DNA from: Muribaculaceae bacterium
GTDB lineage: Bacteria; Bacteroidota; Bacteroidia; Bacteroidales; Muribaculaceae
Length of the DNA: 60,509 nucleotides
Assembly: GCA_016290325.1 (NCBI GenBank)
Contig: JAEETL010000016.1
Span: forward strand, 1 to 60,509
Reading direction: 5' to 3'
Translations under genes and position numbers: made by a program
The notes under the pieces: model-generated
What the model was told of the DNA's origin: nothing
What the model saw: only the letters and a program-made list of their open reading frames with translations
The model's database searches: none
Part shown: positions 1 to 60,509 of the stretch, in pieces
Layout: the number at the start of each line of letters is the position of its first letter
Position numbering within the stretch: the first letter of the stretch is position 1

Positions 1-970
<970 letters not shown>

Positions 971-1263
971 TGTATTATCGTCTTTTATCTCTCTCAAGAT
1001 ATATAATGAAAACGCAACGGCGATTTGTCCTTGTCGTCCCGGCCGGCTCCATTGCCTTAATAGGATATGCTGAGCTTGCTGCATCTACCTGTCTTAGGAA
1101 TCTTGACGCGGGACTCGGGTTGTTCACCTTCCTTGTCTCTGCACTGTCAATTTTCCTGCATTGCAAACATTTCAATGATCTCGGCTTCCCGACACGCACC
1201 CGCCGCTAAGGGCGTCAAAAAAATCGCTCACGCAATTTGCATCTTGTGAGTCGAAAAGCGTTG

Positions 1264-1294
1264 CAAAATTACTGCCGCAGCGCAAACCGGCAAA
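1264..1294 (-). promoter_or_regulatory. rRNA operon promoter and leader
   Basis: On the minus strand, TAATTTTG (1264-1271) matches the Bacteroidetes -7 consensus TAnnTTTG, and TTTG (1291-1294) lies 19 nt upstream of it as the -33 element. AT-rich sequence continues upstream to 1375. Transcription would begin near 1258, giving a leader of about 290 nt before the 16S 5' end. The whole 971-1380 gap is explained as rRNA leader plus promoter; no protein gene is seen in it. Confidence 0.7.
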
Positions 1295-1380
1295 ACTTTC
1301 ACCACATTATTTCTCGAAAATAACGTCCTTTAACAATAAAATGGCGATTTTATACAGATTTTACCGTTTCCAGGGAGATT

Positions 1381-2160
1381 TTAGGCGTTCACCTGGACTG
1401 TAATACCTGAATCCCGGAATCGCTGAGCGATGCGCTCCAGTTCCTCTTTGGAAACTTTTTCCAGGTTTTCGGCGGGAGTTTTGCGGTCAATGCTATAGAG
1501 CATCACCTCGCGGGGTCTGATTTGGAGATAAGCGCTGAGCAGTGCATCGAGTTCGTCGTCGGTAGTGTTGTCAACGCGCTCGCCGTTGTACTCGCCGCGC
1601 ACCATAATCGTTTGTACCACACACTGGCCACCAAACTGCTTGAGGTCGGCAATCACGCCCTCGGGTAAACAGTTGGGCGAGACAGGGCGATTAAGTACCC
1701 TAAAGGTACGGGGCATGGCACTGTCAAGCTTGAGGATGTTGTTGTCCACCTTGCGCAGGGCATCGGCCACAGCAGGCTTGCCCGCCATGGTCGAGTTGCT
1801 GAGCACCGATACTTTGGCATTAGGGAAATACTGGTTGCGAAGCCTCAACACGTCCTCAACCACTTTTTTGAATTCGGGATGAAGCGTAGGCTCGCCGTTG
1901 CCCGAGAAAGTGATCACGTCCAAGGTCTGTCCCTGTTCCTTCATCTCCTCGAGTTTGTGCTTGAGCTGCCGCTTTACTGTCTCGCGTGTGGGTACGCCGT
2001 CCTTACCAGCGCCCTGGGCATTGAAGCCCGCCTCACAGTACAGGCAGTCAAATGAACAGATCTTGCCGTCATTGGGCATGAGGTTGATGCCGAGTGACAT
2101 TCCCAGCCTACGGCTGTGAATGGGACCATATATCGTCGAGTGAAATAATACTGTTTGCAT
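1381..2160 (-). CDS. Radical SAM protein
   Basis: This 259-aa protein carries the CxxxCxxC cluster motif (C35, C39, C42 in CSFDCLYC) that binds the 4Fe-4S cluster and S-adenosylmethionine. A TFSGNGEPTLHPEF segment corresponds to the usual GGEP-like SAM-binding motif. The start is placed at the internal Met (MQTVLFHS), nine codons inside the longest frame, because the conserved family sequence begins there. It resembles a widespread Bacteroidetes family without a fixed function. The substrate cannot be told from sequence. It stands apart from its neighbours by about 50 bp on the 2213-2746 side. Confidence 0.85.
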   Translation of the reverse strand: MQTVLFHSTIYGPIHSRRLGMSLGINLMPNDGKICSFDCLYCEAGFNAQGAGKDGVPTRETVKRQLKHKLEEMKEQGQTLDVITFSGNGEPTLHPEFKKVVEDVLRLRNQYFPNAKVSVLSNSTMAGKPAVADALRKVDNNILKLDSAMPRTFRVLNRPVSPNCLPEGVIADLKQFGGQCVVQTIMVRGEYNGERVDNTTDDELDALLSAYLQIRPREVMLYSIDRKTPAENLEKVSKEELERIAQRFRDSGITVQVNA

Positions 2161-2212
2161 TTTATTCTGTAATTTTATTGTTGACACATTATTAATATAT
2201 AATTAAATGCTA

Positions 2213-2746
2213 TTACACAAGATTCAGTTGCTGGAAGATATCACTGACATCAATGTGTGTTAAGGTGCGCCGTTGCTGCAAAGCGTCAGCAAACGCATCC
2301 ATCGCCTTGCGCACCTGAGAGTTGGCGAACAATCGCACCATCTGGTCAAACGCCGCGTCAAAAATAGGTTCCACCTCATCGCGTTCCAACTGGCAATAAT
2401 CGCGGCCGTCTTCATAGGCCGCGTTAAACAGGTCGTCACGCAACCGGTCATCGACACGCTCGTTATCAAGCACCATGCGGCGGCACAAAGCGTTGGCTAC
2501 CGCCAGTCCCACAGTGATGCGATAGTGGCCCAAGATATACTGCCAAGCGCCACGAGCCGACAGGCGGGGATTGCCCGCAAAATTGAACTCGGGCGTGAAC
2601 TGGATGCATTCCGGTCCATCGCCATCGAGCGTGACTGCGGTAAACAGGTCGTCGGCGTCAAAGACCGATAGCCCCAGCGCCATGCCTGCCACACCATAGC
2701 TCTTGTCGAGCTCATCACGATATTTCATCAATCGTTTGTCTGCCAT
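2213..2746 (-). CDS. Conserved hypothetical protein
   Basis: A 177-aa soluble, mostly helical and acidic protein with no signal peptide, membrane segment or motif that I recognise. It starts 12 bp after the stop of the RNase H gene on the same strand, so the two are probably co-transcribed. Codon use resembles its neighbours. Its reading is undisturbed from start to stop and it lies in a dense operon, so it is probably a real gene. Function unknown. Confidence 0.7.
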   Translation of the reverse strand: MADKRLMKYRDELDKSYGVAGMALGLSVFDADDLFTAVTLDGDGPECIQFTPEFNFAGNPRLSARGAWQYILGHYRITVGLAVANALCRRMVLDNERVDDRLRDDLFNAAYEDGRDYCQLERDEVEPIFDAAFDQMVRLFANSQVRKAMDAFADALQQRRTLTHIDVSDIFQQLNLV

Positions 2747-2758
2747 ATCTTTTCAGTT

Positions 2759-3403
2759 TCACTTGCGGCCAAAGTCAGCCGGTATCTCGCCCCACTGGGC
2801 CGTGTCCCACTTGAGGATGGCATTGCGCCAAGTGTGGGTGTTGAGCCATCGCTCGGCTCGCCCGATGATATCAAACAACCGCGCGTTGGCATCGGTGCGC
2901 GCTAGCTTGGTACGGCATTGCTTCGCCCTCACCCACGCCAGTGCGGTCCGGCTGTCGCTGTAGATGGCGGTATGGTCGTTGCCCTGGTTAGTGAACAGCG
3001 CCAGCGCATGGACAATGGCGAGGAACTCACCGATGTTGTTCGTCGCGTCGGGAAACGGCCCTTGACGGAACAATTCAACGCCCGTGGGCACATCCACGCC
3101 ACGATACTCCATCATCCCGGGGTTGCCCGAGCAGGCTCCGTCAACGGCAATGCTGTCGCGCACGATCTCGGGGATGGCCTCATAGTTGACAAACTCGCGC
3201 GGCGCCCGCGCGATCGCCCTTAGGATTTCCATCTCACCTGGGTCGTTGCGAAACGCCTCAACCGCCTCCTGCTGGGAGCCAAACGCCTTGTAGCGGGCTC
3301 CAGGAAACCCCTTTACCCGCAACTCGCATTCTGCCCACGAGTCACAGATGCCAGGCTCGGTTCCCTGCCACACCACATACCACTTGCGTTTGTCGTCTGC
3401 CAT
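2759..3403 (-). CDS. Viroplasmin/RNase H domain protein
   Basis: This 214-aa protein has an N-terminal viroplasmin-type (caulimovirus) domain at residues 7-51 (KWYVVWQG..., FPGARYKAF), which in eukaryotic RNase H1 binds RNA/DNA hybrids. A type I RNase H fold follows. Candidate catalytic acids are D88 (IAVDGACSGNPG), E126 (NNIGEFLAI), D150 (YSDSRTALAW) and a C-terminal Asp (D200 or D210), which together match the DEDD set. It should cleave the RNA strand of RNA-DNA hybrids in R-loops or primers. It leads a probable two-gene transcript with the hypothetical gene downstream. Confidence 0.85.
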   Translation of the reverse strand: MADDKRKWYVVWQGTEPGICDSWAECELRVKGFPGARYKAFGSQQEAVEAFRNDPGEMEILRAIARAPREFVNYEAIPEIVRDSIAVDGACSGNPGMMEYRGVDVPTGVELFRQGPFPDATNNIGEFLAIVHALALFTNQGNDHTAIYSDSRTALAWVRAKQCRTKLARTDANARLFDIIGRAERWLNTHTWRNAILKWDTAQWGEIPADFGRK

Positions 3404-3422
3404 AAAACAGTTGTTAAAGCGA

Positions 3423-3454
3423 CAAAATTACATCATTTTTCTGAAATCGGCAAA
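3423..3454 (-). promoter_or_regulatory. Promoter of the RNase H gene
   Basis: Minus strand: TAATTTTG at 3423-3430 (-7) and TTTG at 3451-3454 (-33), spaced 20 nt, an exact Bacteroidetes sigma-factor arrangement. The -7 box ends 19 nt before the ATG at 3403. From here to about 3660 (right of the promoter) I see no gene. Confidence 0.65.
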
Positions 3455-3662
3455 TCTGCTGCCATCGGCAATAATCTGAAGACAAGAAGGACAAGAAATA
3501 CAAATAATTAGTTCCATAATTAGCCGACAGTCAAGCGCGCGGATGCCCAAAAACGTAGAGGCGCAAAAACTGTGCATGTCAAAGGCCATGAAAGCGAGCT
3601 TTCAATGGCTGAGCGCAGCCGGGTTTATCCAAAATCTTGCGTCTCAGGAACGCGCCAGCCCC

Positions 3663-3703
3663 AAAAAACGCTGCCCGCCGGAGGGTGATGATGGCGGGCA
3701 GCG
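3663..3703 (-). terminator. Rho-independent terminator after the secreted dockerin gene (copy 1)
   Basis: Minus strand: an 11-bp stem CGCTGCCCGCC/GGCGGGCAGCG closes a 13-nt loop and is followed directly by six T residues (A-run at 3663-3668 on the plus strand). It lies about 215 nt after the stop of the gene it would terminate. Confidence 0.8.
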
Positions 3704-3782
3704 CAGGTCGTGATGAATTTAATTATACTCCTAAAGAGCACTATTGGAGCAAATCATCCTTTACCTTCTTCGGGCGAAGAAG
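3669..3782 (-). repeat. 114-bp 3' element, copy 1 (identical to 32613-32726)
   Basis: This segment lies after the stop of the 3919-5757 gene, in that gene's orientation. Read on the minus strand it is identical base for base to plus-strand 32613-32726. It begins with an 8-bp hairpin (CTTCTTCG/CGAAGAAG), continues through an AT-rich linker, and ends with the strong terminator hairpin. The sequence between stop codon and repeat (3783-3918) is only partly alike between the copies. It could be a conserved 3'-UTR or sRNA, a gene-conversion tract, or a dispersed element. Confidence 0.9.
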
Positions 3783-3918
3783 GGATATATTGAGAGGGGG
3801 CCTTCCTCCACAGCGGCTCACGCCGCAGCTCACCGTGGGCCCCCTATCTCGTGGATTACCCTATTGCGATAGTAGCCATATTTTGTGTGCGAAATGATTT
3901 CAACTATCTGCCAGCAGG

Positions 3919-5757
3919 TTAATAGACTTCAAAGTTTCCCTCAAAGTTGCCCCATGCTGGAGAGTTGACAGTGATGCAGTACTCGCCTACTGGGAGCGTC
4001 GAAACATCGATGGTGCCGTAGCTGCCGTCCACCCAGGTTGAAATCATGCTGACGCCCGTAGTTACCGATGTAATATCAACGTCATAATAGTCCACCGCTT
4101 TGGTCCCGTAAATGATAATACTATGTGTATCATTCTTATATATAACGTATGGTTTGTCATCTATTGATTCATCACGGGTGGGATTATTGGATTTGTCACG
4201 CAGATTGATAGACGATTCATCATTGGCCAGCAGCATCCCTATCAGCGATGTCACGTCAGCCATGTTAACAAGGCCATCCAAATTCACGTCATAGGATGGG
4301 ATAGTCGCATTAAAGCTTTTAAGCAAGAATTCAATGATTTCTACCACGTCATTAAGGTTGGTAACCATGTCACCGTTCACGTCACCCGGGAGACCAGGCA
4401 CGTTATCACTATTATTGTAGCACATGCCCTTGTAGATGACCTTACCGTCCTTGATGACGTGGCTCAGGCCCCAATACTCCTGATAGTCGGCATCGGGGTC
4501 GGGCTTGCGCGTGAAGGGGGTCAACAGGTCGCCCATGTCGCGGCTGTCAAAGCCGATGCCCTCGACCACGTAGCATAGGGGCTCGTCGCCGTCGCCGTAA
4601 TAGGCATAGCGCCTGCATCTTTGGCCTTCAATCCAGACAGGCTCCACTTCCACGAAGTTATCCAGCGTCAGCTCGTCTCCAGTCTGCATAAAGCTAAAGA
4701 AACTAATCGGATTATCACCACACAGCACCGACTCATAATATTGGTAAGGAACAAACGTGTATAATGTAAAGATATTATTCACAAACCAATTTATTATAAG
4801 CCGTTCTGGACTATTATTGCGCAGATTAGTGACGGCCATGTTATACATAACTCCAGCCCCATTCCAGCGAGACTGGACCGCTGCAATTACACTGTCATTC
4901 TCACTGTCCAACGAATTGCCTTCATAGTAATGGCAAAGCCTGTACGCCCAGTTGTTCTCGTCTTTGAACTCGTAGGTATAGTAATTGCGGGTCGTGTCGC
5001 CGTGCTCGATGATGACGCGCTCATTCACCCACTTCACACCTTCGCGGACAAGTTCCGGGTACTCGTCTTCTCTTAGTTTTAAACTTTCAGAACTGTAGAT
5101 GACCTTCCCGTCCTCTATGACATAATCTAAGTGCATTTTTGACTCACCTGGTTGTTGGTCTTTAGGGAATGCCAGTGGATATCCTTGGGTTAATCCGTCA
5201 CATCCGATGCCCTCAATGAAACAGGCGCCACCCATGCTCGCCGTACTGAACACATAACGTTTTACGCTAAAATCGTCCAGAACGATGGTCTGAGGCTTCA
5301 CTGGGTGAACTATAAAGTCATTATAGGTAATCCTACTCATGATGAATCCCTCGGGATCGTTGAAGTCATACAGGACAAATTCCCTGCCAGCCATGATATC
5401 CTCGTTTATCGTGCTGTCACCGAAGCAGTCGATCGGGCACTCCTCGTAGGTCTTGCCGTCGGGCACGATGGCATAGACCACCTTGCCCTCCTCGCGCATA
5501 TACACGGGGATGGTATCATTGTTCGGATCGATATCCTCGCCGCTATAATAGTGCATCGCCTTATAGGTCACCCCGTTGATGACAGCATCTCCCTGGAATT
5601 CAAGGGTGAAAATCTTATTTGGATTTGGATATCGAGGCCCACTAGAACAAACCCACTTCACTCCTTCACGAACGAAAGGCACATACTCGTAATCCTGAGC
5701 CGCCGCCTGGGTCATGCCTAGCAGCGCCAATAAACTGATTATAAAAAACTTTTTCAT
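3919..5757 (-). CDS. Secreted dockerin-like protein with C-terminal DUF3244-like domain (module copy 1)
   Basis: A 612-aa exported protein with an N-terminal signal peptide ending near AAAQ. Two homologous halves of about 200 residues follow, each opening with a VREGVKWV segment and ending with an (I)EDGKVIY or IKDGKVIY segment. At about 455-512 is a dockerin-like pair of Ca-binding repeats (GDVNGDMVTNLNDV and DVNLDGLVNMADV). The last 80 residues resemble the DUF3244 beta domain (KAVDYYDVDIT ... STLPVGEYCITV). A close paralogue is encoded at 30989-32542, without the C-terminal domain. The TPR regulator gene lies 218 bp upstream on the same strand. Dockerin-like tails are common on Bacteroidales surface proteins; no cohesin is seen here. 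The ligand is unknown. Confidence 0.85.
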   Translation of the reverse strand: MKKFFIISLLALLGMTQAAAQDYEYVPFVREGVKWVCSSGPRYPNPNKIFTLEFQGDAVINGVTYKAMHYYSGEDIDPNNDTIPVYMREEGKVVYAIVPDGKTYEECPIDCFGDSTINEDIMAGREFVLYDFNDPEGFIMSRITYNDFIVHPVKPQTIVLDDFSVKRYVFSTASMGGACFIEGIGCDGLTQGYPLAFPKDQQPGESKMHLDYVIEDGKVIYSSESLKLREDEYPELVREGVKWVNERVIIEHGDTTRNYYTYEFKDENNWAYRLCHYYEGNSLDSENDSVIAAVQSRWNGAGVMYNMAVTNLRNNSPERLIINWFVNNIFTLYTFVPYQYYESVLCGDNPISFFSFMQTGDELTLDNFVEVEPVWIEGQRCRRYAYYGDGDEPLCYVVEGIGFDSRDMGDLLTPFTRKPDPDADYQEYWGLSHVIKDGKVIYKGMCYNNSDNVPGLPGDVNGDMVTNLNDVVEIIEFLLKSFNATIPSYDVNLDGLVNMADVTSLIGMLLANDESSINLRDKSNNPTRDESIDDKPYVIYKNDTHSIIIYGTKAVDYYDVDITSVTTGVSMISTWVDGSYGTIDVSTLPVGEYCITVNSPAWGNFEGNFEVY

Positions 5758-5843
5758 CTTTGTTGATTTTATGTGTGATTAAGTTAATAGCTTCATGAAA
5801 ATGTGCGTTTCAACTCATCTGTCAAACGCAAAATGATTTGCTG

Positions 5844-5918
5844 CAAAATTACAATCAGATGAAAAATAATGAGCAAAAAATCAGTTAATATTATTTGCGC
5901 TAATCAACTGATTATCAG
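5844..5918 (-). promoter_or_regulatory. Promoter with palindromic operator candidate (copy 1)
   Basis: Minus strand: TAATTTTG (5844-5851) matches the -7 consensus, and an 11-bp inverted repeat CTGATAATCAG (5908-5918) lies 56 nt upstream. The same motif, with one base changed, at the same 56-nt distance precedes the paralogous module at 30483-30557. A further CTGAT half site lies between them. The -7 box is 86 nt before the ATG, so the leader is fairly long. Confidence 0.55.
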
Positions 5919-5975
5919 ATGTCAATTTCAATAAAATTTTAATCGGTTTTTTTGCTGTGTGATTTCGGGTGTCAA

Positions 5976-7784
5976 TCACTGCATTTTACCGTCCAAATAC
6001 ATATTGATAAAGTCTTCAAGTTTCACATCCAAGCCGAATCTGTCCTTGAGTAATCGCCTCTTGTAATTGCTGACAGTTATGGCACTGGAGTAATTCAAGC
6101 ACAACTTAATGATTTGGGGTGAGACGTTGGCACAAAGCAACAAGAACAATTGATAATCCTTGGCTGATAATGATGGATACTTTCGTTCAACAAATGAAGC
6201 GATACCCTGATATTCGCCATCCACCGCAAACTTGAGATTTTCCCAAAATGAGTCTGTTGGATTCAAGTTCAAAATCTCTTTATTCTCGTTAAACTCTTTT
6301 ATCAAGCTGACTAATGGGATAATTCTTCTTCTCTTTCCAGATGCAGTGCTGGTTTTAATGCGCAAACCCTGATATAGCTCATCAAATGCCTCGTGCCTAG
6401 CCCTGACAATGGCTGAAACCTGCTGCTGAATGCCTTCATGCTTGGATTCAAGTTCTTGATTTTTCTTTTCTATATCAGATAACTTTTTCTCTTTCTCGGC
6501 AATGGAATTGACGTGATTCTGGCGTTCCAATTCTAATTGAATGTCCTTTTGCTCGGCGACGCGCATCATCGCTTCGATTTCTTGTCGGGACTGATCCAAC
6601 TCGTGGTGATACCGGGTAATCCGTCTCCTGAGTAAGAATGAAAAGAGCACAAGCAAGAAGGCTAAAGCCAAGATGATGCCAACGGCTAAAAGCAAGCGGT
6701 TATTGCCTTGTTTCTTGATAATTGCCGTTTGCTGGTCTGAATCATACTTTAACTCGGTCAGGGTTAAATTGGAATCTAGCGATTTTGAGAGTATTTGATT
6801 CTTGACTCTCTCGGCCTTTGCTTGGTAAAAGCCGCAGTCACTCAATCGATTTGATGCTTCGGCCAGTTCGGCATTGAGTGTGAAATAATTCAAGCTATCG
6901 ACCAATGTAGTTGGCATTGGAATCAATGACTTGACCCAATAAGCTGAGTCAAGTTGTGAAAGCTTGATAAATGACCTTGAAGCATAATAATAATATTTAT
7001 TATCATCCCACCCGTCACTGCTATTCTTAATGATGTCCAATGCCAATCTTTTGGCAGTCACATAATCTTCTTCATAGAAGTAAACACCTGCCAACTTGGA
7101 TTGATAGTAATAATAATTTGAATTGATTAAACGGGCATTGTTGATTGCTCGTTCTAAGTAAATTTTAGCGCTGTCATTATCATTACCGAACAGATAGGCA
7201 CCTATAGCGCCATCGGTAATCACCCAATAATTGGTGTCTCGGGTATGGCTGAAATAGTTACGCGCCTTGCGCATGCGGCTAAGGACGGCACTATCATTGA
7301 TGAAATGGGTTTGATACAATTCTGCAATCCTTAAATTGCTGTATCCCAGGTTAAAGAAGTCCTTGGGGTCGGCGTTGACTTCGGCGGTCTTGTAGTAGTA
7401 CATAGCGCTATCCACATGGCCCAACTCCTGCATGACGGCCCCCTTGTAGAGGTAGGCGCGGGTGAGTTTCTCGCGCTCGCCGCCGTGGGCGCGGTACCAG
7501 GCCAATGCGCGCGTGATGGCGCTGTCGTCGCCGGCGGTAATCTCCTGATAGGTCTTGTAGCGCGCCTGGGTGAGTAGCAGGTCGCGGTAGGCGAGGTTGG
7601 CGTCGCCCGCCAGGCTGTCGATGGCACTCACGATGGCCAGCGCGCTGTCAGGGTTGGCCTGCATCAGGCTGTCGGCCCGCACGAGCCGCGCGTCATAGCG
7701 GCGCAAGCCGTCACATCCCGTGACCGCCGCCACGAGCACCAACATCAGCAATATGCCCAACAAGAACTTTCTCATCCTATTCAT
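5976..7784 (-). CDS. Membrane TPR regulator with C-terminal HTH-like domain (module copy 1)
   Basis: A 602-aa lipoprotein-like protein. Its signal sequence ends in AAVTGC, a plausible lipobox. About 300 residues of tetratricopeptide-like helices follow (for example LTRAYLYKGAVMQELGHVDSA without its ends). A single membrane segment lies at about 361-386, then a charged coiled coil to about 460. The C-terminal 70 residues (LSAKDYQLFLLLCANVSP and VSNYKRRLLKDRFGLD) look like a LuxR-type helix-turn-helix. This layout is a known Bacteroidetes regulator class in which an envelope sensor is joined to a cytoplasmic DNA-binding domain. Its paralogue is at 28675-30369. The adjacent secreted dockerin gene is the likely target or partner. 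Confidence 0.82.
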   Translation of the reverse strand: MNRMRKFLLGILLMLVLVAAVTGCDGLRRYDARLVRADSLMQANPDSALAIVSAIDSLAGDANLAYRDLLLTQARYKTYQEITAGDDSAITRALAWYRAHGGEREKLTRAYLYKGAVMQELGHVDSAMYYYKTAEVNADPKDFFNLGYSNLRIAELYQTHFINDSAVLSRMRKARNYFSHTRDTNYWVITDGAIGAYLFGNDNDSAKIYLERAINNARLINSNYYYYQSKLAGVYFYEEDYVTAKRLALDIIKNSSDGWDDNKYYYYASRSFIKLSQLDSAYWVKSLIPMPTTLVDSLNYFTLNAELAEASNRLSDCGFYQAKAERVKNQILSKSLDSNLTLTELKYDSDQQTAIIKKQGNNRLLLAVGIILALAFLLVLFSFLLRRRITRYHHELDQSRQEIEAMMRVAEQKDIQLELERQNHVNSIAEKEKKLSDIEKKNQELESKHEGIQQQVSAIVRARHEAFDELYQGLRIKTSTASGKRRRIIPLVSLIKEFNENKEILNLNPTDSFWENLKFAVDGEYQGIASFVERKYPSLSAKDYQLFLLLCANVSPQIIKLCLNYSSAITVSNYKRRLLKDRFGLDVKLEDFINMYLDGKMQ

Positions 7785-7859
7785 ATAACGCTCAAAGCCG
7801 TTGATTATTTTACCATAATCTAAAGCAGCCCAAAAGAAATTTGTTTGATTTTTTTAAAT

Positions 7860-7891
7860 AATTTGTTTGAATTTCCCGTGCGCTAGCACGG
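7860..7891 (-). repeat. Hairpin plus GGGAAATT-type dispersed repeat, site A
   Basis: Minus strand: a 6-bp-stem hairpin CCGTGC/GCACGG is joined to CGGGAAATTCAAACAAATT. The same pattern (GC hairpin followed by GGGAAATTmAAACAAATT) recurs at 8590 and 17413, each in an intergenic space. It lies between the TPR gene start and aroK stop, and could act as a REP-like element or transcript end. Confidence 0.5.
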
Positions 7892-8010
7892 TAAAATATC
7901 ATTCGCGTAATTGGCTTCTCCGAACTAAAGGTTCGTAGTTAATAATGAAAGCGGATGCCCCAAAAAAGTTGTTTATAATAGTTTTTAAGTTGTGCCTGTT
8001 GTTTGAAAAA

Positions 8011-8544
8011 TTAGCGGGTGAGGGCGGTGGCGAGGTGGTGGGCGGTGACTTCGGTTTCCTCGGCCGTCTCGATGTCGGTAGAGTCAAATTCCAACTGGGC
8101 TTGGCCATAAATGGGGGCGCGAGCCAGCAATTCGGCCTTGACAAGCGGCAACACCTCCTCATCGGGGAGATGAAGGACTTTGGGACGCTTGGACTTTTGC
8201 TCTGGCAGGAGCAGGCGGGCGGTGATGCGCTCGGGACTGGTGGTGAGCCACACGGTTATGCCAGCTTTGTTCATGATTTCCATATTGCCGCCATGGCAAG
8301 GTGTGCCGCCGCCACAGCCCACAATGACATCGGTCATAGCAGCCACTTCGCGCAGTGCCTCGGCTTCCAACTCACGGAAGCAGTTTTCGCCCATTTCATC
8401 GAAGATTTCGACAATCGACATGCCCTGGCGGGCCTCGATGAATTCATCGAGGTCGATGAAGCGCACACCCATCTGACGGGCAAGCACCTCACCCAGCGTG
8501 GTCTTGCCACAACCCATGTAGCCGATGAGGAAAACTGGTCTCAC
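8011..8544 (-). CDS. aroK: Shikimate kinase
   Basis: A 177-aa cytoplasmic kinase of normal family length. It phosphorylates shikimate at the 3-hydroxyl with ATP in the chorismate pathway. The P-loop is near the start (GYMGCGKTTLG, residues 8-18). The shikimate-binding D-x-D region follows (FIDLDEFIE), then the FRELE motif and the central GGG motif (VGCGGGTPC). It is the last gene of a minus-strand run, separated from the epimerase gene by 151 bp holding a palindromic repeat, so it may have its own transcript. Confidence 0.93.
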   Translation of the reverse strand: MRPVFLIGYMGCGKTTLGEVLARQMGVRFIDLDEFIEARQGMSIVEIFDEMGENCFRELEAEALREVAAMTDVIVGCGGGTPCHGGNMEIMNKAGITVWLTTSPERITARLLLPEQKSKRPKVLHLPDEEVLPLVKAELLARAPIYGQAQLEFDSTDIETAEETEVTAHHLATALTR

Positions 8545-8589
8545 TTGTTTAACAAAGCCTAAATGATCATTTCTATGATGGAATCATGA

Positions 8590-8665
8590 CCGCCCTGCGG
8601 GCGGGAAATTAAAACAAATTATATTTTAATTGTTTATAATTATTTCCCGTACGTTAGCACAGTCA
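8590..8665. repeat. Palindromic intergenic repeat, site B
   Basis: The left arm is a perfect GC hairpin (CCGCCC/GGGCGG) followed by GAAATTAAAACAAATT. After an AT-rich centre, the right arm reads ATTTCCCGTACGTTAGCAC, an imperfect inverted copy of the left. The element fills the space between the epimerase stop and the aroK start. Its left arm matches that at 17413 except in the hairpin loop. Confidence 0.55.
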
Positions 8666-8695
8666 TCATTTTGACATACCCACATAAATAGTTAA

Positions 8696-9703
8696 TTACA
8701 GCCAGCCGGCCTGGCGATACCAGGCGATGGCCTCGCGAATGCCCTCCCGCAACGAATACTGCGGGTTAAAGCCAAAGTCGCGGCGCGCATCGCTCGTGTC
8801 ACACAGCCAGTTGCGCTGCTTGAGGATCTTGTACTTGTCACGGTTGAGCGTGCTCGCCTTGAGGGTGACCTTGCCAATCCACTCGGCAATGGCACACACC
8901 CGCTTCACCACCCACAGCGGGCAGGTGACGGGAATGACGAACTTTTTCCCCAACTCCTCGCACACGATCTTGCGGAATTCCTGCTGGGTATAGCCCTGGT
9001 TCTCGCTGATGAAATAGGCTCGATGCAAGGGTCCCTTGTCTAATGCGTCCATCACAGCAACGGCCAAGTCCTTGACATAGATGAACGTGAGCATCTGCTT
9101 CTTGAACCCCACGCTGAAGTCAAAGCCGCGTTTGATGCTCTTGATCATCAGGTAGTAATCACGCTCGCGAGGGCCATAAACGCCCGTGCACCTGAAGATA
9201 GTATATGGGAAACCCTCAAGGCTTTGCAAATAGGTCTCAGCCTTGAGTTTCGACACGCCGTAATAAGTGTTGGGCAACGGCACATCGCTTGACTTAAAGG
9301 GCTGATAAGTCTTCTCGTCGCCAGGTCCCATAACGCTCAGGCTACTCATGAGCAGGAACACGTCAGGAGTCATATTGGTCGCCTGCATGGCATCGACCAG
9401 GGCCTTGAGGTAGCCATAGTTGACCTGCTCAAAGTCCATATAATTGGTGCTCTTGGTCACGCCCAGGTTGTGAACCACATAGTCCCACCTGCCCCACTCG
9501 CCCATGTGGTCGCGCAGGGTCTCCTCCAAGCGGTCCTGGTCGGTGTAGTCTAATTCGATGAAATGGATGCGTTCGTCGGTGAGGAATTCACGGCTTGTTG
9601 TGGAACGCACGGCCGCCCAAGTGTCATAACCCCGTCGCAAGGCTTCCTCAACGAGAAAACCACCGATGAAGCCACCAGCTCCAGTGATTAGAATGCTTTT
9701 CAT
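8696..9703 (-). CDS. NAD-dependent epimerase/dehydratase
   Basis: A 335-aa extended short-chain dehydrogenase. The Rossmann motif is at the N-terminus (ITGAGGFIGGFLVEE), and the catalytic YxxxK is YYGVSKLK near residue 149. The substrate is probably a nucleotide sugar or similar; the sequence does not say which. Its start overlaps the stop of the upstream GT9 gene by 4 bp (ATGA), so the two are translationally coupled. This context suggests a role in envelope polysaccharide or LPS core synthesis. Confidence 0.85.
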   Translation of the reverse strand: MKSILITGAGGFIGGFLVEEALRRGYDTWAAVRSTTSREFLTDERIHFIELDYTDQDRLEETLRDHMGEWGRWDYVVHNLGVTKSTNYMDFEQVNYGYLKALVDAMQATNMTPDVFLLMSSLSVMGPGDEKTYQPFKSSDVPLPNTYYGVSKLKAETYLQSLEGFPYTIFRCTGVYGPRERDYYLMIKSIKRGFDFSVGFKKQMLTFIYVKDLAVAVMDALDKGPLHRAYFISENQGYTQQEFRKIVCEELGKKFVIPVTCPLWVVKRVCAIAEWIGKVTLKASTLNRDKYKILKQRNWLCDTSDARRDFGFNPQYSLREGIREAIAWYRQAGWL

Positions 9704-10827
9704 TGATTTGTGTTTTGTTCTTCTCTTGCCGCCTCACGTGCTTTAGCGAGCTTGGTGTGTTTGGTCTTGTGTTCGGCGTTATATTCTACCGCATCGATGA
9801 CATGCTTGGCAATACGCTCGGGCGGAATGTCCTTCAAGCAGCGGAAATCACCGAATTTGCACGGTTTATCACCCGTGATAGAACACGGACGGCATGGCAT
9901 ATCAAGATGGATATCGTCCTCTTCCATCTGGTTATAGCCCAGATAGCCACAAGCTGGTGACGTGGGTCCCCACACCGTGATGGCCTGTAAGTCCACCAGC
10001 GATGCCATATGCATATTGGCCGACTCCATCGTGAGCATGACATCACACTGTGACAGCAGCGCATACTCGTCAATGAATTGATGCTTCATCTCGGCCATCG
10101 AGGTCACGTTTTTATACTTGCGGGCAATGGGTCGCAGGGCAACTTTCTCGGCCTTGCCTCCTCCCATGAGGAAGATATGGTAATTCTCACGTTTGCACAG
10201 TTCATCAATCACCTGCTCCATCTGTTCAAGAGGATAGGCTTTTTGACGGTGGGACGAGAATGGCGAAACGGCAATCCAGCGCTGCCCCTCCTCTTTTTTA
10301 GGCACAATGGGGCTAGTTGGCCAATCACGACCCTCATACAAGCGGGTGAAGTTATCGGGAGTCTCGAAACCCAATTCCCTGAATACCCTGCGGTAGCGTT
10401 CGTGGATAGGGGTTACCGGCTCATCGGTTTTATGGTTGACCAGGGCACGGCGTTTAGGCTCCTCCCTATCAAGACGTGCCACCTGAATACCATGAGACTT
10501 CATCCACGCGTCGATAATCCACGTTCCTGACACATTGTGCAAGTCGGCAACAGCATCGATATCATACAGCTTGTGCAGACGGGATGCCAGTTTCAACAAC
10601 CCGAACAAGCCACTGTGGTTCTCCTTCACGTCAAAGTCCACCACCTTGAGGTTGGCGGGACGGTCGTGGAACATCGAGGCGGGCCATCGCTTGGTGAGCA
10701 TGACAAATCGGGTGTCAGGATTGGCTTTGCACAAGGGGTAAAGTACAGGAATCGTCATCGCCACATTGCCCAATACCGACAACCGTATGACGAGCACATT
10801 GCGATGTTTTTGGTTATTCGTTGCCAT
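9700..10827 (-). CDS. GT9 (heptosyltransferase-like) paralogue with altered catalytic positions
   Basis: A 375-aa glycosyltransferase family 9 protein, about half identical by eye to the gene just upstream (10894-11949). Most GT9 landmarks are kept (AMTIPVLYPL, FHDRP, GGGKAEK, WGPTSP). At the Asp of the N-terminal LGD motif it has Asn (N21 in VLGNVAMT), where the neighbour has D21. At the nucleotide-sugar site it has E268 (TMESANMH) where the neighbour has D267. In E. coli WaaC the equivalent Asp residues are reported as catalytically important (from memory). It may therefore be inactive, altered in donor, or a partner subunit. It has its own promoter at 10862-10893. Confidence 0.88.
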   Translation of the reverse strand: MATNNQKHRNVLVIRLSVLGNVAMTIPVLYPLCKANPDTRFVMLTKRWPASMFHDRPANLKVVDFDVKENHSGLFGLLKLASRLHKLYDIDAVADLHNVSGTWIIDAWMKSHGIQVARLDREEPKRRALVNHKTDEPVTPIHERYRRVFRELGFETPDNFTRLYEGRDWPTSPIVPKKEEGQRWIAVSPFSSHRQKAYPLEQMEQVIDELCKRENYHIFLMGGGKAEKVALRPIARKYKNVTSMAEMKHQFIDEYALLSQCDVMLTMESANMHMASLVDLQAITVWGPTSPACGYLGYNQMEEDDIHLDMPCRPCSITGDKPCKFGDFRCLKDIPPERIAKHVIDAVEYNAEHKTKHTKLAKAREAAREEQNTNQ

Positions 10828-10861
10828 ATTGCACTGGATTGAGATTTTGTTAATCGGTTGG

Positions 10862-10893
10862 CAAAGATATAAATAATCGATGAATTATGCAAA
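10862..10893 (-). promoter_or_regulatory. Promoter of the second GT9 gene
   Basis: Minus strand: TATCTTTG (10862-10869) and TTTG (10890-10893) spaced 20 nt. The -33 element ends directly against the stop codon of the upstream GT9 gene, and the -7 box is 34 nt before the ATG. The altered GT9 can therefore be expressed apart from its intact sister. Confidence 0.65.
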
Positions 10894-11949
10894 TTATTCC
10901 CGCGCTCCTTCCACCATCTCAACCACATGGGCTGCAATGCGTTCTGGCTTGATGTTGCCCAGGCAACGATAATCGCCGTAACGGCAATCACGCTCGCCAT
11001 AGATCGAGCAGGGCCGGCAATCCATGTCGAGCTGGATGTCGTTACCAGCATCCTGGCCATAACCCAAAAAGCCGCAGTCGGGTGAGGTCGCGCCCCAGAT
11101 GGTGACAGCCTTGAGACCCATCAGTGATGCCAAATGCATGTTGGCCGAGTCCATCGTGAGCATGAGGTCACACTTGGCCAGCAAGGCATACTCATCGTTG
11201 AAGCCGTGTTTAATCTCGGCCATCGAGATGACGCGTTTGTTGGTGCGGGCAATGCCGCGCAGGGCAATTTTCTCGGTCTTACCACCACCCATGAGAAATA
11301 TCCAGTAATCCTCACGCTTGCTCAACTCGGCCACCACCTGGGACATGAGTTCAAGCGGGTAATTCTTTCCGTCGTGAGCCGAGAACGGAGCAACAGCAAT
11401 CCAGCGCTGGCCTGGCTCCTTCTCAAGCACGATAGGGCTCACGGGCAAAGGTTTGCCGTCATATAAGCGGGTGAAATTGTCAGGAGCGACAAATCCCAAT
11501 TCATTGAACACATTGCGGTAGCGGTCATGGGTAGATGTGACAGGACCTCCCTTGTGGGTGATGAGCGCCTTACGACGGGCACGCTCCTTGTCAAGTCGTG
11601 CCACGGGGATACCGTGCATCTTCATGAACAGACCGATGACACGGGTGCGCAACACGTTGTGCAGGTCGGCAACGGCATCTATCTCATACTGCTTGCGCAG
11701 CTGTCCGGCGAGTTTCATCAAGCCGAAAAGCCCCTTATACTGCTCCTTCACATCAATGCCCACCACCTCGAGGTTATCGGGACGGTCATGGAACATCGAT
11801 GCGGGCCAGGGCTTAGTCACCATGACAAAGCGGGTGTCAGGATTAGCGCGACACATAGGATAGAGCACCGGAATGGTCATGGCGACATCGCCCAGCGCCG
11901 AGAAGCGCATGACGAGCACATGACGGTGGGGGCGGTCATTTTTTGCCAT
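10894..11949 (-). CDS. Glycosyltransferase family 9 (heptosyltransferase-like)
   Basis: A 351-aa cytoplasmic GT9 protein of the ADP-heptose:LPS heptosyltransferase class. It has the intact SALGDVAMTIP motif (D21), FHDRP, GGGKTEK and TMDSANMHLAS (D267), plus the WGATSP donor-site motif. Near the C-terminus four Cys (CRPCSIYGERDC, YRC) are shared with the neighbouring paralogue and may bind metal. The start overlaps the DUF4254 gene by 14 bp. It is expected to add a sugar to the LPS core on the inner face of the inner membrane; the exact sugar is not deducible. Confidence 0.88.
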   Translation of the reverse strand: MAKNDRPHRHVLVMRFSALGDVAMTIPVLYPMCRANPDTRFVMVTKPWPASMFHDRPDNLEVVGIDVKEQYKGLFGLMKLAGQLRKQYEIDAVADLHNVLRTRVIGLFMKMHGIPVARLDKERARRKALITHKGGPVTSTHDRYRNVFNELGFVAPDNFTRLYDGKPLPVSPIVLEKEPGQRWIAVAPFSAHDGKNYPLELMSQVVAELSKREDYWIFLMGGGKTEKIALRGIARTNKRVISMAEIKHGFNDEYALLAKCDLMLTMDSANMHLASLMGLKAVTIWGATSPDCGFLGYGQDAGNDIQLDMDCRPCSIYGERDCRYGDYRCLGNIKPERIAAHVVEMVEGARE

Positions 11950-12541
11950 AGAGCACCGGGTTAGTATCGGGGTCGTTATACATCTTCATCTGGCGGTACA
12001 CCTTCATGAACTTGTGCCCAGCGGCGATGTCAGCCAGCAACTGGTCGATGGCGGCCGTCAGGTCTTCGCGCTGCTCCAGCAACACGTCGAGCTTGGCCTG
12101 GCACTTGGCGACATGGGCGGCATCGGCGTCAGCACGCTCGGTCTGCTCGCGCATGTGCCAAATCTTGAGGGCAAGAATCGACAAGCGGTCAATGGCCCAA
12201 GCGGGGCTCTCGGTGTTGATGGTCGCCTCAGGCTGTACAACCACGTCGGCATACTCCTGGCGGAAGTAGGTGTCTATCTCTTCCACGAGGTCGGTGCGGT
12301 CCTGGTTGCTGCGGTCGATGCGACGTTTCAGAGCAAGTGCCTCGACTGGGTCGATATTCTCGTCACGGATGATGTCCTCTAGGTGCCACTGCACGGCATC
12401 AATCCAGTTCTTACGGGCCAAACGACCCTCAATGCTATCGTTGTCAAACGGATTGTTGAACGTGGCATCCACATCATCGGTGACATGATAAAGCCTTACC
12501 GTTTGGTCAAATATCTTGTTACATTTGTTGGCGAAAGTCAT
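11936..12541 (-). CDS. DUF4254 family protein
   Basis: A 201-aa cytoplasmic helical protein matching the Bacteroidetes DUF4254 family as I remember it (opening MTFANKCNKIFDQTV; WHLEDIIRDENIDPVEALALK without its ends). It has no signal peptide or membrane segment. Its 3' end overlaps the start of the GT9 gene by 14 bp. DUF4254 genes are commonly found next to GT9 genes, which suggests a linked role in LPS or glycan assembly. The biochemical function is unknown. Confidence 0.8.
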   Translation of the reverse strand: MTFANKCNKIFDQTVRLYHVTDDVDATFNNPFDNDSIEGRLARKNWIDAVQWHLEDIIRDENIDPVEALALKRRIDRSNQDRTDLVEEIDTYFRQEYADVVVQPEATINTESPAWAIDRLSILALKIWHMREQTERADADAAHVAKCQAKLDVLLEQREDLTAAIDQLLADIAAGHKFMKVYRQMKMYNDPDTNPVLYGKK

Positions 12542-12569
12542 TTCGTTGTATTGTATTACGTTAATACTG

Positions 12570-12601
12570 CAAAATTAAGCATTTTTCGGGAGAAATGCAA
12601 A
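12570..12601 (-). promoter_or_regulatory. Promoter of the DUF4254-GT9-GT9-epimerase operon
   Basis: Minus strand: TAATTTTG (12570-12577) and TTTG (12598-12601) with a 20-nt spacer. The -33 box abuts the miaB stop at 12605. The -7 box lies 28 nt before the DUF4254 ATG. Confidence 0.65.
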
Positions 12602-12604
12602 GAA

Positions 12605-13981
12605 TTAATCGACACGCTCACCCTTAAGGGTAGCGCTAGAGGCACTTAACACGCGGCACATCACCTTGTCACCGGGTTTCTCGCCATTGGCAGGAAAGAC
12701 GATGACCTTGTTCTGCTGCGTGCGGCCGAACATGTCGTCGCGGCTACGCTTGCTGTAGCCCTCGACCAGCACCTCAAATATCATGCCAACGTCCTTGCGG
12801 TTGCTGCACAGCGACAGCTCGTTCTGCAAGGCGATCATGCGGTTCAAACGGTCGATTTTCACGTCCTCGGGGACATTGTCGGGCAAATTCTTGGCGGCAA
12901 AAGTGCCGGGACGTTCACTGTATTTGAACATGAAGGACGAGTCAAAGCCCACTTCGCGCATCAGTGACAAGGTCTCCTGGAAGTCCTCCTCGGTCTCGTC
13001 GTGGAAGCCCGTGAACATATCGGTCGAAATGCCACAGTCAGGCATAGCGGCGCGAATGCGGGCAATGCGGTCCAGGTACCATTCGCGGGTGTATTTGCGG
13101 TTCATCAATTTCAGCACCTTATTGCTGCCGCTCTGCACCGGCAAGTGGATGTGGTTACAGATATTGGCATGGCTCGCCATCGTGTCGATGATGGCGTCGC
13201 TCAGGTCCTCGGGGTTGCTGGTGGTGAAGCGTACACGCATTTCGGGAGCAGCCTCGGCGACCATAGCCAGCAATGCAGCCAGGTCAACGGGCGCACTGCC
13301 ATCGGCAGGCTTGTAGAGGTAGGAATTGACATTCTGGCCCAGTAGCGTCACCTCCTTGAAGCCGCGCTGGCGCAGGTCGGCCAACTCGTTGAGGATGCTC
13401 TGCGGCTCACGGCTACGCTCACGGCCACGGGTATAAGGCACGATGCAGTAGGTGCAAAAGTTATTGCACCCCCTCATGATGCTGATAAAGCCGCTCACCT
13501 TGCTGCCGCCCACGCGCGACGGGATAATGTCGCGATAGGTCTCGGTGGTCGATAACTCGGTGTTGATGGCCTTCTCACCGCTCTCGGCAAGGGCAATGAG
13601 CGCGGGTAGTTCCAAATAAGCGTCGGGACCCGCAACCACGTCGACATCGTGCTCGCTGATGAGCACCTCCTTCAAGCGCTCGGCCATGCAGCCGATGATG
13701 CCGATGATGAGTCGGCGCTGGCGTTTATGACGGTAAGCATTCAGTTGGTTCAGGCGCGAGAAGATGCGCTGCTCGGCATTATCGCGCACCGAGCAGGTGT
13801 TGATGAAAATCGCGTCGGCCTCATCAATCGTCTCACACGTCTCATATCCTGCCATCTTCATCACCGTGGCGACGACCTCGCTGTCGGCGACGTTCATCTG
13901 GCAACCGTAGGTTTCCAGCAGCAGTCGCTTGGGCGCATCGCCCTGACTGTCATATTTCAATTCCATTGTCCTTGATTTCAT
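12605..13981 (-). CDS. miaB: tRNA-2-methylthio-N6-dimethylallyladenosine synthase
   Basis: A 458-aa methylthiotransferase that adds the methylthio group to i6A37 in tRNAs reading UNN codons. It has the N-terminal UPF0004 domain with its cluster cysteines (ETYGCQMNVADSE; NTCSVRDNAE; IGCMAE). The radical SAM motif CNNFCTYC follows, and the C-terminal TRAM domain ends the protein. Length is normal for MiaB rather than MtaB. A -7 box (TACTTTTG, 13990-13997, minus strand) lies just upstream. The start may be the first Met or the sixth residue Met. Confidence 0.93.
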   Translation of the reverse strand: MKSRTMELKYDSQGDAPKRLLLETYGCQMNVADSEVVATVMKMAGYETCETIDEADAIFINTCSVRDNAEQRIFSRLNQLNAYRHKRQRRLIIGIIGCMAERLKEVLISEHDVDVVAGPDAYLELPALIALAESGEKAINTELSTTETYRDIIPSRVGGSKVSGFISIMRGCNNFCTYCIVPYTRGRERSREPQSILNELADLRQRGFKEVTLLGQNVNSYLYKPADGSAPVDLAALLAMVAEAAPEMRVRFTTSNPEDLSDAIIDTMASHANICNHIHLPVQSGSNKVLKLMNRKYTREWYLDRIARIRAAMPDCGISTDMFTGFHDETEEDFQETLSLMREVGFDSSFMFKYSERPGTFAAKNLPDNVPEDVKIDRLNRMIALQNELSLCSNRKDVGMIFEVLVEGYSKRSRDDMFGRTQQNKVIVFPANGEKPGDKVMCRVLSASSATLKGERVD

Positions 13982-14103
13982 TTAATGCACAAAAGTACAT
14001 AAAAAGTCATTTGTCATCATCATTATTTGTCGCCAAATTCAGAAAAACCGCCAGCTCAGGTCTGTTTTTAGAGAATTGTAGCTGATGGTAAAGAAAAAAG
14101 CTG

Positions 14104-14111
14104 TACCTTTG
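14104..14111 (+). promoter_or_regulatory. -7 promoter box of the NagB-like/PIG-L gene
   Basis: TACCTTTG matches TAnnTTTG, 37 nt before the chosen ATG. No well-spaced TTTG was found upstream. Its position excludes the longer TTG-initiated frame at 14116, which would start inside the first transcribed bases. Confidence 0.5.
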
Positions 14112-14148
14112 TTATTTGGATAGGGACCAACCCACTAAGGTAAAAAAG

Positions 14149-16119
14149 ATGAAGACAGATTTAAAATCCAATATCAAGTTCCATCAGGTATCAAGCAGGT
14201 ATTACCGCCCTGAGAACGAAATCGAGCTCGCGTCACTCACGCGATACGAGAAAGTATTCACCAAGGTCATGGAAAGTGCCGATGAGGGCGCTCGTGAAGC
14301 GGCACTCGACGTGGCGAGTGTCATCAACCAGTGTGTTGAGAAAAAGGGACGTTGCGTCATTGGATTCGGTTCGGGACGCTATGTGTTCAAGGTCTATGAC
14401 GAACTGGTCAAGCTCTATTTTGCCGACAAGGTGAGCTTCGCCGACGTGGTGGCGTTCAACCTGAGCGAGCTAGGACTAGGTGATGACAACGAGTTGAGCC
14501 TGCACCAACTCATCCATAACCAGTTCTATGCCAAGGTGGATATCGAGCCCGACAATATCCACACCTTCAACAAAAATGCGACCATCGAGGACGTACACAG
14601 CCTGTGCAAAGCCTATGAGCGCGAGATTATCGATGCGGGTGGCCTGGATCTGGTGTTGTGTGACTTGACAAATGACGGCTCCATCGCCTATAACGAGCCG
14701 GGTTCAGCCCGTAACAGCGCATGTCGCCTGATCATGTTGGGCAGTGACTCGCGTTCGCGAGCTGCCGAGGCCTTCCAGAGCGATACTGCTCCTAAAACAG
14801 CGGTAACGTTAGGCATCGGCAATATCCTGAGTGCCAGCAAGATCATCTGCGTGGCTTGGGAAGAGGATTCGGCCATAGCACTGTTCAATGCCATCGAGGG
14901 CAAGATGACCGACCTGGTGCCCGCCTCGTTCCTGCAAGTCCATAACGACGTGAAAATCATCGCCGACCTGGACGCTGCGTCACGGTTGACGCGAATCAGC
15001 TACCCCTGGAAGGTCACTTCATGTGAGTGGAACGACAACCTTATCCGCCGTGCCATCGTGTGGCTGTGCGGTCAAACGGGCAAGCCTATCCTCAAACTAA
15101 CCAACAAGGACTACAACGACTACGGCCTGAGCGAGCTTGTCGCGCTATATGATTCGGCCTACAACGTCAATATCAAGATATTTAACGACTTGCAGCACAC
15201 CATCACTGGATGGCCCGGCGGCAAGCCTAATGCCGACGACACTTATCGCCCCGAGCGCGCTGAGCCCCACCCCAAGCGGGTGCTCATCTTCAGCCCCCAC
15301 CCCGACGACGTGGTAGTTTCGATGGGCGGCACCGTGAGGCGGCTCGTGCAGCAGGGTCATGACGTGAGGATCGCTTTCCAGACCGACGGCGACGTGGCCG
15401 TGAGCGATGAGGACCTCATGCGTAATATCGTTCTCGCCGAGCGCGTGATGAACCACTTCAAGCCCGATATGAGCCATGAATTCTTCGAGACGATATTGTC
15501 AAAGGTCAATGGCAAAACGCCCAACGATGACACCGATACCAATGTGCGCTTCTTCAAGGGGTCAATCATGCTGAGCGAGGCCTTGATGGCCTGCCGCCAG
15601 ATGGGCGTGCCCAGGGAGAACACTTATGACTTGAGGATGCCGTTCTACACCGACGACCCGCACGGACAGGGCAAAATCACCGATGCCGACATTGCCGTGA
15701 TTCAGGAACTCATCACCCAGGTTAAGCCTCACCAGATTTTCATCGACAACGACCTGGTGGACCCGCATGACACCCATGTGCGCGCCCACAGCTCCATTAT
15801 CCATGCGCTGGACAACCTTAAAAACGAGGAATTCATGAATGATTGCCGCGTGTGGATGTATCGCGGTCAATGGGGACAATGGGATGTGGACCAGGTGGAA
15901 ATGGCTGTGCCCATGAGCCCCGAGGAGTTCAGCGACAAGCGCGACGCCATTCTTAAGTTCCAGTCCCAGATCCATGACGCGCCGTTCCGCACCAGTGCCG
16001 ACGGCAAGCTGTCGTGGCAACGCTCCATCGAGCGTAACCGCAACCTTGCCGAGGTCTATCAGCAGCTGGGACTGGCCACCTATGAGGCCATCGAGGCCTT
16101 TGTCCAGTACCGCCCGTAA
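14149..16119 (+). CDS. NagB-like/PIG-L deacetylase fusion protein
   Basis: A 656-aa two-domain protein equivalent to the Bacteroides 'glucosamine-6-phosphate deaminase-like' family. Residues 1-300 align with NagB, but two catalytic positions are changed. The FNMDEY motif is FNLSEL (S106 in place of the proton-shuttling Asp), and NDGHIAFNEP is NDGSIAYNEP (S178 in place of His). Residues 375-650 form a PIG-L/LmbE deacetylase domain with SPHPDDVVVSMGGT and a downstream DPHDTHVRAH, so its zinc site looks intact. A role in amino-sugar metabolism is likely, with deacetylation as the retained reaction. The start is ATG at 14149, following AAGG. The gene is monocistronic and convergent with the next gene. 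Confidence 0.85.
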   Translation: MKTDLKSNIKFHQVSSRYYRPENEIELASLTRYEKVFTKVMESADEGAREAALDVASVINQCVEKKGRCVIGFGSGRYVFKVYDELVKLYFADKVSFADVVAFNLSELGLGDDNELSLHQLIHNQFYAKVDIEPDNIHTFNKNATIEDVHSLCKAYEREIIDAGGLDLVLCDLTNDGSIAYNEPGSARNSACRLIMLGSDSRSRAAEAFQSDTAPKTAVTLGIGNILSASKIICVAWEEDSAIALFNAIEGKMTDLVPASFLQVHNDVKIIADLDAASRLTRISYPWKVTSCEWNDNLIRRAIVWLCGQTGKPILKLTNKDYNDYGLSELVALYDSAYNVNIKIFNDLQHTITGWPGGKPNADDTYRPERAEPHPKRVLIFSPHPDDVVVSMGGTVRRLVQQGHDVRIAFQTDGDVAVSDEDLMRNIVLAERVMNHFKPDMSHEFFETILSKVNGKTPNDDTDTNVRFFKGSIMLSEALMACRQMGVPRENTYDLRMPFYTDDPHGQGKITDADIAVIQELITQVKPHQIFIDNDLVDPHDTHVRAHSSIIHALDNLKNEEFMNDCRVWMYRGQWGQWDVDQVEMAVPMSPEEFSDKRDAILKFQSQIHDAPFRTSADGKLSWQRSIERNRNLAEVYQQLGLATYEAIEAFVQYRP

Positions 16120-16134
16120 AAACTAAGATTTCTA

Positions 16135-17310
16135 TCACTCGGCCCCCGTCACGGCGCGGGGCAACTCCATCAATTCAGGGTCGAGGGCTATGCCATATTC
16201 CTCGCCCCTGGCTCCTGTGATCATGTACTGTTCAACCAGCTTCTTGTCGGCAATGACGTTCCTGATGCAGCGATTAACGCGTGAAATCGTTTGGTTGAGC
16301 GAATCACTGAACGGATCACACAGGTTTTCCACCGACTGGGCGACACGGCGCTCACTCGCTCCTGGCTTGACCAGATTGTAGATATCGATGATATCATCGC
16401 GATACTGGTCGATGTTTTTCAACACGACGCCGCCCGTACCCTGCTTACGCAGTTTCATAAACAGGATATAGAGCGTGCGGCTCATCGCTGGCATCTTGAT
16501 CTCCATCTCGTCATACTCGGGAAGCACGATTTTCATGTCACCGTTGACCAGCACGCGGCATTGCTGGCCCACAATCACCTTGCCGATAAGTAACTCCTCC
16601 ATCAACGCCTTCGGGTCCTCATGGTATTGGGCGATATAATTGACAATTTGTTGCCTAATGTGCTCTAAATCCCGCTCTCGCTCACGCTCGATGGTTGCTA
16701 ATTCACGGCACTCCTCATTCTCTAGACGTTGGGGTTCCTTAAGCGTCCTGCTGAATTCTTTGCGTTTTCTAAGGACAGGCCTTTGAATGATTTCTTCCTC
16801 GGGAAGGAAAGACTCCAGCTTATCCTTCAATCGCTTGACCAGTCCCCGTTTGGCTTTGGCCTGTTGGCTACACTCTACCCTGGTGTGGTCCTGTGGCGCC
16901 GCCGATGGCATGGTCGGGGCTTCTTCACACATTGAGTTGAAGACGGACGATTTGTCATCATAATCATAACCATAGTCAAACTCATCGATCACGATGTCTC
17001 CTTCGCCCATATCGGTCACGCCCATCAGTTCATCGGCAAAACGGCGTATCGCCTCAAACCAGCCGCCCGAGCGATTCATGCGGCTTAAAGTCAAGCTCAC
17101 TGTAGCATATTGGCCGATGTTGCCCACGTTGAAGCGCCTCGCGATCAATAGCAAGTCGCTGCGCCCCGGCTCGTCTATCCATTTGACTTGCAGGGGATAG
17201 ACAAACTTCTCAACGATGGCTTCAGGATTATGTGCGCCAGGTGAGTATCTGCGGTCGCTATACAGGTAGATGATGCCGTACTTGAGGTTTTGAGCGTTGG
17301 GATGTTCCAT
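16135..17310 (-). CDS. Hypothetical protein with C-terminal winged-helix-like domain
   Basis: A 391-aa cytoplasmic protein. Residues 1-110 form an unrecognised domain, 130-230 are charged and partly coiled coil (RERERDLEHIRQQI), and 250-391 are the most conserved-looking part (MSRTLYILFMKLRKQG, QYRDDIIDIYNLVK, QTISRVNRCIRNVI, ITGARGEEYGIAL). That C-terminal pattern resembles a recurrent Bacteroidetes domain that I recall beside vWA or signalling genes, and it looks like a winged helix; this is recollection, not a search result. It lies downstream of a 78-aa gene and a vWA gene on the same strand. Function unknown. Confidence 0.7.
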   Translation of the reverse strand: MEHPNAQNLKYGIIYLYSDRRYSPGAHNPEAIVEKFVYPLQVKWIDEPGRSDLLLIARRFNVGNIGQYATVSLTLSRMNRSGGWFEAIRRFADELMGVTDMGEGDIVIDEFDYGYDYDDKSSVFNSMCEEAPTMPSAAPQDHTRVECSQQAKAKRGLVKRLKDKLESFLPEEEIIQRPVLRKRKEFSRTLKEPQRLENEECRELATIERERERDLEHIRQQIVNYIAQYHEDPKALMEELLIGKVIVGQQCRVLVNGDMKIVLPEYDEMEIKMPAMSRTLYILFMKLRKQGTGGVVLKNIDQYRDDIIDIYNLVKPGASERRVAQSVENLCDPFSDSLNQTISRVNRCIRNVIADKKLVEQYMITGARGEEYGIALDPELMELPRAVTGAE

Positions 17311-17377
17311 AATCTTGACGGGATTGGTTAATCGTTAATAAATTCAGTTGCGGCAAAAATCGTGCCAAAGGGCGGTT

Positions 17378-17559
17378 GTGGCTGTGTCATAAATCATCTG
17401 CTGGAATTATAACCGCCCTTCGGGCGGGAAATTAAAACAAATTTTGTATTAAAGTTTTTATAATTATAAATTTTAAATGTCAATTTCATTATTAATTTGT
17501 TTAAATTTCTCGGCCGTAGGCCGATATATGTAGTGGCATTGCAATTATGACACAGCCAC
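17378..17559. mobile_element. MITE-like element with 15-bp terminal inverted repeats
   Basis: The ends are a perfect 15-bp inverted pair: GTGGCTGTGTCATAA at 17378-17392 and its reverse complement at 17545-17559. The 182-bp interior has no gene. It holds a GC hairpin with CGGGAAATTAAAACAAATT (17413-17443) and an inverted counterpart (17494-17523). No clear target-site duplication is visible. It fills the gap between the 78-aa gene and the 391-aa gene. Confidence 0.6.
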
Positions 17560-17565
17560 CTCGCC

Positions 17566-17802
17566 TCACTCGATGAAGATGTCGCGCTCGCGCTTTTTCA
17601 CCTGCTTCACGACACGGATGCACTTGGCGCTGGGGAACAGCAGCCTAGCCTTCAAGTAAGCCACCACCCTGTTGCTTGACTCGACACGGATGGTCTGGTC
17701 ATCGATCTGCACCAGCCACTGCGACATCGAGTAACTGGGGATTCTGCAAATGATGGGAACGGCCCCATCAACAAGATTAGGTTGAATGATTGTCATGTCC
17801 AT
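17566..17802 (-). CDS. Small hypothetical protein
   Basis: A 78-aa protein with predicted beta strands and a basic tail (CIRVVKQVKKRERD). I recognise no family. It lies between the vWA gene and the 391-aa gene, all on the minus strand, with palindromic repeats in both gaps. No Shine-Dalgarno sequence is obvious. It is kept as a gene because it fills the only long frame there and has a credible start, but the support is moderate. Confidence 0.55.
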   Translation of the reverse strand: MDMTIIQPNLVDGAVPIICRIPSYSMSQWLVQIDDQTIRVESSNRVVAYLKARLLFPSAKCIRVVKQVKKRERDIFIE

Positions 17803-17864
17803 AATAATCGATAATTAGTTAAAGTGAGTTCAATGAATTTGTTGTTTGTTGATCAGGGCGTTAG

Positions 17865-18003
17865 CTACTCCCCCTCTTGGATAAGAGGGGGTGCCGCGGG
17901 AGCGGTGGGGGCGTCGATACTATCTTAGATATATTTTGAGGGCAAATCATACTCCTCCGGCGCTTCGCGCCACCTCCCCTATCTTAGGGGAGGAGTTGAT
18001 AGA
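17865..18003. repeat. Palindromic intergenic repeat (two inverted hairpin units)
   Basis: The left unit has a hairpin of CCCCCTCTT/AAGAGGGGG type near 17872-17893 followed by a GC-rich stretch. The right unit (about 17950-17998) is an imperfect inverted copy with a second hairpin CTCCCC/GGGGAG (CTCCCCTATCTTAGGGGAG). Together they form a BIME-like pair. The 3' end lies 33 bp from the vWA gene stop, so one unit may also serve as its transcript end. Confidence 0.5.
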
Positions 18004-18036
18004 CAGCACTTTATTCTCATCGAACTCATGTTAGTG

Positions 18037-18717
18037 TTATTGTTCGTCGTCAAAATAGTCCTCATCGTTCATTTTTTTGAGATCTCGCATAGCACCTGGA
18101 GATGCCATTGTTCCATATTCCTTTTTCAAACGCTCGGTTTTATCCAGCCAGCGGTGGCGCGACTTGCGCTCCTTGGCGAACATCGCCTGCGTGCCCTCGA
18201 CGGTCTTGTCAAACTGCAGGTGATGTTCGATGCTCAGCGAGAAGGACACGTGTTCCACGTCGTGGTCAGCGCCGATGTAGGTGAACTGCCAGCCCTGCTC
18301 CTTGTAACTCTCGATGAGCGCGCGGATGGCTGCATGGCTATACTCACGCGATGCGTTCTCATAGCCGTCGGTGATAATGGTCACCAGCGCCAGCGAGTCG
18401 CTCACCTGGCTCTTGGCGGCATGCACGCGGGTGATGGTCGTGCCGATAGCGTCATAGAGCGGCGTCATGCAGCACGGGCAATAGTCCTTGTCAGTGAGTG
18501 GCTGCACCTCAGCCACTGGCACGTTGTCATAGATGTTGCGCATCTCGCAGCCGCAAAACGCCACGAGCGTTACCATGTGTTCCTGGTCGGGGTTCTTTTC
18601 CTGGGCACTCTTGATGCTGCCGATGGTCTCGTTCACGCCATCGATCGCCTGACGGGCAATACTACTCATCGATCCGCTCTTGTCAAGTACAATCACATTA
18701 AATACTCTAGTTTTCAT
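18037..18717 (-). CDS. vWA (von Willebrand factor A) domain protein, TerY/YegL-like
   Basis: A 226-aa cytoplasmic protein. The MIDAS metal site is complete: DKSGSMS (residues 12-18), a threonine in TPLYDAIGTTI, and TDGYENASREY. A C-terminal basic-acidic tail follows (ERKSRHRW ... NDEDYFDD). Stand-alone vWA proteins of this type act as scaffolds in stress or conflict systems such as the ter loci. No kinase, phosphatase or MoxR ATPase is seen nearby. A -7 box (TATCTTTG, 18786-18793, minus strand) lies upstream. It is probably first in a cluster with the 78-aa and 391-aa genes. Confidence 0.85.
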   Translation of the reverse strand: MKTRVFNVIVLDKSGSMSSIARQAIDGVNETIGSIKSAQEKNPDQEHMVTLVAFCGCEMRNIYDNVPVAEVQPLTDKDYCPCCMTPLYDAIGTTITRVHAAKSQVSDSLALVTIITDGYENASREYSHAAIRALIESYKEQGWQFTYIGADHDVEHVSFSLSIEHHLQFDKTVEGTQAMFAKERKSRHRWLDKTERLKKEYGTMASPGAMRDLKKMNDEDYFDDEQ

Positions 18718-18922
18718 CGCTAATTCCTTTCTTTAATTCGTTAATAAATCCATGGGCTCACCGGGCTCGTCCCCCGATGACGTTGCAAAGATATAGATAA
18801 GGTAAACACACGCTTTTTTCTTGCAACCTTGCAGTTTCTTGATCCACGCTTTGGGTTTCAAACAACCCAAACAACAACTAAAAAACTATAAAAACTACGG
18901 GTTCTACTAATTGGGGTAATAA

Positions 18923-18967
18923 GACTTATAGGACTTATAGGGCCTATAGGATATATGGGACTTATTG
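18923..18967. repeat. Five-unit degenerate 9-bp tandem repeat
   Basis: Successive 9-mers read GACTTATAG, GACTTATAG, GGCCTATAG, GATATATGG and GACTTATTG. They lie in the gap between the divergent vWA and psd genes (18718-19101). An 84-residue frame over this stretch on the minus strand is only the translation of the repeat and is not reported as a gene. The rest of the gap holds the vWA and psd promoters. Confidence 0.75.
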
Positions 18968-19069
18968 AAGTCATGGGATTTTCAGGAGGCTGGAGGGGGA
19001 TTTTTGGGTGATTTTTGTTGAAAAAATGAGAAAAGGGGGAATATTGGGTGGATATTGGGCAAAAAAGAT

Positions 19070-19077
19070 TATCTTTG
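19070..19077 (+). promoter_or_regulatory. -7 promoter box of psd-pssA-DUF4834
   Basis: TATCTTTG matches TAnnTTTG and ends 24 nt before the psd ATG. Two TTG triplets lie upstream (19044 and 19055) but neither has the ideal spacing. Confidence 0.55.
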
Positions 19078-19101
19078 CAGGTTAAACGATTTAACCAAAC
19101 G

Positions 19102-19782
19102 ATGAAAGTCAAAATCCATCACGAGGGCGAGAACATCCTGCTGATGCTGTTCTTGATCATACTGGCCAGTGGCGCATTGGCCTACCGGTTCTTTGACTAC
19201 AAGCCAGTGGCCTGGGTGCTCATCGCGCTGATGGCGATCCTGTTCCTGCTGGTACTTAACTTCTTCAGGCTGCCGCGCCGTCACTTCAACGGCGACAACA
19301 ACGACGGCACGGCTGTGGTGTCGAGTGTTGACGGCACGGTGGTGGCGCTCGAGGAGGTGTATGAGGACGAGTACCTGCACCGCAACTGCATCCAGCTCTC
19401 GGTGTTCATGACGATATTTAACGTGCATGCCAACTGGGTGCCTGTCAAGGGCGAAATCACCTACTACAAGCACCACTCGGGCCGTTTCCTGGCCGCTAAC
19501 CTGCCTAAGTCGAGCAGCGACAACGAACGCTCGTCGATCGTGATCCGCACGAGCACGGGCGAGGAGGTGCTGGTGCGCCAAATCGCGGGCGCGGTGGCAC
19601 GGCGCATCGTGACCTACGTGGAGCAGGGCGAGGAGGTGGACATCAACGACTTCATCGGCTTCATCAAGTTTGGGTCGAGGGTGGATATCTTTCTGCCGCT
19701 GGACACCGAAATCAAGGTGAAACTAGGCGACCGCACATGGGGCGGCGAGACCCTCGTGGCGAGATTGAAGAAGAGGCTTTAG
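19102..19782 (+). CDS. psd: Phosphatidylserine decarboxylase proenzyme
   Basis: A 226-aa short-type Psd that converts phosphatidylserine to phosphatidylethanolamine. Two membrane segments are near the N-terminus (residues 13-55). A histidine-containing middle region (FNVHANWVPVKG) follows. The C-terminal FGSRVD motif supplies the Gly-Ser self-cleavage site whose serine becomes the pyruvoyl group. The start is ATG 19102, not the upstream codon at 19048, because the -7 box lies between them. The stop codon sits in the first unit of the TTAGGNN repeat that runs to pssA. Confidence 0.92.
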   Translation: MKVKIHHEGENILLMLFLIILASGALAYRFFDYKPVAWVLIALMAILFLLVLNFFRLPRRHFNGDNNDGTAVVSSVDGTVVALEEVYEDEYLHRNCIQLSVFMTIFNVHANWVPVKGEITYYKHHSGRFLAANLPKSSSDNERSSIVIRTSTGEEVLVRQIAGAVARRIVTYVEQGEEVDINDFIGFIKFGSRVDIFLPLDTEIKVKLGDRTWGGETLVARLKKRL

Positions 19783-19827
19783 GTGTTAGGCTTTAGGAAT
19801 TAGGAATTAGGTTTTAGGTTTTAGGAG
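19779..19827 (+). repeat. Seven perfect TTAGGNN heptamers at the psd-pssA junction
   Basis: Seven consecutive 7-mers: TTAGGTG, TTAGGCT, TTAGGAA, TTAGGAA, TTAGGTT, TTAGGTT and TTAGGAG. The first contains the psd stop codon. The last provides an AGGAG Shine-Dalgarno sequence three nt before the pssA ATG. The array fills the whole intercistronic gap and could expand or contract by slippage. Confidence 0.9.
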
Positions 19828-19830
19828 TTT

Positions 19831-20532
19831 ATGATAAAAGCAATTCGCAACAACATACCCAACGCTATTACATCGCTGAACCTGCTGTGCGGGTGTTTGG
19901 CGTGCATCGCGGCATTCAGCTGCTTTGACCCGATGTGCGGCACGACGCTGAAGGGCTACCAGTGGGCCTTTATACTCATTGGGCTGGCGGCGGTGGCCGA
20001 CTTTTGTGACGGACTGGTGGCTCGACTTCTGCATGCCGTGAGCGACATCGGCGCTGAGCTGGACTCGCTGGCCGACCTGGTGAGCTTTGGCATCGCGCCG
20101 GCCATGGTGCTGTATAATATGATGATAGCGCACGGTGAGGGACATTGGGCGCTGCTGGCCCTGTTGCTGCCCGTGTTTGGCGCAATCAGGCTTGCCCGCT
20201 ATAATGTCGATTCTACCCAGGGGACGGTCTTCACCGGACTGCCCATCCCGGCCAATGCCATCTTTTGGATTGGTTTCACGGCAGGGTATGCGATGCATCC
20301 ACTACCCTTGAGTGTTGTGATAGTGCATATCGTGGCCATGTCGATGTTAATGGTGTGCCGGCTGCGCATGTTCTCGTTGAAAATGCACAACCTGTGGTCG
20401 TTCAAGGACAACTGGGCACAGTATTTGCAGATATTTGCCACTGTACCAGCGGTTGTGGTGATGGGTCTGCCAGGACTCACATTCGTCATCATCCTCTATG
20501 TGCTGCTGTCGGTCATTAAAAGAGAGAAATAA
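19831..20532 (+). CDS. pssA: CDP-diacylglycerol-serine O-phosphatidyltransferase
   Basis: A 233-aa integral membrane enzyme making phosphatidylserine from CDP-diacylglycerol and serine, the substrate of the Psd encoded just upstream. The CDP-alcohol phosphatidyltransferase signature is complete (DFCDGLVAR at the start, then G and two Asp in GAELDSLAD). About seven hydrophobic segments follow. It is in one operon with psd and the DUF4834 gene, which begins at the base after the stop. Confidence 0.93.
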   Translation: MIKAIRNNIPNAITSLNLLCGCLACIAAFSCFDPMCGTTLKGYQWAFILIGLAAVADFCDGLVARLLHAVSDIGAELDSLADLVSFGIAPAMVLYNMMIAHGEGHWALLALLLPVFGAIRLARYNVDSTQGTVFTGLPIPANAIFWIGFTAGYAMHPLPLSVVIVHIVAMSMLMVCRLRMFSLKMHNLWSFKDNWAQYLQIFATVPAVVVMGLPGLTFVIILYVLLSVIKREK

Positions 20533-20856
20533 ATGGGTTTCATTTTATTCATATTGCTGCTTCTCTTCCTGTTGGTGGGTATTCCGCTGATACGGGGATG
20601 GTTATACATGCAGAACCTGAAACGCCGCGTGAACCAATCCTTCAGGGGGCGGCAACAGCACGAGCGACCGCACCGCGAGGCCGAGGAGGAGTACACCGAC
20701 ACCGGCGAGCGCAAAATCTACACCAGCAACGAGGGCGAGTATGCCGACTTTGAGGAAGTCTCAGGCGGCACCATCGTCGAAGAAACCACCACGACGAGCG
20801 AAACCCGCACCATCATCGAGGAGCAAGTCACTGACGCCGAGTTCGAGGAAATCTAA
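20533..20856 (+). CDS. DUF4834 family small membrane protein
   Basis: A 107-aa protein with one N-terminal membrane helix (residues 2-22). A basic stretch and a long acidic, threonine-rich cytoplasmic tail follow (EETTTTSETRTIIEE). It matches the Bacteroidetes DUF4834 family as I recall it, which often follows psd-pssA. It starts immediately after the pssA stop. Function unknown; the context suggests a link to phospholipid synthesis. Confidence 0.78.
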   Translation: MGFILFILLLLFLLVGIPLIRGWLYMQNLKRRVNQSFRGRQQHERPHREAEEEYTDTGERKIYTSNEGEYADFEEVSGGTIVEETTTTSETRTIIEEQVTDAEFEEI

Positions 20857-20910
20857 AACAGAATCATATCTGCTTTCCCCTGACATAACTGTTCAGCCGT
20901 TGACCCCACG

Positions 20911-21083
20911 CCAAGGCGCAAAGACGCTAAGATTTATAATCGGCTGCCGTATACTCTTTAAAATTACAAATTACACGGATTGAACTAATTGGCATCCGCA
21001 TTCTTAATTGCCGGCGAATTACACGAAATGGGCATCCACTTGCATTGAGCACCAGGCCAAGACGCAAAGACGCTAAGATTTTA
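20911..21083 (+). repeat. Direct repeat pair built on CGCAAAGACGCTAAG
   Basis: CCAAGGCGCAAAGACGCTAA (from 20911) recurs as CCAAGACGCAAAGACGCTAA (from 21057); both continue with GATTT. They differ at one base over about 25. They occupy the gene-free gap 20857-21299, in which the rest appears featureless apart from the promoter at 21207. A related CGCTAAG palindrome is at 38778-38838. Confidence 0.6.
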
Positions 21084-21206
21084 TTATATCAATTCATTTG
21101 ATTGAATATCAGCAACTTAGTACATCATTGGCTTAACGTAAGGCATTTCAGAAGGCGTTTCGCTTGATAGAAAACCCCAGACACTAATAAATCTAGATAG
21201 ATGTTT

Positions 21207-21237
21207 TTTGTTTATGAATGTTTTTGTTGTAACTTTG
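21207..21237 (+). promoter_or_regulatory. Promoter of the N-acetylmuramidase gene
   Basis: TTTG (21207-21210), 19-nt spacer, TAACTTTG (21230-21237). It is an exact Bacteroidetes promoter and gives a leader of about 55 nt before the ATG at 21300. Confidence 0.7.
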
Positions 21238-21299
21238 CATCATATTTATTTTTAACCCAAAAGCAAGCAATATTTAACATTTTAATACCCTAAATCATT

Positions 21300-22301
21300 A
21301 TGGAAGAATATTTGATGGAAGAATATTATGAATTATTTGAGCGTGGCCTTTTAAGTGAAGTTGATAGTGAAGTTGATATCGATGATATCTGGCCTAAAGA
21401 TCATGATGGTCTTGGAGATCAGGAAAGAGGAGCAACAGTCAAACCTGTAAAGATTGTCAACTCCAAAGTGCTGAATTATCTGGGTACAGTAAAGGAGTCT
21501 AAGACCTATAATTCCAGAGCTTGGCTGCTGCAGTCCATGCTTAATGTGTTGGGATATCTATTGACGGCCGATGGTAAATTTGGTAAACTGACCAAGCAAG
21601 CGGTCGAGAGATTCCAAGCAGATAATGGTTTGGAGGTTGATGGTATCGTTGGGCCAGCATCCTGGACCAGAATCATCTACCTGGGCCGGAAGAGGATTTC
21701 CAACAGTATAATCCAAGAACAGGATTATGAGAATGCCGCCAATGCGTTAGGCGTTGAAGTTGAAGTGGTCAAAGCCATCAAAGACGTGGAATCGAGCGGA
21801 TCGGGATATGTATTCAGTAATCATCCTAAAATCTTGTTCGAGGGTCATGTATTCTGGAAACAACTCAAGAATATTCACATCGAACCCAGCAATCATAAAG
21901 ACAGTGATATCCTGTACTCGACATGGACTAAAGATCACTATAAGGGTGACGTGGCTGAGTATATCCGCTTGCAAAAGGCCCGCCAGATTAACATTAATGC
22001 GGCCAATGCCTCAGCCAGTTGGGGATTGTTCCAGATCATGGGTAATAATTACAAACTATGCGGATGCGATTCAATAAGTGACTTTGTTAAGCGCATGTGC
22101 ATGAGCGAGAGTGAGCAGCTCATGCTGTTTGTGGAATATATTAAAAAGAGAAAACTGCACCAGTACCTAAAGCCTGACCATACTGGCAACATACCATGGG
22201 CAGAATTTGCTCGTCGTTACAATGGTGCAGGTTACGAGAAAAATAAGTACCACATCAAACTCAAGGAGGCCTACGAAAAATACAAAAAACAAAAAAAGTA
22301 A
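21300..22301 (+). CDS. Peptidoglycan-binding N-acetylmuramidase
   Basis: A 333-aa protein. Residues 1-45 are very acidic. About 60-125 is a peptidoglycan-binding type 1 domain (LLTADGKFGKLTKQAVERF; VDGIVGPASW). About 150-325 is an N-acetylmuramidase domain of the DUF3380 type (AIKDVESSGSGYVF with the likely catalytic Glu, then ILFEGHVFW, ASWGLFQIMG, RRYNGAGY). It should cut the glycan chain of peptidoglycan. It has no signal peptide, so export would need holin-like, phage or secretion-system help. Base composition looks more AT-rich than its neighbours. The gene stands alone between its own promoter and terminator: a possible phage remnant, effector or cell-wall enzyme. Confidence 0.85.
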   Translation: MEEYLMEEYYELFERGLLSEVDSEVDIDDIWPKDHDGLGDQERGATVKPVKIVNSKVLNYLGTVKESKTYNSRAWLLQSMLNVLGYLLTADGKFGKLTKQAVERFQADNGLEVDGIVGPASWTRIIYLGRKRISNSIIQEQDYENAANALGVEVEVVKAIKDVESSGSGYVFSNHPKILFEGHVFWKQLKNIHIEPSNHKDSDILYSTWTKDHYKGDVAEYIRLQKARQININAANASASWGLFQIMGNNYKLCGCDSISDFVKRMCMSESEQLMLFVEYIKKRKLHQYLKPDHTGNIPWAEFARRYNGAGYEKNKYHIKLKEAYEKYKKQKK

Positions 22302-22371
22302 CCCATTGATCGGTGTGCTCGACAAATCACTTCGATGATTTCTACAAGCTACCGGCCATCAATAAAACAAC

Positions 22372-22410
22372 CACGCCAGCGAGACCCGAATCTCGTTGGC
22401 GTGCTTGTTT
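22372..22410 (+). terminator. Rho-independent terminator after the N-acetylmuramidase gene
   Basis: A 13-bp stem CACGCCAGCGAGA/TCTCGTTGGCGTG (one G-T pair) closes a 6-nt loop and is followed by CTTGTTT. It lies between two convergent genes and may serve both. Confidence 0.75.
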
Positions 22411-22431
22411 ATTACCGTTTATTGGAAAAAA

Positions 22432-24024
22432 TTACAGCTTGAGGTCATCCTCGCTCTTGGGTTTAGGGGGATAGTCGATGGTGTAGTGCAGGCCGCGGGA
22501 CTCCTTGCGGTCCTTAGCCTGACGGGTGATAAGGTAAGCCACATTGATGATGTTGCGCAGCTCGCAGATGCGGCGCGACACCTTGCTGGTCTTGAAGAGT
22601 TTCTCGGTCTCCTCATAGAGGATATCCAGTCGGTTCCAAGCCCTGTCGAGGCGCAAGTTGCTGCGCACGATGCCCACGTAGGTTGCCATGATCTCGCCTA
22701 CTTCCTTCTCGCTCTGGCTGATGAGCACCATCTCCTCGGGGTGGGTCGTGCCTGCATCGTCCCAAGCGGGGATATCCTCGCGCCAGGTGTACTCGTTCAA
22801 GTGCTCAGTGGCATGCTTGGCCGCTGCGTCGGCATACACGACCGCCTCGATGAGCGAATTGCTCGCCAAGCGGTTGCCGCCATGCAGGCCCGTGCATGAA
22901 CACTCGCCCACGGCATACAGGCGCTTGATGCTCGAGCAGGCGTTCAAGTCGACCTTGATGCCGCCGCACATGTAATGGGCCGCAGGCACCACGGGGATGT
23001 ACTCCTTGGTGATATCGATGCCCAAATCCAAGCAATGCTTGTAGATGTTGGGGAAGTGGTGCTTGGTCTCCTCGGGGTCCTTGTGGGTCACGTCGAGATA
23101 AACGTGGTCCTCGCCTCGCTGCTTCATCTCGTTATCGATGGCGCGGGCCACCACATCGCGCGGAGCGAGCGAGAGGCGCGGGTCATACTTCTGCATGAAC
23201 TCCTCGCCGCCCAGGTTGCGCAACACGCCGCCATAACCGCGCATGGCCTCGGTGATGAGGAAGGCGGGACGGTCGCCAGGATGATACAAGGCCGTGGGAT
23301 GGAACTGAACAAACTCCATGTCCTGGACCGTGCCCTTAGCGCGATAAACCATGGCGATGCCGTCACCGGTTGCCACCAGCGGGTTGGTCGTGGTGTGATA
23401 AACACAACCAACGCCACCCGTTGCCATCAACGTCACGCGCGACAGGAAGGTATCGACCTCGCCCGTTTCCTGATTGAGCACATAGGCACCATAGCACTCG
23501 ATGCCGGGCGTGCGGCGCGTCACGATTTTACCCAAGTGGTGCTGGGTGAGGATTTCCACGGCAAAGTGGTCTTCATAGATATCGATATTGGGGTGGTTCT
23601 TGACCGTCTCGATGAGCGATACCTGGATCTCGTGGCCGGTGTTGTCGGCATGGTGCAGGATGCGGAACTCGCTGTGGCCGCCCTCGCGATGCAGGTCAAA
23701 CTCGCCCTTCTCGTTCCTGTCAAAATCCACGCCCCAGCCCAGCAGTTCCTGAATCTGGCTGGGAGCCTCGGTAACGACCTTTTTCACGGCCTCGGGGTCG
23801 CTGAGCCAGTCGCCGGCGACCATGGTGTCGTGGATGTGCTTGTCAAAGTTGTCCACCTCGAGGTTGGTCACGGTGGCTACACCGCCTTGGGCGAGGTCGG
23901 TGTTGGCCTCTTCCATCTTGGACTTGCACACGAGGGCCACAGTCCCTGTTTTTGCCACCTTGAGGGCAAAACTCATACCGGCCACACCCGAGCCGATGAT
24001 GAGGTAATCATATTTTCGTACCAT
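22432..24024 (-). CDS. nadB: L-aspartate oxidase
   Basis: A 530-aa FAD-dependent enzyme oxidising L-aspartate to iminoaspartate, the first step of NAD synthesis. It has the N-terminal dinucleotide-binding motif GSGVAGMSFA, the DLAQGGVATV segment, the catalytic-region HPTALYHPG, and HGGNRLASNSLIEAVVYA typical of the family. Length is normal. It ends a minus-strand run SDR-ribF-upp-nadB with short gaps, so a shared transcript is likely. The supply of its FAD cofactor by ribF in the same operon is plausible. nadA and nadC are not in the window. Confidence 0.95.
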   Translation of the reverse strand: MVRKYDYLIIGSGVAGMSFALKVAKTGTVALVCKSKMEEANTDLAQGGVATVTNLEVDNFDKHIHDTMVAGDWLSDPEAVKKVVTEAPSQIQELLGWGVDFDRNEKGEFDLHREGGHSEFRILHHADNTGHEIQVSLIETVKNHPNIDIYEDHFAVEILTQHHLGKIVTRRTPGIECYGAYVLNQETGEVDTFLSRVTLMATGGVGCVYHTTTNPLVATGDGIAMVYRAKGTVQDMEFVQFHPTALYHPGDRPAFLITEAMRGYGGVLRNLGGEEFMQKYDPRLSLAPRDVVARAIDNEMKQRGEDHVYLDVTHKDPEETKHHFPNIYKHCLDLGIDITKEYIPVVPAAHYMCGGIKVDLNACSSIKRLYAVGECSCTGLHGGNRLASNSLIEAVVYADAAAKHATEHLNEYTWREDIPAWDDAGTTHPEEMVLISQSEKEVGEIMATYVGIVRSNLRLDRAWNRLDILYEETEKLFKTSKVSRRICELRNIINVAYLITRQAKDRKESRGLHYTIDYPPKPKSEDDLKL

Positions 24025-24046
24025 TGTTTTGTCAATTAGTCGTTAG

Positions 24047-24703
24047 TTACTCCTTCTCGCCATAGAGCAGGTCGCCGCAGTCGCCCAGGCCGGGCACGAT
24101 GTAGCTGTGCTCGTTGAGTTCGTCGTCAATGTCACATGTCCACAACGTGGTCCTGTCCTCAGGCAGATGCTGACGCACAACCTCGATGGCCTTAGGCGTC
24201 GCAACAACGCTTGCCACGTGGATGTGGGCGGGATGACCCTTGGTCACCAATGCCTGATAAGCAAGCTCCATCGATGAGCCGGTGGCGAGCATCGGGTCAA
24301 CGATGACCAGCGTCTTGTCGTCAAGGCGCGGGCTGGCGATGTACTCGATGTGGACGACAAAGTCATCGGTTTTGGGGAAGTATTTCCTGTAAGCCGACAC
24401 AAAAGCGTTCTCAGCACCGTCAAAGAAATTCAAGAAGCCCTCGTGGAACGGCAGGCCGGCGCGCAACAACGTGGCCAGCACCACGCGGTCGGCCAACACA
24501 TTACACTGTTTCACACCCAGCGGAGTAGTCACACCTACCGTGTTGTAAATGAGCTTTTTCGAAATCTCATAAGCCATAATTTGACCTAGGCGTTGGATAT
24601 TGGCGCGGAAACGCAGGCGCTCCTGCTGCAAGTCCTTATTGCGGATTTCGCTCATGAACTGACCCACAAGCGAGTTTTGGTCACACAGATTGATAATGTC
24701 CAT
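24047..24703 (-). CDS. upp: Uracil phosphoribosyltransferase
   Basis: A 218-aa enzyme making UMP from uracil and PRPP (pyrimidine salvage). The PRPP-binding motif is present (VIVDPMLATGSSMELA), as is the uracil-site region near the C-terminus (VPGLGDCGDLLYG). Start and length match other Bacteroidales Upp proteins. It lies 9 bp downstream of ribF and 22 bp upstream of nadB. Confidence 0.94.
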   Translation of the reverse strand: MDIINLCDQNSLVGQFMSEIRNKDLQQERLRFRANIQRLGQIMAYEISKKLIYNTVGVTTPLGVKQCNVLADRVVLATLLRAGLPFHEGFLNFFDGAENAFVSAYRKYFPKTDDFVVHIEYIASPRLDDKTLVIVDPMLATGSSMELAYQALVTKGHPAHIHVASVVATPKAIEVVRQHLPEDRTTLWTCDIDDELNEHSYIVPGLGDCGDLLYGEKE

Positions 24704-24712
24704 TTGGTAGTT

Positions 24713-25654
24713 TTATTTTTTAGTGGTTAAATATTCATGTAATAGCCGTTTGGCATTGTCACGGTCAAGCGTAAGTTGCTGCTTAAGTTCCTCGACGCCA
24801 CACATCTTGAACTCCAGCCTCAAGAAACTGATGAACTCCAGCTTGATGGGGGCACCGTAGATGTCTTCGTCAAAATCAAACAGATTGACCTCGATGCTCA
24901 ACTGGTCGCCATTATCAAGCGTGGGGCGTTTGCCGATGTTTGCCATGCCTTGAAGCACTTTGCCATTCACATGGGCGAGAACGGCATAGGCGCCATTGTG
25001 AGGCAGCAATAGCTGCGGGTCAACCTCGCCCACATTGGCCGTGGGGAAACCCAGGCCACGCCCATTGTGGAAACCATGCACCACCTTGCCCGTAATCACA
25101 TGGGGGCGCCCCATGCAGTGAAGCGCATCGGCCACCTTACCGGCAGCGATGAGATTACGGATAATGGTGGAACTGACTGGCGCATATTGACCTAAATACT
25201 CGGGTGCCTTGATTAATCTCACACCCAGGCGCTCACCGTTACGGCGGTAATCCTCAAACTTCTCGCCGCGGCTATGCCCGAAACGGTGGTTATAGCCCGC
25301 CACCAGTGCGTCCACACCCCAGCGGTCGCGCAGCATTTCAATAAATTGGTAAGAGTCGAGTTGTGAGAGTTCACTAGTAAAGTCCAGCGGCAGCAACAGG
25401 TCGGGAGCAAGGGCCTCGAGCTGCGACAAGCGGTCTTCCAGCGGCATGATGAGGTGGAAGTCATTGTCAGGATGCAGCACTTGACGTGGGTGTCGCAGGA
25501 AAGTGATGACCAGCGACTGCTTGCCCGACGCGGCGGCTTGTTGCTTGAGGAAATCGATTAGCAGGACATGACCGCGGTGAACGCCGTCAAACATGCCTAT
25601 CGTGGCGACTGTACTGCCTTGCGGCAGTCGGTCGTTTTCTCCCAATATCCTCAT
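24713..25654 (-). CDS. ribF: Bifunctional riboflavin kinase/FAD synthetase
   Basis: A 313-aa enzyme converting riboflavin to FMN and then FAD. The N-terminal nucleotidyltransferase domain has GMFDGVHRGH (residues 21-30) and the VAGYNHRFG segment. The C-terminal riboflavin kinase domain has GRGLGFPTANV and the NIGKRPT motif. Length is normal. Confidence 0.94.
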   Translation of the reverse strand: MRILGENDRLPQGSTVATIGMFDGVHRGHVLLIDFLKQQAAASGKQSLVITFLRHPRQVLHPDNDFHLIMPLEDRLSQLEALAPDLLLPLDFTSELSQLDSYQFIEMLRDRWGVDALVAGYNHRFGHSRGEKFEDYRRNGERLGVRLIKAPEYLGQYAPVSSTIIRNLIAAGKVADALHCMGRPHVITGKVVHGFHNGRGLGFPTANVGEVDPQLLLPHNGAYAVLAHVNGKVLQGMANIGKRPTLDNGDQLSIEVNLFDFDEDIYGAPIKLEFISFLRLEFKMCGVEELKQQLTLDRDNAKRLLHEYLTTKK

Positions 25655-25718
25655 TATTAATGGTTCAGCGATTGATGATTATAAAAAAGTGGATTTTCAG
25701 TCAAATCCACTCATTAAA

Positions 25719-26579
25719 TTATTTGTCAAGATACTCTTTCAAGATGCGCATCGTGTCGTTGCACACACGGATGAACATCTCACGGTTCTTGAGCATGGTA
25801 CTTGTCTTGACCTTTTTGTCGGCACCCGAGAAGAGATAGCCCGTGTCCTCGCTTTCCAGAGCGCGCAAGGTGGGCACGACACCAGCCTCGGGGCTAGGAA
25901 TGTTGCGGCTCAGGTAATCGGGCACGCGATCCATCCAGCGTGACATGGCCAGGGCACCGCTCTTGAGCAGGCCAGGATTGACGCAGTTCACTTTCACGCG
26001 GCGGGTCTTCATCACACTACTCATGTATATCGAGAACAGTGTCAATGCCAACTTGCTCTGGGCATATGCACCCCACGGAGTGAAGTGGGACACAGCAGGG
26101 AACTCATAGGGCAGAGTGACAAAACGCCGCGACACGCTGGTCGACAGGATGATGCTGCCACCCTCGTTAATGAGCGGATAAACCTGCATCGACAACAGCA
26201 CCGTACTCAGGTAGTTGACCTGCACCGAGTGCTCAAAACCATTCTCAGATATCTCGCTTCGGCGAGGCAACAGACCAGCATTGTTGATGAGCGCTGCAAC
26301 AGGACGATTCAAAGCGCGAAGACGCTTCACAAAGTCATTGACCAATTCAAATGAATTCAAATCGAGCTGCAGGCATGTAATATCCTTGTTGCGGGTCACT
26401 GTGCGCAGTTGTGCGGCATAGCTCTCGGCTTTCTTGATATCGCGGCTGGCGAGCAATACGGCCTTGCCCTGCTCGGCGAGTTTGCGCGTGATGACGCTAC
26501 CCATGCTGTCGGTCGAACCCGTAACGATATACAACGGCTTCACGTCAGCATCCACCACTAGATTATTGTCGGTCATCAT
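25719..26579 (-). CDS. Short-chain dehydrogenase/reductase (SDR)
   Basis: A 286-aa classical-type oxidoreductase. The cofactor motif TGSTDSMG, the NNAG motif (ALINNAGLLP), a catalytic Ser in STSV, and YAQSK as the active-site YxxxK are all present. The layout resembles the retinol-dehydrogenase-like subgroup; the substrate is unknown. It leads the SDR-ribF-upp-nadB run. Translation may start at the first or second Met. Confidence 0.85.
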   Translation of the reverse strand: MMTDNNLVVDADVKPLYIVTGSTDSMGSVITRKLAEQGKAVLLASRDIKKAESYAAQLRTVTRNKDITCLQLDLNSFELVNDFVKRLRALNRPVAALINNAGLLPRRSEISENGFEHSVQVNYLSTVLLSMQVYPLINEGGSIILSTSVSRRFVTLPYEFPAVSHFTPWGAYAQSKLALTLFSIYMSSVMKTRRVKVNCVNPGLLKSGALAMSRWMDRVPDYLSRNIPSPEAGVVPTLRALESEDTGYLFSGADKKVKTSTMLKNREMFIRVCNDTMRILKEYLDK

Positions 26580-26616
26580 AATGTTTTAGTTTTATGGTTC
26601 TTTTCTTTCCAACTTG

Positions 26617-26648
26617 CAAAGATAATGCAAGGTGAGCGTAATGACAAA
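26617..26648 (-). promoter_or_regulatory. Promoter of SDR-ribF-upp-nadB
   Basis: Minus strand: TATCTTTG (26617-26624) and TTTG (26645-26648) spaced 20 nt, 37 nt before the SDR start codon. Confidence 0.65.
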
Positions 26649-26751
26649 CAAATAAGCATTTTTTTGATTTGCCATTAGGGTTGGAGTCTATCTTATGACA
26701 AAAGGTAGATATCCATATTGTGGTTGATATATACCATTTTAAAAAACGTGA

Positions 26752-26783
26752 TTTGGAGAAATGGACAAGATGTGGTAACTTTG
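26752..26783 (+). promoter_or_regulatory. Promoter of psuK-psuG
   Basis: TTTG (26752-26755), 20-nt spacer, TAACTTTG (26776-26783), 28 nt before the psuK ATG. It is divergent from the SDR promoter. Confidence 0.7.
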
Positions 26784-26811
26784 CCTACTGAATTAAGGTA
26801 GACAAATAATA

Positions 26812-27705
26812 ATGAGAGGACACATTACAGTTATCGGTGGGGTAAACATGGATATTTCAGCGGCTTTGACGGCCCCGTTTGTTCCCGCCGACTCGGTACC
26901 TGGCCATGTGACCATGGGGTGCGGCGGTGTTGCGCGCAACATCGCCCACAACCTGTTGCTTTTAGGCAATGAGGTGAAATTTGTGAGTGTGTTTGGGGGC
27001 GATATCTTTGGTGAAATGTGCCACCGCGAGTGTGAGGCTATCGGGCTTGACCTGTCACTGTCTGAACGCATGGAGGGGCAGCGTAACGGCCTGTACCTGT
27101 GCGTGAACGACATGTATGGCGAGATGCGGGCAGCAGTCGCCGATACCGACATTATCGCCCAACTCACCCCGGCATTCCTGGCGCAGCGCATCGATGCCAT
27201 CAATGGCTCGGCTGCCGTTGTCGCCGACACCAACATCTCCATCGAGGCCCTGCAATATCTCATTGACCATTGCAAGGCTCCGCTGTTTGTTGATACTGTG
27301 AGCACTGCCAAAGCGCCCCGCGTCATCACAGCCCTGCGACAAAGTTCCATTGGGCGGCTCCATGGACTGAAACTCAACCTCCAGGAGGCTCAAGCGGTCA
27401 CCCAGTGCGATTCCGCCCATGAGGCCGCGTCCCAACTCACCTCTCTAGGCGTGGAACAGGTCTATATCACCCTGGGCAGTGATGGCGTGTATTGCAGTGA
27501 CGGCACCATCAGCCAACATCTGCCCGCCATCCCCACTCATGTGGTCAATACCACTGGAGCGGGCGATGCCTTCATGGCAGGAGTGGTTCACGCCCTGTTA
27601 CGGCAAACGCCTTTCCCAGAGTGTGCCCAGATAGGACTTCGGACCGCCCACGCTACCCTACTCTCCCTGCAAACAGTTAATCCTGACATTAACAAATATC
27701 TATAA
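26812..27705 (+). CDS. psuK: PfkB-family carbohydrate kinase, probable pseudouridine kinase
   Basis: A 297-aa ribokinase-family protein. The N-terminal GGVNMDI and GCGGVARNIAHN motifs bind the sugar. The C-terminal PfkB signature NTTGAGDAFMAG holds the catalytic Asp and anion hole. It lies 4 bp before a pseudouridine-5'-phosphate glycosidase gene. This makes pseudouridine the likely substrate: kinase then glycosidase yield uracil and ribose 5-phosphate. Confidence 0.88.
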   Translation: MRGHITVIGGVNMDISAALTAPFVPADSVPGHVTMGCGGVARNIAHNLLLLGNEVKFVSVFGGDIFGEMCHRECEAIGLDLSLSERMEGQRNGLYLCVNDMYGEMRAAVADTDIIAQLTPAFLAQRIDAINGSAAVVADTNISIEALQYLIDHCKAPLFVDTVSTAKAPRVITALRQSSIGRLHGLKLNLQEAQAVTQCDSAHEAASQLTSLGVEQVYITLGSDGVYCSDGTISQHLPAIPTHVVNTTGAGDAFMAGVVHALLRQTPFPECAQIGLRTAHATLLSLQTVNPDINKYL

Positions 27706-27709
27706 AACT

Positions 27710-28621
27710 ATGAATCAATACCTTTCCATCTCTCCCGAAGTAAAAAAGGCCCTTGACGAGGGCAAGCCTGTAGTAGCTTTAGAATCGACCATCATTTCCC
27801 ATGGTATGCCCTATCCGCAAAATGTGGAAACGGCGCTCAAAGTCGAGCAGACCATCCGTGATAATGGGGCTGTTCCCGCCACCATCGCCATCATTGACGG
27901 CAAACTCAAAGCCGGTTGCACGCCCGATGAAATCGAGTACCTGGGCAAGAAAGGCCAGGCCGTAACCAAAGCCTCGCGCCGTGACCTGCCTGTGCTTATC
28001 GCCCGCGGCGAGGACGGTGCCACCACGGTAACCACGACAATGATCATTGCAGCGATGGCAGGCATCAAAGTGTTTGCCACTGGCGGCATCGGTGGCGTGC
28101 ATCGTGGGGCCGAAACTACCATGGACATCAGTGCCGACCTCGAGGAACTCGCCATGACCCCTGTCATGGTCATCTGTGCCGGCGCCAAGTCCATTCTGGA
28201 TCTGGGGCTCACTCTGGAATACCTCGAGACCAAAGGTGTTCCCGTCATTGGCTACGGCACCGAGGAATTACCCGCCTTCTACACCCGTCACAGCGGATTC
28301 AAGGTGGATTACCGTATTGACACTCCCGAGGACCTGGCTGCAGCATTCCGTGCCAAGCTCGACATGGGTCTGCAGGGCGGTATGCTCGTGACCAACCCCA
28401 TCCCCGAGCAGTACTCCATGCCCGCCGAGGTCATCAACAAGGCTATTGATGAGGCTATCGAAGAGGCCAACCGCCTGGGAATCCGCGGAAAGGAAACAAC
28501 ACCCTTCCTGCTGGCCAAGGTCAAGGATCTCACCGGCGGCGACAGCCTCGCCAGCAACATCCAACTGGTGCTCAACAACGCCCGCCTGGCTGCCAAGACC
28601 GCAGCCGCCCTCACCCGGTAA
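27710..28621 (+). CDS. psuG: Pseudouridine-5'-phosphate glycosidase
   Basis: A 303-aa enzyme splitting pseudouridine 5'-phosphate into uracil and ribose 5-phosphate. Family motifs are ALESTIISHGMPYP, ATIAIIDGKLKAG, FATGGIGGVHRGAE, SADLEEL and DLGLTLEYLET. Length is typical. The uracil released could be salvaged by the Upp encoded about 3 kb away on the other strand. Confidence 0.93.
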   Translation: MNQYLSISPEVKKALDEGKPVVALESTIISHGMPYPQNVETALKVEQTIRDNGAVPATIAIIDGKLKAGCTPDEIEYLGKKGQAVTKASRRDLPVLIARGEDGATTVTTTMIIAAMAGIKVFATGGIGGVHRGAETTMDISADLEELAMTPVMVICAGAKSILDLGLTLEYLETKGVPVIGYGTEELPAFYTRHSGFKVDYRIDTPEDLAAAFRAKLDMGLQGGMLVTNPIPEQYSMPAEVINKAIDEAIEEANRLGIRGKETTPFLLAKVKDLTGGDSLASNIQLVLNNARLAAKTAAALTR

Positions 28622-28674
28622 AAGGACAAAAAATCCTCATTGCATTTGTTCCCCCGCATGGTTGCTACCGGGTT

Positions 28675-30369
28675 TTATAGCTTGCGGAAGGAGCGGATAT
28701 AGCCTTCGATGTCCTCAGTCGTTCCCAAGGCTTGCGCGATGCGCCTTTTTTTGTTATACACCGAGTGAGCGTCATTATAGCCCATGCACGCCATGATCAC
28801 CGACGTCGGGAAGCCGCAGCAACACAGGCTCAGGAAATTCAGGTCAGTATCACTCAGCGACGGATGAGCCTCCAGCGACCGCGTGATGATGTCGTTGTAT
28901 TTCCCGTTAGCATAGGAGCGGAACGCTTTCCAAAACGCGTCGTTCGGGCGATTCTTCCTGTACGAGCGCTCAAACGCCTCGCTGAATCTCTTGGGCGAGC
29001 CCGCCAAGGTCGTGATGTGCTTCTCCATCAATTGGGAATACATTTCCACCTGCGACCAGATGGTCTGTTTGAGCTCGGCACTCATCGCCTGGTGAGCATT
29101 CAGCTGCTCGGTCAAGAGAGCCATGTCTTCGCGCAACCGTTCGATGGCGTCCTCGCTCTGCCGCAACAGTCGCTGGCGGCGAGCCAGTTTTCGACGCATC
29201 GCCACAATCACCGCCAGCAATAGGCCAGCCAGCAGTGCCGCCGCGATCAGCGAGACAATCCAGTTGTACCGGTATCTTATCGACTTGTTTTTCAGCACCT
29301 CATTGTCATACTTAGCCTCCACATCTCGCAACCGTAGCTGAAGGGTGTTTGACAGTAGCGAATCGCCAATATCGTCGGCGCGCCTAAAATAATGCTCAAA
29401 CTGCCCAAAGTCACCACGACTACGCGCCAACTCGGCATAGCAGAAGTTATAAAGTATCCTCAGGCCGTCTGACAGCCGATCCATCTCAACCTGCGCCAGA
29501 TAGTAACGCGCCGAGTCCGCCTTGTTGAGTCTAGCCAGCGTATAAGCCGCGATCAGCACCAGGTGGTCATGTTCGTCAGTGTCCTTGTCGGCTAGTTTCA
29601 CGGCAATATTCTTAGCAACCACGATATCCTCGACATCAGGGCCAAACATCTTTAAATCGGCAAGATACCTCAAGTTAAGCACTTCTAGGGTATTAAGTTT
29701 TAATGACTTGATTAACGTGTCAGCCCGCTCCAAATAAAACAAGGCACTGTCAATCATGTCGATGGCTGAATATGAGCTTCCTATCGTTGACAGGCATTGA
29801 GCCATGTAAAAACTGTCGGGCACTTGCCCAAAGTGATGCAGCGCTTGTTTTAACGACATGATATCAGCGCTGTCATTCACCAAATAGTCACGGTAAATGG
29901 AGCCTACCCTCATATTGGCATAACCCAGGTTAAAATGATCCGTTGGGGCAGCGACACTCAAGGCCTGCTTGTAACACGCCATGGCCGCCTCGGCATCGCC
30001 CAGCACCTCGGTCACCGCTCCTTGATAGATATAGGCCCGCGTCAGCTTCTCCCGCTCGCCGTCATGATGCCTATAGTAATCCAGCGCCACGTTGATGGTG
30101 CTGTCGCTCGTGATGTCGGCATAGCAGCGGTACTGCGCCTGGGTCAGCAGCAAGGCATGATAGGCGCGGTCACCGGCACTGGGCAGTTTGGCTCCATCAA
30201 GGCCACTCAGCAACCTTAAGGCGCTGTCGGGGTCATTGCAGCGCAAGAGGCTGTCGGCCTGTACCAAGCGGCCATCATAATCTGGCGTTCCACCCTGGCA
30301 ACACACCATGGAAAACATGAGCACCACGACAACAATGACAGGGAAACAATTTCTTAAACTCTTATTCAT
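28675..30369 (-). CDS. Membrane TPR regulator with C-terminal HTH-like domain (module copy 2)
   Basis: A 564-aa paralogue of the protein at 5976-7784. It has a lipoprotein-type signal (FSMVCC), tetratricopeptide-like repeats (LTRAYIYQGAVTEVLG), a membrane helix near 370-390, and a coiled coil. The C-terminal domain is LSDTDLNFLSLCCCGFPTS, then YNKKRRIAQALG. It is divergent from the DUF3244 and dockerin genes of the same module. A -7 box (TAATTTTG) sits only 5 nt upstream of its ATG, so its mRNA may be leaderless. It is expected to sense an envelope signal and control the neighbouring secreted proteins; that role is inferred from position. Confidence 0.82.
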   Translation of the reverse strand: MNKSLRNCFPVIVVVVLMFSMVCCQGGTPDYDGRLVQADSLLRCNDPDSALRLLSGLDGAKLPSAGDRAYHALLLTQAQYRCYADITSDSTINVALDYYRHHDGEREKLTRAYIYQGAVTEVLGDAEAAMACYKQALSVAAPTDHFNLGYANMRVGSIYRDYLVNDSADIMSLKQALHHFGQVPDSFYMAQCLSTIGSSYSAIDMIDSALFYLERADTLIKSLKLNTLEVLNLRYLADLKMFGPDVEDIVVAKNIAVKLADKDTDEHDHLVLIAAYTLARLNKADSARYYLAQVEMDRLSDGLRILYNFCYAELARSRGDFGQFEHYFRRADDIGDSLLSNTLQLRLRDVEAKYDNEVLKNKSIRYRYNWIVSLIAAALLAGLLLAVIVAMRRKLARRQRLLRQSEDAIERLREDMALLTEQLNAHQAMSAELKQTIWSQVEMYSQLMEKHITTLAGSPKRFSEAFERSYRKNRPNDAFWKAFRSYANGKYNDIITRSLEAHPSLSDTDLNFLSLCCCGFPTSVIMACMGYNDAHSVYNKKRRIAQALGTTEDIEGYIRSFRKL

Positions 30370-30374
30370 ACCTG

Positions 30375-30408
30375 CAAAATTAATAAAAAAGTGAGAGCGG
30401 ATGCCAAA
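30375..30408 (-). promoter_or_regulatory. Promoter of the copy-2 TPR regulator
   Basis: Minus strand: TAATTTTG (30375-30382) and TTTG (30405-30408) spaced 22 nt. The box ends 5 nt from the start codon. Confidence 0.5.
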
Positions 30409-30447
30409 TTCGCTTTAAAATCACCCAAAAATCCACCCCGAATCACA

Positions 30448-30557
30448 ATGTTACATCACGTTACAAAAAATTTTTTAATATCTTGATAATCAGCACCTAT
30501 TTATAGCTGATGTTACATCAGATTACTTGCAAAAACCGACCATTTTTCTTAACTTTG
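30448..30557 (+). promoter_or_regulatory. Promoter and operator candidates of the copy-2 secreted genes
   Basis: TAACTTTG (30550-30557) is the -7 box, with TTG (30527-30529) 20 nt upstream. TTGATAATCAG (30483-30493) lies 56 nt before the box, as in copy 1. A perfect 15-bp palindrome CTGATGTTACATCAG is at 30507-30521. ATGTTACATCA(n)2TTAC occurs twice, at 30448 and 30510. The divergent TPR gene starts at 30369, so this space could be bound by that regulator. Confidence 0.55.
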
Positions 30558-30595
30558 CGAAGCAAAAACATCATTATTAACCAATAGTTTCAAGA

Positions 30596-30943
30596 ATGAT
30601 GAAAAGAACAATTTTATTTCTATCTTTTCTGCTTTTGATGATCTTACAGCTTTCAGCTGAAGGAACAAGACGTCCTATTACTCTCGAGCATAAGGGTGGA
30701 CCGCGCGATGGTTCTCCACTGTGTTTTGATATGCCAATGGCTTATTACTATTATAATAGTAAGACTCATGACATTATCATCGACGGTGGCGGTGTCGTGA
30801 GCTATTATGACGTGGAGATTTCGTCGCCGGTGACCAACACTGTCGAGATGTCCATCCAGGTTGACGGGACATATGACACCTTTGACATCTCGTCGCTTCC
30901 AGCGGGCGCGCATGTCATCATCGGTAAAGCCCTCCACCTATAA
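30596..30943 (+). CDS. Small secreted DUF3244-like protein
   Basis: A 115-aa protein with a signal peptide (cleavage near LSAEG) and a single beta-rich domain like the Bacteroidetes DUF3244 family (VSYYDVEISS, then GTYDTFDISSLPAGAH). The last strand of the domain (the GxFE-type ending seen in the copy-1 fusion) is missing, because the protein ends with IIGKALHL. The equivalent domain is fused to the C-terminus of the 3919-5757 protein. It is first in a probable two-gene transcript with the dockerin gene. Confidence 0.75.
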   Translation: MMKRTILFLSFLLLMILQLSAEGTRRPITLEHKGGPRDGSPLCFDMPMAYYYYNSKTHDIIIDGGGVVSYYDVEISSPVTNTVEMSIQVDGTYDTFDISSLPAGAHVIIGKALHL

Positions 30944-30988
30944 CAAATAAGAGTTTATTAATTATCGATATTTTAAGCATTTACAAAT

Positions 30989-32542
30989 ATGAAAAAGCAT
31001 TTTATAATCAGTTTATTGGCATTGCTTGGCTTTTCCCAGGCAATGTCTCAAGAATATGAGTACGTTCCTTTCGTTAGAGAGGGCGTCAAGTGGGTTTGCT
31101 CTTCAAAGAAACTTCCAATAAATCATTCTACGATTGAGCATTTCTTCACCCTTGAATTCAAGGGTGATGCCGTCATCAACGGTGTGACCTATAAAGCGAT
31201 GCACAAATACAGTGGTGAGGAGATTGATCCGAACAATGATACTATCCCCGTGTATATGCGCGAGGAGGGTAAGGTGGTCTATGCCATTGTGCCCGACGGC
31301 AAGACCTATGAGGACTGCCCGATTAACTGCTTCAGTGACAGCTTAATCGATGAGGACATCAGGGCTGGCAGGGAATTTGTCCTATATGACTTTAATGATC
31401 CCGAGGGATTCATCATGAGCAGGATTACCTATAATGACTTTATCGTTCACCCAGTGATGGCCCAAAGCATCAAGTTGGGCAATAGGTGCGTTAAGCGTTA
31501 TGTGTTCAGTACTAAAAGAATGTATGGTTCCTGTTTCATCGAGGGCATCGGATGTGACGGCTTGACTCAAGGTTATCCGCTGGCATTCCCCAATAATAAT
31601 AATGAACAACTCGGTCAGTTGAGAATGTATTTAAATCATGTCATCGAGGATGGCAAAGTCATTTACAGCTCTGAACATTTAAAAGTCAGGGAAGACGAGT
31701 TCCCAGAACTTGTACGCGAAGGCATACAATGGGTGAACGAGCGCGTGGTGATTGAACACGGCGACACGACCCGCAGTTACTACACTTACGAAATCGACGG
31801 CTGGAATGATTGGGCATACAGGCTTTGTCATTACTATGAAGGGGAATCGTTTGACAGCGAGAATGACAGTGTCATAGCAGCGTTAATGCCTTGTTATGGT
31901 GGGGTCAATGTAATGTACAACAATGCTATCACAAATTTGCGAAAAAATAGCCCAGAACGGCTCATGATGAAATGGTTTGTGCATAATATCAGTGCACTAT
32001 ACACATTTGTTCCTTACGAAGTCTATGAGTCAGTACTGTGTGGTTCAAATCCGATTAATTTCTTTAACTTAATGCAGACTGGAGACGACTTGACACTAGA
32101 TAACTTTGTGGAAGTGGAGCCAGTCATGATTGATGGCCAAAGATGCAAGCGCTATGCCTACTACGGCGACGGGGATGAGCCGCTATGCTACATCGTCGAG
32201 GGTATCGGCTTTGACAGCCGCGACATGGGCGACCTGTTGACACCCTTTACCCGCAAGCCCGATCCCGATGCCGACTACCAGGAGTACTGGGGCCTGAGCC
32301 ACGTCATCAAGGACGGCCAGATCATCTACAAGGGCATGCGCTACAAGGAGCCCGCAGCGATCGTTGGTGACGTGAACGGTGACGGCCTGGTCACCATCGC
32401 CGACGTGACGACGCTGATCGACATGCTGCTGGGTGGCGGCCACGCGGGTGGCTACTACACGCCAGGCGATGTCAACATGGACAGCCATGTGACCATAGCC
32501 GACGTGACAGCGCTGATTGACATGCTGCTCATTCAGCAGTAA
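30989..32542 (+). CDS. Secreted dockerin-like protein (module copy 2)
   Basis: A 517-aa exported protein, highly similar to 3919-5757 (by eye about three quarters identical over the first 450 residues). It has a signal peptide (LLALLGFSQAMSQ) and the same two internal homologous halves (VREGVKWV and VREGIQWV). It ends with two dockerin-like calcium repeats, GDVNGDGLVTIADVTTLIDM and GDVNMDSHVTIADVTALIDM. It lacks the DUF3244-like tail, which is a separate gene here. The 114-bp element identical to that after copy 1 follows the stop after about 70 bp. Confidence 0.85.
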   Translation: MKKHFIISLLALLGFSQAMSQEYEYVPFVREGVKWVCSSKKLPINHSTIEHFFTLEFKGDAVINGVTYKAMHKYSGEEIDPNNDTIPVYMREEGKVVYAIVPDGKTYEDCPINCFSDSLIDEDIRAGREFVLYDFNDPEGFIMSRITYNDFIVHPVMAQSIKLGNRCVKRYVFSTKRMYGSCFIEGIGCDGLTQGYPLAFPNNNNEQLGQLRMYLNHVIEDGKVIYSSEHLKVREDEFPELVREGIQWVNERVVIEHGDTTRSYYTYEIDGWNDWAYRLCHYYEGESFDSENDSVIAALMPCYGGVNVMYNNAITNLRKNSPERLMMKWFVHNISALYTFVPYEVYESVLCGSNPINFFNLMQTGDDLTLDNFVEVEPVMIDGQRCKRYAYYGDGDEPLCYIVEGIGFDSRDMGDLLTPFTRKPDPDADYQEYWGLSHVIKDGQIIYKGMRYKEPAAIVGDVNGDGLVTIADVTTLIDMLLGGGHAGGYYTPGDVNMDSHVTIADVTALIDMLLIQQ

Positions 32543-32612
32543 GCGAGGAAAAACGGGCCATGGTGAGCGGCGGCGTGAGCCGCTGTGGAGGAAAGGCCCC
32601 CTCATTATATCT

Positions 32613-32726
32613 CTTCTTCGCCCGAAGAAGGTAAAGGATGATTTGCTCCAATAGTGCTCTTTAGGAGTATAATTAAATTCATCACGACCTGCGCTGCCCG
32701 CCATCATCACCCTCCGGCGGGCAGCG
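32613..32726 (+). repeat. 114-bp 3' element, copy 2 (identical to 3669-3782 on the other strand)
   Basis: The segment has the same order as copy 1: small hairpin, AT-rich linker, strong GC hairpin. No mismatch was found over 114 positions when the two were compared base by base, although the coding regions upstream have diverged. Confidence 0.9.
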
Positions 32727-32735
32727 CCATTTTTT
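32692..32735 (+). terminator. Rho-independent terminator after the secreted dockerin gene (copy 2)
   Basis: The stem CGCTGCCCGCC/GGCGGGCAGCG (32692-32726) is followed by CCA and then a run of seven T residues. The tail differs from copy 1, where the T-run follows the stem directly. Confidence 0.75.
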
Positions 32736-32757
32736 TGAGATTTTTTAGCGCAATTTG

Positions 32758-33012
32758 GCGGCGGCTCAACAATGCTCAAACAAAATATTCATTTTGTTTG
32801 GCATTCCGTTTGGTTTGCACTATTGTTGAGGGCTTTCGCCCTCGAAATTAGGCGGCACCTCAACAATGGCAAAAAATGAGAGATATTTTTTCCATTGTGT
32901 TCGGTTTGCACTAACGTTGACCTTCGGTCGAAGATAGGCTGCGGCTCAACAATGCTTAAACAAAATATTCATTTTGTTTGGCATTGTATTCGACTTGCAT
33001 TAATTTTGCAGG
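32758..33012 (+). repeat. Three tandem promoter-like repeat units
   Basis: Units begin near 32758, 32851 and 32936. Units 1 and 3 share 44 of 45 bases (32761-32805 and 32941-32985), including the hairpin AAACAAAAT/ATTTTGTTT. Each unit ends in a -33/-7-like pair. The third is intact: TTTG (32977-32980), 20 nt, TAATTTTG (33001-33008). The first two have decayed -7 boxes (TATTGTTG and TAACGTTG). The third unit should drive the zinc-ribbon gene. Confidence 0.7.
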
Positions 33013-33054
33013 TTGAATCAAAACGAAATATCATCAACAATAAAAAATTACGAT

Positions 33055-34524
33055 ATGAAATGTCAACATTGCGGGCATGAAGTCCCCGCTGGTTCCGCTT
33101 TTTGCAATCATTGCGGTAACCGCTTGGCTAGCGAAATCACGTGCAGTTATTGCCACGAACTCATGCCGGCCTCGTCAGTGTTCTGCCCTCATTGCGGCAA
33201 AGCCGTTGACAATGCGATGAGCATTGCCCGTCAAGAGCAGCCTGCCCCTTCGGCACCCGCCCCGGTTGGTACCACCTACAACGAGCAACGTGCAGCACAA
33301 CGCCGTGCCAATGCCTGGCAGCAGCCCAAACCCGTTGAGCCCGACCTTGACGATGACGATGATGACGACGATGATGATGATGACAATGGCGCTCCCCGCT
33401 CCAACTTTAACCGCAACCTCATCATCGGCATTATCATGGTTGCTCTGGCCATCGGCCTGTTGAGCATGTTGAAGCATTGCAACAGCCGCGAGAACGACCG
33501 CGACCAGGCACTGGCCGACAGCGCTGCTGTCATCGCCGACAGCAGCCAGGAGCCCATGGCTATCTTGAGTGCCGAGTTGAGCCGTAACCAGATGACCGAC
33601 GATGGTGCCAACATGGGATGTGCCGTGCGCTTTGCCGGCACCGACCCTGACAACCCTGAGCACATCGTGGGTGTCACCTACAAGGACGACACAAGTCGTC
33701 CCTTCATCAAGATTTACAAGCTCACCCGCGATGGTGGCGGCTGGAAAACCGAATTGGGACAGACCAAATACTATGATGGCCGCATCATCAATATGGATAA
33801 TTCGTCACTTATCGCCGATGCCATGTATGTGCCTCGTGCCGTGACGATTGACGGCAAGGAATACCTGTATTTCGCCTTCCTCAACCACCTCAAGGGTGCG
33901 GGTGAGGGTGGCAACGGCCGCGTGACGCTGTGCCTCTATGACCTGGAAGGCAAGAGGATCACCCCGTTGACCTATGACGGCAAGATACGCTCGCGCACCG
34001 ACGGACGCCAATATGTCTATTGCCGCGGCCCGCTCGAGAACACGGGCACCAACGAACGCATCTTCCTGAGCCAAGAAGCCGCCAACATCGGAGCTATCCG
34101 TGTAGCTACCCAAGACGAAATTGATGCCGAGGAAGAGGCAAAAGCCAAGGAAGAGGAAGAAAAAGCCCTGGCTGGCGAGGAAAATGCCGAGGCCAAGTGG
34201 AACCATGACAATGCCGAGAACATGGACAAACTCAAGGAGGGCGAGGAAGTGCGCATGAAGCCCACCCAGTATGACAAGCCCATCATCAACATGAAGGAAA
34301 TCAAGGAGAAACTCGAGAACGACCGTTATCTTGTTTTCCTTGACACCAAGGGCTCGGTAGTAGGCTTTAACAAGAGCAGCCGCAAGTACTTCACCATTTA
34401 TGGCGGCAAGAATGGTGCCGCATCCAACATCAGTTTCAGTGGTGACAACAATGTGCTCATCAAGACCGGAAATGGCTCCATCACTTATGATTTGGTGCAC
34501 GACAAAGCCAAAAACGCTGACTAA
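33055..34524 (+). CDS. Zinc-ribbon membrane protein with poly-aspartate linker
   Basis: A 489-aa protein. Two zinc ribbons are at the N-terminus (CQHCGHEV with CNHCGNR, and CSYCHEL with CPHCGKAV). A Pro/Gln-rich linker follows, then a run of 12 Asp (near residues 101-112). One membrane helix is at about 122-142, and then a large C-terminal domain rich in beta strands with a Lys/Glu-rich segment (EEAKAKEEEEKAL). The N-terminus is probably cytoplasmic. The start is ATG 33055, after the -7 box at 33001. No known function; it precedes a 36-aa membrane protein. Confidence 0.78.
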   Translation: MKCQHCGHEVPAGSAFCNHCGNRLASEITCSYCHELMPASSVFCPHCGKAVDNAMSIARQEQPAPSAPAPVGTTYNEQRAAQRRANAWQQPKPVEPDLDDDDDDDDDDDDNGAPRSNFNRNLIIGIIMVALAIGLLSMLKHCNSRENDRDQALADSAAVIADSSQEPMAILSAELSRNQMTDDGANMGCAVRFAGTDPDNPEHIVGVTYKDDTSRPFIKIYKLTRDGGGWKTELGQTKYYDGRIINMDNSSLIADAMYVPRAVTIDGKEYLYFAFLNHLKGAGEGGNGRVTLCLYDLEGKRITPLTYDGKIRSRTDGRQYVYCRGPLENTGTNERIFLSQEAANIGAIRVATQDEIDAEEEAKAKEEEEKALAGEENAEAKWNHDNAENMDKLKEGEEVRMKPTQYDKPIINMKEIKEKLENDRYLVFLDTKGSVVGFNKSSRKYFTIYGGKNGAASNISFSGDNNVLIKTGNGSITYDLVHDKAKNAD

Positions 34525-34526
34525 AC

Positions 34527-34637
34527 ATGACTCCCGAGAAACGATACTACGCACGGTTCTTCCTTAAGCTGGACATCATCCTGGTAGCGCTGCTAGCGCT
34601 GTTGTGGTGGCTCAATAATGTCGTTTATGCGGGTTAA
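34527..34637 (+). CDS. Small membrane protein (36 aa)
   Basis: The frame starts two bases after the stop of the zinc-ribbon gene and encodes MTPEKRYYARFFLKL followed by a hydrophobic helix (DIILVALLALLWWL) and a short tail. A basic N-terminus plus one helix is typical of small inner-membrane proteins. The tight spacing suggests translation together with the upstream gene. No family recognised. Confidence 0.5.
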   Translation: MTPEKRYYARFFLKLDIILVALLALLWWLNNVVYAG

Positions 34638-34666
34638 ATCACCTATCACAATACATTGAAGAGAAT

Positions 34667-35800
34667 ATGGCTGTAGAAATCAGAGAAATCCAACCCACTC
34701 GACGCAATCTGCTCAAGTTTGTGCATTTTCCCATCGATGTCATCTACCGCGACAGCAAGTATTACGTACCGCCGTTGGTTAATGACGAGGTAAACACCCT
34801 TAGGCCCGATAAGAACCCGGCGTTTGACTTCTGTGAGGCTGCCTATTTCCTCGCTTACCGCGACGGCAAGATTGTGGGTCGCATTGCCGGCATCATCAAC
34901 CACGTCGTGAACGAGCGCAACAACAAGAAAGAAGCACGTTTCGGCTACATCGATTTCATCGATGACGCTGAGGTCGCCGACGCCCTTATCGACGCAGTGA
35001 CCAAGTGGGGCAAGTCCAAAGGGATGGAGCACCTGACCGGCCCGTTGGGCTTTACTGACATGGACCCCGAGGGCATGCTGATTGAAGGCTTTGACCGCAT
35101 CGGCACAACTGGCGCGGTTTATAGCCACGCCTATTACCACCAGCACATGGAGCGCATTGGGTTTGTTAAGGACGTGGACTGGCTGGAATTCCTGATTACC
35201 ATTCCCAAAGAGGTGCCCGAGAAGATGGCTCGCCTTGCCAATGTTATGGGCGAGCGCCTCAACCTGACGACTATCAAATATACCGACCGCAAGAAACTGG
35301 TCGAGGATTATGGCGATGCCATTTTCAGGCTGATCAATGTCGCCTATGATGAATTGTTTGGCTACTCGCCGCTCACCGACAAGCAGATCAAGCACTACAT
35401 CAAGATGTACCTGCCCTTCCTGCCGCTCGATGACTTATCGATGGTCATTGAGAAATCAACGCGTGAGCTCATCGGCGTGGGTATCACGATCCCCTCGATG
35501 TCCAAGGCCCTCATCAAGAACCGCGGACGCTTGTTCCCCATGGGTTGGAAGCCCCTACTTGACGCCTTCAAGAACAATAACGTGGTGGACCTCATGCTCA
35601 TCGCCGTCAAGCCCGAATACCAGAACAAGGGCGTGAATTCGCTCATCTTCAACGATCTGATTCCCGTATTCAACAACCATGGCTACACGCATGCCGAGAG
35701 CAATCACGAGCTCGAGCTTAACACCAAGGTGTTGAAACAATGGGAATACTTCAAGACCGAACAGCACAAGCGCCGCAGGGCTTACACCAAGGAAATTTAA
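34667..35800 (+). CDS. GNAT-like acyltransferase family protein
   Basis: A 377-aa cytoplasmic protein. The N-terminal region (residues 55-110) and the C-terminal part (VDLMLIAVKPEYQNKGVNSLIF) look like GNAT-fold segments; the latter resembles the acetyl-CoA loop. The family is common in Bacteroidetes and generally annotated only as an N-acetyltransferase. The substrate is unknown. It starts 29 bp after the small membrane protein gene and lies 21 bp before pgi. Confidence 0.7.
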   Translation: MAVEIREIQPTRRNLLKFVHFPIDVIYRDSKYYVPPLVNDEVNTLRPDKNPAFDFCEAAYFLAYRDGKIVGRIAGIINHVVNERNNKKEARFGYIDFIDDAEVADALIDAVTKWGKSKGMEHLTGPLGFTDMDPEGMLIEGFDRIGTTGAVYSHAYYHQHMERIGFVKDVDWLEFLITIPKEVPEKMARLANVMGERLNLTTIKYTDRKKLVEDYGDAIFRLINVAYDELFGYSPLTDKQIKHYIKMYLPFLPLDDLSMVIEKSTRELIGVGITIPSMSKALIKNRGRLFPMGWKPLLDAFKNNNVVDLMLIAVKPEYQNKGVNSLIFNDLIPVFNNHGYTHAESNHELELNTKVLKQWEYFKTEQHKRRRAYTKEI

Positions 35801-35821
35801 TAAAACCAACAATACAATATT

Positions 35822-37141
35822 ATGAACGAGAAAATTCAAGTGATTAGCAAATATGCCCTTGATGGGCTGGAGTCACAGGCATTGAACGACTGCGCGATTG
35901 CCGCTAAGCAGACGCTCGAAAGTGGCAATGGTGCCGGCAACGATTTCCTGGGATGGTTGCACCTGCCCAGCAGCATTGACGAGCAGCAGTTGCAGGAGAT
36001 TGAGAAATGTGCCGCTGTGCTGCGCCAGGAGTGTGAGTATGTCATCACCATCGGCATCGGTGGCAGCTACCTGGGTGCTAAGGCCATCATCGAGGCCCTG
36101 AGCGACCATTTTGCCGCCTACAAGGCTGGCAACGGCCCCAAGGTGCTCTTTGCCGGCAACAACATTGGTGAGGATTACCTTTATGACCTGATGGACCTGG
36201 TAAAAGGACACAAGTTTGGTATCATCGTCATCTCCAAGTCAGGCACTACGACCGAGCCCGCTATCGCATTCCGCCTATTCAAGGAGATGCTCGAGCAGCA
36301 AGAGGGCAAGGCGTTTGCTCAGCGCAACATCGTTGCCGTGACCGACGCCCGCCGCGGTGCCCTGCGCAACCTAGCAACCCAGGAAGGCTATGCGACCTTT
36401 GTCATCCCCGACAACGTGGGTGGCCGTTTCTCGGTGCTCACTCCCGTGGGCCTGCTGCCCATTGCCGTAGCTGGCTTTGACATCCGCGCGCTGGTGGCTG
36501 GTGCCGTCGAAATGGAACAGAATGGAGACGAACAGGTGATGAACTATGCCATCGCCCGTAACGCCCTGTACCAGAGCGGCAAGAAGATTGAGATCTTGGT
36601 TAATTTCACGCCGCGCCTGCACTTCCTGGCCGAGTGGTGGAAACAGCTCTACGGCGAGAGCGAGGGCAAGCAGCACAAGGGTATCTTCCCCGCCAGCGTC
36701 GATTTCACGACCGACCTGCACAGCATGGGACAGTGGATCCAGGACGGCGAGCGCACCATCTTTGAGACTGTCGTTAGTGTGGGCGACCAGCAGCACGAAG
36801 TTATCATCCCCACCGACGAGGCCGACCTTGACGGACTCAACTACATCGCCGGCAAGAACGTGGATTATGTGAACAAGATGGCCGAGCTGGGTACTCGCCT
36901 AGCTCACATCGACGGCGGTGTGCCCAACCTGCTCATCACCATCCCCGCTGTGACCGAGCGCTACATGGGTCAATTGATCTACTTCTTTGAGAAAGCGTGC
37001 GGCGTGAGCGGTTATATGCTCGGCGTGAACCCGTTTGACCAGCCCGGTGTCGAGGCCTACAAGAAGAACATGTTCGCCTTGCTGGAGAAACCTGGCCATG
37101 AGGAGGCTACTGCCGCTATCAAAGAGAAACTCAAACAATAA
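35822..37141 (+). CDS. pgi: Glucose-6-phosphate isomerase
   Basis: A 439-aa enzyme interconverting glucose 6-phosphate and fructose 6-phosphate. It is of the short bacterial form found in Bacteroidetes and Firmicutes. Motifs are [27 protein letters not shown] (phosphate loop) and the PGI signature region [14 protein letters not shown]. The C-terminal [14 protein letters not shown] holds a conserved region near the catalytic Lys. Confidence 0.95.
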
Positions 37142-37245
37142 CAACACATACTACCAGAACTCAAAACTACCGATTACACAAATTAAACTGATACACAAAC
37201 CTAATGATTAGCGTAATTGGTGGCTTAAAAACAAAAAACAAAAAA

Positions 37246-38745
37246 ATGATTTATCCGATTATTTCGGCCGAAGAAGCCGCCGAATTTGTACAAAATGGCT
37301 TCACAGTAGGTGTTTCGGGCTTTACTTCGCCTGGTTGTCCTCAAGCCGTCCCCGTTGCCATTGCCGAGCGCGCTAAGCGTGAGCATGAGGCAGGACGCGA
37401 GTTCAAGATCAACCTGTTCAGCGGCGCTTCGACTAGCGACCACATTGACGGCGAATTAACACGCGCAAATGCACTGAACTTCCGCACGCCCTACCAGTCA
37501 CACCCCGATATGCGCAAGGCCATCAATGCCAATGACATCCACTATAACGACCGCCACCTGAGCGAGCTGGCTCAGGAGTTCCGCTATGGCTTCTATGGCA
37601 AGATGGATGTCGCTATCGTCGAGGCTCAGAGCATCACCGACGACGGTGAACTCGTGCTGGGAACGTCGATGGGCAACACCGCCACCTGGCTCAAGACGGC
37701 CGACAAAGTGATTGTTGAGATCAACGACCAGATTCCCGAGAGCATCCGTGGCATGCACGATGTCTATACACCCAACGACCCGCCTTACCGTCGCGAGATT
37801 CCTATCTACACACCTCACGACCGCGTAGGCTCCCCCACGGCCCATGTTGATCCCAAGAAGGTCCTGGGCGTTGTCAAGACCTCGCTGCCCATCAGCAAGG
37901 AGGGCGCTTTCACCCCCGTTGATGAGGTGACAGCAGCCATCGGCCGCAACGTGTGCGCATTCCTCGTTAATGAGCTCAAGCAGGGCCGCATTCCCAAGGA
38001 ATTCCTGCCCTTGCAGAGTGGTGTGGGCAATATCGCCAATGCAGTACTCGACGCCCTTGACAAGAGCGACGAGATTCCCCCGTTCGAGATGTACACCGAG
38101 GTAATCCAGGACAGCGTCCTCGAGCTGCTCGAGAGCGGCAAGTGCAAGTTTGCCAGCACCTGCTCGATGACCTTCTCCAGCCAAGCCATGACGGAGTTCT
38201 TTGAGAAAGGTGAGGCCTTACACAACAAGGTGCTCATGCGCCCCAGCGAGATCAGCAACAACCCCGAGGTTGTGCGCCGTCTGGGTGTCATCACGATGAA
38301 CACTGCTATCGAGGCCGACATCTATGGCCACATCAACTCGACCCACGTGAGTGGCACGCGCCTGATGAACGGTGTGGGCGGTTCGGGCGACTTCACCCGT
38401 AATGCCTACATCAGCATCTTCCTGTGCCCGTCAATCAAGAAGGATGACTGCATCAGCACCATCGTGCCCATGGTTTCCTACCCTGACCACAACCCGCACT
38501 CGGTTGATATCATCATCACCGACCAGGGTATCGCCGACCTGCGCGGTAAGGATCCCGTCCAGAGCGCACACGAAATCATCGAGCACGCTGCTCATCCCGT
38601 TTATCGTCCCCTGCTGCGCGAGTACCTCAACCTCGCCAAGAAGGGCCACGTGATGATGAACCCCGACATCGCCTTCGCATTCCACAGCACCCTGATGCAC
38701 GAGGGTGACATGCGCAAGACCGACTACGCCAAGTTCATGAAGTAA
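37246..38745 (+). CDS. Acetyl-CoA hydrolase/CoA transferase family protein (succinate CoA-transferase type)
   Basis: A 499-aa enzyme of the class that exchanges CoA between acyl groups, in Bacteroidales usually succinate, propionate or acetate. The start at 37246 (MIYPIISAEEAAEF) follows the run of A residues and matches the usual family start; the upstream in-frame Met at 37204 would add a tail without homology. Motifs are FSGASTSDHIDGEL, SGVGNIANAVLDAL and GVGGSGDFTRNAY. It supports propionate or acetate formation in fermentation; the exact pair of substrates is inferred. Confidence 0.88.
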   Translation: MIYPIISAEEAAEFVQNGFTVGVSGFTSPGCPQAVPVAIAERAKREHEAGREFKINLFSGASTSDHIDGELTRANALNFRTPYQSHPDMRKAINANDIHYNDRHLSELAQEFRYGFYGKMDVAIVEAQSITDDGELVLGTSMGNTATWLKTADKVIVEINDQIPESIRGMHDVYTPNDPPYRREIPIYTPHDRVGSPTAHVDPKKVLGVVKTSLPISKEGAFTPVDEVTAAIGRNVCAFLVNELKQGRIPKEFLPLQSGVGNIANAVLDALDKSDEIPPFEMYTEVIQDSVLELLESGKCKFASTCSMTFSSQAMTEFFEKGEALHNKVLMRPSEISNNPEVVRRLGVITMNTAIEADIYGHINSTHVSGTRLMNGVGGSGDFTRNAYISIFLCPSIKKDDCISTIVPMVSYPDHNPHSVDIIITDQGIADLRGKDPVQSAHEIIEHAAHPVYRPLLREYLNLAKKGHVMMNPDIAFAFHSTLMHEGDMRKTDYAKFMK

Positions 38746-38777
38746 CCGATTAGCTAAAACGCTATCTGAATCATCTC

Positions 38778-38838
38778 ACGCTAAGTCGCTAAGCCGCTAA
38801 GTTTATTTTATTGCTTAGCGATTTAGCGGTTTAGCGTG
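38778..38838. repeat. Long imperfect palindrome of CGCTAAG units
   Basis: Two 25-base arms (38778-38802 and 38814-38838) are inverted copies with four mismatches, built from CGCTAAG/CTTAGCG repeats and separated by an 11-nt AT-rich loop. It lies 32 bp after the CoA-transferase gene and could act as a 3' hairpin. The same heptamer occurs in the repeats near 20.9 and 21.1 kb. Confidence 0.65.
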
Positions 38839-38909
38839 AAATATTCATGTAGTGTAAAGAATTTTGCCTTTAGGCAATTACTGAAATAGCTTTTCGTACA
38901 GGAAAAGAT

Positions 38910-39851
38910 ATGACTGCTGACAATAGTAATCAACATAAGGATTTGAGGGCACATGGCGCAATGCTGCTGGCGATGGTGCTGTTTGGGCTGATGGCGACGT
39001 TCTCCAAGGATGTGCTCACCAACGGTGGCATCACTGGACCACAATTGGTGGCTTTCAGGGTCATCGGGGCCGCAGCGCTGTTCTGGCTCGGGTCGATTAT
39101 TGTTCCGCAACAGCGTGTGGAACGGCGCGATTTTCTCAAGATTGCGGGCGCGGGCTTTTTTGGCTTCGCACTGGCCCAGGGAGGCTACATAGTGGGTCTA
39201 AGCTTCACCTCGCCCATCAATGCCACCATCGAGCTGACGACCATGCCCATCTTCACCCTCATCCTGTCCTCGATCCTGCTGCACGAGCGCATCACGCCCC
39301 GTCGCGCGCTGGGCATTATCATGGGTTTTACAGGAGCTTTCCTGTTGATTACCCGCACCACAGCGGGTGACGGCAGGCCAACTGACCTGCGAGGCGACAT
39401 TCTTATCCTCATCTCCCAGGTGGGCTATGCTTTCTACTTGACACACTACTCACGGGTCATCCGCAAGTATGACGCGTTCACGTTCAACAAGTGGACGTTT
39501 ACCTTTGCCAGCCTGTTTATCTTGCCGTTTACCCTACCCCACATCGCACAAATCGATTGGCCGGGAATGAGCGCCAGAACGGCTGCCGAAATCATCTATA
39601 TCGTAGCTGGGGCGACTTTCTTCACATTCCTGCTCGTGGTATTTGCCCAACGGCGACTCTTGCCCACGACAGTGAGCGTCTATAACTACGTGCAGCCATT
39701 CGTCGCCGTCGTTGCCAGCATGGCCATGGGGCTGGCTGCCCCCCAATGGGCACACGCCATTGCAGCCGCACTCATCTTCACGGGAGTGTGGCTCGTGGTC
39801 AACACTAAAGTATCTAAGGATCCTACTTCAAGAAAGGATACAGATTACTGA
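38910..39851 (+). CDS. EamA/DMT-family transporter
   Basis: A 313-aa inner-membrane protein with about ten hydrophobic segments in two repeated EamA halves (MAFSKD-like start; LVAFRVIGAAALFWLG and MSARTAAEIIYIVAGATFF). Proteins of this class export small metabolites; the substrate cannot be told. Its last 29 bases overlap the end of the convergent gene at 39823-40497. Confidence 0.85.
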   Translation: MTADNSNQHKDLRAHGAMLLAMVLFGLMATFSKDVLTNGGITGPQLVAFRVIGAAALFWLGSIIVPQQRVERRDFLKIAGAGFFGFALAQGGYIVGLSFTSPINATIELTTMPIFTLILSSILLHERITPRRALGIIMGFTGAFLLITRTTAGDGRPTDLRGDILILISQVGYAFYLTHYSRVIRKYDAFTFNKWTFTFASLFILPFTLPHIAQIDWPGMSARTAAEIIYIVAGATFFTFLLVVFAQRRLLPTTVSVYNYVQPFVAVVASMAMGLAAPQWAHAIAAALIFTGVWLVVNTKVSKDPTSRKDTDY

Positions 39852-40497
39852 AGCCTGATCCTTCCTGAATCTGCTGCAGGAGCTCGGGATTGGACATCAT
39901 CATATAGGCCGTATAGGCTGCAGCAGCGATACCGAGTCCCACCGTGATAAGCATCCACATCTTGGCTGATGCCGACTTACTGTTGGCACCGGCATAATCA
40001 CCACTGTTAAATTTGGTCTTGACACCATTAGCCTGGAAGATGGCTATGACACCTGTGATCAGGGTGATGACTGACGCACCACAGCACAGGCTGCAGACTA
40101 TCGTGGCGATAATCGACTCGGTAAGCCATGTTTTGGGCATCATATTCTGCGGCTGGTTGGTGCCGGGGCCGTATTGGGGCGGTGCATAGGGCTGGTTAGT
40201 TGTGCCCTGGCCATAAGGCGTGCCTGTAGTCGTTGGCTGGGGGTTGAATGGCGGCATCTGAGGCATCGGCGCCTGTCCTCCCATGGGTGGCGTTTGAGGC
40301 AACTGCGTGTCCAAATTACCCGGGTTAAAAGTTTGACCACCGAGTAATGCCATGAGTTCAGGAACCTGGCTTGCCGAGATCCAGTTGGGCATGCCCTCAC
40401 CCCACACAAGTGAATTGACAGTCAAGCCATGAGCCAGCAGTTCACTGGGTTCAAACGGGCCAGCGGGCTGGCCATTTTCTGCAATGTAGTACTTCAT
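39823..40497 (-). CDS. GYF_2 (DUF4339) and CD225-like membrane protein
   Basis: A 224-aa protein. Residues 1-50 are a GYF_2 domain (YYIAENGQPAGPF, GLTVNSLVWGEGMPNW). A Pro/Gln/Gly/Thr-rich linker follows to about 125. A CD225/dispanin-like pair of membrane segments is at 128-205 (WLTESIIATIVCSLCCG, NSKSASAKMW). Such proteins are frequent in gut Bacteroidales; their role is unknown. A -7 box TATATTTG (40592-40599, minus strand) lies 94 nt upstream. Confidence 0.82.
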   Translation of the reverse strand: MKYYIAENGQPAGPFEPSELLAHGLTVNSLVWGEGMPNWISASQVPELMALLGGQTFNPGNLDTQLPQTPPMGGQAPMPQMPPFNPQPTTTGTPYGQGTTNQPYAPPQYGPGTNQPQNMMPKTWLTESIIATIVCSLCCGASVITLITGVIAIFQANGVKTKFNSGDYAGANSKSASAKMWMLITVGLGIAAAAYTAYMMMSNPELLQQIQEGSGFSNLYPFLK

Positions 40498-40688
40498 TGT
40501 AATCGAATATTTTTATGTAGTTAACTATTTGTCTATATCTGACCCAGAACCGATGCCATTAAACCATCTCATCAGTACGGGATTATTGTCGCAAATATAG
40601 TAACTTTTCAGTAAAAAACTATATTAATTTCACTATTTTTCAATTACATGCAGAATTCCTCCCGACTCAAATCGCTTGCACTAAAAAA

Positions 40689-41822
40689 CTACTCGGCAAC
40701 ATAATTCATATCGACTGCAGGATCACTGTCGAGCAGCTTGCGATATAAGTCGGTCATTTTCTTATAAAATCCCGGATAGTCGAGATTCTGTACAAAATCG
40801 TGCTGCGCGGTAGTACCCATGCGCGAACGGCTGGCTTTGTCATTGATCAAATGATTGATCGCACGAGCAAGTGCATCGACATCGCCTGGAGGAACCAACA
40901 AACCGTTCTCTCCATCGGTCACATACTCGGGTTGGGCGCCATTGTTGCTGCAAATATGAGCCTTTCCGGCCATCATATACTCCAAATTGGAGATTCCGAG
41001 CGCCTCGGGATGCACCGAGGGCAAAACACCGAAGTCAGCCTGACGCAGGTATTCCAGAATATTATCCCTGAATCCCAGGAGTGTAACGTTATGGACCAAT
41101 CCATTGGCAACAATGTATCCCTTGATCCGAGCCTTGTATTTGGGTTGGCCCTCACCGATGATAGCAAGATGGTATTTGCTCTTATCCACCTGACCAAGAG
41201 CATGCAACAACACGTCCAATCCCTTCTCCTCGGCCAACTTGCCATGGTACATGATGAGCGCCTGGTGAGGATCAAGCCCCAGCTCACGACGCAGGTCGGG
41301 AACATCGGTGCCCAGTTGACTGTCACACACGCTGTCACGCAGGACCACAGCACGGTCAGCATAGCGCTTACGAGCCTTTCCCACAAATGCCTCACAAGCC
41401 ATCTGGGAGGAAAACACGAAACAGTCGATTGACTTGTATAACTTGGTGTACATGTAACTGCGCTTGGGCTCATACACCCCATGAACGCTCACTATGACAC
41501 GCGTATCACGGTTTTCGCTGATGCGACGGGCCATCACGGCCATGAATGCGTCCTTAAAACTGTGAACATGTATGATATTGCGTCCCTTGCGCAACAAACG
41601 GGCAAAACGAACAGGACTCTCGATATCGGTCACACCCTTGAGCGGCAGAATAGAGATAGGAATCTCTAGTCGCCGGTACTGCTTGAGAACCCTAGGATAC
41701 TTGCGGCACACCACCTCGACGTAGAAATCAGGATCATTGCGCAACAAGGCTGCCAAGTCATAGGTGTACTGCTCGGCACCTGTCCAATGCTTATTAGAAA
41801 CGATATGAAAAACGTTAATCAT
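40689..41822 (-). CDS. Glycosyltransferase family 4
   Basis: A 377-aa retaining GT-B glycosyltransferase. The N-terminal acceptor domain begins MINVFHIVSNKHWTGAEQY. The C-terminal donor domain has MYHGKLAEEKGLDVLL and the EX7E motif region (SVHPEALGISNLEYMMAG). The start is taken as the ninth residue Met of the long frame because GT4 proteins begin just before this beta strand. The gene is solitary and its sugar is unknown. Confidence 0.87.
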   Translation of the reverse strand: MINVFHIVSNKHWTGAEQYTYDLAALLRNDPDFYVEVVCRKYPRVLKQYRRLEIPISILPLKGVTDIESPVRFARLLRKGRNIIHVHSFKDAFMAVMARRISENRDTRVIVSVHGVYEPKRSYMYTKLYKSIDCFVFSSQMACEAFVGKARKRYADRAVVLRDSVCDSQLGTDVPDLRRELGLDPHQALIMYHGKLAEEKGLDVLLHALGQVDKSKYHLAIIGEGQPKYKARIKGYIVANGLVHNVTLLGFRDNILEYLRQADFGVLPSVHPEALGISNLEYMMAGKAHICSNNGAQPEYVTDGENGLLVPPGDVDALARAINHLINDKASRSRMGTTAQHDFVQNLDYPGFYKKMTDLYRKLLDSDPAVDMNYVAE

Positions 41823-41846
41823 CCTCACCTGTAATGTATCTGACAC

Positions 41847-42296
41847 CTTTAATTCATTGTCAAACCACGAAATTAATCATTTTTTTGATTTGTTGTTTGT
41901 TTTGGATATAAAAAAATTCAGCCATCCTTCTCAGGAGAGCTGAAAATCCTTGCTTTTAATTTTTACTTATAAGCGATTTTCATCGCTCAGTAAGTCAAAT
42001 AACACTTTTTTTAAAGGATACTACTTTCACTCTTTTTTTTTCGTATTATTAATGCACATTTCTAGGCAAGATCATTATTCATAAAAAATAAAGTCTTTGT
42101 TTTTGCAGGAAATAGCAATAATTTGCCATTTCATGCATTGCAAAATTACAATAAAAAATATCACTGCAATCACATTTCATTCTAACACGAGTTTTTAATT
42201 GTTGTGCACCAATACATTTGACGTTTACGCACCACAAAAACGGCCGATTTCTTCGATGAAACCGTAATTTTTTTGAATAAAACAATTTTTAATCGC
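41847..42296. other. AT-rich intergenic region without a recognised gene
   Basis: About 450 bp between two minus-strand genes. It is AT-rich with poly-A and poly-T tracts. One small imperfect hairpin (TTCAGC ... GCTGAA) lies near 41919-41945. A 68-residue frame on the minus strand at 42079-42285 has no credible start signal or domain. I see nothing else. Confidence 0.6.
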
Positions 42297-43433
42297 TTAG
42301 AGTCGATTTCGCCACAGGTTGGGGGCGATTCCCACCATTTTTTTGAATGTGCTCGAGAAAGTAGATGCCGATGTAAAGCCTACTCTCGTGGCAATTTGCT
42401 CAATCAACATGGAGGGATGAGTGCGCATGAGCGACTGGGCTTCCTCGATGCGCAACTGAGCCACCCACTCATAAAAAGTGACGTGAAGCACCTCATTCAA
42501 GTATCGGGACAGGTAGCTGCGGTTGGTGCCCATCTCATGAGCGACGTGCTCAATGGTGATACCTGGGGTACGGTATCCTCCACGCTCGATCCAGCGCTGA
42601 GCCTTCTCATGCAAAATGTCACGCAATGATTCGCTCAACGAGTTACTCATAGCTTCCTTTTTATAAGAACTATCGTTTTCCTTGCCCTCATCTTCTTGCT
42701 CAATGGGAGGCATAGTAATGGCGACTGCCACCTTATTATAATTGAACGAGAAATTGATGACACAAACAAACGCGTAAATCATCATGATAATGCCCAAGGC
42801 CAATTGGTTAATGCCCACCCAACGGGGACACAAGCAAGTGATGGGCGCCGAGAGCAAGAAAACCATGATACCAAAGCCCACACCAGGCATCCAGCGTATC
42901 ATACTTTCAACAACATCAGAGTAATAGGTGCGTAATTCATTAATCGCACTGCGATAGATCACTATGCTCTTGTAAATACATACACACGCTAGCAAAAACA
43001 ACAAACCGCAACACAACAGCACACCATAGGACTGTAGCCGCCTGCTTGGCAAGAAATAGACTACAATTAACAGGAACAGATAGAATAAGACCATGCACAT
43101 GGAAATGATGCGTTGGCGCCTGGTAAACAACATGGGCGCCATCATGGAGCAAAAGCCGACGGTAATCATTAGAGCAGCAATCCAAAATGTGAGCAAATAG
43201 GCCATCACCGACAGAATGGGATTCACGGTTTCCATATGAAACCTGATCAACCACTGGAAAAAAATCTCGGCTCCAAAGAGAAAAATCGTAAACGCAGCGG
43301 TTTTCTTCCCTCTTGAGTAGGACGTATGGACAGCTATCTCGGGGACCTTGATGACCAGCAACGCTGTGCCCAATAGCAGGGCTATCACCCAGCCAATAAG
43401 CACCAAGTTGTATTCTATAACATCATAGTCCAT
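42297..43433 (-). CDS. Membrane-embedded AraC-family regulator (first of a pair)
   Basis: A 378-aa protein with seven or so hydrophobic segments over residues 1-235, a short charged linker, and a C-terminal AraC helix-turn-helix domain at about 280-378 (TIEHVAHEMGTNRSYLSRYL and IEQIATRVGFTSASTFSSTF). This puts an integral membrane sensor and DNA-binding domain in one chain. The paralogous gene at 43582 is transcribed away from it. A -7 box TAATTTTG (43459-43466, minus strand) lies 25 nt from the ATG. The signal is unknown. Confidence 0.85.
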   Translation of the reverse strand: MDYDVIEYNLVLIGWVIALLLGTALLVIKVPEIAVHTSYSRGKKTAAFTIFLFGAEIFFQWLIRFHMETVNPILSVMAYLLTFWIAALMITVGFCSMMAPMLFTRRQRIISMCMVLFYLFLLIVVYFLPSRRLQSYGVLLCCGLLFLLACVCIYKSIVIYRSAINELRTYYSDVVESMIRWMPGVGFGIMVFLLSAPITCLCPRWVGINQLALGIIMMIYAFVCVINFSFNYNKVAVAITMPPIEQEDEGKENDSSYKKEAMSNSLSESLRDILHEKAQRWIERGGYRTPGITIEHVAHEMGTNRSYLSRYLNEVLHVTFYEWVAQLRIEEAQSLMRTHPSMLIEQIATRVGFTSASTFSSTFKKMVGIAPNLWRNRL

Positions 43434-43458
43434 CCCAATTTTTTTGACAAAAGCGCCA

Positions 43459-43547
43459 CAAAATTACAAAAAAAAGTATTTTTTGCTTGTAATGGCCCCT
43501 CTTTTAGCCCTTTTTGGAAACAAATTCACTGTTTTTACCTATTTTTG
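43459..43547. promoter_or_regulatory. Divergent promoter region of the AraC pair
   Basis: Two -7 boxes point away from each other: TAATTTTG on the minus strand (43459-43466) and TATTTTTG on the plus strand (43540-43547). They are 73 bp apart within a 148-bp intergenic space, so shared regulation of the two genes is possible. Confidence 0.5.
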
Positions 43548-43581
43548 CGAACTGTATAGCAGGCAATATTGACTCTTTTCT

Positions 43582-44664
43582 ATGACACTCTATGAATTTT
43601 CACAGTTCAGCTACATTGTCGAAACGCTCGTCTTGGGAGTGACGCTTGCAGTTATCGGCAATGAGAAAACGCAGTCTACCTACTGGCTCAAGCAAACCAA
43701 AAGGATAGTTGCCGCTGCACTCGTCATAGCGGCTCTTTTCACTGCCATAAAGTTTGCCTTTAACCTGTCCTCAACCCATAGAAATACAGATATAGCACTG
43801 ACAATCAGTATGTTATATCTGATTACTTTTCTCTTGATAATGGCATTTATGCCACTCGCTCCTAAATCTTATCTGACTCCAATGCGGCGAATGATAACCA
43901 CCATTATGTTTATGATATGTATCACATTGGCGTGGTTATCGCTTTGGCTTAATGAATTGCTGACACAAATTGTGTTAGTCGCCTCAATGGCAATATATCT
44001 AGTTGAACTGGCGAGGATTATACTTGCTCTAATATATAATTACAAAACCTTGGGTAAACAAGGACCCGCTCCAGGCAGTAACGATGAGGAACGCTACAAT
44101 TGCCTGAAGCTAGTCGCGCATAACATCATCCTGCTCTCTCTATTCGCCATGCTGCATATTCTCCTCCTCATGTCAAATGAACTTTGTATGGCGTTGTTCA
44201 ACTTTGCGATGCTCTTTGTATGGGCTTATCTGTTTGTCCAGATCATTAACCTTATAATCAACTCCAATTCACTGAAAAAGAGCGATTTGGGCGTAGAAAG
44301 TAAAACTAATAGCCCATTGCAGCCCCATGCAGAGCTGCACAAAAAAGTGAATAAATGGATAGAAAGCGGTGCATTTTGCCAGCAGGGCATTACGATGATT
44401 CAGATGGCACAGCATCTATCAACCAACCGCACCTACTTATCACAGTACATCAATGCGCGCTACGGCTGCAGCTTCAACACGTGGCTCACACAATTGCGCC
44501 TCACCGAGGCCAAGCGATTACTGGCATCCTCCCCCACCCTGCCCATCGACAACATCGCCAAGATGACGGGCTTCGCTTCCAAGTCCCACTTCATCAACTC
44601 GTTCAAAGCAAGCGAAAAGACAACGCCTGGCAAGTGGAGGATGGCCAACACTGATAAACGATAA
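43582..44664 (+). CDS. Membrane-embedded AraC-family regulator (second of a pair)
   Basis: A 360-aa protein of the same architecture as its neighbour: about seven membrane segments to residue 232, then an AraC DNA-binding domain at about 260-355 (MIQMAQHLSTNRTYLSQYI and IDNIAKMTGFASKSHFINSF). The two HTH domains are clearly homologous; the membrane parts are much less alike. A strong terminator follows at 44685-44721. Confidence 0.85.
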   Translation: MTLYEFSQFSYIVETLVLGVTLAVIGNEKTQSTYWLKQTKRIVAAALVIAALFTAIKFAFNLSSTHRNTDIALTISMLYLITFLLIMAFMPLAPKSYLTPMRRMITTIMFMICITLAWLSLWLNELLTQIVLVASMAIYLVELARIILALIYNYKTLGKQGPAPGSNDEERYNCLKLVAHNIILLSLFAMLHILLLMSNELCMALFNFAMLFVWAYLFVQIINLIINSNSLKKSDLGVESKTNSPLQPHAELHKKVNKWIESGAFCQQGITMIQMAQHLSTNRTYLSQYINARYGCSFNTWLTQLRLTEAKRLLASSPTLPIDNIAKMTGFASKSHFINSFKASEKTTPGKWRMANTDKR

Positions 44665-44684
44665 CGGCTAGTAACACAAAATAA

Positions 44685-44721
44685 CCGGTCACGGCGAGCT
44701 CCATGAAGCCTCCGTGACCGG
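44685..44721 (+). terminator. Bidirectional terminator
   Basis: A perfect 10-bp stem CCGGTCACGG/CCGTGACCGG closes a 17-nt loop and is followed by TATTTCATTT. It separates the AraC gene from the convergent SPFH gene. Confidence 0.75.
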
Positions 44722-44760
44722 TATTTCATTTATAGAATGGGGCTGCTCTCCCCTACTCTA

Positions 44761-45735
44761 CTAATCCTTCTTGACAGGATCGTTATTGCCAAACAGTTCC
44801 TTAATGCCGCCAATCGAACCCAGCAGGTTGGTGGCCTCATAGGGCAAGTAAACAGTCTTTGTCTTGTCACCGCTAGCCACGGTATCGAGCATCTGGATAT
44901 ACTTCTGAGCGAGCAGATAGTTAGCGGGATTGGTGCTCTGGCCCACAGCCTGAGTAATCTTGTCGATAGCGATAGCCTCGGCCTCAGCCTTGCGGATACG
45001 GGCCTGAGCCTCACCCTCAGCGCGCAGGATCTCAGTTTGCTTGTCGGCCTCGGCCTGATTGATGCGGGCAGTCTTCTGACCCTCGGACTGGAGGATGGCT
45101 GCCTGTTTTTGACCCTCACTGGTCAAGATGGTAGCACGCTTGTTACGTTCGGCCTGCATCTGCTTCTCCATGGCCTGGAGCACGGTTTGCGGCGGCTGGA
45201 TATCCTGCAACTCCACGCGGTTCACCTTGATACCCCACTTGTTGGTAGCATCGTCAAGCACGGCACGCAGCTTGCTGTTAATGGTGTCACGCGAAGTAAG
45301 CGTTTGGTCCAACTCGAGCTCACCGATGATGTTACGCAACGTGGTCTGAGTCAGTTTCTCAATAGCGTTGGGCAGGTTATTGATCTCATAAACAGCCTTG
45401 AACGGATCCATGATCTGGAAATAGAGCAATGCATTGATCTGGGTCATTACATTATCCTTAGTAATCACGTTCTGCTTGTCAAAGTCATACACCTGTTCAC
45501 GCAGGTCAATCACGTTGGTCGTGCGGTAACGGCCGTGCTCATAGGAAACAATGCTCTTGGCGCGGTCAATAAACGGGATAATCACGTTGATGCCCGGCTT
45601 GAGCGTGGCATAATATTTACCCAGGCGCTCGATGATCTTGGTCTCGCTCTGCGGAATAATTACAAGGCTATTCTTGACGAGAATGAGCGCCAACAGAATG
45701 ACAACAATCAGAAATATTAATAACGGCTGTGACAT
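44761..45735 (-). CDS. SPFH/Band 7 (stomatin-like, QmcA-type) protein
   Basis: A 324-aa protein with one N-terminal membrane helix (LLIFLIVVILLALILVKN), the SPFH/Band 7 domain (VIIPQSETKIIERLGKY; GIKVNRVELQDIQPP), and an Ala/Glu/Gln-rich helical region to residue 260. It should form large membrane-bound assemblies. It lies 48 bp downstream of an NfeD-like gene, the standard pairing for this family. Confidence 0.9.
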   Translation of the reverse strand: MSQPLLIFLIVVILLALILVKNSLVIIPQSETKIIERLGKYYATLKPGINVIIPFIDRAKSIVSYEHGRYRTTNVIDLREQVYDFDKQNVITKDNVMTQINALLYFQIMDPFKAVYEINNLPNAIEKLTQTTLRNIIGELELDQTLTSRDTINSKLRAVLDDATNKWGIKVNRVELQDIQPPQTVLQAMEKQMQAERNKRATILTSEGQKQAAILQSEGQKTARINQAEADKQTEILRAEGEAQARIRKAEAEAIAIDKITQAVGQSTNPANYLLAQKYIQMLDTVASGDKTKTVYLPYEATNLLGSIGGIKELFGNNDPVKKD

Positions 45736-45783
45736 AATAATATAGTTTTAATTGGTTATTGTTTAGATTTCAACTTTAATTTT

Positions 45784-46239
45784 TTAATCCTCTACTGGCA
45801 CAACAGTGATAATGATGCTGTCCATTTTCACGACGCGAACGCTTGTTCCCTTAGTAAGTGCGATGCCGTCCTTAGAACGAGCCTTCCAGTCATCGCCATC
45901 GATAGCGACACGACCATAGCCATTGGCCTCAATCTCCTCGGTGACACGGCCCTCACGGCCAATCATGGCCTCAGCGTTGCTCAGGCGCTCCTTGCTGGGC
46001 TTGTGCAGCTTCTTGATGAGAGCAGGCCGCACTAGCAGCAGGCTTAATGCCGACACTATGGCAAAAATGATAATCTGCCAGGTGAGCGACAGGCCACATC
46101 CTGCGATGATTGCAGCAACAGCCGAACCAATAGCGAAGCACAAGATGAAAAAGTCGCCTGAAGAAAGTTCAAGAATCAGGCATAGGATCGATACGATGAT
46201 CCAAATTAGCCAGAGGTTTGATGTGAGATACTCGATCAT
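45784..46239 (-). CDS. NfeD-like membrane protein
   Basis: A 151-aa protein with three or four membrane segments (residues 9-70) followed by a soluble OB-fold domain (IGREGRVTEEIEANGYGRVAI without its ends; GTSVRVVKMDSI). It is the short NfeD form, lacking a protease domain, and partner of the SPFH protein in the same operon. Confidence 0.87.
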   Translation of the reverse strand: MIEYLTSNLWLIWIIVSILCLILELSSGDFFILCFAIGSAVAAIIAGCGLSLTWQIIIFAIVSALSLLLVRPALIKKLHKPSKERLSNAEAMIGREGRVTEEIEANGYGRVAIDGDDWKARSKDGIALTKGTSVRVVKMDSIIITVVPVED

Positions 46240-46421
46240 AACTTTATATTTTTATAGGTTGATATATTATTCTCTTATTTTCTCTTGTCTTCATTCATCT
46301 ATTAGACGCAAATGCCATGATAAAAACTACACGATTGGGTTATTTTTTCACGTGCATCATCCCAATGGATGAATTCTCTAATATTTTTCGTGCGTCTGGG
46401 AACTCAATACTTGGGTTTCCA

Positions 46422-46453
46422 CAAAGGTATTGATTTATAATTATACCTGCAAA
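46422..46453 (-). promoter_or_regulatory. Promoter of the NfeD-SPFH operon
   Basis: Minus strand: TACCTTTG (46422-46429) and TTTG (46450-46453) spaced 20 nt. The leader would be about 175 nt and includes a possible hairpin (ATTGGG ... CCCAAT near 46337-46369). The remaining gene-free sequence up to 46672 shows nothing recognisable. Confidence 0.6.
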
Positions 46454-46672
46454 TTTTATGCCAAAAAACGTCAATAATTCCTCGGCAGCATCACGAATGA
46501 TCAGAAATATGCGATTCTCAGCGGCTCAAAAAGACCTTTTGGGCTGTTATTCAGCAGTTTTAGCGGTTTTTCAAAAAACATCAGAAAAATCGGGTAGGGG
46601 AGCAAACTAGTGGTATTAGCCAATCAGAGCCTTAAAACTTGGCGTTTTTTTCTTGAATAAGAAAAAATGTGC

Positions 46673-46680
46673 TATCTTTG
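46673..46680 (+). promoter_or_regulatory. -7 promoter box of ybeY-mnmG
   Basis: TATCTTTG ends 27 nt before the ybeY ATG. Its place rules out the upstream GTG at 46669 as the start. Confidence 0.55.
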
Positions 46681-46707
46681 TGTCCCTCTTTTCAATTGAA
46701 CGAGAAA

Positions 46708-47148
46708 ATGACCGAAATTAATCGCATGGTACAAGGCAACGCCATCATGCCGGCTCACGACGAGTTGGCATTGCGCGACTGGATAGTTGAGGTGGCTGCT
46801 CGCCATGACAAGCGAGTGGGGCGTCTCACCTATGTCTTCTGTGACGATGAATACATCCTCCAGACCAACCGCCAGTTCCTGGGCCATGACTACTACACCG
46901 ACATCATTACCTTTGATTACTCTAACTCACATCGCATCGCTGGCGACATGGTCATTTCCCTGGATACAGTGCGCACCAATGCCGAGGCGCTCGGAGCCCC
47001 CTATGAGACCGAGCTCCTGCGTGTCATTATCCATGGTGTGCTGCACCTGTGTGGCATCAACGACAAGGGACCCGGTGAGCGCGAAATCATGGAGCAACAC
47101 GAAAATGAGGCGCTGGCAATCCTGCCCGCAAATGTAATCCTGAAATGA
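46708..47148 (+). CDS. ybeY: Endoribonuclease YbeY (rRNA maturation)
   Basis: A 146-aa zinc metalloprotein involved in 16S rRNA maturation and ribosome quality control. The zinc motif reads HGVLHLCGIND, keeping the first two His; the third His position of the E. coli motif is not His here, and I recall the same in other Bacteroidales. TDIITFDY is also typical. The start is ATG 46708, downstream of the promoter box. The stop overlaps the mnmG start by 4 bp (ATGA). Confidence 0.9.
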   Translation: MTEINRMVQGNAIMPAHDELALRDWIVEVAARHDKRVGRLTYVFCDDEYILQTNRQFLGHDYYTDIITFDYSNSHRIAGDMVISLDTVRTNAEALGAPYETELLRVIIHGVLHLCGINDKGPGEREIMEQHENEALAILPANVILK

Positions 47149-49022
47149 GAACTGACTACGACGTCATAGTAGTGGGTGCCGGACACGCCGGCTGTGAGGC
47201 TGCTTGTGCAGCAGCCCGTTTAGGGTCACACACGCTGCTCATCACCATCGACATGAACAAGATTGCCCAAATGAGCTGCAATCCAGCCGTAGGCGGAATC
47301 GCCAAGGGTCAAATCGTACGCGAGATTGACGCCCTGGGTGGTCAAATGGGCATTGTCACCGACCGCAGCAGCATCCAGTTCAGGATGCTCAACCGCAGCA
47401 AGGGACCCGCCATGTGGAGTCCTCGCTCGCAAAGCGATCGCCAGCAGTTCATTCTCGAGTGGCGCCAAGTGCTGGAAAACACGCCCAATCTATACATGTG
47501 GCAAGACTCGGTGACGCAATTTGTCATCGAGGGTGGGGTAGTGAAGGGTGTAATCACCGCCCTTGGACTTACCTTCACGGCCCGTGCTGTTGTACTCACC
47601 GCTGGCACATTCCTCAATGGTCTGATGCACGTGGGGCGCGTTAAGACCCCCGGAGGGCGCGTCTCAGAACCACCCGCAACTGGTATCACCGAGCAATTGC
47701 AATCCCTAGGATTCACCGTTGGACGCATGAAAACCGGCACACCGCCACGACTCGACGAGCGCACGATTGACTTCACCCAGTGCATCCGTCAGGACGGCGA
47801 GCAGGATTTCCACCATTTTTCGTTCTTACCTAACGTGAAATCGGCACTGTCTCAACGCCCCTGCTGGATTGTGCACACCAACGAGCAGGTGCATGAGGTT
47901 CTGCGCAAGGGCCTGCCGCAGTCACCGCTTTACAACGGTCAAATTACCAGCATCGGGCCCCGTTACTGCCCCAGCATCGAGACCAAAATCGTCACATTTG
48001 CCGATAAAACATCCCACCAGTTGTTTATCGAGCCCGAGGGCGCAACCACCCATGAGATGTACCTCAACGGCTTCTCGTCATCACTGCCTTGGGAGGTGCA
48101 AATCGAGGCCTTGCGACACATTCCCGCCTTGCGCGACGTTCATGCCTTCAGACCGGGTTATGCCATCGAGTATGACTTCTTTGACCCCACCCAGTTGACC
48201 CACACCCTCGAATCCAAATTGGTCAAGAATCTCTTCCTCGCCGGTCAGGTCAACGGCACCACGGGCTATGAGGAAGCGGCAGGGCAGGGGCTCATTGCCG
48301 GCATCAACGCCCACCAGAATGTTACGGGTGGTGAGCCGTTCACGCTAGCACGTAACGAAGCTTACATCGGCGTGCTCATCGACGACCTGGTGACCTGTGG
48401 AGTGGATGAACCCTACCGCATGTTCACCTCACGCGCCGAACATCGCATCCTGCTGCGTCAGGACGATGCCGACATGCGCTTGACCGAGAAAGGCTACCGC
48501 TTGGGGCTTGCCACGCCTGAGCGCCATGAACTGATGACATCCAAACGCGAGCAGATTGATCGCCTCATCACTTATTGCCGCCAGACGACCATCAAGGCTA
48601 ATGCCATCAACCCCCTGCTCGAAGCCCACGGCATGCAGCCCTTGACCCAAGGTCAGCGCCTGCACGACCTGCTGCTGAGACCGCAACTCAACATATCAAT
48701 GATTGCCCAAGCCTTGCCCGAGTTGCGAGAACGACTTGACTCTATTGAACCAGCACGGCGCGACGAAATCATCGAGGCCGCCGAGGTCGCCGTCAAGTAC
48801 CGAGGCTATATCGAGCGCGAGACGCTCATCGCCGACCGCGTAGCACGCCTCGACAACGTCACCCTCAAGGGCAAATTTGACTACTCCCAAATCCATCAGA
48901 TTTCGACTGAAGCACGTCAAAAACTCCAGGCCATCGACCCAGACACAGTAGGCCAAGCCTCACGCATCCCTGGCGTGTCCCCAAGCGACATCAACATTCT
49001 GCTCGTTTTGCTGGGCAGATAG
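47145..49022 (+). CDS. mnmG: tRNA uridine-5-carboxymethylaminomethyl modification enzyme MnmG (GidA)
   Basis: A 625-aa FAD-binding protein that with MnmE modifies U34 of certain tRNAs. It has the N-terminal VVGAGHAGCEAACAAAR motif, the SCNPAVGGIAKGQIVREID signature, a second signature with the conserved Cys region (GPRYCPSIETKI), GQVNGTTGYEEAAGQG, and the C-terminal helical MnmE-binding domain. Length is normal. It is translationally coupled to ybeY. Confidence 0.96.
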   Translation: MRTDYDVIVVGAGHAGCEAACAAARLGSHTLLITIDMNKIAQMSCNPAVGGIAKGQIVREIDALGGQMGIVTDRSSIQFRMLNRSKGPAMWSPRSQSDRQQFILEWRQVLENTPNLYMWQDSVTQFVIEGGVVKGVITALGLTFTARAVVLTAGTFLNGLMHVGRVKTPGGRVSEPPATGITEQLQSLGFTVGRMKTGTPPRLDERTIDFTQCIRQDGEQDFHHFSFLPNVKSALSQRPCWIVHTNEQVHEVLRKGLPQSPLYNGQITSIGPRYCPSIETKIVTFADKTSHQLFIEPEGATTHEMYLNGFSSSLPWEVQIEALRHIPALRDVHAFRPGYAIEYDFFDPTQLTHTLESKLVKNLFLAGQVNGTTGYEEAAGQGLIAGINAHQNVTGGEPFTLARNEAYIGVLIDDLVTCGVDEPYRMFTSRAEHRILLRQDDADMRLTEKGYRLGLATPERHELMTSKREQIDRLITYCRQTTIKANAINPLLEAHGMQPLTQGQRLHDLLLRPQLNISMIAQALPELRERLDSIEPARRDEIIEAAEVAVKYRGYIERETLIADRVARLDNVTLKGKFDYSQIHQISTEARQKLQAIDPDTVGQASRIPGVSPSDINILLVLLGR

Positions 49023-49024
49023 TT

Positions 49025-49040
49025 TGTTCCACGTGAAACA
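49025..49040 (+). promoter_or_regulatory. parS-like centromere site 1
   Basis: TGTTCCACGTGAAACA matches the bacterial parS consensus TGTTnCACGTGAAACA exactly. It sits between the mnmG stop and the apt start. ParB is expected to bind it. Confidence 0.75.
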
Positions 49041-49067
49041 ATTACAAACCTAACATATTGATTTACA

Positions 49068-49601
49068 ATGAATAACAAAGATTTAGAAAGCGTAAAAAGC
49101 ATTGTGCGCAACATTCCTGACTTTCCCGTTCCAGGCATTCAGTTCAAGGATCTGACCACAGCTTTCAAGGACCCCAAAGCGCTACAGATTATGACTCAAG
49201 CCATGGCCGACCTGTTCCGCGCCAAGGGTGTAACCCGCGTGGTGGGCATCGAGGCGCGCGGCTTCATCGGCGGCGCCATCCTCGCCACCCAACTCGGTGC
49301 GGGTTTCGTACCCCTGCGCAAGCCAGGTAAGCTCCCAGCCGAAGTCATCCAGAAGTCCTACTCCAAGGAGTATGGCACTGACACCATCGAGATTCACAAA
49401 GACGCCATCACCCCCGACGACGTGGTTGTCATCCATGACGACCTGCTCGCCACGGGCGGCACGATGTTGGCGGCCTATGAATTGGTGAAATCGATGAATC
49501 CCAAGAAGATCTATATCAACTTCCTGTGCGACCTCGCCGACCTGCACGGCCGCGACGTGTTCCCGCCCGAAGTAGAGATCTCATCCTTGTTCACCTTCTA
49601 A
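49068..49601 (+). CDS. apt: Adenine phosphoribosyltransferase
   Basis: A 177-aa purine salvage enzyme making AMP from adenine and PRPP. The PRPP motif is VVVIHDDLLATGGTMLAA. FPVPGIQFKDLT and GIEARGFIGGAIL are family hallmarks. It starts 45 bp after mnmG, with the parS-like site between, and is followed 24 bp later by uvrC. Confidence 0.95.
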   Translation: MNNKDLESVKSIVRNIPDFPVPGIQFKDLTTAFKDPKALQIMTQAMADLFRAKGVTRVVGIEARGFIGGAILATQLGAGFVPLRKPGKLPAEVIQKSYSKEYGTDTIEIHKDAITPDDVVVIHDDLLATGGTMLAAYELVKSMNPKKIYINFLCDLADLHGRDVFPPEVEISSLFTF

Positions 49602-49625
49602 CGAACGCTTCAAGTCCCTTACCTA

Positions 49626-51440
49626 ATGACTGATGACCTCAAGCTCAAGCTGTCGCTGCTCCCCGACGAGCCTGGCGTGTACCGCTATCGCAACCGCGAG
49701 GGCACCATCATCTATGTGGGTAAGGCCAAGAATCTCAAGCGACGCGTCAACTCCTATTTCAACCGCGAGCACGATTCGCTGCGCACCACCATGCTCGTGC
49801 GCAACATCGCCGACCTGGAGTACACTGTCGTCAATACCGAGGAGGAAGCCCTCGACCTCGAGAATGCCCTCATCAAGGAGCACCAGCCGCGCTACAACGT
49901 CATGCTCAAGGATGACAAGAGTTACCCTTGGATATGCGTATCGGGCGGCCTTTATCCACGTGTCTATATCACCCGCGAGGCTCGTGCCAAAGGTGACCGC
50001 TACTACGGCCCTTATCCTCGTGCCGAAGTCGCTAAGGTGCTCATTGACACCATCCGTCAGATATACCCCCTGCGCACATGCCGTCTAAATGTTTCACGTG
50101 AAACAATCGAGGCGGACAAACACCGGCTATGCCTGCAATACCACATTCACCGTTGCGAGGGTTGCTGCAAGGGATTAGTAACACCAGAGCGATACGGCGA
50201 ATACATCAGCGAGATACGGCAAATCCTTAACGGCGACACCCATCAGCTCATGGACCTGCTCATGGCCCAGATGCAACAACTGGCTGCAGAGTTGCGCTTT
50301 GAGGAAGCTGAACTGCTCAAGCGACGCTACAAGCTGCTGGAGCACGTGCGCCGCCGCTCGGTTATCGTTAGCCCCACCATCCACAACATTGACGTATTTG
50401 GATTGCTGCGTGACGAGGATGCCGCCCATGTGAACTACATGCACATGCGGGGTGGGGCAGTGGTGCAATCGGTCACCCTGGAATACCGTCTCTCGACTCA
50501 CGACGAGACCGACGCCGAGCTCATGTCGATGGCAGTGGGCGAGGTGAGACAGCGCTTTGCCGAGACCTATCGCAACGATAAGGTCTCAGAAGTCCTGGTG
50601 AATATTTTACCCGATGTCGAGTTCACAGGTCTGTCGTTCATTATCCCACAACGCGGCGACAAGAAGCACCTGCTCCAAATCGCCCTGAAAAACGCCACAC
50701 AGCATCGCGATGAGCGCCTGCGCATGATGGAGAAGCTCAACCCAGAACAACGCACTACACGCACTCTAACCACCATGCAGCGCGACCTGCGCATGACTAC
50801 TCTGCCGCGCCATGTCGAGTGCTTTGACAACAGCAACATCGGCGGCACGAGTGCCGTTGCGTCGTGCGTCGTTTTCCGCAACGCCAAGCCCGCCAAAAAG
50901 GAATACCGCCATTACAATATCAAAACTGTTGAGGGGGCTGATGACTTCGCTACCATGCGAGAGGTCGTCACACGCCGTTACAGCCGCCTAATTCAGGAAG
51001 GCGAGGAACTGCCCCAGTTGCTCATCGTTGATGGCGGCAAGGGGCAAGTAAGTGCCACACTTGAGGCGCTTGAGGGCATAGGTCTGCGCGGACAGATGAC
51101 CGTCGTAGGCATCGCCAAACGCCTCAATGAGGTCTATTTCCCGGGCGACAGCGTGCCACTCTACATCGACAAGAACAGCGAGACGCTACACGTCATCCAA
51201 CGTCTGCGCGACGAGGCCCACCGCTTTGCCATTACCTTCCATCGCAAGCAGCGTAGCAAGAGCCAAATTCAAAGTGTCCTCGATGATGTGCCCGGCATTG
51301 GCCCCAAGACACGCACATTGCTGCTCAAACATTTCAAGTCGGTCAAACGCATCAAAGAGGCATCTGAACAAGAACTCGCGGCCCTCATTGGACCCGCCAA
51401 GGCACGCACCCTTATCGCTAGCCTTACAAACAACCAGTAA
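49626..51440 (+). CDS. uvrC: UvrABC excinuclease subunit C
   Basis: A 604-aa nucleotide-excision-repair nuclease. It has an N-terminal GIY-YIG nuclease domain (GVYRYRNREGTIIYVGKAK without its ends), a UVR-type helical segment (LMAQMQQLAAELRFEEAELL), a C-terminal RNase H-like nuclease region (ECFDNSNIGGTSAVASCVVF), and a helix-hairpin-helix tail (DVPGIGPKTRTLLLKHF). A perfect parS palindrome is embedded in the coding sequence (encoding NVSRET, near residue 157). Confidence 0.95.
   Translation: MTDDLKLKLSLLPDEPGVYRYRNREGTIIYVGKAKNLKRRVNSYFNREHDSLRTTMLVRNIADLEYTVVNTEEEALDLENALIKEHQPRYNVMLKDDKSYPWICVSGGLYPRVYITREARAKGDRYYGPYPRAEVAKVLIDTIRQIYPLRTCRLNVSRETIEADKHRLCLQYHIHRCEGCCKGLVTPERYGEYISEIRQILNGDTHQLMDLLMAQMQQLAAELRFEEAELLKRRYKLLEHVRRRSVIVSPTIHNIDVFGLLRDEDAAHVNYMHMRGGAVVQSVTLEYRLSTHDETDAELMSMAVGEVRQRFAETYRNDKVSEVLVNILPDVEFTGLSFIIPQRGDKKHLLQIALKNATQHRDERLRMMEKLNPEQRTTRTLTTMQRDLRMTTLPRHVECFDNSNIGGTSAVASCVVFRNAKPAKKEYRHYNIKTVEGADDFATMREVVTRRYSRLIQEGEELPQLLIVDGGKGQVSATLEALEGIGLRGQMTVVGIAKRLNEVYFPGDSVPLYIDKNSETLHVIQRLRDEAHRFAITFHRKQRSKSQIQSVLDDVPGIGPKTRTLLLKHFKSVKRIKEASEQELAALIGPAKARTLIASLTNNQ
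50090..50105 (+). promoter_or_regulatory. parS-like centromere site 2 (inside uvrC)
   Basis: TGTTTCACGTGAAACA is a perfect 16-bp palindrome and exact parS consensus, lying within the uvrC reading frame. Confidence 0.8.
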
Positions 51441-51463
51441 ACTTTCACAGTTGATAAATCTGT

Positions 51464-51496
51464 TTTTGACGTCAATCAGGCTGATTAACGTCAAAA
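51464..51496. other. Long hairpin between uvrC and nadK
   Basis: The arms TTTTGACGT and ACGTCAAAA, with an inner AATCAG/CTGATT pairing, make a nearly complete 33-nt hairpin. It starts 24 bp after the uvrC stop. It lacks a T-run, so it is either a weak terminator or a protein-binding palindrome. Confidence 0.45.
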
Positions 51497-51549
51497 GGCA
51501 TGTTCTAATTCATTTAGGACTAGGTTAGCAGCCTATTTTTTTGACTACG

Positions 51550-51580
51550 TTGGTAATGTGCAGGATTTTGTTTACATTTG
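51550..51580 (+). promoter_or_regulatory. Promoter of nadK
   Basis: TTG (51550-51552), 20-nt spacer, TACATTTG (51573-51580). The box ends only 4 nt before the ATG, so the transcript would have practically no leader. Confidence 0.6.
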
Positions 51581-51584
51581 CGAC

Positions 51585-52451
51585 ATGAAAAAGCTGGTAA
51601 TATTTGGAAATACCTATCAACAGGGTGACATCAAGCGCGTGATAGCCTTGCTGGAGCACCTGCGCCATCATGGATTGGAGGTGTCGGTAGAACATGAGTT
51701 CCTGGAGTACTTAAACGCTTCAGGCGATAAGGTGGACCTGCCGTCGTTTGAGGCCCAAGCAGTTCCTCCCGCCGACATGGCTCTCTCGTTAGGTGGTGAT
51801 GGCACATTCCTCACGACAGTGATGTGGGTATCGCGCCTAGGAATGCCCATTTTGGGAGTTAATCTGGGGCATTTGGGGTACCTTACCACCGGCGGACTTG
51901 ACGAGCATAGTGACATGATTGACGACGTGCTAGCAGGCAATTACCGCATCGAGGAGCGCACGATGCTTCAAGTGACTTGTGATGCCGTTGAGATTGCCCA
52001 TCCGTGGGCGCTGAACGAGGTGGCAATACTGCGCCATGACACATCGTCGATGCTTGATATGGAGACACGCCTGCGCAGCCACGAGCTAACCACCTACCGT
52101 GGCGATGGCCTCATCGTGAGCACCCCCACCGGTTCGACAGCCTATAACATGAGCGTTGGTGGACCTATCCTGGAACCCACCACATCGTGCCTGGTGCTCT
52201 CGCCCATTTCGCCTCACTCGCTAACAATGCGCCCGTTGGTCGTACGCGATGACAGCGAGATCGTCGTCAGGACTTACTCTCGCGCTACCCACTACGAGGT
52301 GAGTATCGATGGTGAGGTGGCACTATGTCCCGCGGGTTCAACGCTAACCATCAAGCGCGCTCCTTATTGTGCACGCGTCGTCCAGCGCATGGGTAACAAC
52401 TTTGCCAGCACCCTTAGGCAAAAACTCCTCTGGGGTACCGACCAGCGTTAA
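51585..52451 (+). CDS. nadK: NAD kinase
   Basis: A 288-aa enzyme phosphorylating NAD to NADP. It has the GGDGT motif (LSLGGDGTFLTTV), the LNEVAILRHD segment, and STPTGSTAYNMSVGGP. The start MKKLVIFGNTYQ is the usual Bacteroidetes beginning; the Met nine codons upstream would lie before the transcription start. The gene is followed by a hairpin at 52479-52502. Confidence 0.94.
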   Translation: MKKLVIFGNTYQQGDIKRVIALLEHLRHHGLEVSVEHEFLEYLNASGDKVDLPSFEAQAVPPADMALSLGGDGTFLTTVMWVSRLGMPILGVNLGHLGYLTTGGLDEHSDMIDDVLAGNYRIEERTMLQVTCDAVEIAHPWALNEVAILRHDTSSMLDMETRLRSHELTTYRGDGLIVSTPTGSTAYNMSVGGPILEPTTSCLVLSPISPHSLTMRPLVVRDDSEIVVRTYSRATHYEVSIDGEVALCPAGSTLTIKRAPYCARVVQRMGNNFASTLRQKLLWGTDQR

Positions 52452-52478
52452 AACATTACATTGCGATATCAAAAAATG

Positions 52479-52502
52479 AGGGCTTCGCTTAAGCGAGGCC
52501 CT
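52479..52502. terminator. Hairpin terminator between convergent genes
   Basis: AGGGCTTCGCTT pairs with AAGCGAGGCCCT (one mismatch). It has an A-run on its left, which serves as a T-run for the minus-strand glycosyltransferase gene, and a weak T-rich tail on its right for nadK. Confidence 0.6.
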
Positions 52503-52530
52503 GATTGCATAAAGTATCTTACTATCATTA

Positions 52531-53679
52531 TTAACGTTGAAATAGCCTGCGGTGCATGAGCACTGAGCGGTAGATATGAATCATGTGATCGGCCAAAATC
52601 TTGCCCGTGAAGCGCTCGGTATTCTCTCGTGAAGCCTTAAGCATCGCTTCTTTCTTGGTCTCATCCTCAAGCACGTCGCTCAGTTTATCGGCACCATCAA
52701 TAAAATCGGTATAGTAAATGGCACCGTCACCGCCAAACTCGCGTGCTTTAGGTGAATCTTTACAAATTACAAGGGCACCACTGCGCTGGGCGTTGATGAT
52801 CTTGTAATTGTCACGCATGCGTTCTGTGTTGGGAATAATGACAGCCTGAGCCATCTTGGCAACAGCGGTAAGGTCGTTGTGGTGGATCTTATCCACCTGC
52901 TTGAAACGATGGAAGATGTGCAGGTCATGAGCCTGCTCCTTTACCACGCTGTCAAAGTATGGGGTGCGATAGCCCAGCAACACGATCGAAATCTTGCGGT
53001 TACGTAACTCATGAAGAAGCTGCATCGCCTCCTTGAGGTTGTCGTCCTTGTCAAAACGTCCCTTATAGAGTATGAAACGTTCGGGCAAATGGTACTTGCT
53101 GCGGATAATCTCAAACATGTTCTCAGGAACCGATTCATCACATCCCTCGAAGAAGCAGGGATAAACCACCTCCACGTCATCGGGATTCACATGATAGTGG
53201 TCGATGATGATTTGGCGGTCACTCTCGTTGAGCGCGATGACACGCTTAGCGATTTTGCACGATTTGCGAGCGCGACGCTGCATGAGCATACGCTCTACCC
53301 AGTTCTTGGCCGACTTATAGAGCGGGTCGGTCATCGTGAAGACGGTGGGGAAGTTGCTACCTAAAAAACCTGACGCGATGCCATCATCAATGCCGTGGAA
53401 GGTGTTCACACCATGAGCCTTTGCCGACTTGACAATACCACTGTTAAAATACCAACGGGTCTTGTTGTGGATATAGTTGCGCGGGAATTTCACACGAACG
53501 CTTTTGTCGTTATATATGTCGGTCAGTCGCTTGTTTCTTGACTCACTTCGCTTGGGTGAATACAGGATATAATAGTTACTGGGATAATGTTTGGACAAAG
53601 CCTTAATCAGGATACGTCCATAATATGACGTATCGGTATTCTCCATGATTATTTTACGTCCACCGTAACCTACAACCAT
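52531..53679 (-). CDS. Glycosyltransferase (GT-B fold, family 4-like)
   Basis: A 382-aa protein. The N-terminal acceptor half is MVVGYGGRKIIMENTDTSYYG without its last residues; the C-terminal donor half has RFILYKGRFDKDDNLKEAMQ and VVYPCFFEG. The glutamate motif region (IIPNTERMRDNYKIINAQ) resembles GT4 loosely. No membrane segment. The sugar and target are unknown. A -7 box TAAATTTG (53740-53747, minus strand) lies 60 nt upstream, divergent from the DUF4923 gene. Confidence 0.8.
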   Translation of the reverse strand: MVVGYGGRKIIMENTDTSYYGRILIKALSKHYPSNYYILYSPKRSESRNKRLTDIYNDKSVRVKFPRNYIHNKTRWYFNSGIVKSAKAHGVNTFHGIDDGIASGFLGSNFPTVFTMTDPLYKSAKNWVERMLMQRRARKSCKIAKRVIALNESDRQIIIDHYHVNPDDVEVVYPCFFEGCDESVPENMFEIIRSKYHLPERFILYKGRFDKDDNLKEAMQLLHELRNRKISIVLLGYRTPYFDSVVKEQAHDLHIFHRFKQVDKIHHNDLTAVAKMAQAVIIPNTERMRDNYKIINAQRSGALVICKDSPKAREFGGDGAIYYTDFIDGADKLSDVLEDETKKEAMLKASRENTERFTGKILADHMIHIYRSVLMHRRLFQR

Positions 53680-53800
53680 AATATATCTCTATTTTTGTTT
53701 GAATTATTCTTAAAAATGGAAAGTACTCCTAAAAACGTGCAAATTTACTATTTATTTTTGTTTCTAGACCTTTTTAGGCCGCATTTTTCTCAAAATGAGT

Positions 53801-53808
53801 TAACTTTG
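53801..53808 (+). promoter_or_regulatory. -7 promoter box of the DUF4923 lipoprotein gene
   Basis: TAACTTTG, 18 nt before the ATG at 53827. No clear -33 element. Confidence 0.5.
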
Positions 53809-53826
53809 CGCCTAAATTAAGGAATT

Positions 53827-54432
53827 ATGATGAATAAAATTTTGATGATTCTTTGTGTGGTGACCGCGTTTTCTTCGTGCTCGACCCACAAGCAAGCTGA
53901 CAGTTTCAACCTCAGCCCCGACGATGTATTTGTGCTTAACGAGAGCGACATTGCCCGCGAGACCTGGATGATCAACAACACCATCAAGGGCGAGTGGACC
54001 TATAGCGGTCCCAGCGTTGACGTGAGTGGAAAGAACCTCCTAGCTGGTATTGGTAAGCCGCTGGCTAAGAGCAAGCTGAAAAAGAAACTCAAGAATGCCT
54101 ATAAAAAAATTGGACTCACCAAAATCAAGCCGCAATTTGCCTTCAACTCTGACGGGTCATGTGCCATCCAAATCCTTGGAAAGAAAGTCAATGGCACCTA
54201 CAACTATAACCCAGACCAAGAAAAAATCACCTTCAAGTGGCATGGTGTGCCCATTACAGCGCGGCTTAAGCGTGATGGCAAAAAGAAACTCCACATCACC
54301 TTTGATGCCGACAAGCTACTATCGCTCATCTCGCTGGTAAGCAGCTTCAGCGACAGTTCAGCCATCAAAGCACTGGGCACCCTTATTGATAACTATGACG
54401 ATGTGATGATAGGCTTTGAAGTCAAGAAATAA
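53827..54432 (+). CDS. DUF4923 family lipoprotein
   Basis: A 201-aa protein with a lipoprotein signal (lipobox FSSC near residue 20). A mostly beta domain follows (GEWTYSGPSVDVSGKNLLAG; NGTYNYNPDQEKITFKWHG), resembling the Bacteroidetes DUF4923 family as I remember it. It is expected in the outer or inner membrane facing the periplasm. Function unknown. A strong terminator follows. Confidence 0.8.
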   Translation: MMNKILMILCVVTAFSSCSTHKQADSFNLSPDDVFVLNESDIARETWMINNTIKGEWTYSGPSVDVSGKNLLAGIGKPLAKSKLKKKLKNAYKKIGLTKIKPQFAFNSDGSCAIQILGKKVNGTYNYNPDQEKITFKWHGVPITARLKRDGKKKLHITFDADKLLSLISLVSSFSDSSAIKALGTLIDNYDDVMIGFEVKK

Positions 54433-54460
54433 CTGACACAAATAACATGTCCTAACATAG

Positions 54461-54496
54461 AGAGCCCCAAGAGCTGATATCACTCCTTGGGGCTCT
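54461..54496. terminator. Bidirectional terminator
   Basis: An 11-bp perfect stem AGAGCCCCAAG/CTTGGGGCTCT with a 14-nt loop and CTATTTATT after it. It lies between the convergent DUF4923 gene and the 54522-55130 gene. Confidence 0.75.
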
Positions 54497-54521
54497 CTAT
54501 TTATTGTCCCGTCTCGCGGGT

Positions 54522-55130
54522 TTATTTGCGGTATGTATCTCTCATGCGCTGCTTGCCGGCGTTAATTGCCTGCTTCTTGCTCATACCAGGCTGGCTCTTG
54601 CTGCCGGGCTGGCTCTTAGAACCGCCCATGCCGGGTTGCACGCCACCGGGCTTGGGCTGCGACTTGCTTTCGGGTGCCCCAAAGGTGCGACCATTGTAGG
54701 CACTGTGGTCAAAGTAGCGGTTTGAGCCTTTGTAAACCTGGTATCCCGGAGGAGCCGCACGATAAAAGCGGTCTTTGGGATAGCGGTTATAGATTGTGAA
54801 CACAAACTTCCTGTTGTCCCACGAGATGGGGCGATAGAAGTATTCAAGTGCCATGTACAAGTTATACTGCGCGGGAGAGAGCACAAAGCGCAGCTCGTTG
54901 TTACGTCGGGTCCAGTAGGTGCCAAAGATGTCATCAAAAGTATCTACACACATGATGTAGTCGATATTGATTTCATATACGGCATTGTACTGGTCATCGC
55001 TCAAGCCAAGTTCATAGGCCATTTTGTCGGTCAAGAAGAAAGCCTTGTCGCGCGCCGATTTGTAACTCATCGCATTGGCTGCTGTCCCTAAGGTCAGCAC
55101 TGCCACCATTGTTAAGATAAACCGTTTCAT
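54522..55130 (-). CDS. Secreted hypothetical protein with SKSQPG repeats
   Basis: A 202-aa exported protein. The signal peptide ends near AANA. The middle region is rich in aromatic residues (LGLSDDQYNAVYEINIDY; RPISWDNRKFVF). The C-terminal tail is Gly/Pro/Ser/Lys-rich with repeats of the type SKSQPG (residues 155-185). I recall similar proteins in Bacteroides, but no named domain. An exact promoter lies upstream. Confidence 0.7.
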   Translation of the reverse strand: MKRFILTMVAVLTLGTAANAMSYKSARDKAFFLTDKMAYELGLSDDQYNAVYEINIDYIMCVDTFDDIFGTYWTRRNNELRFVLSPAQYNLYMALEYFYRPISWDNRKFVFTIYNRYPKDRFYRAAPPGYQVYKGSNRYFDHSAYNGRTFGAPESKSQPKPGGVQPGMGGSKSQPGSKSQPGMSKKQAINAGKQRMRDTYRK

Positions 55131-55169
55131 AGTGCTTTCGTTTTAATCGTTATTAAATGTTTGTTGGCC

Positions 55170-55201
55170 CAAAATTAGCATTTATGATAGTCTACTGCAA
55201 A
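55170..55201 (-). promoter_or_regulatory. Promoter of the SKSQPG-repeat protein gene
   Basis: Minus strand: TAATTTTG (55170-55177) and TTTG (55198-55201) spaced 20 nt, 39 nt from the ATG. Confidence 0.65.
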
Positions 55202-55391
55202 TTTTTTAGACAAATTATCATAAATAATCGACTAATTACCCCTTGATGTGCATATCCCGTGCCAATTTGCCACTCAGGGATCAAGAATGAAGCGATCACA
55301 TACCAAAAGCCATTTTTTATCCCCTAAATGACGAGAAATGATGAAAAATCGATTTTTCAATTCTTATTCCTCTCGTTTCGGGGTTTTTCAG

Positions 55392-55399
55392 TATTTTTG
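55392..55399 (+). promoter_or_regulatory. -7 promoter box of the GH3 gene
   Basis: TATTTTTG ends 5 nt before the ATG at 55405, leaving no room for a Shine-Dalgarno leader. No good -33 element is visible. Confidence 0.45.
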
Positions 55400-55404
55400 C
55401 CACC

Positions 55405-56922
55405 ATGTTTAACTTCACGCCATTGTTCCGTAGCCATTTCCTCTCGCGCTTGCAGCAGCACGCGCGATACATCGACCATGCTGATGCCGTTCAGCAAGGG
55501 GAACTGGTGCGTCTTATCGAGAAGGCGGCACTGACGCGCATCGGCCGCAAATATGATTTCTCGTCCATCAGGACCTATCACCAGTTTGCCTCGACTTTGC
55601 CGCTGTACAGATATGAGGACCTGCAGCCACAAATCATGAGAATGATCAACGGGGCAAAAGACGAGTTGTGGCCAGGACATTGCATTAACTTTGCACAATC
55701 TTCGGGCACAAGCGACGGACGTAGCAAGTACATCCCCATCACGCGCGAAGCGTTCAACTGGAACCATTTCCAGGGCAGTAGCGACGTGATTTCCCATTAC
55801 TTGAACCTGAACCCCGAGAGCCGCATTTTCTCGGGCAAGGCGCTGATTTTGGGTGGTAGCTTTGCCAATAATCTGCAACTGCGACGGGGCGTGAGAGTAG
55901 GAGACCTGAGCGCCAACCTCATCGAGAACATGAATCCGCTGGCCAATCTGGCACGCATACCAAGCCGACATGTGGCGCTCATGGAGGACTGGAACGAGAA
56001 ACTGCCACAACTCGTCGAGGCGAGCATCGGTCAGGACGTGACCAACCTGAGCGGTGTGCCGTCATGGTTCCTTACTGTCCTCAAGGAGGTACTTAATAGA
56101 ACGGGCAAATCGTGCATCCACGAGGTGTGGCCCCATCTGGAGGTCTTTTTCCACGGTGGCATTGCCTTTGAGCCCTATCGCCAGCAATATGAGGAAATCT
56201 CCGATATGAGTAAGATGCACTTCCTCGACACCTACAATGCCAGTGAGGGATTCTTTGCCGTGCAGAGTGATTGGGACAGCGAGGCCATGCTGTTGCTGCT
56301 GGATGTGGGCGTGTTCTACGAGTTCCTGCCCATTGAGGAGAGTGACAGCGAGACTCCCGAGGTCTATCCCATCTGGGAAATAGAGGCGGGACGCACCTAC
56401 GAGCTGATCATCACCGCCGCCAATGGCCTGTGGCGATACCGCTTGGGCGATACCGTGACCATCAAGCAGCTTAACCCCGTTAAAATCACCATAGCCGGGC
56501 GCACACGCAGCTTTATCAACGCCTTTGGCGAGGAACTGATGGTTCACAACGCCGACCACGCCATCACCATAGCTTCCCAAGAGACCGATGCCGAAGTGCT
56601 CAACTACACAGCTGCACCAGTTTATGCCCGCAACGGCGAACGAGGGCATCACCAATGGCTCATCGAGTTTGCCCGAATGCCCAACGACACCGAGCGTTTT
56701 ATGCAGCTATTGGACAGCAACTTGCGCGAGGTGAACAGCGACTACGATGCCAAGCGCTCTGGCGACATCTTCCTAGCTGGCCCCTCGCTCGTTATCGCCC
56801 CAGCTGGCCTGTTTGACCGTTGGCTGGCATCAACCGGCAAGCTAGGTGGTCAGCGCAAAGTTCCGCGCCTGAGCAACGACCGCAAAATCATCGAACAAAT
56901 GCTTCAACTCATCGAAAAATGA
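55405..56922 (+). CDS. GH3-family acyl-adenylating protein
   Basis: A 505-aa protein of the GH3 (auxin-responsive) family, which in plants joins acyl acids to amino acids through an adenylate. The ATP-binding motif is INFAQSSGTSDGRSKYIP (about residues 95-112). Later segments are FLDTYNASEGFFAVQ and LWRYRLGDTV, typical of the family. Bacterial members are poorly characterised; the substrate is unknown. Its stop overlaps the start of the LTA-synthase-like gene by 4 bp, so the two are translationally coupled. Confidence 0.85.
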   Translation: MFNFTPLFRSHFLSRLQQHARYIDHADAVQQGELVRLIEKAALTRIGRKYDFSSIRTYHQFASTLPLYRYEDLQPQIMRMINGAKDELWPGHCINFAQSSGTSDGRSKYIPITREAFNWNHFQGSSDVISHYLNLNPESRIFSGKALILGGSFANNLQLRRGVRVGDLSANLIENMNPLANLARIPSRHVALMEDWNEKLPQLVEASIGQDVTNLSGVPSWFLTVLKEVLNRTGKSCIHEVWPHLEVFFHGGIAFEPYRQQYEEISDMSKMHFLDTYNASEGFFAVQSDWDSEAMLLLLDVGVFYEFLPIEESDSETPEVYPIWEIEAGRTYELIITAANGLWRYRLGDTVTIKQLNPVKITIAGRTRSFINAFGEELMVHNADHAITIASQETDAEVLNYTAAPVYARNGERGHHQWLIEFARMPNDTERFMQLLDSNLREVNSDYDAKRSGDIFLAGPSLVIAPAGLFDRWLASTGKLGGQRKVPRLSNDRKIIEQMLQLIEK

Positions 56923-58895
56923 ACAAGAGAATCGGCATGTGGAAACGGCTCATTCATAGCAATATCGGGGCGGCGTTGCTGAATATGCTGGTGGCCTACC
57001 TGGTGTGGATGCTCTCAAGAGTGGCTTTTTTTGTCGAGAACTGGTCCACTTTTGCCCCTTATATGTCATGGCCGCTGTTCAAGAGCGGATTACACGGGGC
57101 ACTGGTGTTTGACACATCGGCGCTGCTTTATGTCAACAGCCTGTATCTGGTACTGATGTTGCTGCCGTTCCATATCAAGGAGCGTCCTGGCTTTCACAAA
57201 GGATTGAAATGGCTTTTTGGCGTGACCAATTCCGTGGGGATAGCAAGCAATCTGATGGATTCTGTCTATTTCCAGTATACTGGCCGCCGCTCGACGGTGT
57301 CGGTCTTCAGCGAGTTTGCTAACGAGGGCAATATCACCTCCATTCTCTTGACCGAATTCCTGAACCACTGGTACTTGGTGCTGGCGTTTATTGTACTGAT
57401 CTTTATCCTATGGCGATGCTACACAAAGCCCCGATTGGAAGTTTACCGTTTTGGCTTCCAGTACTATATTTCTCAATTCATCGCCCTTGTTGCGATGATA
57501 CCGCTGGCCATCATCGGCATTCGCGGCAGCGTCACTGCCGGAACGCGCCCCATCACCATCAGCAACGCCAACGAGTATGTCAATCGCCCAGTCGAGGCCT
57601 CGGTGGTGCTCAACACGCCTTTCTCAATGATACGCAGCATCGGCAAGAAGCCCTTTGTCACGCCCGATTACATGACAACCGAGCAGATGGACGCCACCTA
57701 TAGTCCCATTCACAGCCATCCCGTGGTTGATGGCTTGAGCCACCCCGGTAAAAACGTGGTCATTCTCATCGTTGAGAGCATGGGCAAGGAATATGTGGGG
57801 TCACTTAATCCTGACCTCGATGGAGGCCGTTACAGCGGTTATATGCCTTTTATTGACAGCATAGTGGCCAAGTCCTTGACCTTTAAATACAGCTATGCTA
57901 ATGGGCGTATCAGCATGGACGCCATGCCTTCCATTCTCTCGGGCCTGCCCATGATGGTGGAGCCGTTTTTCCTCACACCCGCGTCGCTCAACGATGTGGA
58001 CGGCATCTCGTCGATGCTCGACCGCGAGGGCTACAGTACCGCCTTTTTCCATGGCGGGCACAATATCTCGATGGGTTTCAGCGCCTATGCCCACAGCATC
58101 GGTTACCAGCGTTACTACGGCCTTGACGAGTATTGCGAGTCATCCAAATATGGCGGCATGGACGATTGGGACGGCAAATGGGCCATTTGGGACGAGCCGT
58201 TCCTGCAATTTACCCTTGACAATATCAACGGGATGAAACAGCCCTTCCTGACAACGGTGTTTACTGCCTCGTCCCATCACCCTTACACCGTGCCTGAGCA
58301 ATACCGCGACTCGCTCAAGAACGAGGGCGGCCAACCGATACACAAGTGCGTGCGTTACACCGACCTGGCGTTAAAGCGTTTCTTTGAGCGCGCCAGCAAG
58401 GAGCCATGGTACCAGAACACAATTTTTGTACTTGTCGCCGACCACACCAATCAGGCCTCACATGACGTGTACAAGACCGACCTGGGGCTATATAGCATTC
58501 CCATCATTTTCTTTGCTCCTGATGGCTCTATCACGCCCGCCATGCGTGATGATGTCATCGTCCAACAGACCGACATCACACCCACGTTGCTCCACTTGTT
58601 GGGTTACAGCAAACCATATCTCGCCTTTGGCGACGACCTGCTGTCGGCCGACAGTTCCCAAACGTGGGCTTTCAACTACAACGCTGGAGTTTATCAGTTT
58701 GTCAAGGGTGACTTGCTGTTGCAGTTTGACGGCACCAAGGCCACGGCCCTATACCGCTTCAAGACCGACCGGTTGCTTAAGCAAAACCTTGTGGGCAACT
58801 TGCCCGAGCAACAACTCATGGAAACGCAGCTCAAGGCCATCATTCAGCAGTACATGTCGCGCATGAACGAGAACCGCCTGCTGCCTGACAGATAG
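56919..58895 (+). CDS. LTA-synthase-like sulfatase/alkaline-phosphatase superfamily membrane protein
   Basis: A 658-aa protein. About five membrane segments lie in residues 18-220, and a large external sulfatase-fold domain follows. Motifs are VVILIVESMGKEY (metal-binding Glu), NGRISMDAMPSILSGLP (probable nucleophile region), FFHGGHNISMG and LVADHTNQ (metal site). Gram-positive LtaS polymerises glycerol phosphate; Bacteroidetes homologues probably transfer a phospho-group to an envelope glycan or lipid. The start is ATG 56919, coupled to the GH3 stop. Confidence 0.87.
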   Translation: MNKRIGMWKRLIHSNIGAALLNMLVAYLVWMLSRVAFFVENWSTFAPYMSWPLFKSGLHGALVFDTSALLYVNSLYLVLMLLPFHIKERPGFHKGLKWLFGVTNSVGIASNLMDSVYFQYTGRRSTVSVFSEFANEGNITSILLTEFLNHWYLVLAFIVLIFILWRCYTKPRLEVYRFGFQYYISQFIALVAMIPLAIIGIRGSVTAGTRPITISNANEYVNRPVEASVVLNTPFSMIRSIGKKPFVTPDYMTTEQMDATYSPIHSHPVVDGLSHPGKNVVILIVESMGKEYVGSLNPDLDGGRYSGYMPFIDSIVAKSLTFKYSYANGRISMDAMPSILSGLPMMVEPFFLTPASLNDVDGISSMLDREGYSTAFFHGGHNISMGFSAYAHSIGYQRYYGLDEYCESSKYGGMDDWDGKWAIWDEPFLQFTLDNINGMKQPFLTTVFTASSHHPYTVPEQYRDSLKNEGGQPIHKCVRYTDLALKRFFERASKEPWYQNTIFVLVADHTNQASHDVYKTDLGLYSIPIIFFAPDGSITPAMRDDVIVQQTDITPTLLHLLGYSKPYLAFGDDLLSADSSQTWAFNYNAGVYQFVKGDLLLQFDGTKATALYRFKTDRLLKQNLVGNLPEQQLMETQLKAIIQQYMSRMNENRLLPDR

Positions 58896-59426
58896 CCTCA
58901 GGGACAGTATCAGGAGAAAGCCCCGCTAGGGGCAACCCCTGCAATATTAGACAGCAAGGTCTTAGCCCCATCGGGGCGGCAGTTAATCATTGATACACAA
59001 TCTGTCGCCACTAACGTGGCTAATATTCTTGTGCGGCATTCAATTACAGGGGTTCCGCTACGCTACACCCCTGCCTATACCCTGCCAGCTCTACGAGCTT
59101 AAGAGTAAGCACCTTAACAGAAATCCATCATTAAGGCAATGATATTTAGCTGTTTATTAAGCTTTACCAATTGTTTGCCGGACAATAATTCTTTTTTAGA
59201 GGACACCAATAGCCTTAGGGACGGCATCAGTGTCCGCTCAACTCACGACAAAGTTCAATAAGCAGTTGACTAACAAAGCCATTAAGATAGTTTCACGTGA
59301 AACTATCTTAATGGCTATTGATTCCAATGAAATGCCCCGCTAGGAGTGACCAGGACCCCGACCAGTCCTACTGGCTTAGAATGAGCCTTATGATGCGTGC
59401 CAACCTTTTTCGCGGACGCTAATGAT
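58896..59426. other. Gene-free region rich in short palindromes
   Basis: This 530-bp stretch has several small hairpins: GCCCC/GGGGC near 58964-58978, GCCAC/GTGGC near 59008-59021, and CAGGGGT/ACCCCTG near 59046-59074. GCCCCGCTAGG occurs twice, near 58920 and 59334. It also holds parS-like site 3. No frame looks coding. Confidence 0.55.
59281..59312. promoter_or_regulatory. parS-like site 3 within a 32-bp perfect palindrome
   Basis: The centre AGTTTCACGTGAAACT (59289-59304) differs from the parS consensus only at the outermost base on each side. The dyad continues perfectly outward through TAAGAT/ATCTTA to at least 32 bp. The extended arms could form a cruciform or a transcript hairpin. Confidence 0.65.
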
Positions 59427-59459
59427 AAAAACGCCGCCGGGGCGGGAAGCCTCGGCGGT
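59427..59459 (-). terminator. Terminator of the SusD-like gene
   Basis: Minus strand: CCGCCGAGG pairs with CCCCGGCGG (one mismatch) across an 8-nt loop, then CG and a run of five T residues. It lies about 25 nt after the susD stop. Confidence 0.7.
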
Positions 59460-59483
59460 CGTTTTATTGGATGGAATCAGGTA

Positions 59484-60509
59484 TTACTCCTGGTCGCTAT
59501 CCCACCATACGGGGATGGTCCAAGCATCATCCTGAGTGTTCCAAATCACTTTGTTGCCCTCGCTGTCAGTCATGCGGGCGCCGGGAACCTTTTCGCCAAT
59601 GGCCTGCAAGTTCACACTGTTGTACTTGTACTCATGTGAGCACTGGCGCCAGCGGCGATACTGCTTGCCCTCGGGGATAGCATTGGTTGCGGCAACCACC
59701 TTATAGTGGTAAGCGGGAATCGACCAACCGAAGAAGATGTTGGAATCGAAGTCATAGCGGCGCATATCGTTCCAGATCTCATAGGAGAACATCAGGGCGA
59801 TGCGCTTCTGCATGAGGATGTGACCAAGGGTCAACTCGCCCTGGGTGCCGATACCGTTGTTCAGGAAGTTGTTGATGGCATCATCGGTCATCGGGGTGAA
59901 CGACGGGCAATCAGCAAGACTGGGATCCTCGGCAATCCATACTCTCAGTTTCTCATTCATCAGGTCGCAGCTGGCCTTGATACCGGCCCTGTAGGCAGCG
60001 TAAGCGCCAGCCTTGTCGCCCTTCTTGAAGAGGGTCTCGGCCTTGATAAAGCAGCACTCGGCATAGGTGCCGATGTAGGTGGGCGAACTTACGCGGGTGT
60101 AGAACGTACCCGACTCGGCCGACTGGAACTGACCGCTACCGGCGCGGCAGTACAGGATGCTAGGATTAGCGAAGTAACCCTTGCAGTCGCTGGTACCCTC
60201 GATATAGACAGTATCACCCTTGCGGGCCTCGTTGGAACTGTTGATGTACCAACTGTTGGTACCGGTATTGAACATAGCGCGCAAGGGGCCACCCTGGCTG
60301 TTGATTTCGCTGGCCATGTCAACGCCCAGCGTACGGCGCCAGTGGCCATTCCACTTCACGCCATTAGCATCGATACCATTCTCTTCCCTGTTGGGGCTGT
60401 AAGCCCAGGGCAGGATGTGGTCGGCACGGGGATCCTCGACACCCTTACCAGCAAAGTTGGTCAGGTTGTCGTAGAGCATCTTGGTTGCCATGTAACCGGA
60501 GTTCATACC
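59484..60509 (-). CDS. RagB/SusD family outer-membrane lipoprotein, C-terminal part
   Basis: The last 341 residues of a SusD-like protein. The reading frame stays open to the window edge at 60509, so the N-terminus and lipoprotein signal lie outside. SusD-type features are the TPR-like segment TYAECCFIKAETLFKKGD, then LGHILMQKRIALMFSYEIWNDMRRYDF. It binds glycans at the cell surface as partner of a SusC-type TonB-dependent porin, expected upstream beyond the edge. The substrate is unknown. Confidence 0.9.
   Translation of the reverse strand, partial: GMNSGYMATKMLYDNLTNFAGKGVEDPRADHILPWAYSPNREENGIDANGVKWNGHWRRTLGVDMASEINSQGGPLRAMFNTGTNSWYINSSNEARKGDTVYIEGTSDCKGYFANPSILYCRAGSGQFQSAESGTFYTRVSSPTYIGTYAECCFIKAETLFKKGDKAGAYAAYRAGIKASCDLMNEKLRVWIAEDPSLADCPSFTPMTDDAINNFLNNGIGTQGELTLGHILMQKRIALMFSYEIWNDMRRYDFDSNIFFGWSIPAYHYKVVAATNAIPEGKQYRRWRQCSHEYKYNSVNLQAIGEKVPGARMTDSEGNKVIWNTQDDAWTIPVWWDSDQE

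Follow-up and report, generated by a model that had tools for sequence, protein, structure and literature searches.

Genes and features of the window

The window, a 60,509-nucleotide stretch of contig JAEETL010000016.1 from a Muribaculaceae bacterium of the gut, probably the rumen, contains two TPR-membrane-HTH genes, each adjoining one gene for a secreted dockerin protein (Table 1). The positions given for these four genes in the original prediction were confirmed, and the gene strands bear out the arrangement it described, co-directional in copy 1 and divergent in copy 2. The secreted proteins, noted as very alike while encoded on opposite strands, share 74% identity over 518 columns (P0001 versus P0004), and their N termini carry the same type of signal peptide, as had been proposed. 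The limits originally assigned to the region, positions 3669 and 32726, coincide with the outer limits of an inverted repeat of 130 nt (98% complementary), which belongs to a hairpin-rich 3′ element. A third component of the window had been overlooked, namely, a small secreted DUF3244-like (immunoglobulin-fold) protein, which in copy 1 is joined to the secreted protein as a fusion and in copy 2 has its own, shortened gene.

Table 1. Positions of genes, domains, and DNA elements in the window
Feature	Position	Strand	Details
Hairpin-rich 3′ element, copy 1	3663..3841	-	Right behind the secreted gene; 94% to the copy-2 element
Secreted protein P0001, copy 1	3919..5757	-	612 aa; signal peptide, two repeat domains, dockerin, C-terminal DUF3244-like domain
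DUF3244-like domain, C terminus of copy 1	3922..4242	-	Profile A4, E 2.6e-38 (part of the domain is itself a row of profile A4)
Dockerin domain, copy 1	4228..4389	-	Residues 457-510; PF00404, 33.4 bits; coordinates computed from the residue range
TAATTTTG box, copy-1 promoter	5844..5851	-	
Regulator P0002, copy 1	5976..7784	-	602 aa; lipobox-like signal peptide, TPR, predicted membrane helix about 364-382, coiled-coil-like stretch, C-terminal HTH-like domain
Regulator P0003, copy 2	28675..30369	-	564 aa; architecture as P0002; predicted membrane helix about 371-389
Operator-like footprint, divergent intergenic region of copy 2	30451..30526	+	TTAC-N6-TTAC-N48-TTAC-N6-TTAC
TAACTTTG box, copy-2 promoter	30550..30557	+	
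Small secreted DUF3244-like protein	30596..30943	+	115 aa; C terminus shortened relative to relatives
Secreted protein P0004, copy 2	30989..32542	+	517 aa; signal peptide, two repeat domains, dockerin
Dockerin domain, copy 2	32366..32530	+	Residues 460-514; PF00404
Hairpin-rich 3′ element, copy 2	32555..32735	+	Terminator-like hairpin and T run at end

Both secreted proteins exceed the curated Pfam cut-off for type I dockerins (33.4 bits for copy 1 and 30.1 bits for copy 2, versus 22.9), in agreement with the predicted dockerin-like repeats. The setting may differ from the usual one of these domains: no cohesin was found above cut-off in the genome (one match below it; estimated completeness, 91.68%). 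The predicted internal duplication was recovered as well, since an alignment pairs the second half of P0001 with the first half of P0004 (24% identity, E 9e-9) and the P0004 model comprises two domains (about 29-222 and 238-443) that draw the same structural neighbors; a fold search with the repeat domain gave no confident match and so lends no support to the suggested role in adhesion or host-glycoprotein binding.

We refer to the third component as DUF3244-like because the Pfam DUF3244 (PF11589) cut-off of 25 bits is not reached: the copy-1 domain scores 17.1 bits, the best of 10 relatives scores 19 bits, and the small protein of the window gave no match to this model. The partner protein in L148 scores 31.6 bits, above the cut-off. 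The DUF3244-like partner has the Ig-like sandwich of solved DUF3244 proteins, for which three structures were found. Because profile A4 derives from proteins encoded next to regulators, it is biased toward such proteins. In the available passages of one paper found under the name DUF3244, such genes are listed and no more.

Regulators and promoters

In the regulators, arginines follow the predicted membrane helix. Searched against the PDB, the C-terminal domain gave eight matches (E up to 10), six of which have LuxR-type HTH domains, all weak (best E, 0.036), and of the 28 Pfam families matched by the regulators, 25 were listed, none of them an HTH family. Both the membrane topology and the HTH are sequence-based predictions. 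Four of the seven regulators in the genome match the NCBIfam BT3442 family (NF053779) at E <= 0.001; P0003 does so with an E value of 9e-25 and 87.4 bits, short of the equivalog cut-off of 940 bits.

In both copies, promoter boxes intervene between the regulator and the exported genes, and we take the TAATTTTG box of copy 1 to be of the Bacteroidales -7 type. The footprint in copy 2 is the sole match in this genome, and its TTAC spacing recurs upstream of a related pair in another species; a third footprint (L133) is kept in part only.

Neighborhoods inside and outside the genus

The small DUF3244-like protein is the steadier neighbor of one regulator group in the genus. Across 37 genus genomes, 48 of the 57 DUF3244-like matches tested sit 168 to 738 bp from a listed regulator, 40 of them downstream and co-directional and 8 divergent. 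The tested set was drawn from 78 matches; the 21 with E values above 1.1e-6 were left out, being short fragments or segments of long frames, and at least two of these, too, have a regulator next to them. Diverged regulators keep this adjacency, in both orientations and always in the served position.

The pairing of regulator and secreted protein is looser. It exceeds chance, since a regulator lies upstream in 31 of 77 secreted-family loci and downstream in 1 of 77, the loci having been found through the secreted protein and their flanks being nearly equal in total (481 and 480 kb). Where the only family member measures 271 aa or less (a 270-aa branch and some cut-off fragments), 1 of 12 loci has a regulator upstream. 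Among the matches listed, at least 31 of the 97 loci of the secreted family in the genus lie within 6 kb of a regulator (150 of 208 regulator matches were listed and usable for pairing counts), and a strict regulator/secreted-protein pair was rejected on this count. What stands of the self-contained pair first proposed is the upstream bias; obligate pairing does not. Among the inspected regulators, 18 of 47 have no DUF3244-like, dockerin, or secreted-family gene in the served position, and 12 of these 18 form one clade with other neighbors (40 neighborhoods were hand-picked from the listed regulators, mostly higher-scoring ones with contig room). Among the matches listed, the chromosomal neighbors of the C68b-type regulator are the same in several genomes; they resemble, and presumably are, genes for a D-aminoacyl-tRNA deacylase and an ABC transporter.

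Outside the genus, Pfam DUF3244 gave 64 matches in 24 genomes from other families, and only 1 of these matches was on the same contig as one of the 39 regulator matches; four of the 64 are in frames shorter than 160 aa, the paired one among them. The adjacency recurs in another family, and the low count limits the spread of the pairing rather than the reading of the window.

Segment exchange between copies

A search of the genome for further copies, as the original prediction had suggested, revealed a third copy and a distant fourth outside the window (150 of 184 candidates scored). The pair did not arise by a simple recent duplication, because regulators P0002 and P0003 are only 30% identical; they also fall in different clades, and recent duplication of the whole pair was rejected. 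Reshuffling, the other half of that claim, is supported by the 3′ element. Three copies in the genome share an identical 113-nt hairpin core, from which the orthologue differs at 8 of 115 columns; this indicates that the copies exchange segments. Over its full 181 nt, the copy-2 element is 100% identical to the copy on C68, with a folding energy of -80.7 kcal/mol (z, -4.2), and its outer edge is sharp. The genome holds three full copies, each behind a secreted gene, plus one 33-nt partial match, and one copy lies behind the orthologue in L031; no match was found at E <= 0.001 in 60 other genomes searched. A widespread dispersed repeat was rejected on these counts, and a known RNA family was rejected as there was no Rfam match.

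When copy 2 is compared with the C68 copy, the last 138 bases of the DUF3244 core agree at 129 positions, whereas the TPR regions share 17 to 58% identity per 50-column block. Such similar cores despite diverged TPR regions argue against a tight one-to-one fit between the two proteins. Both DUF3244 genes are shortened and may be nonworking.

A probable local control cassette and alternative explanations

Each copy is probably a local control cassette, in which a membrane-tethered regulator is combined with exchangeable exported cargo. The TPR protein would be a one-component regulator that crosses the membrane with a single helix, its lipidated N terminus and TPR part lying on the periplasmic side and its LuxR-like DNA-binding domain on the cytoplasmic side. 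By binding DNA, it would act on, and presumably activate, one neighboring promoter, which would drive the gene for the small DUF3244-like protein and at least one gene for a larger, dockerin-type protein, all of these products being exported. The small protein would contact the TPR domain, most likely as a periplasmic co-sensor or feedback signal, as in co-component systems. Cargo genes would duplicate and then be overwritten by gene conversion between copies, leaving regulators paired with new cargo. Against the cassette stand the weak HTH match, the thin pairing outside the genus, the similar DUF3244 cores beside diverged TPR regions, the 18 of 47 regulators that lack neighbors of these kinds, and the incomplete third footprint.

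Alternatively, the TPR protein could serve the neighboring exported proteins as an envelope assembly or secretion factor, which would make the cluster a secretion or surface-assembly operon. A lipobox-like signal peptide combined with TPR repeats would suit such a role, the genome encodes a full T9SS SprA, one of the seven regulators weakly matches a model of the T9SS lipoprotein PorW/SprE (E 0.00097), and the related Bacteroides thetaiotaomicron cluster was interpreted as a possible transport system (PMC2954219, in the part available). However, a helix followed by arginines and a weak LuxR-like C-terminal domain would be unexpected in a periplasmic lipoprotein, and the intergenic footprint and separate promoter boxes point to regulation. 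We consider this explanation unlikely.

We give a slim chance to the 3′ element, rather than the regulator, being the active part, as a recombination or RNA element spreading cargo cassettes. Its strong fold, sharp outer edge, and core, identical in three copies yet divergent from the orthologue, are compatible with this idea, but gene conversion between long homologous genes suffices without any special element, Rfam offers no match, and the few copies behind secreted genes, with none in the 60 genomes, argue against a spreading element. Slimmer still is the chance that the neighbors stay together through shared ancestry and position alone while the regulator acts elsewhere. The nonobligate pairing with secreted loci, the constant chromosomal neighbors of the C68b-type regulator, and the single pair among 64 matches outside the genus would fit this view; against it, diverged regulators within the genus keep the adjacency in two orientations and invariably in the served position, it recurs in another family, and the footprint occurs in the genome at this promoter only.

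Bacteroidales have large sets of exported proteins, the control of which is, to our knowledge, mostly unknown. If each copy is a control cassette, the pairing of TPR regulator and DUF3244-like protein (48 of 57 in the genus and at least two cases outside) would represent a concrete control unit, offer a possible first role for DUF3244, and explain how gene conversion could swap exported cargo between regulators.

Relation to known systems

In RRNPP quorum sensing, an intracellular TPR receptor adjoins the gene for a small exported product. The cassette resembles these receptors in the adjacency of a TPR protein to the gene of a small exported product, and differs in its TPR part, predicted to lie in the periplasm, and in its partner, a folded domain.

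The co-component systems VtrA/VtrC, ToxR/ToxS, and MarT/FidL are close in layout, with a membrane-tethered transcription factor, a periplasmic domain, and an adjoining gene for a small periplasmic partner, and MarT/FidL regulates a neighboring surface (autotransporter) gene (PMC9214523, in the part available). A regulator gene adjoining a small exported partner, which defines this likeness, was found in 48 of 57 cases in the genus and 1 of 64 outside. Unlike those systems as described in that part of the source, the cassette here has a predicted periplasmic domain of TPR type, a LuxR-like DNA-binding domain at the C terminus, and a partner with an Ig-fold of DUF3244-like type rather than a lipocalin-like one (PMC9214523). 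The cassette would hence work like a VtrA/VtrC-type system without being a member, as the partner fold differs.

Another close arrangement is BT_3442-BT_3441 of B. thetaiotaomicron, where a TPR protein adjoins a homologue of the DUF3244 structure 3d33, and the two share a putative operon that also encodes exported proteins and includes internal duplications (PMC2954219, in the part available). Both loci combine a TPR gene next to a DUF3244-type gene with exported proteins and internal duplications. In the same part of that source, BT_3442 is described as a TPR protein and not as a regulator, and the B. thetaiotaomicron cargo consists of MACPF and other lipoproteins, whereas the cargo here consists of dockerin proteins (PMC2954219).

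Two loci and their copies in the genome

Gene-level analysis bore out the original prediction of two loci, one co-directional and one divergent, that each join a TPR-membrane-HTH protein to a secreted dockerin protein. At both, the secreted protein adjoins a TPR regulator that starts with a predicted lipobox-like signal peptide, ends in an HTH-like domain and has a single strong membrane helix. Copy 1 has the regulator first and the secreted gene after it in the same direction, whereas in copy 2 the two genes diverge. Identity is 74% between the secreted proteins and 30% between the regulators. The predicted outer limits correspond to the ends of a 130-nt inverted repeat (98% complementary). 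Directly past the copy-2 3′ element, a hairpin-rich stretch following the secreted gene, a 72-nt unit occurs three times in direct orientation about 90 nt apart (32757-33008; 61% and 85% alike). The window also contains a tandem gene pair with common stretches 73-74% alike in DNA (9877-11883) and a partial 16S rRNA gene that loses its 3′ end at the contig end (1-970, -).

Features of the regulator/partner loci
Feature	Location	Remark
Membrane helix, copy-1 regulator P0002	residues 364-382	arginines directly after
Membrane helix, copy-2 regulator P0003	residues 371-389	arginines directly after
Secreted gene	C68:11695	paired regulator C68:9388
Secreted gene	C68:80043	paired regulator C68:81974
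Regulator, 561 aa	L148 6720-8405 (G055)	divergent partner of 145-aa DUF3244 protein
DUF3244 protein, 145 aa	L148 8725-9162 (G055)	divergent from regulator, 320 bp apart

The genome that the window comes from spans 2.93 Mb in 86 contigs. A profile search there found seven regulators, and the secreted family has four members among the matches listed (150 of 184 candidates scored). A regulator adjoins all four, and the search for further copies that had been proposed thus yielded two more pairs, both on contig C68. The other three regulators lie beside different genes, including a divergent dockerin protein (contig C53) and a small secreted protein (C68). Searching with the secreted protein gave at least 144 matches, mostly to the dockerin part alone, and dockerins are therefore very common in this genome. 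No cohesin match exceeded the cut-off there; the sole candidate is a weak cohesin-like stretch (22.9 bits, cut-off 24.1; G000:C22:128439-128996) with a dockerin match after it in one 828-aa frame. The genome also encodes a full-length T9SS SprA, which scores 2582 bits against a cut-off of 200.

Segment exchange between copies

On C68 the regulator is chimeric: over the first ~150 columns it is 82 to 88% identical to copy 1, over the remainder 13 to 36%. Cargo, i.e., the exported genes beside the regulator, aligns at ~80% between C68 and copy 2 from within the DUF3244 gene through the end of the 3′ element, despite regulators that differ in sequence and point in different directions. Copy 1 and its orthologue in L031 share 95 to 100% identity per 60-nt window where the dockerin and DUF3244 domains are encoded, and 216 of 219 intergenic columns agree. 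In the 3′ core, however, L031 departs at 8 of 115 columns from the sequence that both window copies and the C68 copy have in identical form. Near the start of the secreted gene (first 700 nt), parts of copy 1 are no nearer to L031 than to copy 2. We read these alignment patterns as marks of gene conversion. The L031 secreted protein is longer (1034 versus 612 aa), with two additional repeat domains as a pair.

Partners of the regulator within and beyond the genus

The related assemblies come from uncultured bacteria assigned to Muribaculaceae, Prevotellaceae, Porphyromonadaceae and other Bacteroidales, and several are titled as being of ruminant-gut origin. With nearly equal flanks, the regulator was upstream in 31 of 77 secreted-family loci and downstream in 1. 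Across the genus set, a listed regulator (150 of 208 matches) lay within 6 kb of at least 31 of 97 secreted loci, upstream in all 31. Among 47 inspected regulators, the served position (downstream co-directional or divergent) held a DUF3244-like gene for 15, a dockerin or secreted-family gene for 14 more and none of these for 18, compared with 3/97 for control genes from the same loci. On the regulator tree, the DUF3244 label takes 4 changes versus 12.8 when shuffled. In a clade of 12 C58-type regulators, the served position holds neither a DUF3244 nor a dockerin partner; at L027 5895-9616, an exported protein of a different kind lies divergent from the regulator. Some secreted-family proteins (L133 28-963 and P0069) have, in place of a dockerin, a tail that by eye resembles a T9SS sorting tail (GIYIHHG..), as though either ending could stand in for the other; neither of these two matched the NCBIfam T9SS model.

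Outside the genus, one genome from each of 24 other families in the order was searched; Pfam DUF3244 gave 64 matches and the regulator profile 39, each in 19 genomes. Only 1 of the 64, the 145-aa protein of L148, shared a contig with a regulator match and 4 lay in frames below 160 aa, most others being in long frames; support for the pairing outside the genus is therefore thin. Many of these DUF3244 matches may in fact be Ig-like domains of other kinds. Relatives of the regulator in another family of the order (L149, L153, L154) adjoin proteins with T9SS-sorting-like C-termini by eye. PMC2954219 describes a putative operon of Bacteroides thetaiotaomicron, running from BT_3442 to BT_3433 and coding mostly for exported proteins; it includes the TPR protein BT_3442 and a homologue of structure 3d33, BT_3441. 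BT_1867 is a DUF3244 protein of solved structure and BT1868 is given as a TPR protein in PMC10434189; judging by their gene numbers, they are presumably neighbours.

Promoter boxes, TTAC footprint and proposed working

A TAnnTTTG box lies within 130 nt upstream of 14 of 15 DUF3244-type genes (including the fused copy-1 gene; start shifted to a later ATG for three); among control genes 108 of 354 have one, among regulators 29 of 46. Ahead of the copy-2 start codon, four TTAC words start at 145, 135, 83 and 73 nt; the related pair L132 of another genome, whose regulator is 70% identical, has them at 143, 133, 81 and 71, and a third pair, L133, partly keeps them. In 37 genomes the spaced pattern matched four times: once in the window's genome, once in G024 at the related site, and at two further places, of which one is a simple repeat. 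The reversed pattern, used as a control, matched nine times (eight in G024), and 100 shuffles of the window gave none. This suggests that the regulator has a single local target.

These loci are best read as cassettes in which a local membrane-tethered regulator is joined by a small exported protein as its partner and by exported cargo that can be exchanged; the regulator would bind DNA, activate and contact the partner. Searches of an open-access library turned up no paper that presents this pair as a regulatory unit. The proposed unit resembles the co-component systems of enteric bacteria, as outlined in PMC9214523, but is built from other domains. Between copy 2 and C68, 129 of the final 138 bases of the DUF3244 core agree although the TPR regions are unlike, which argues against a tight lock-and-key fit.
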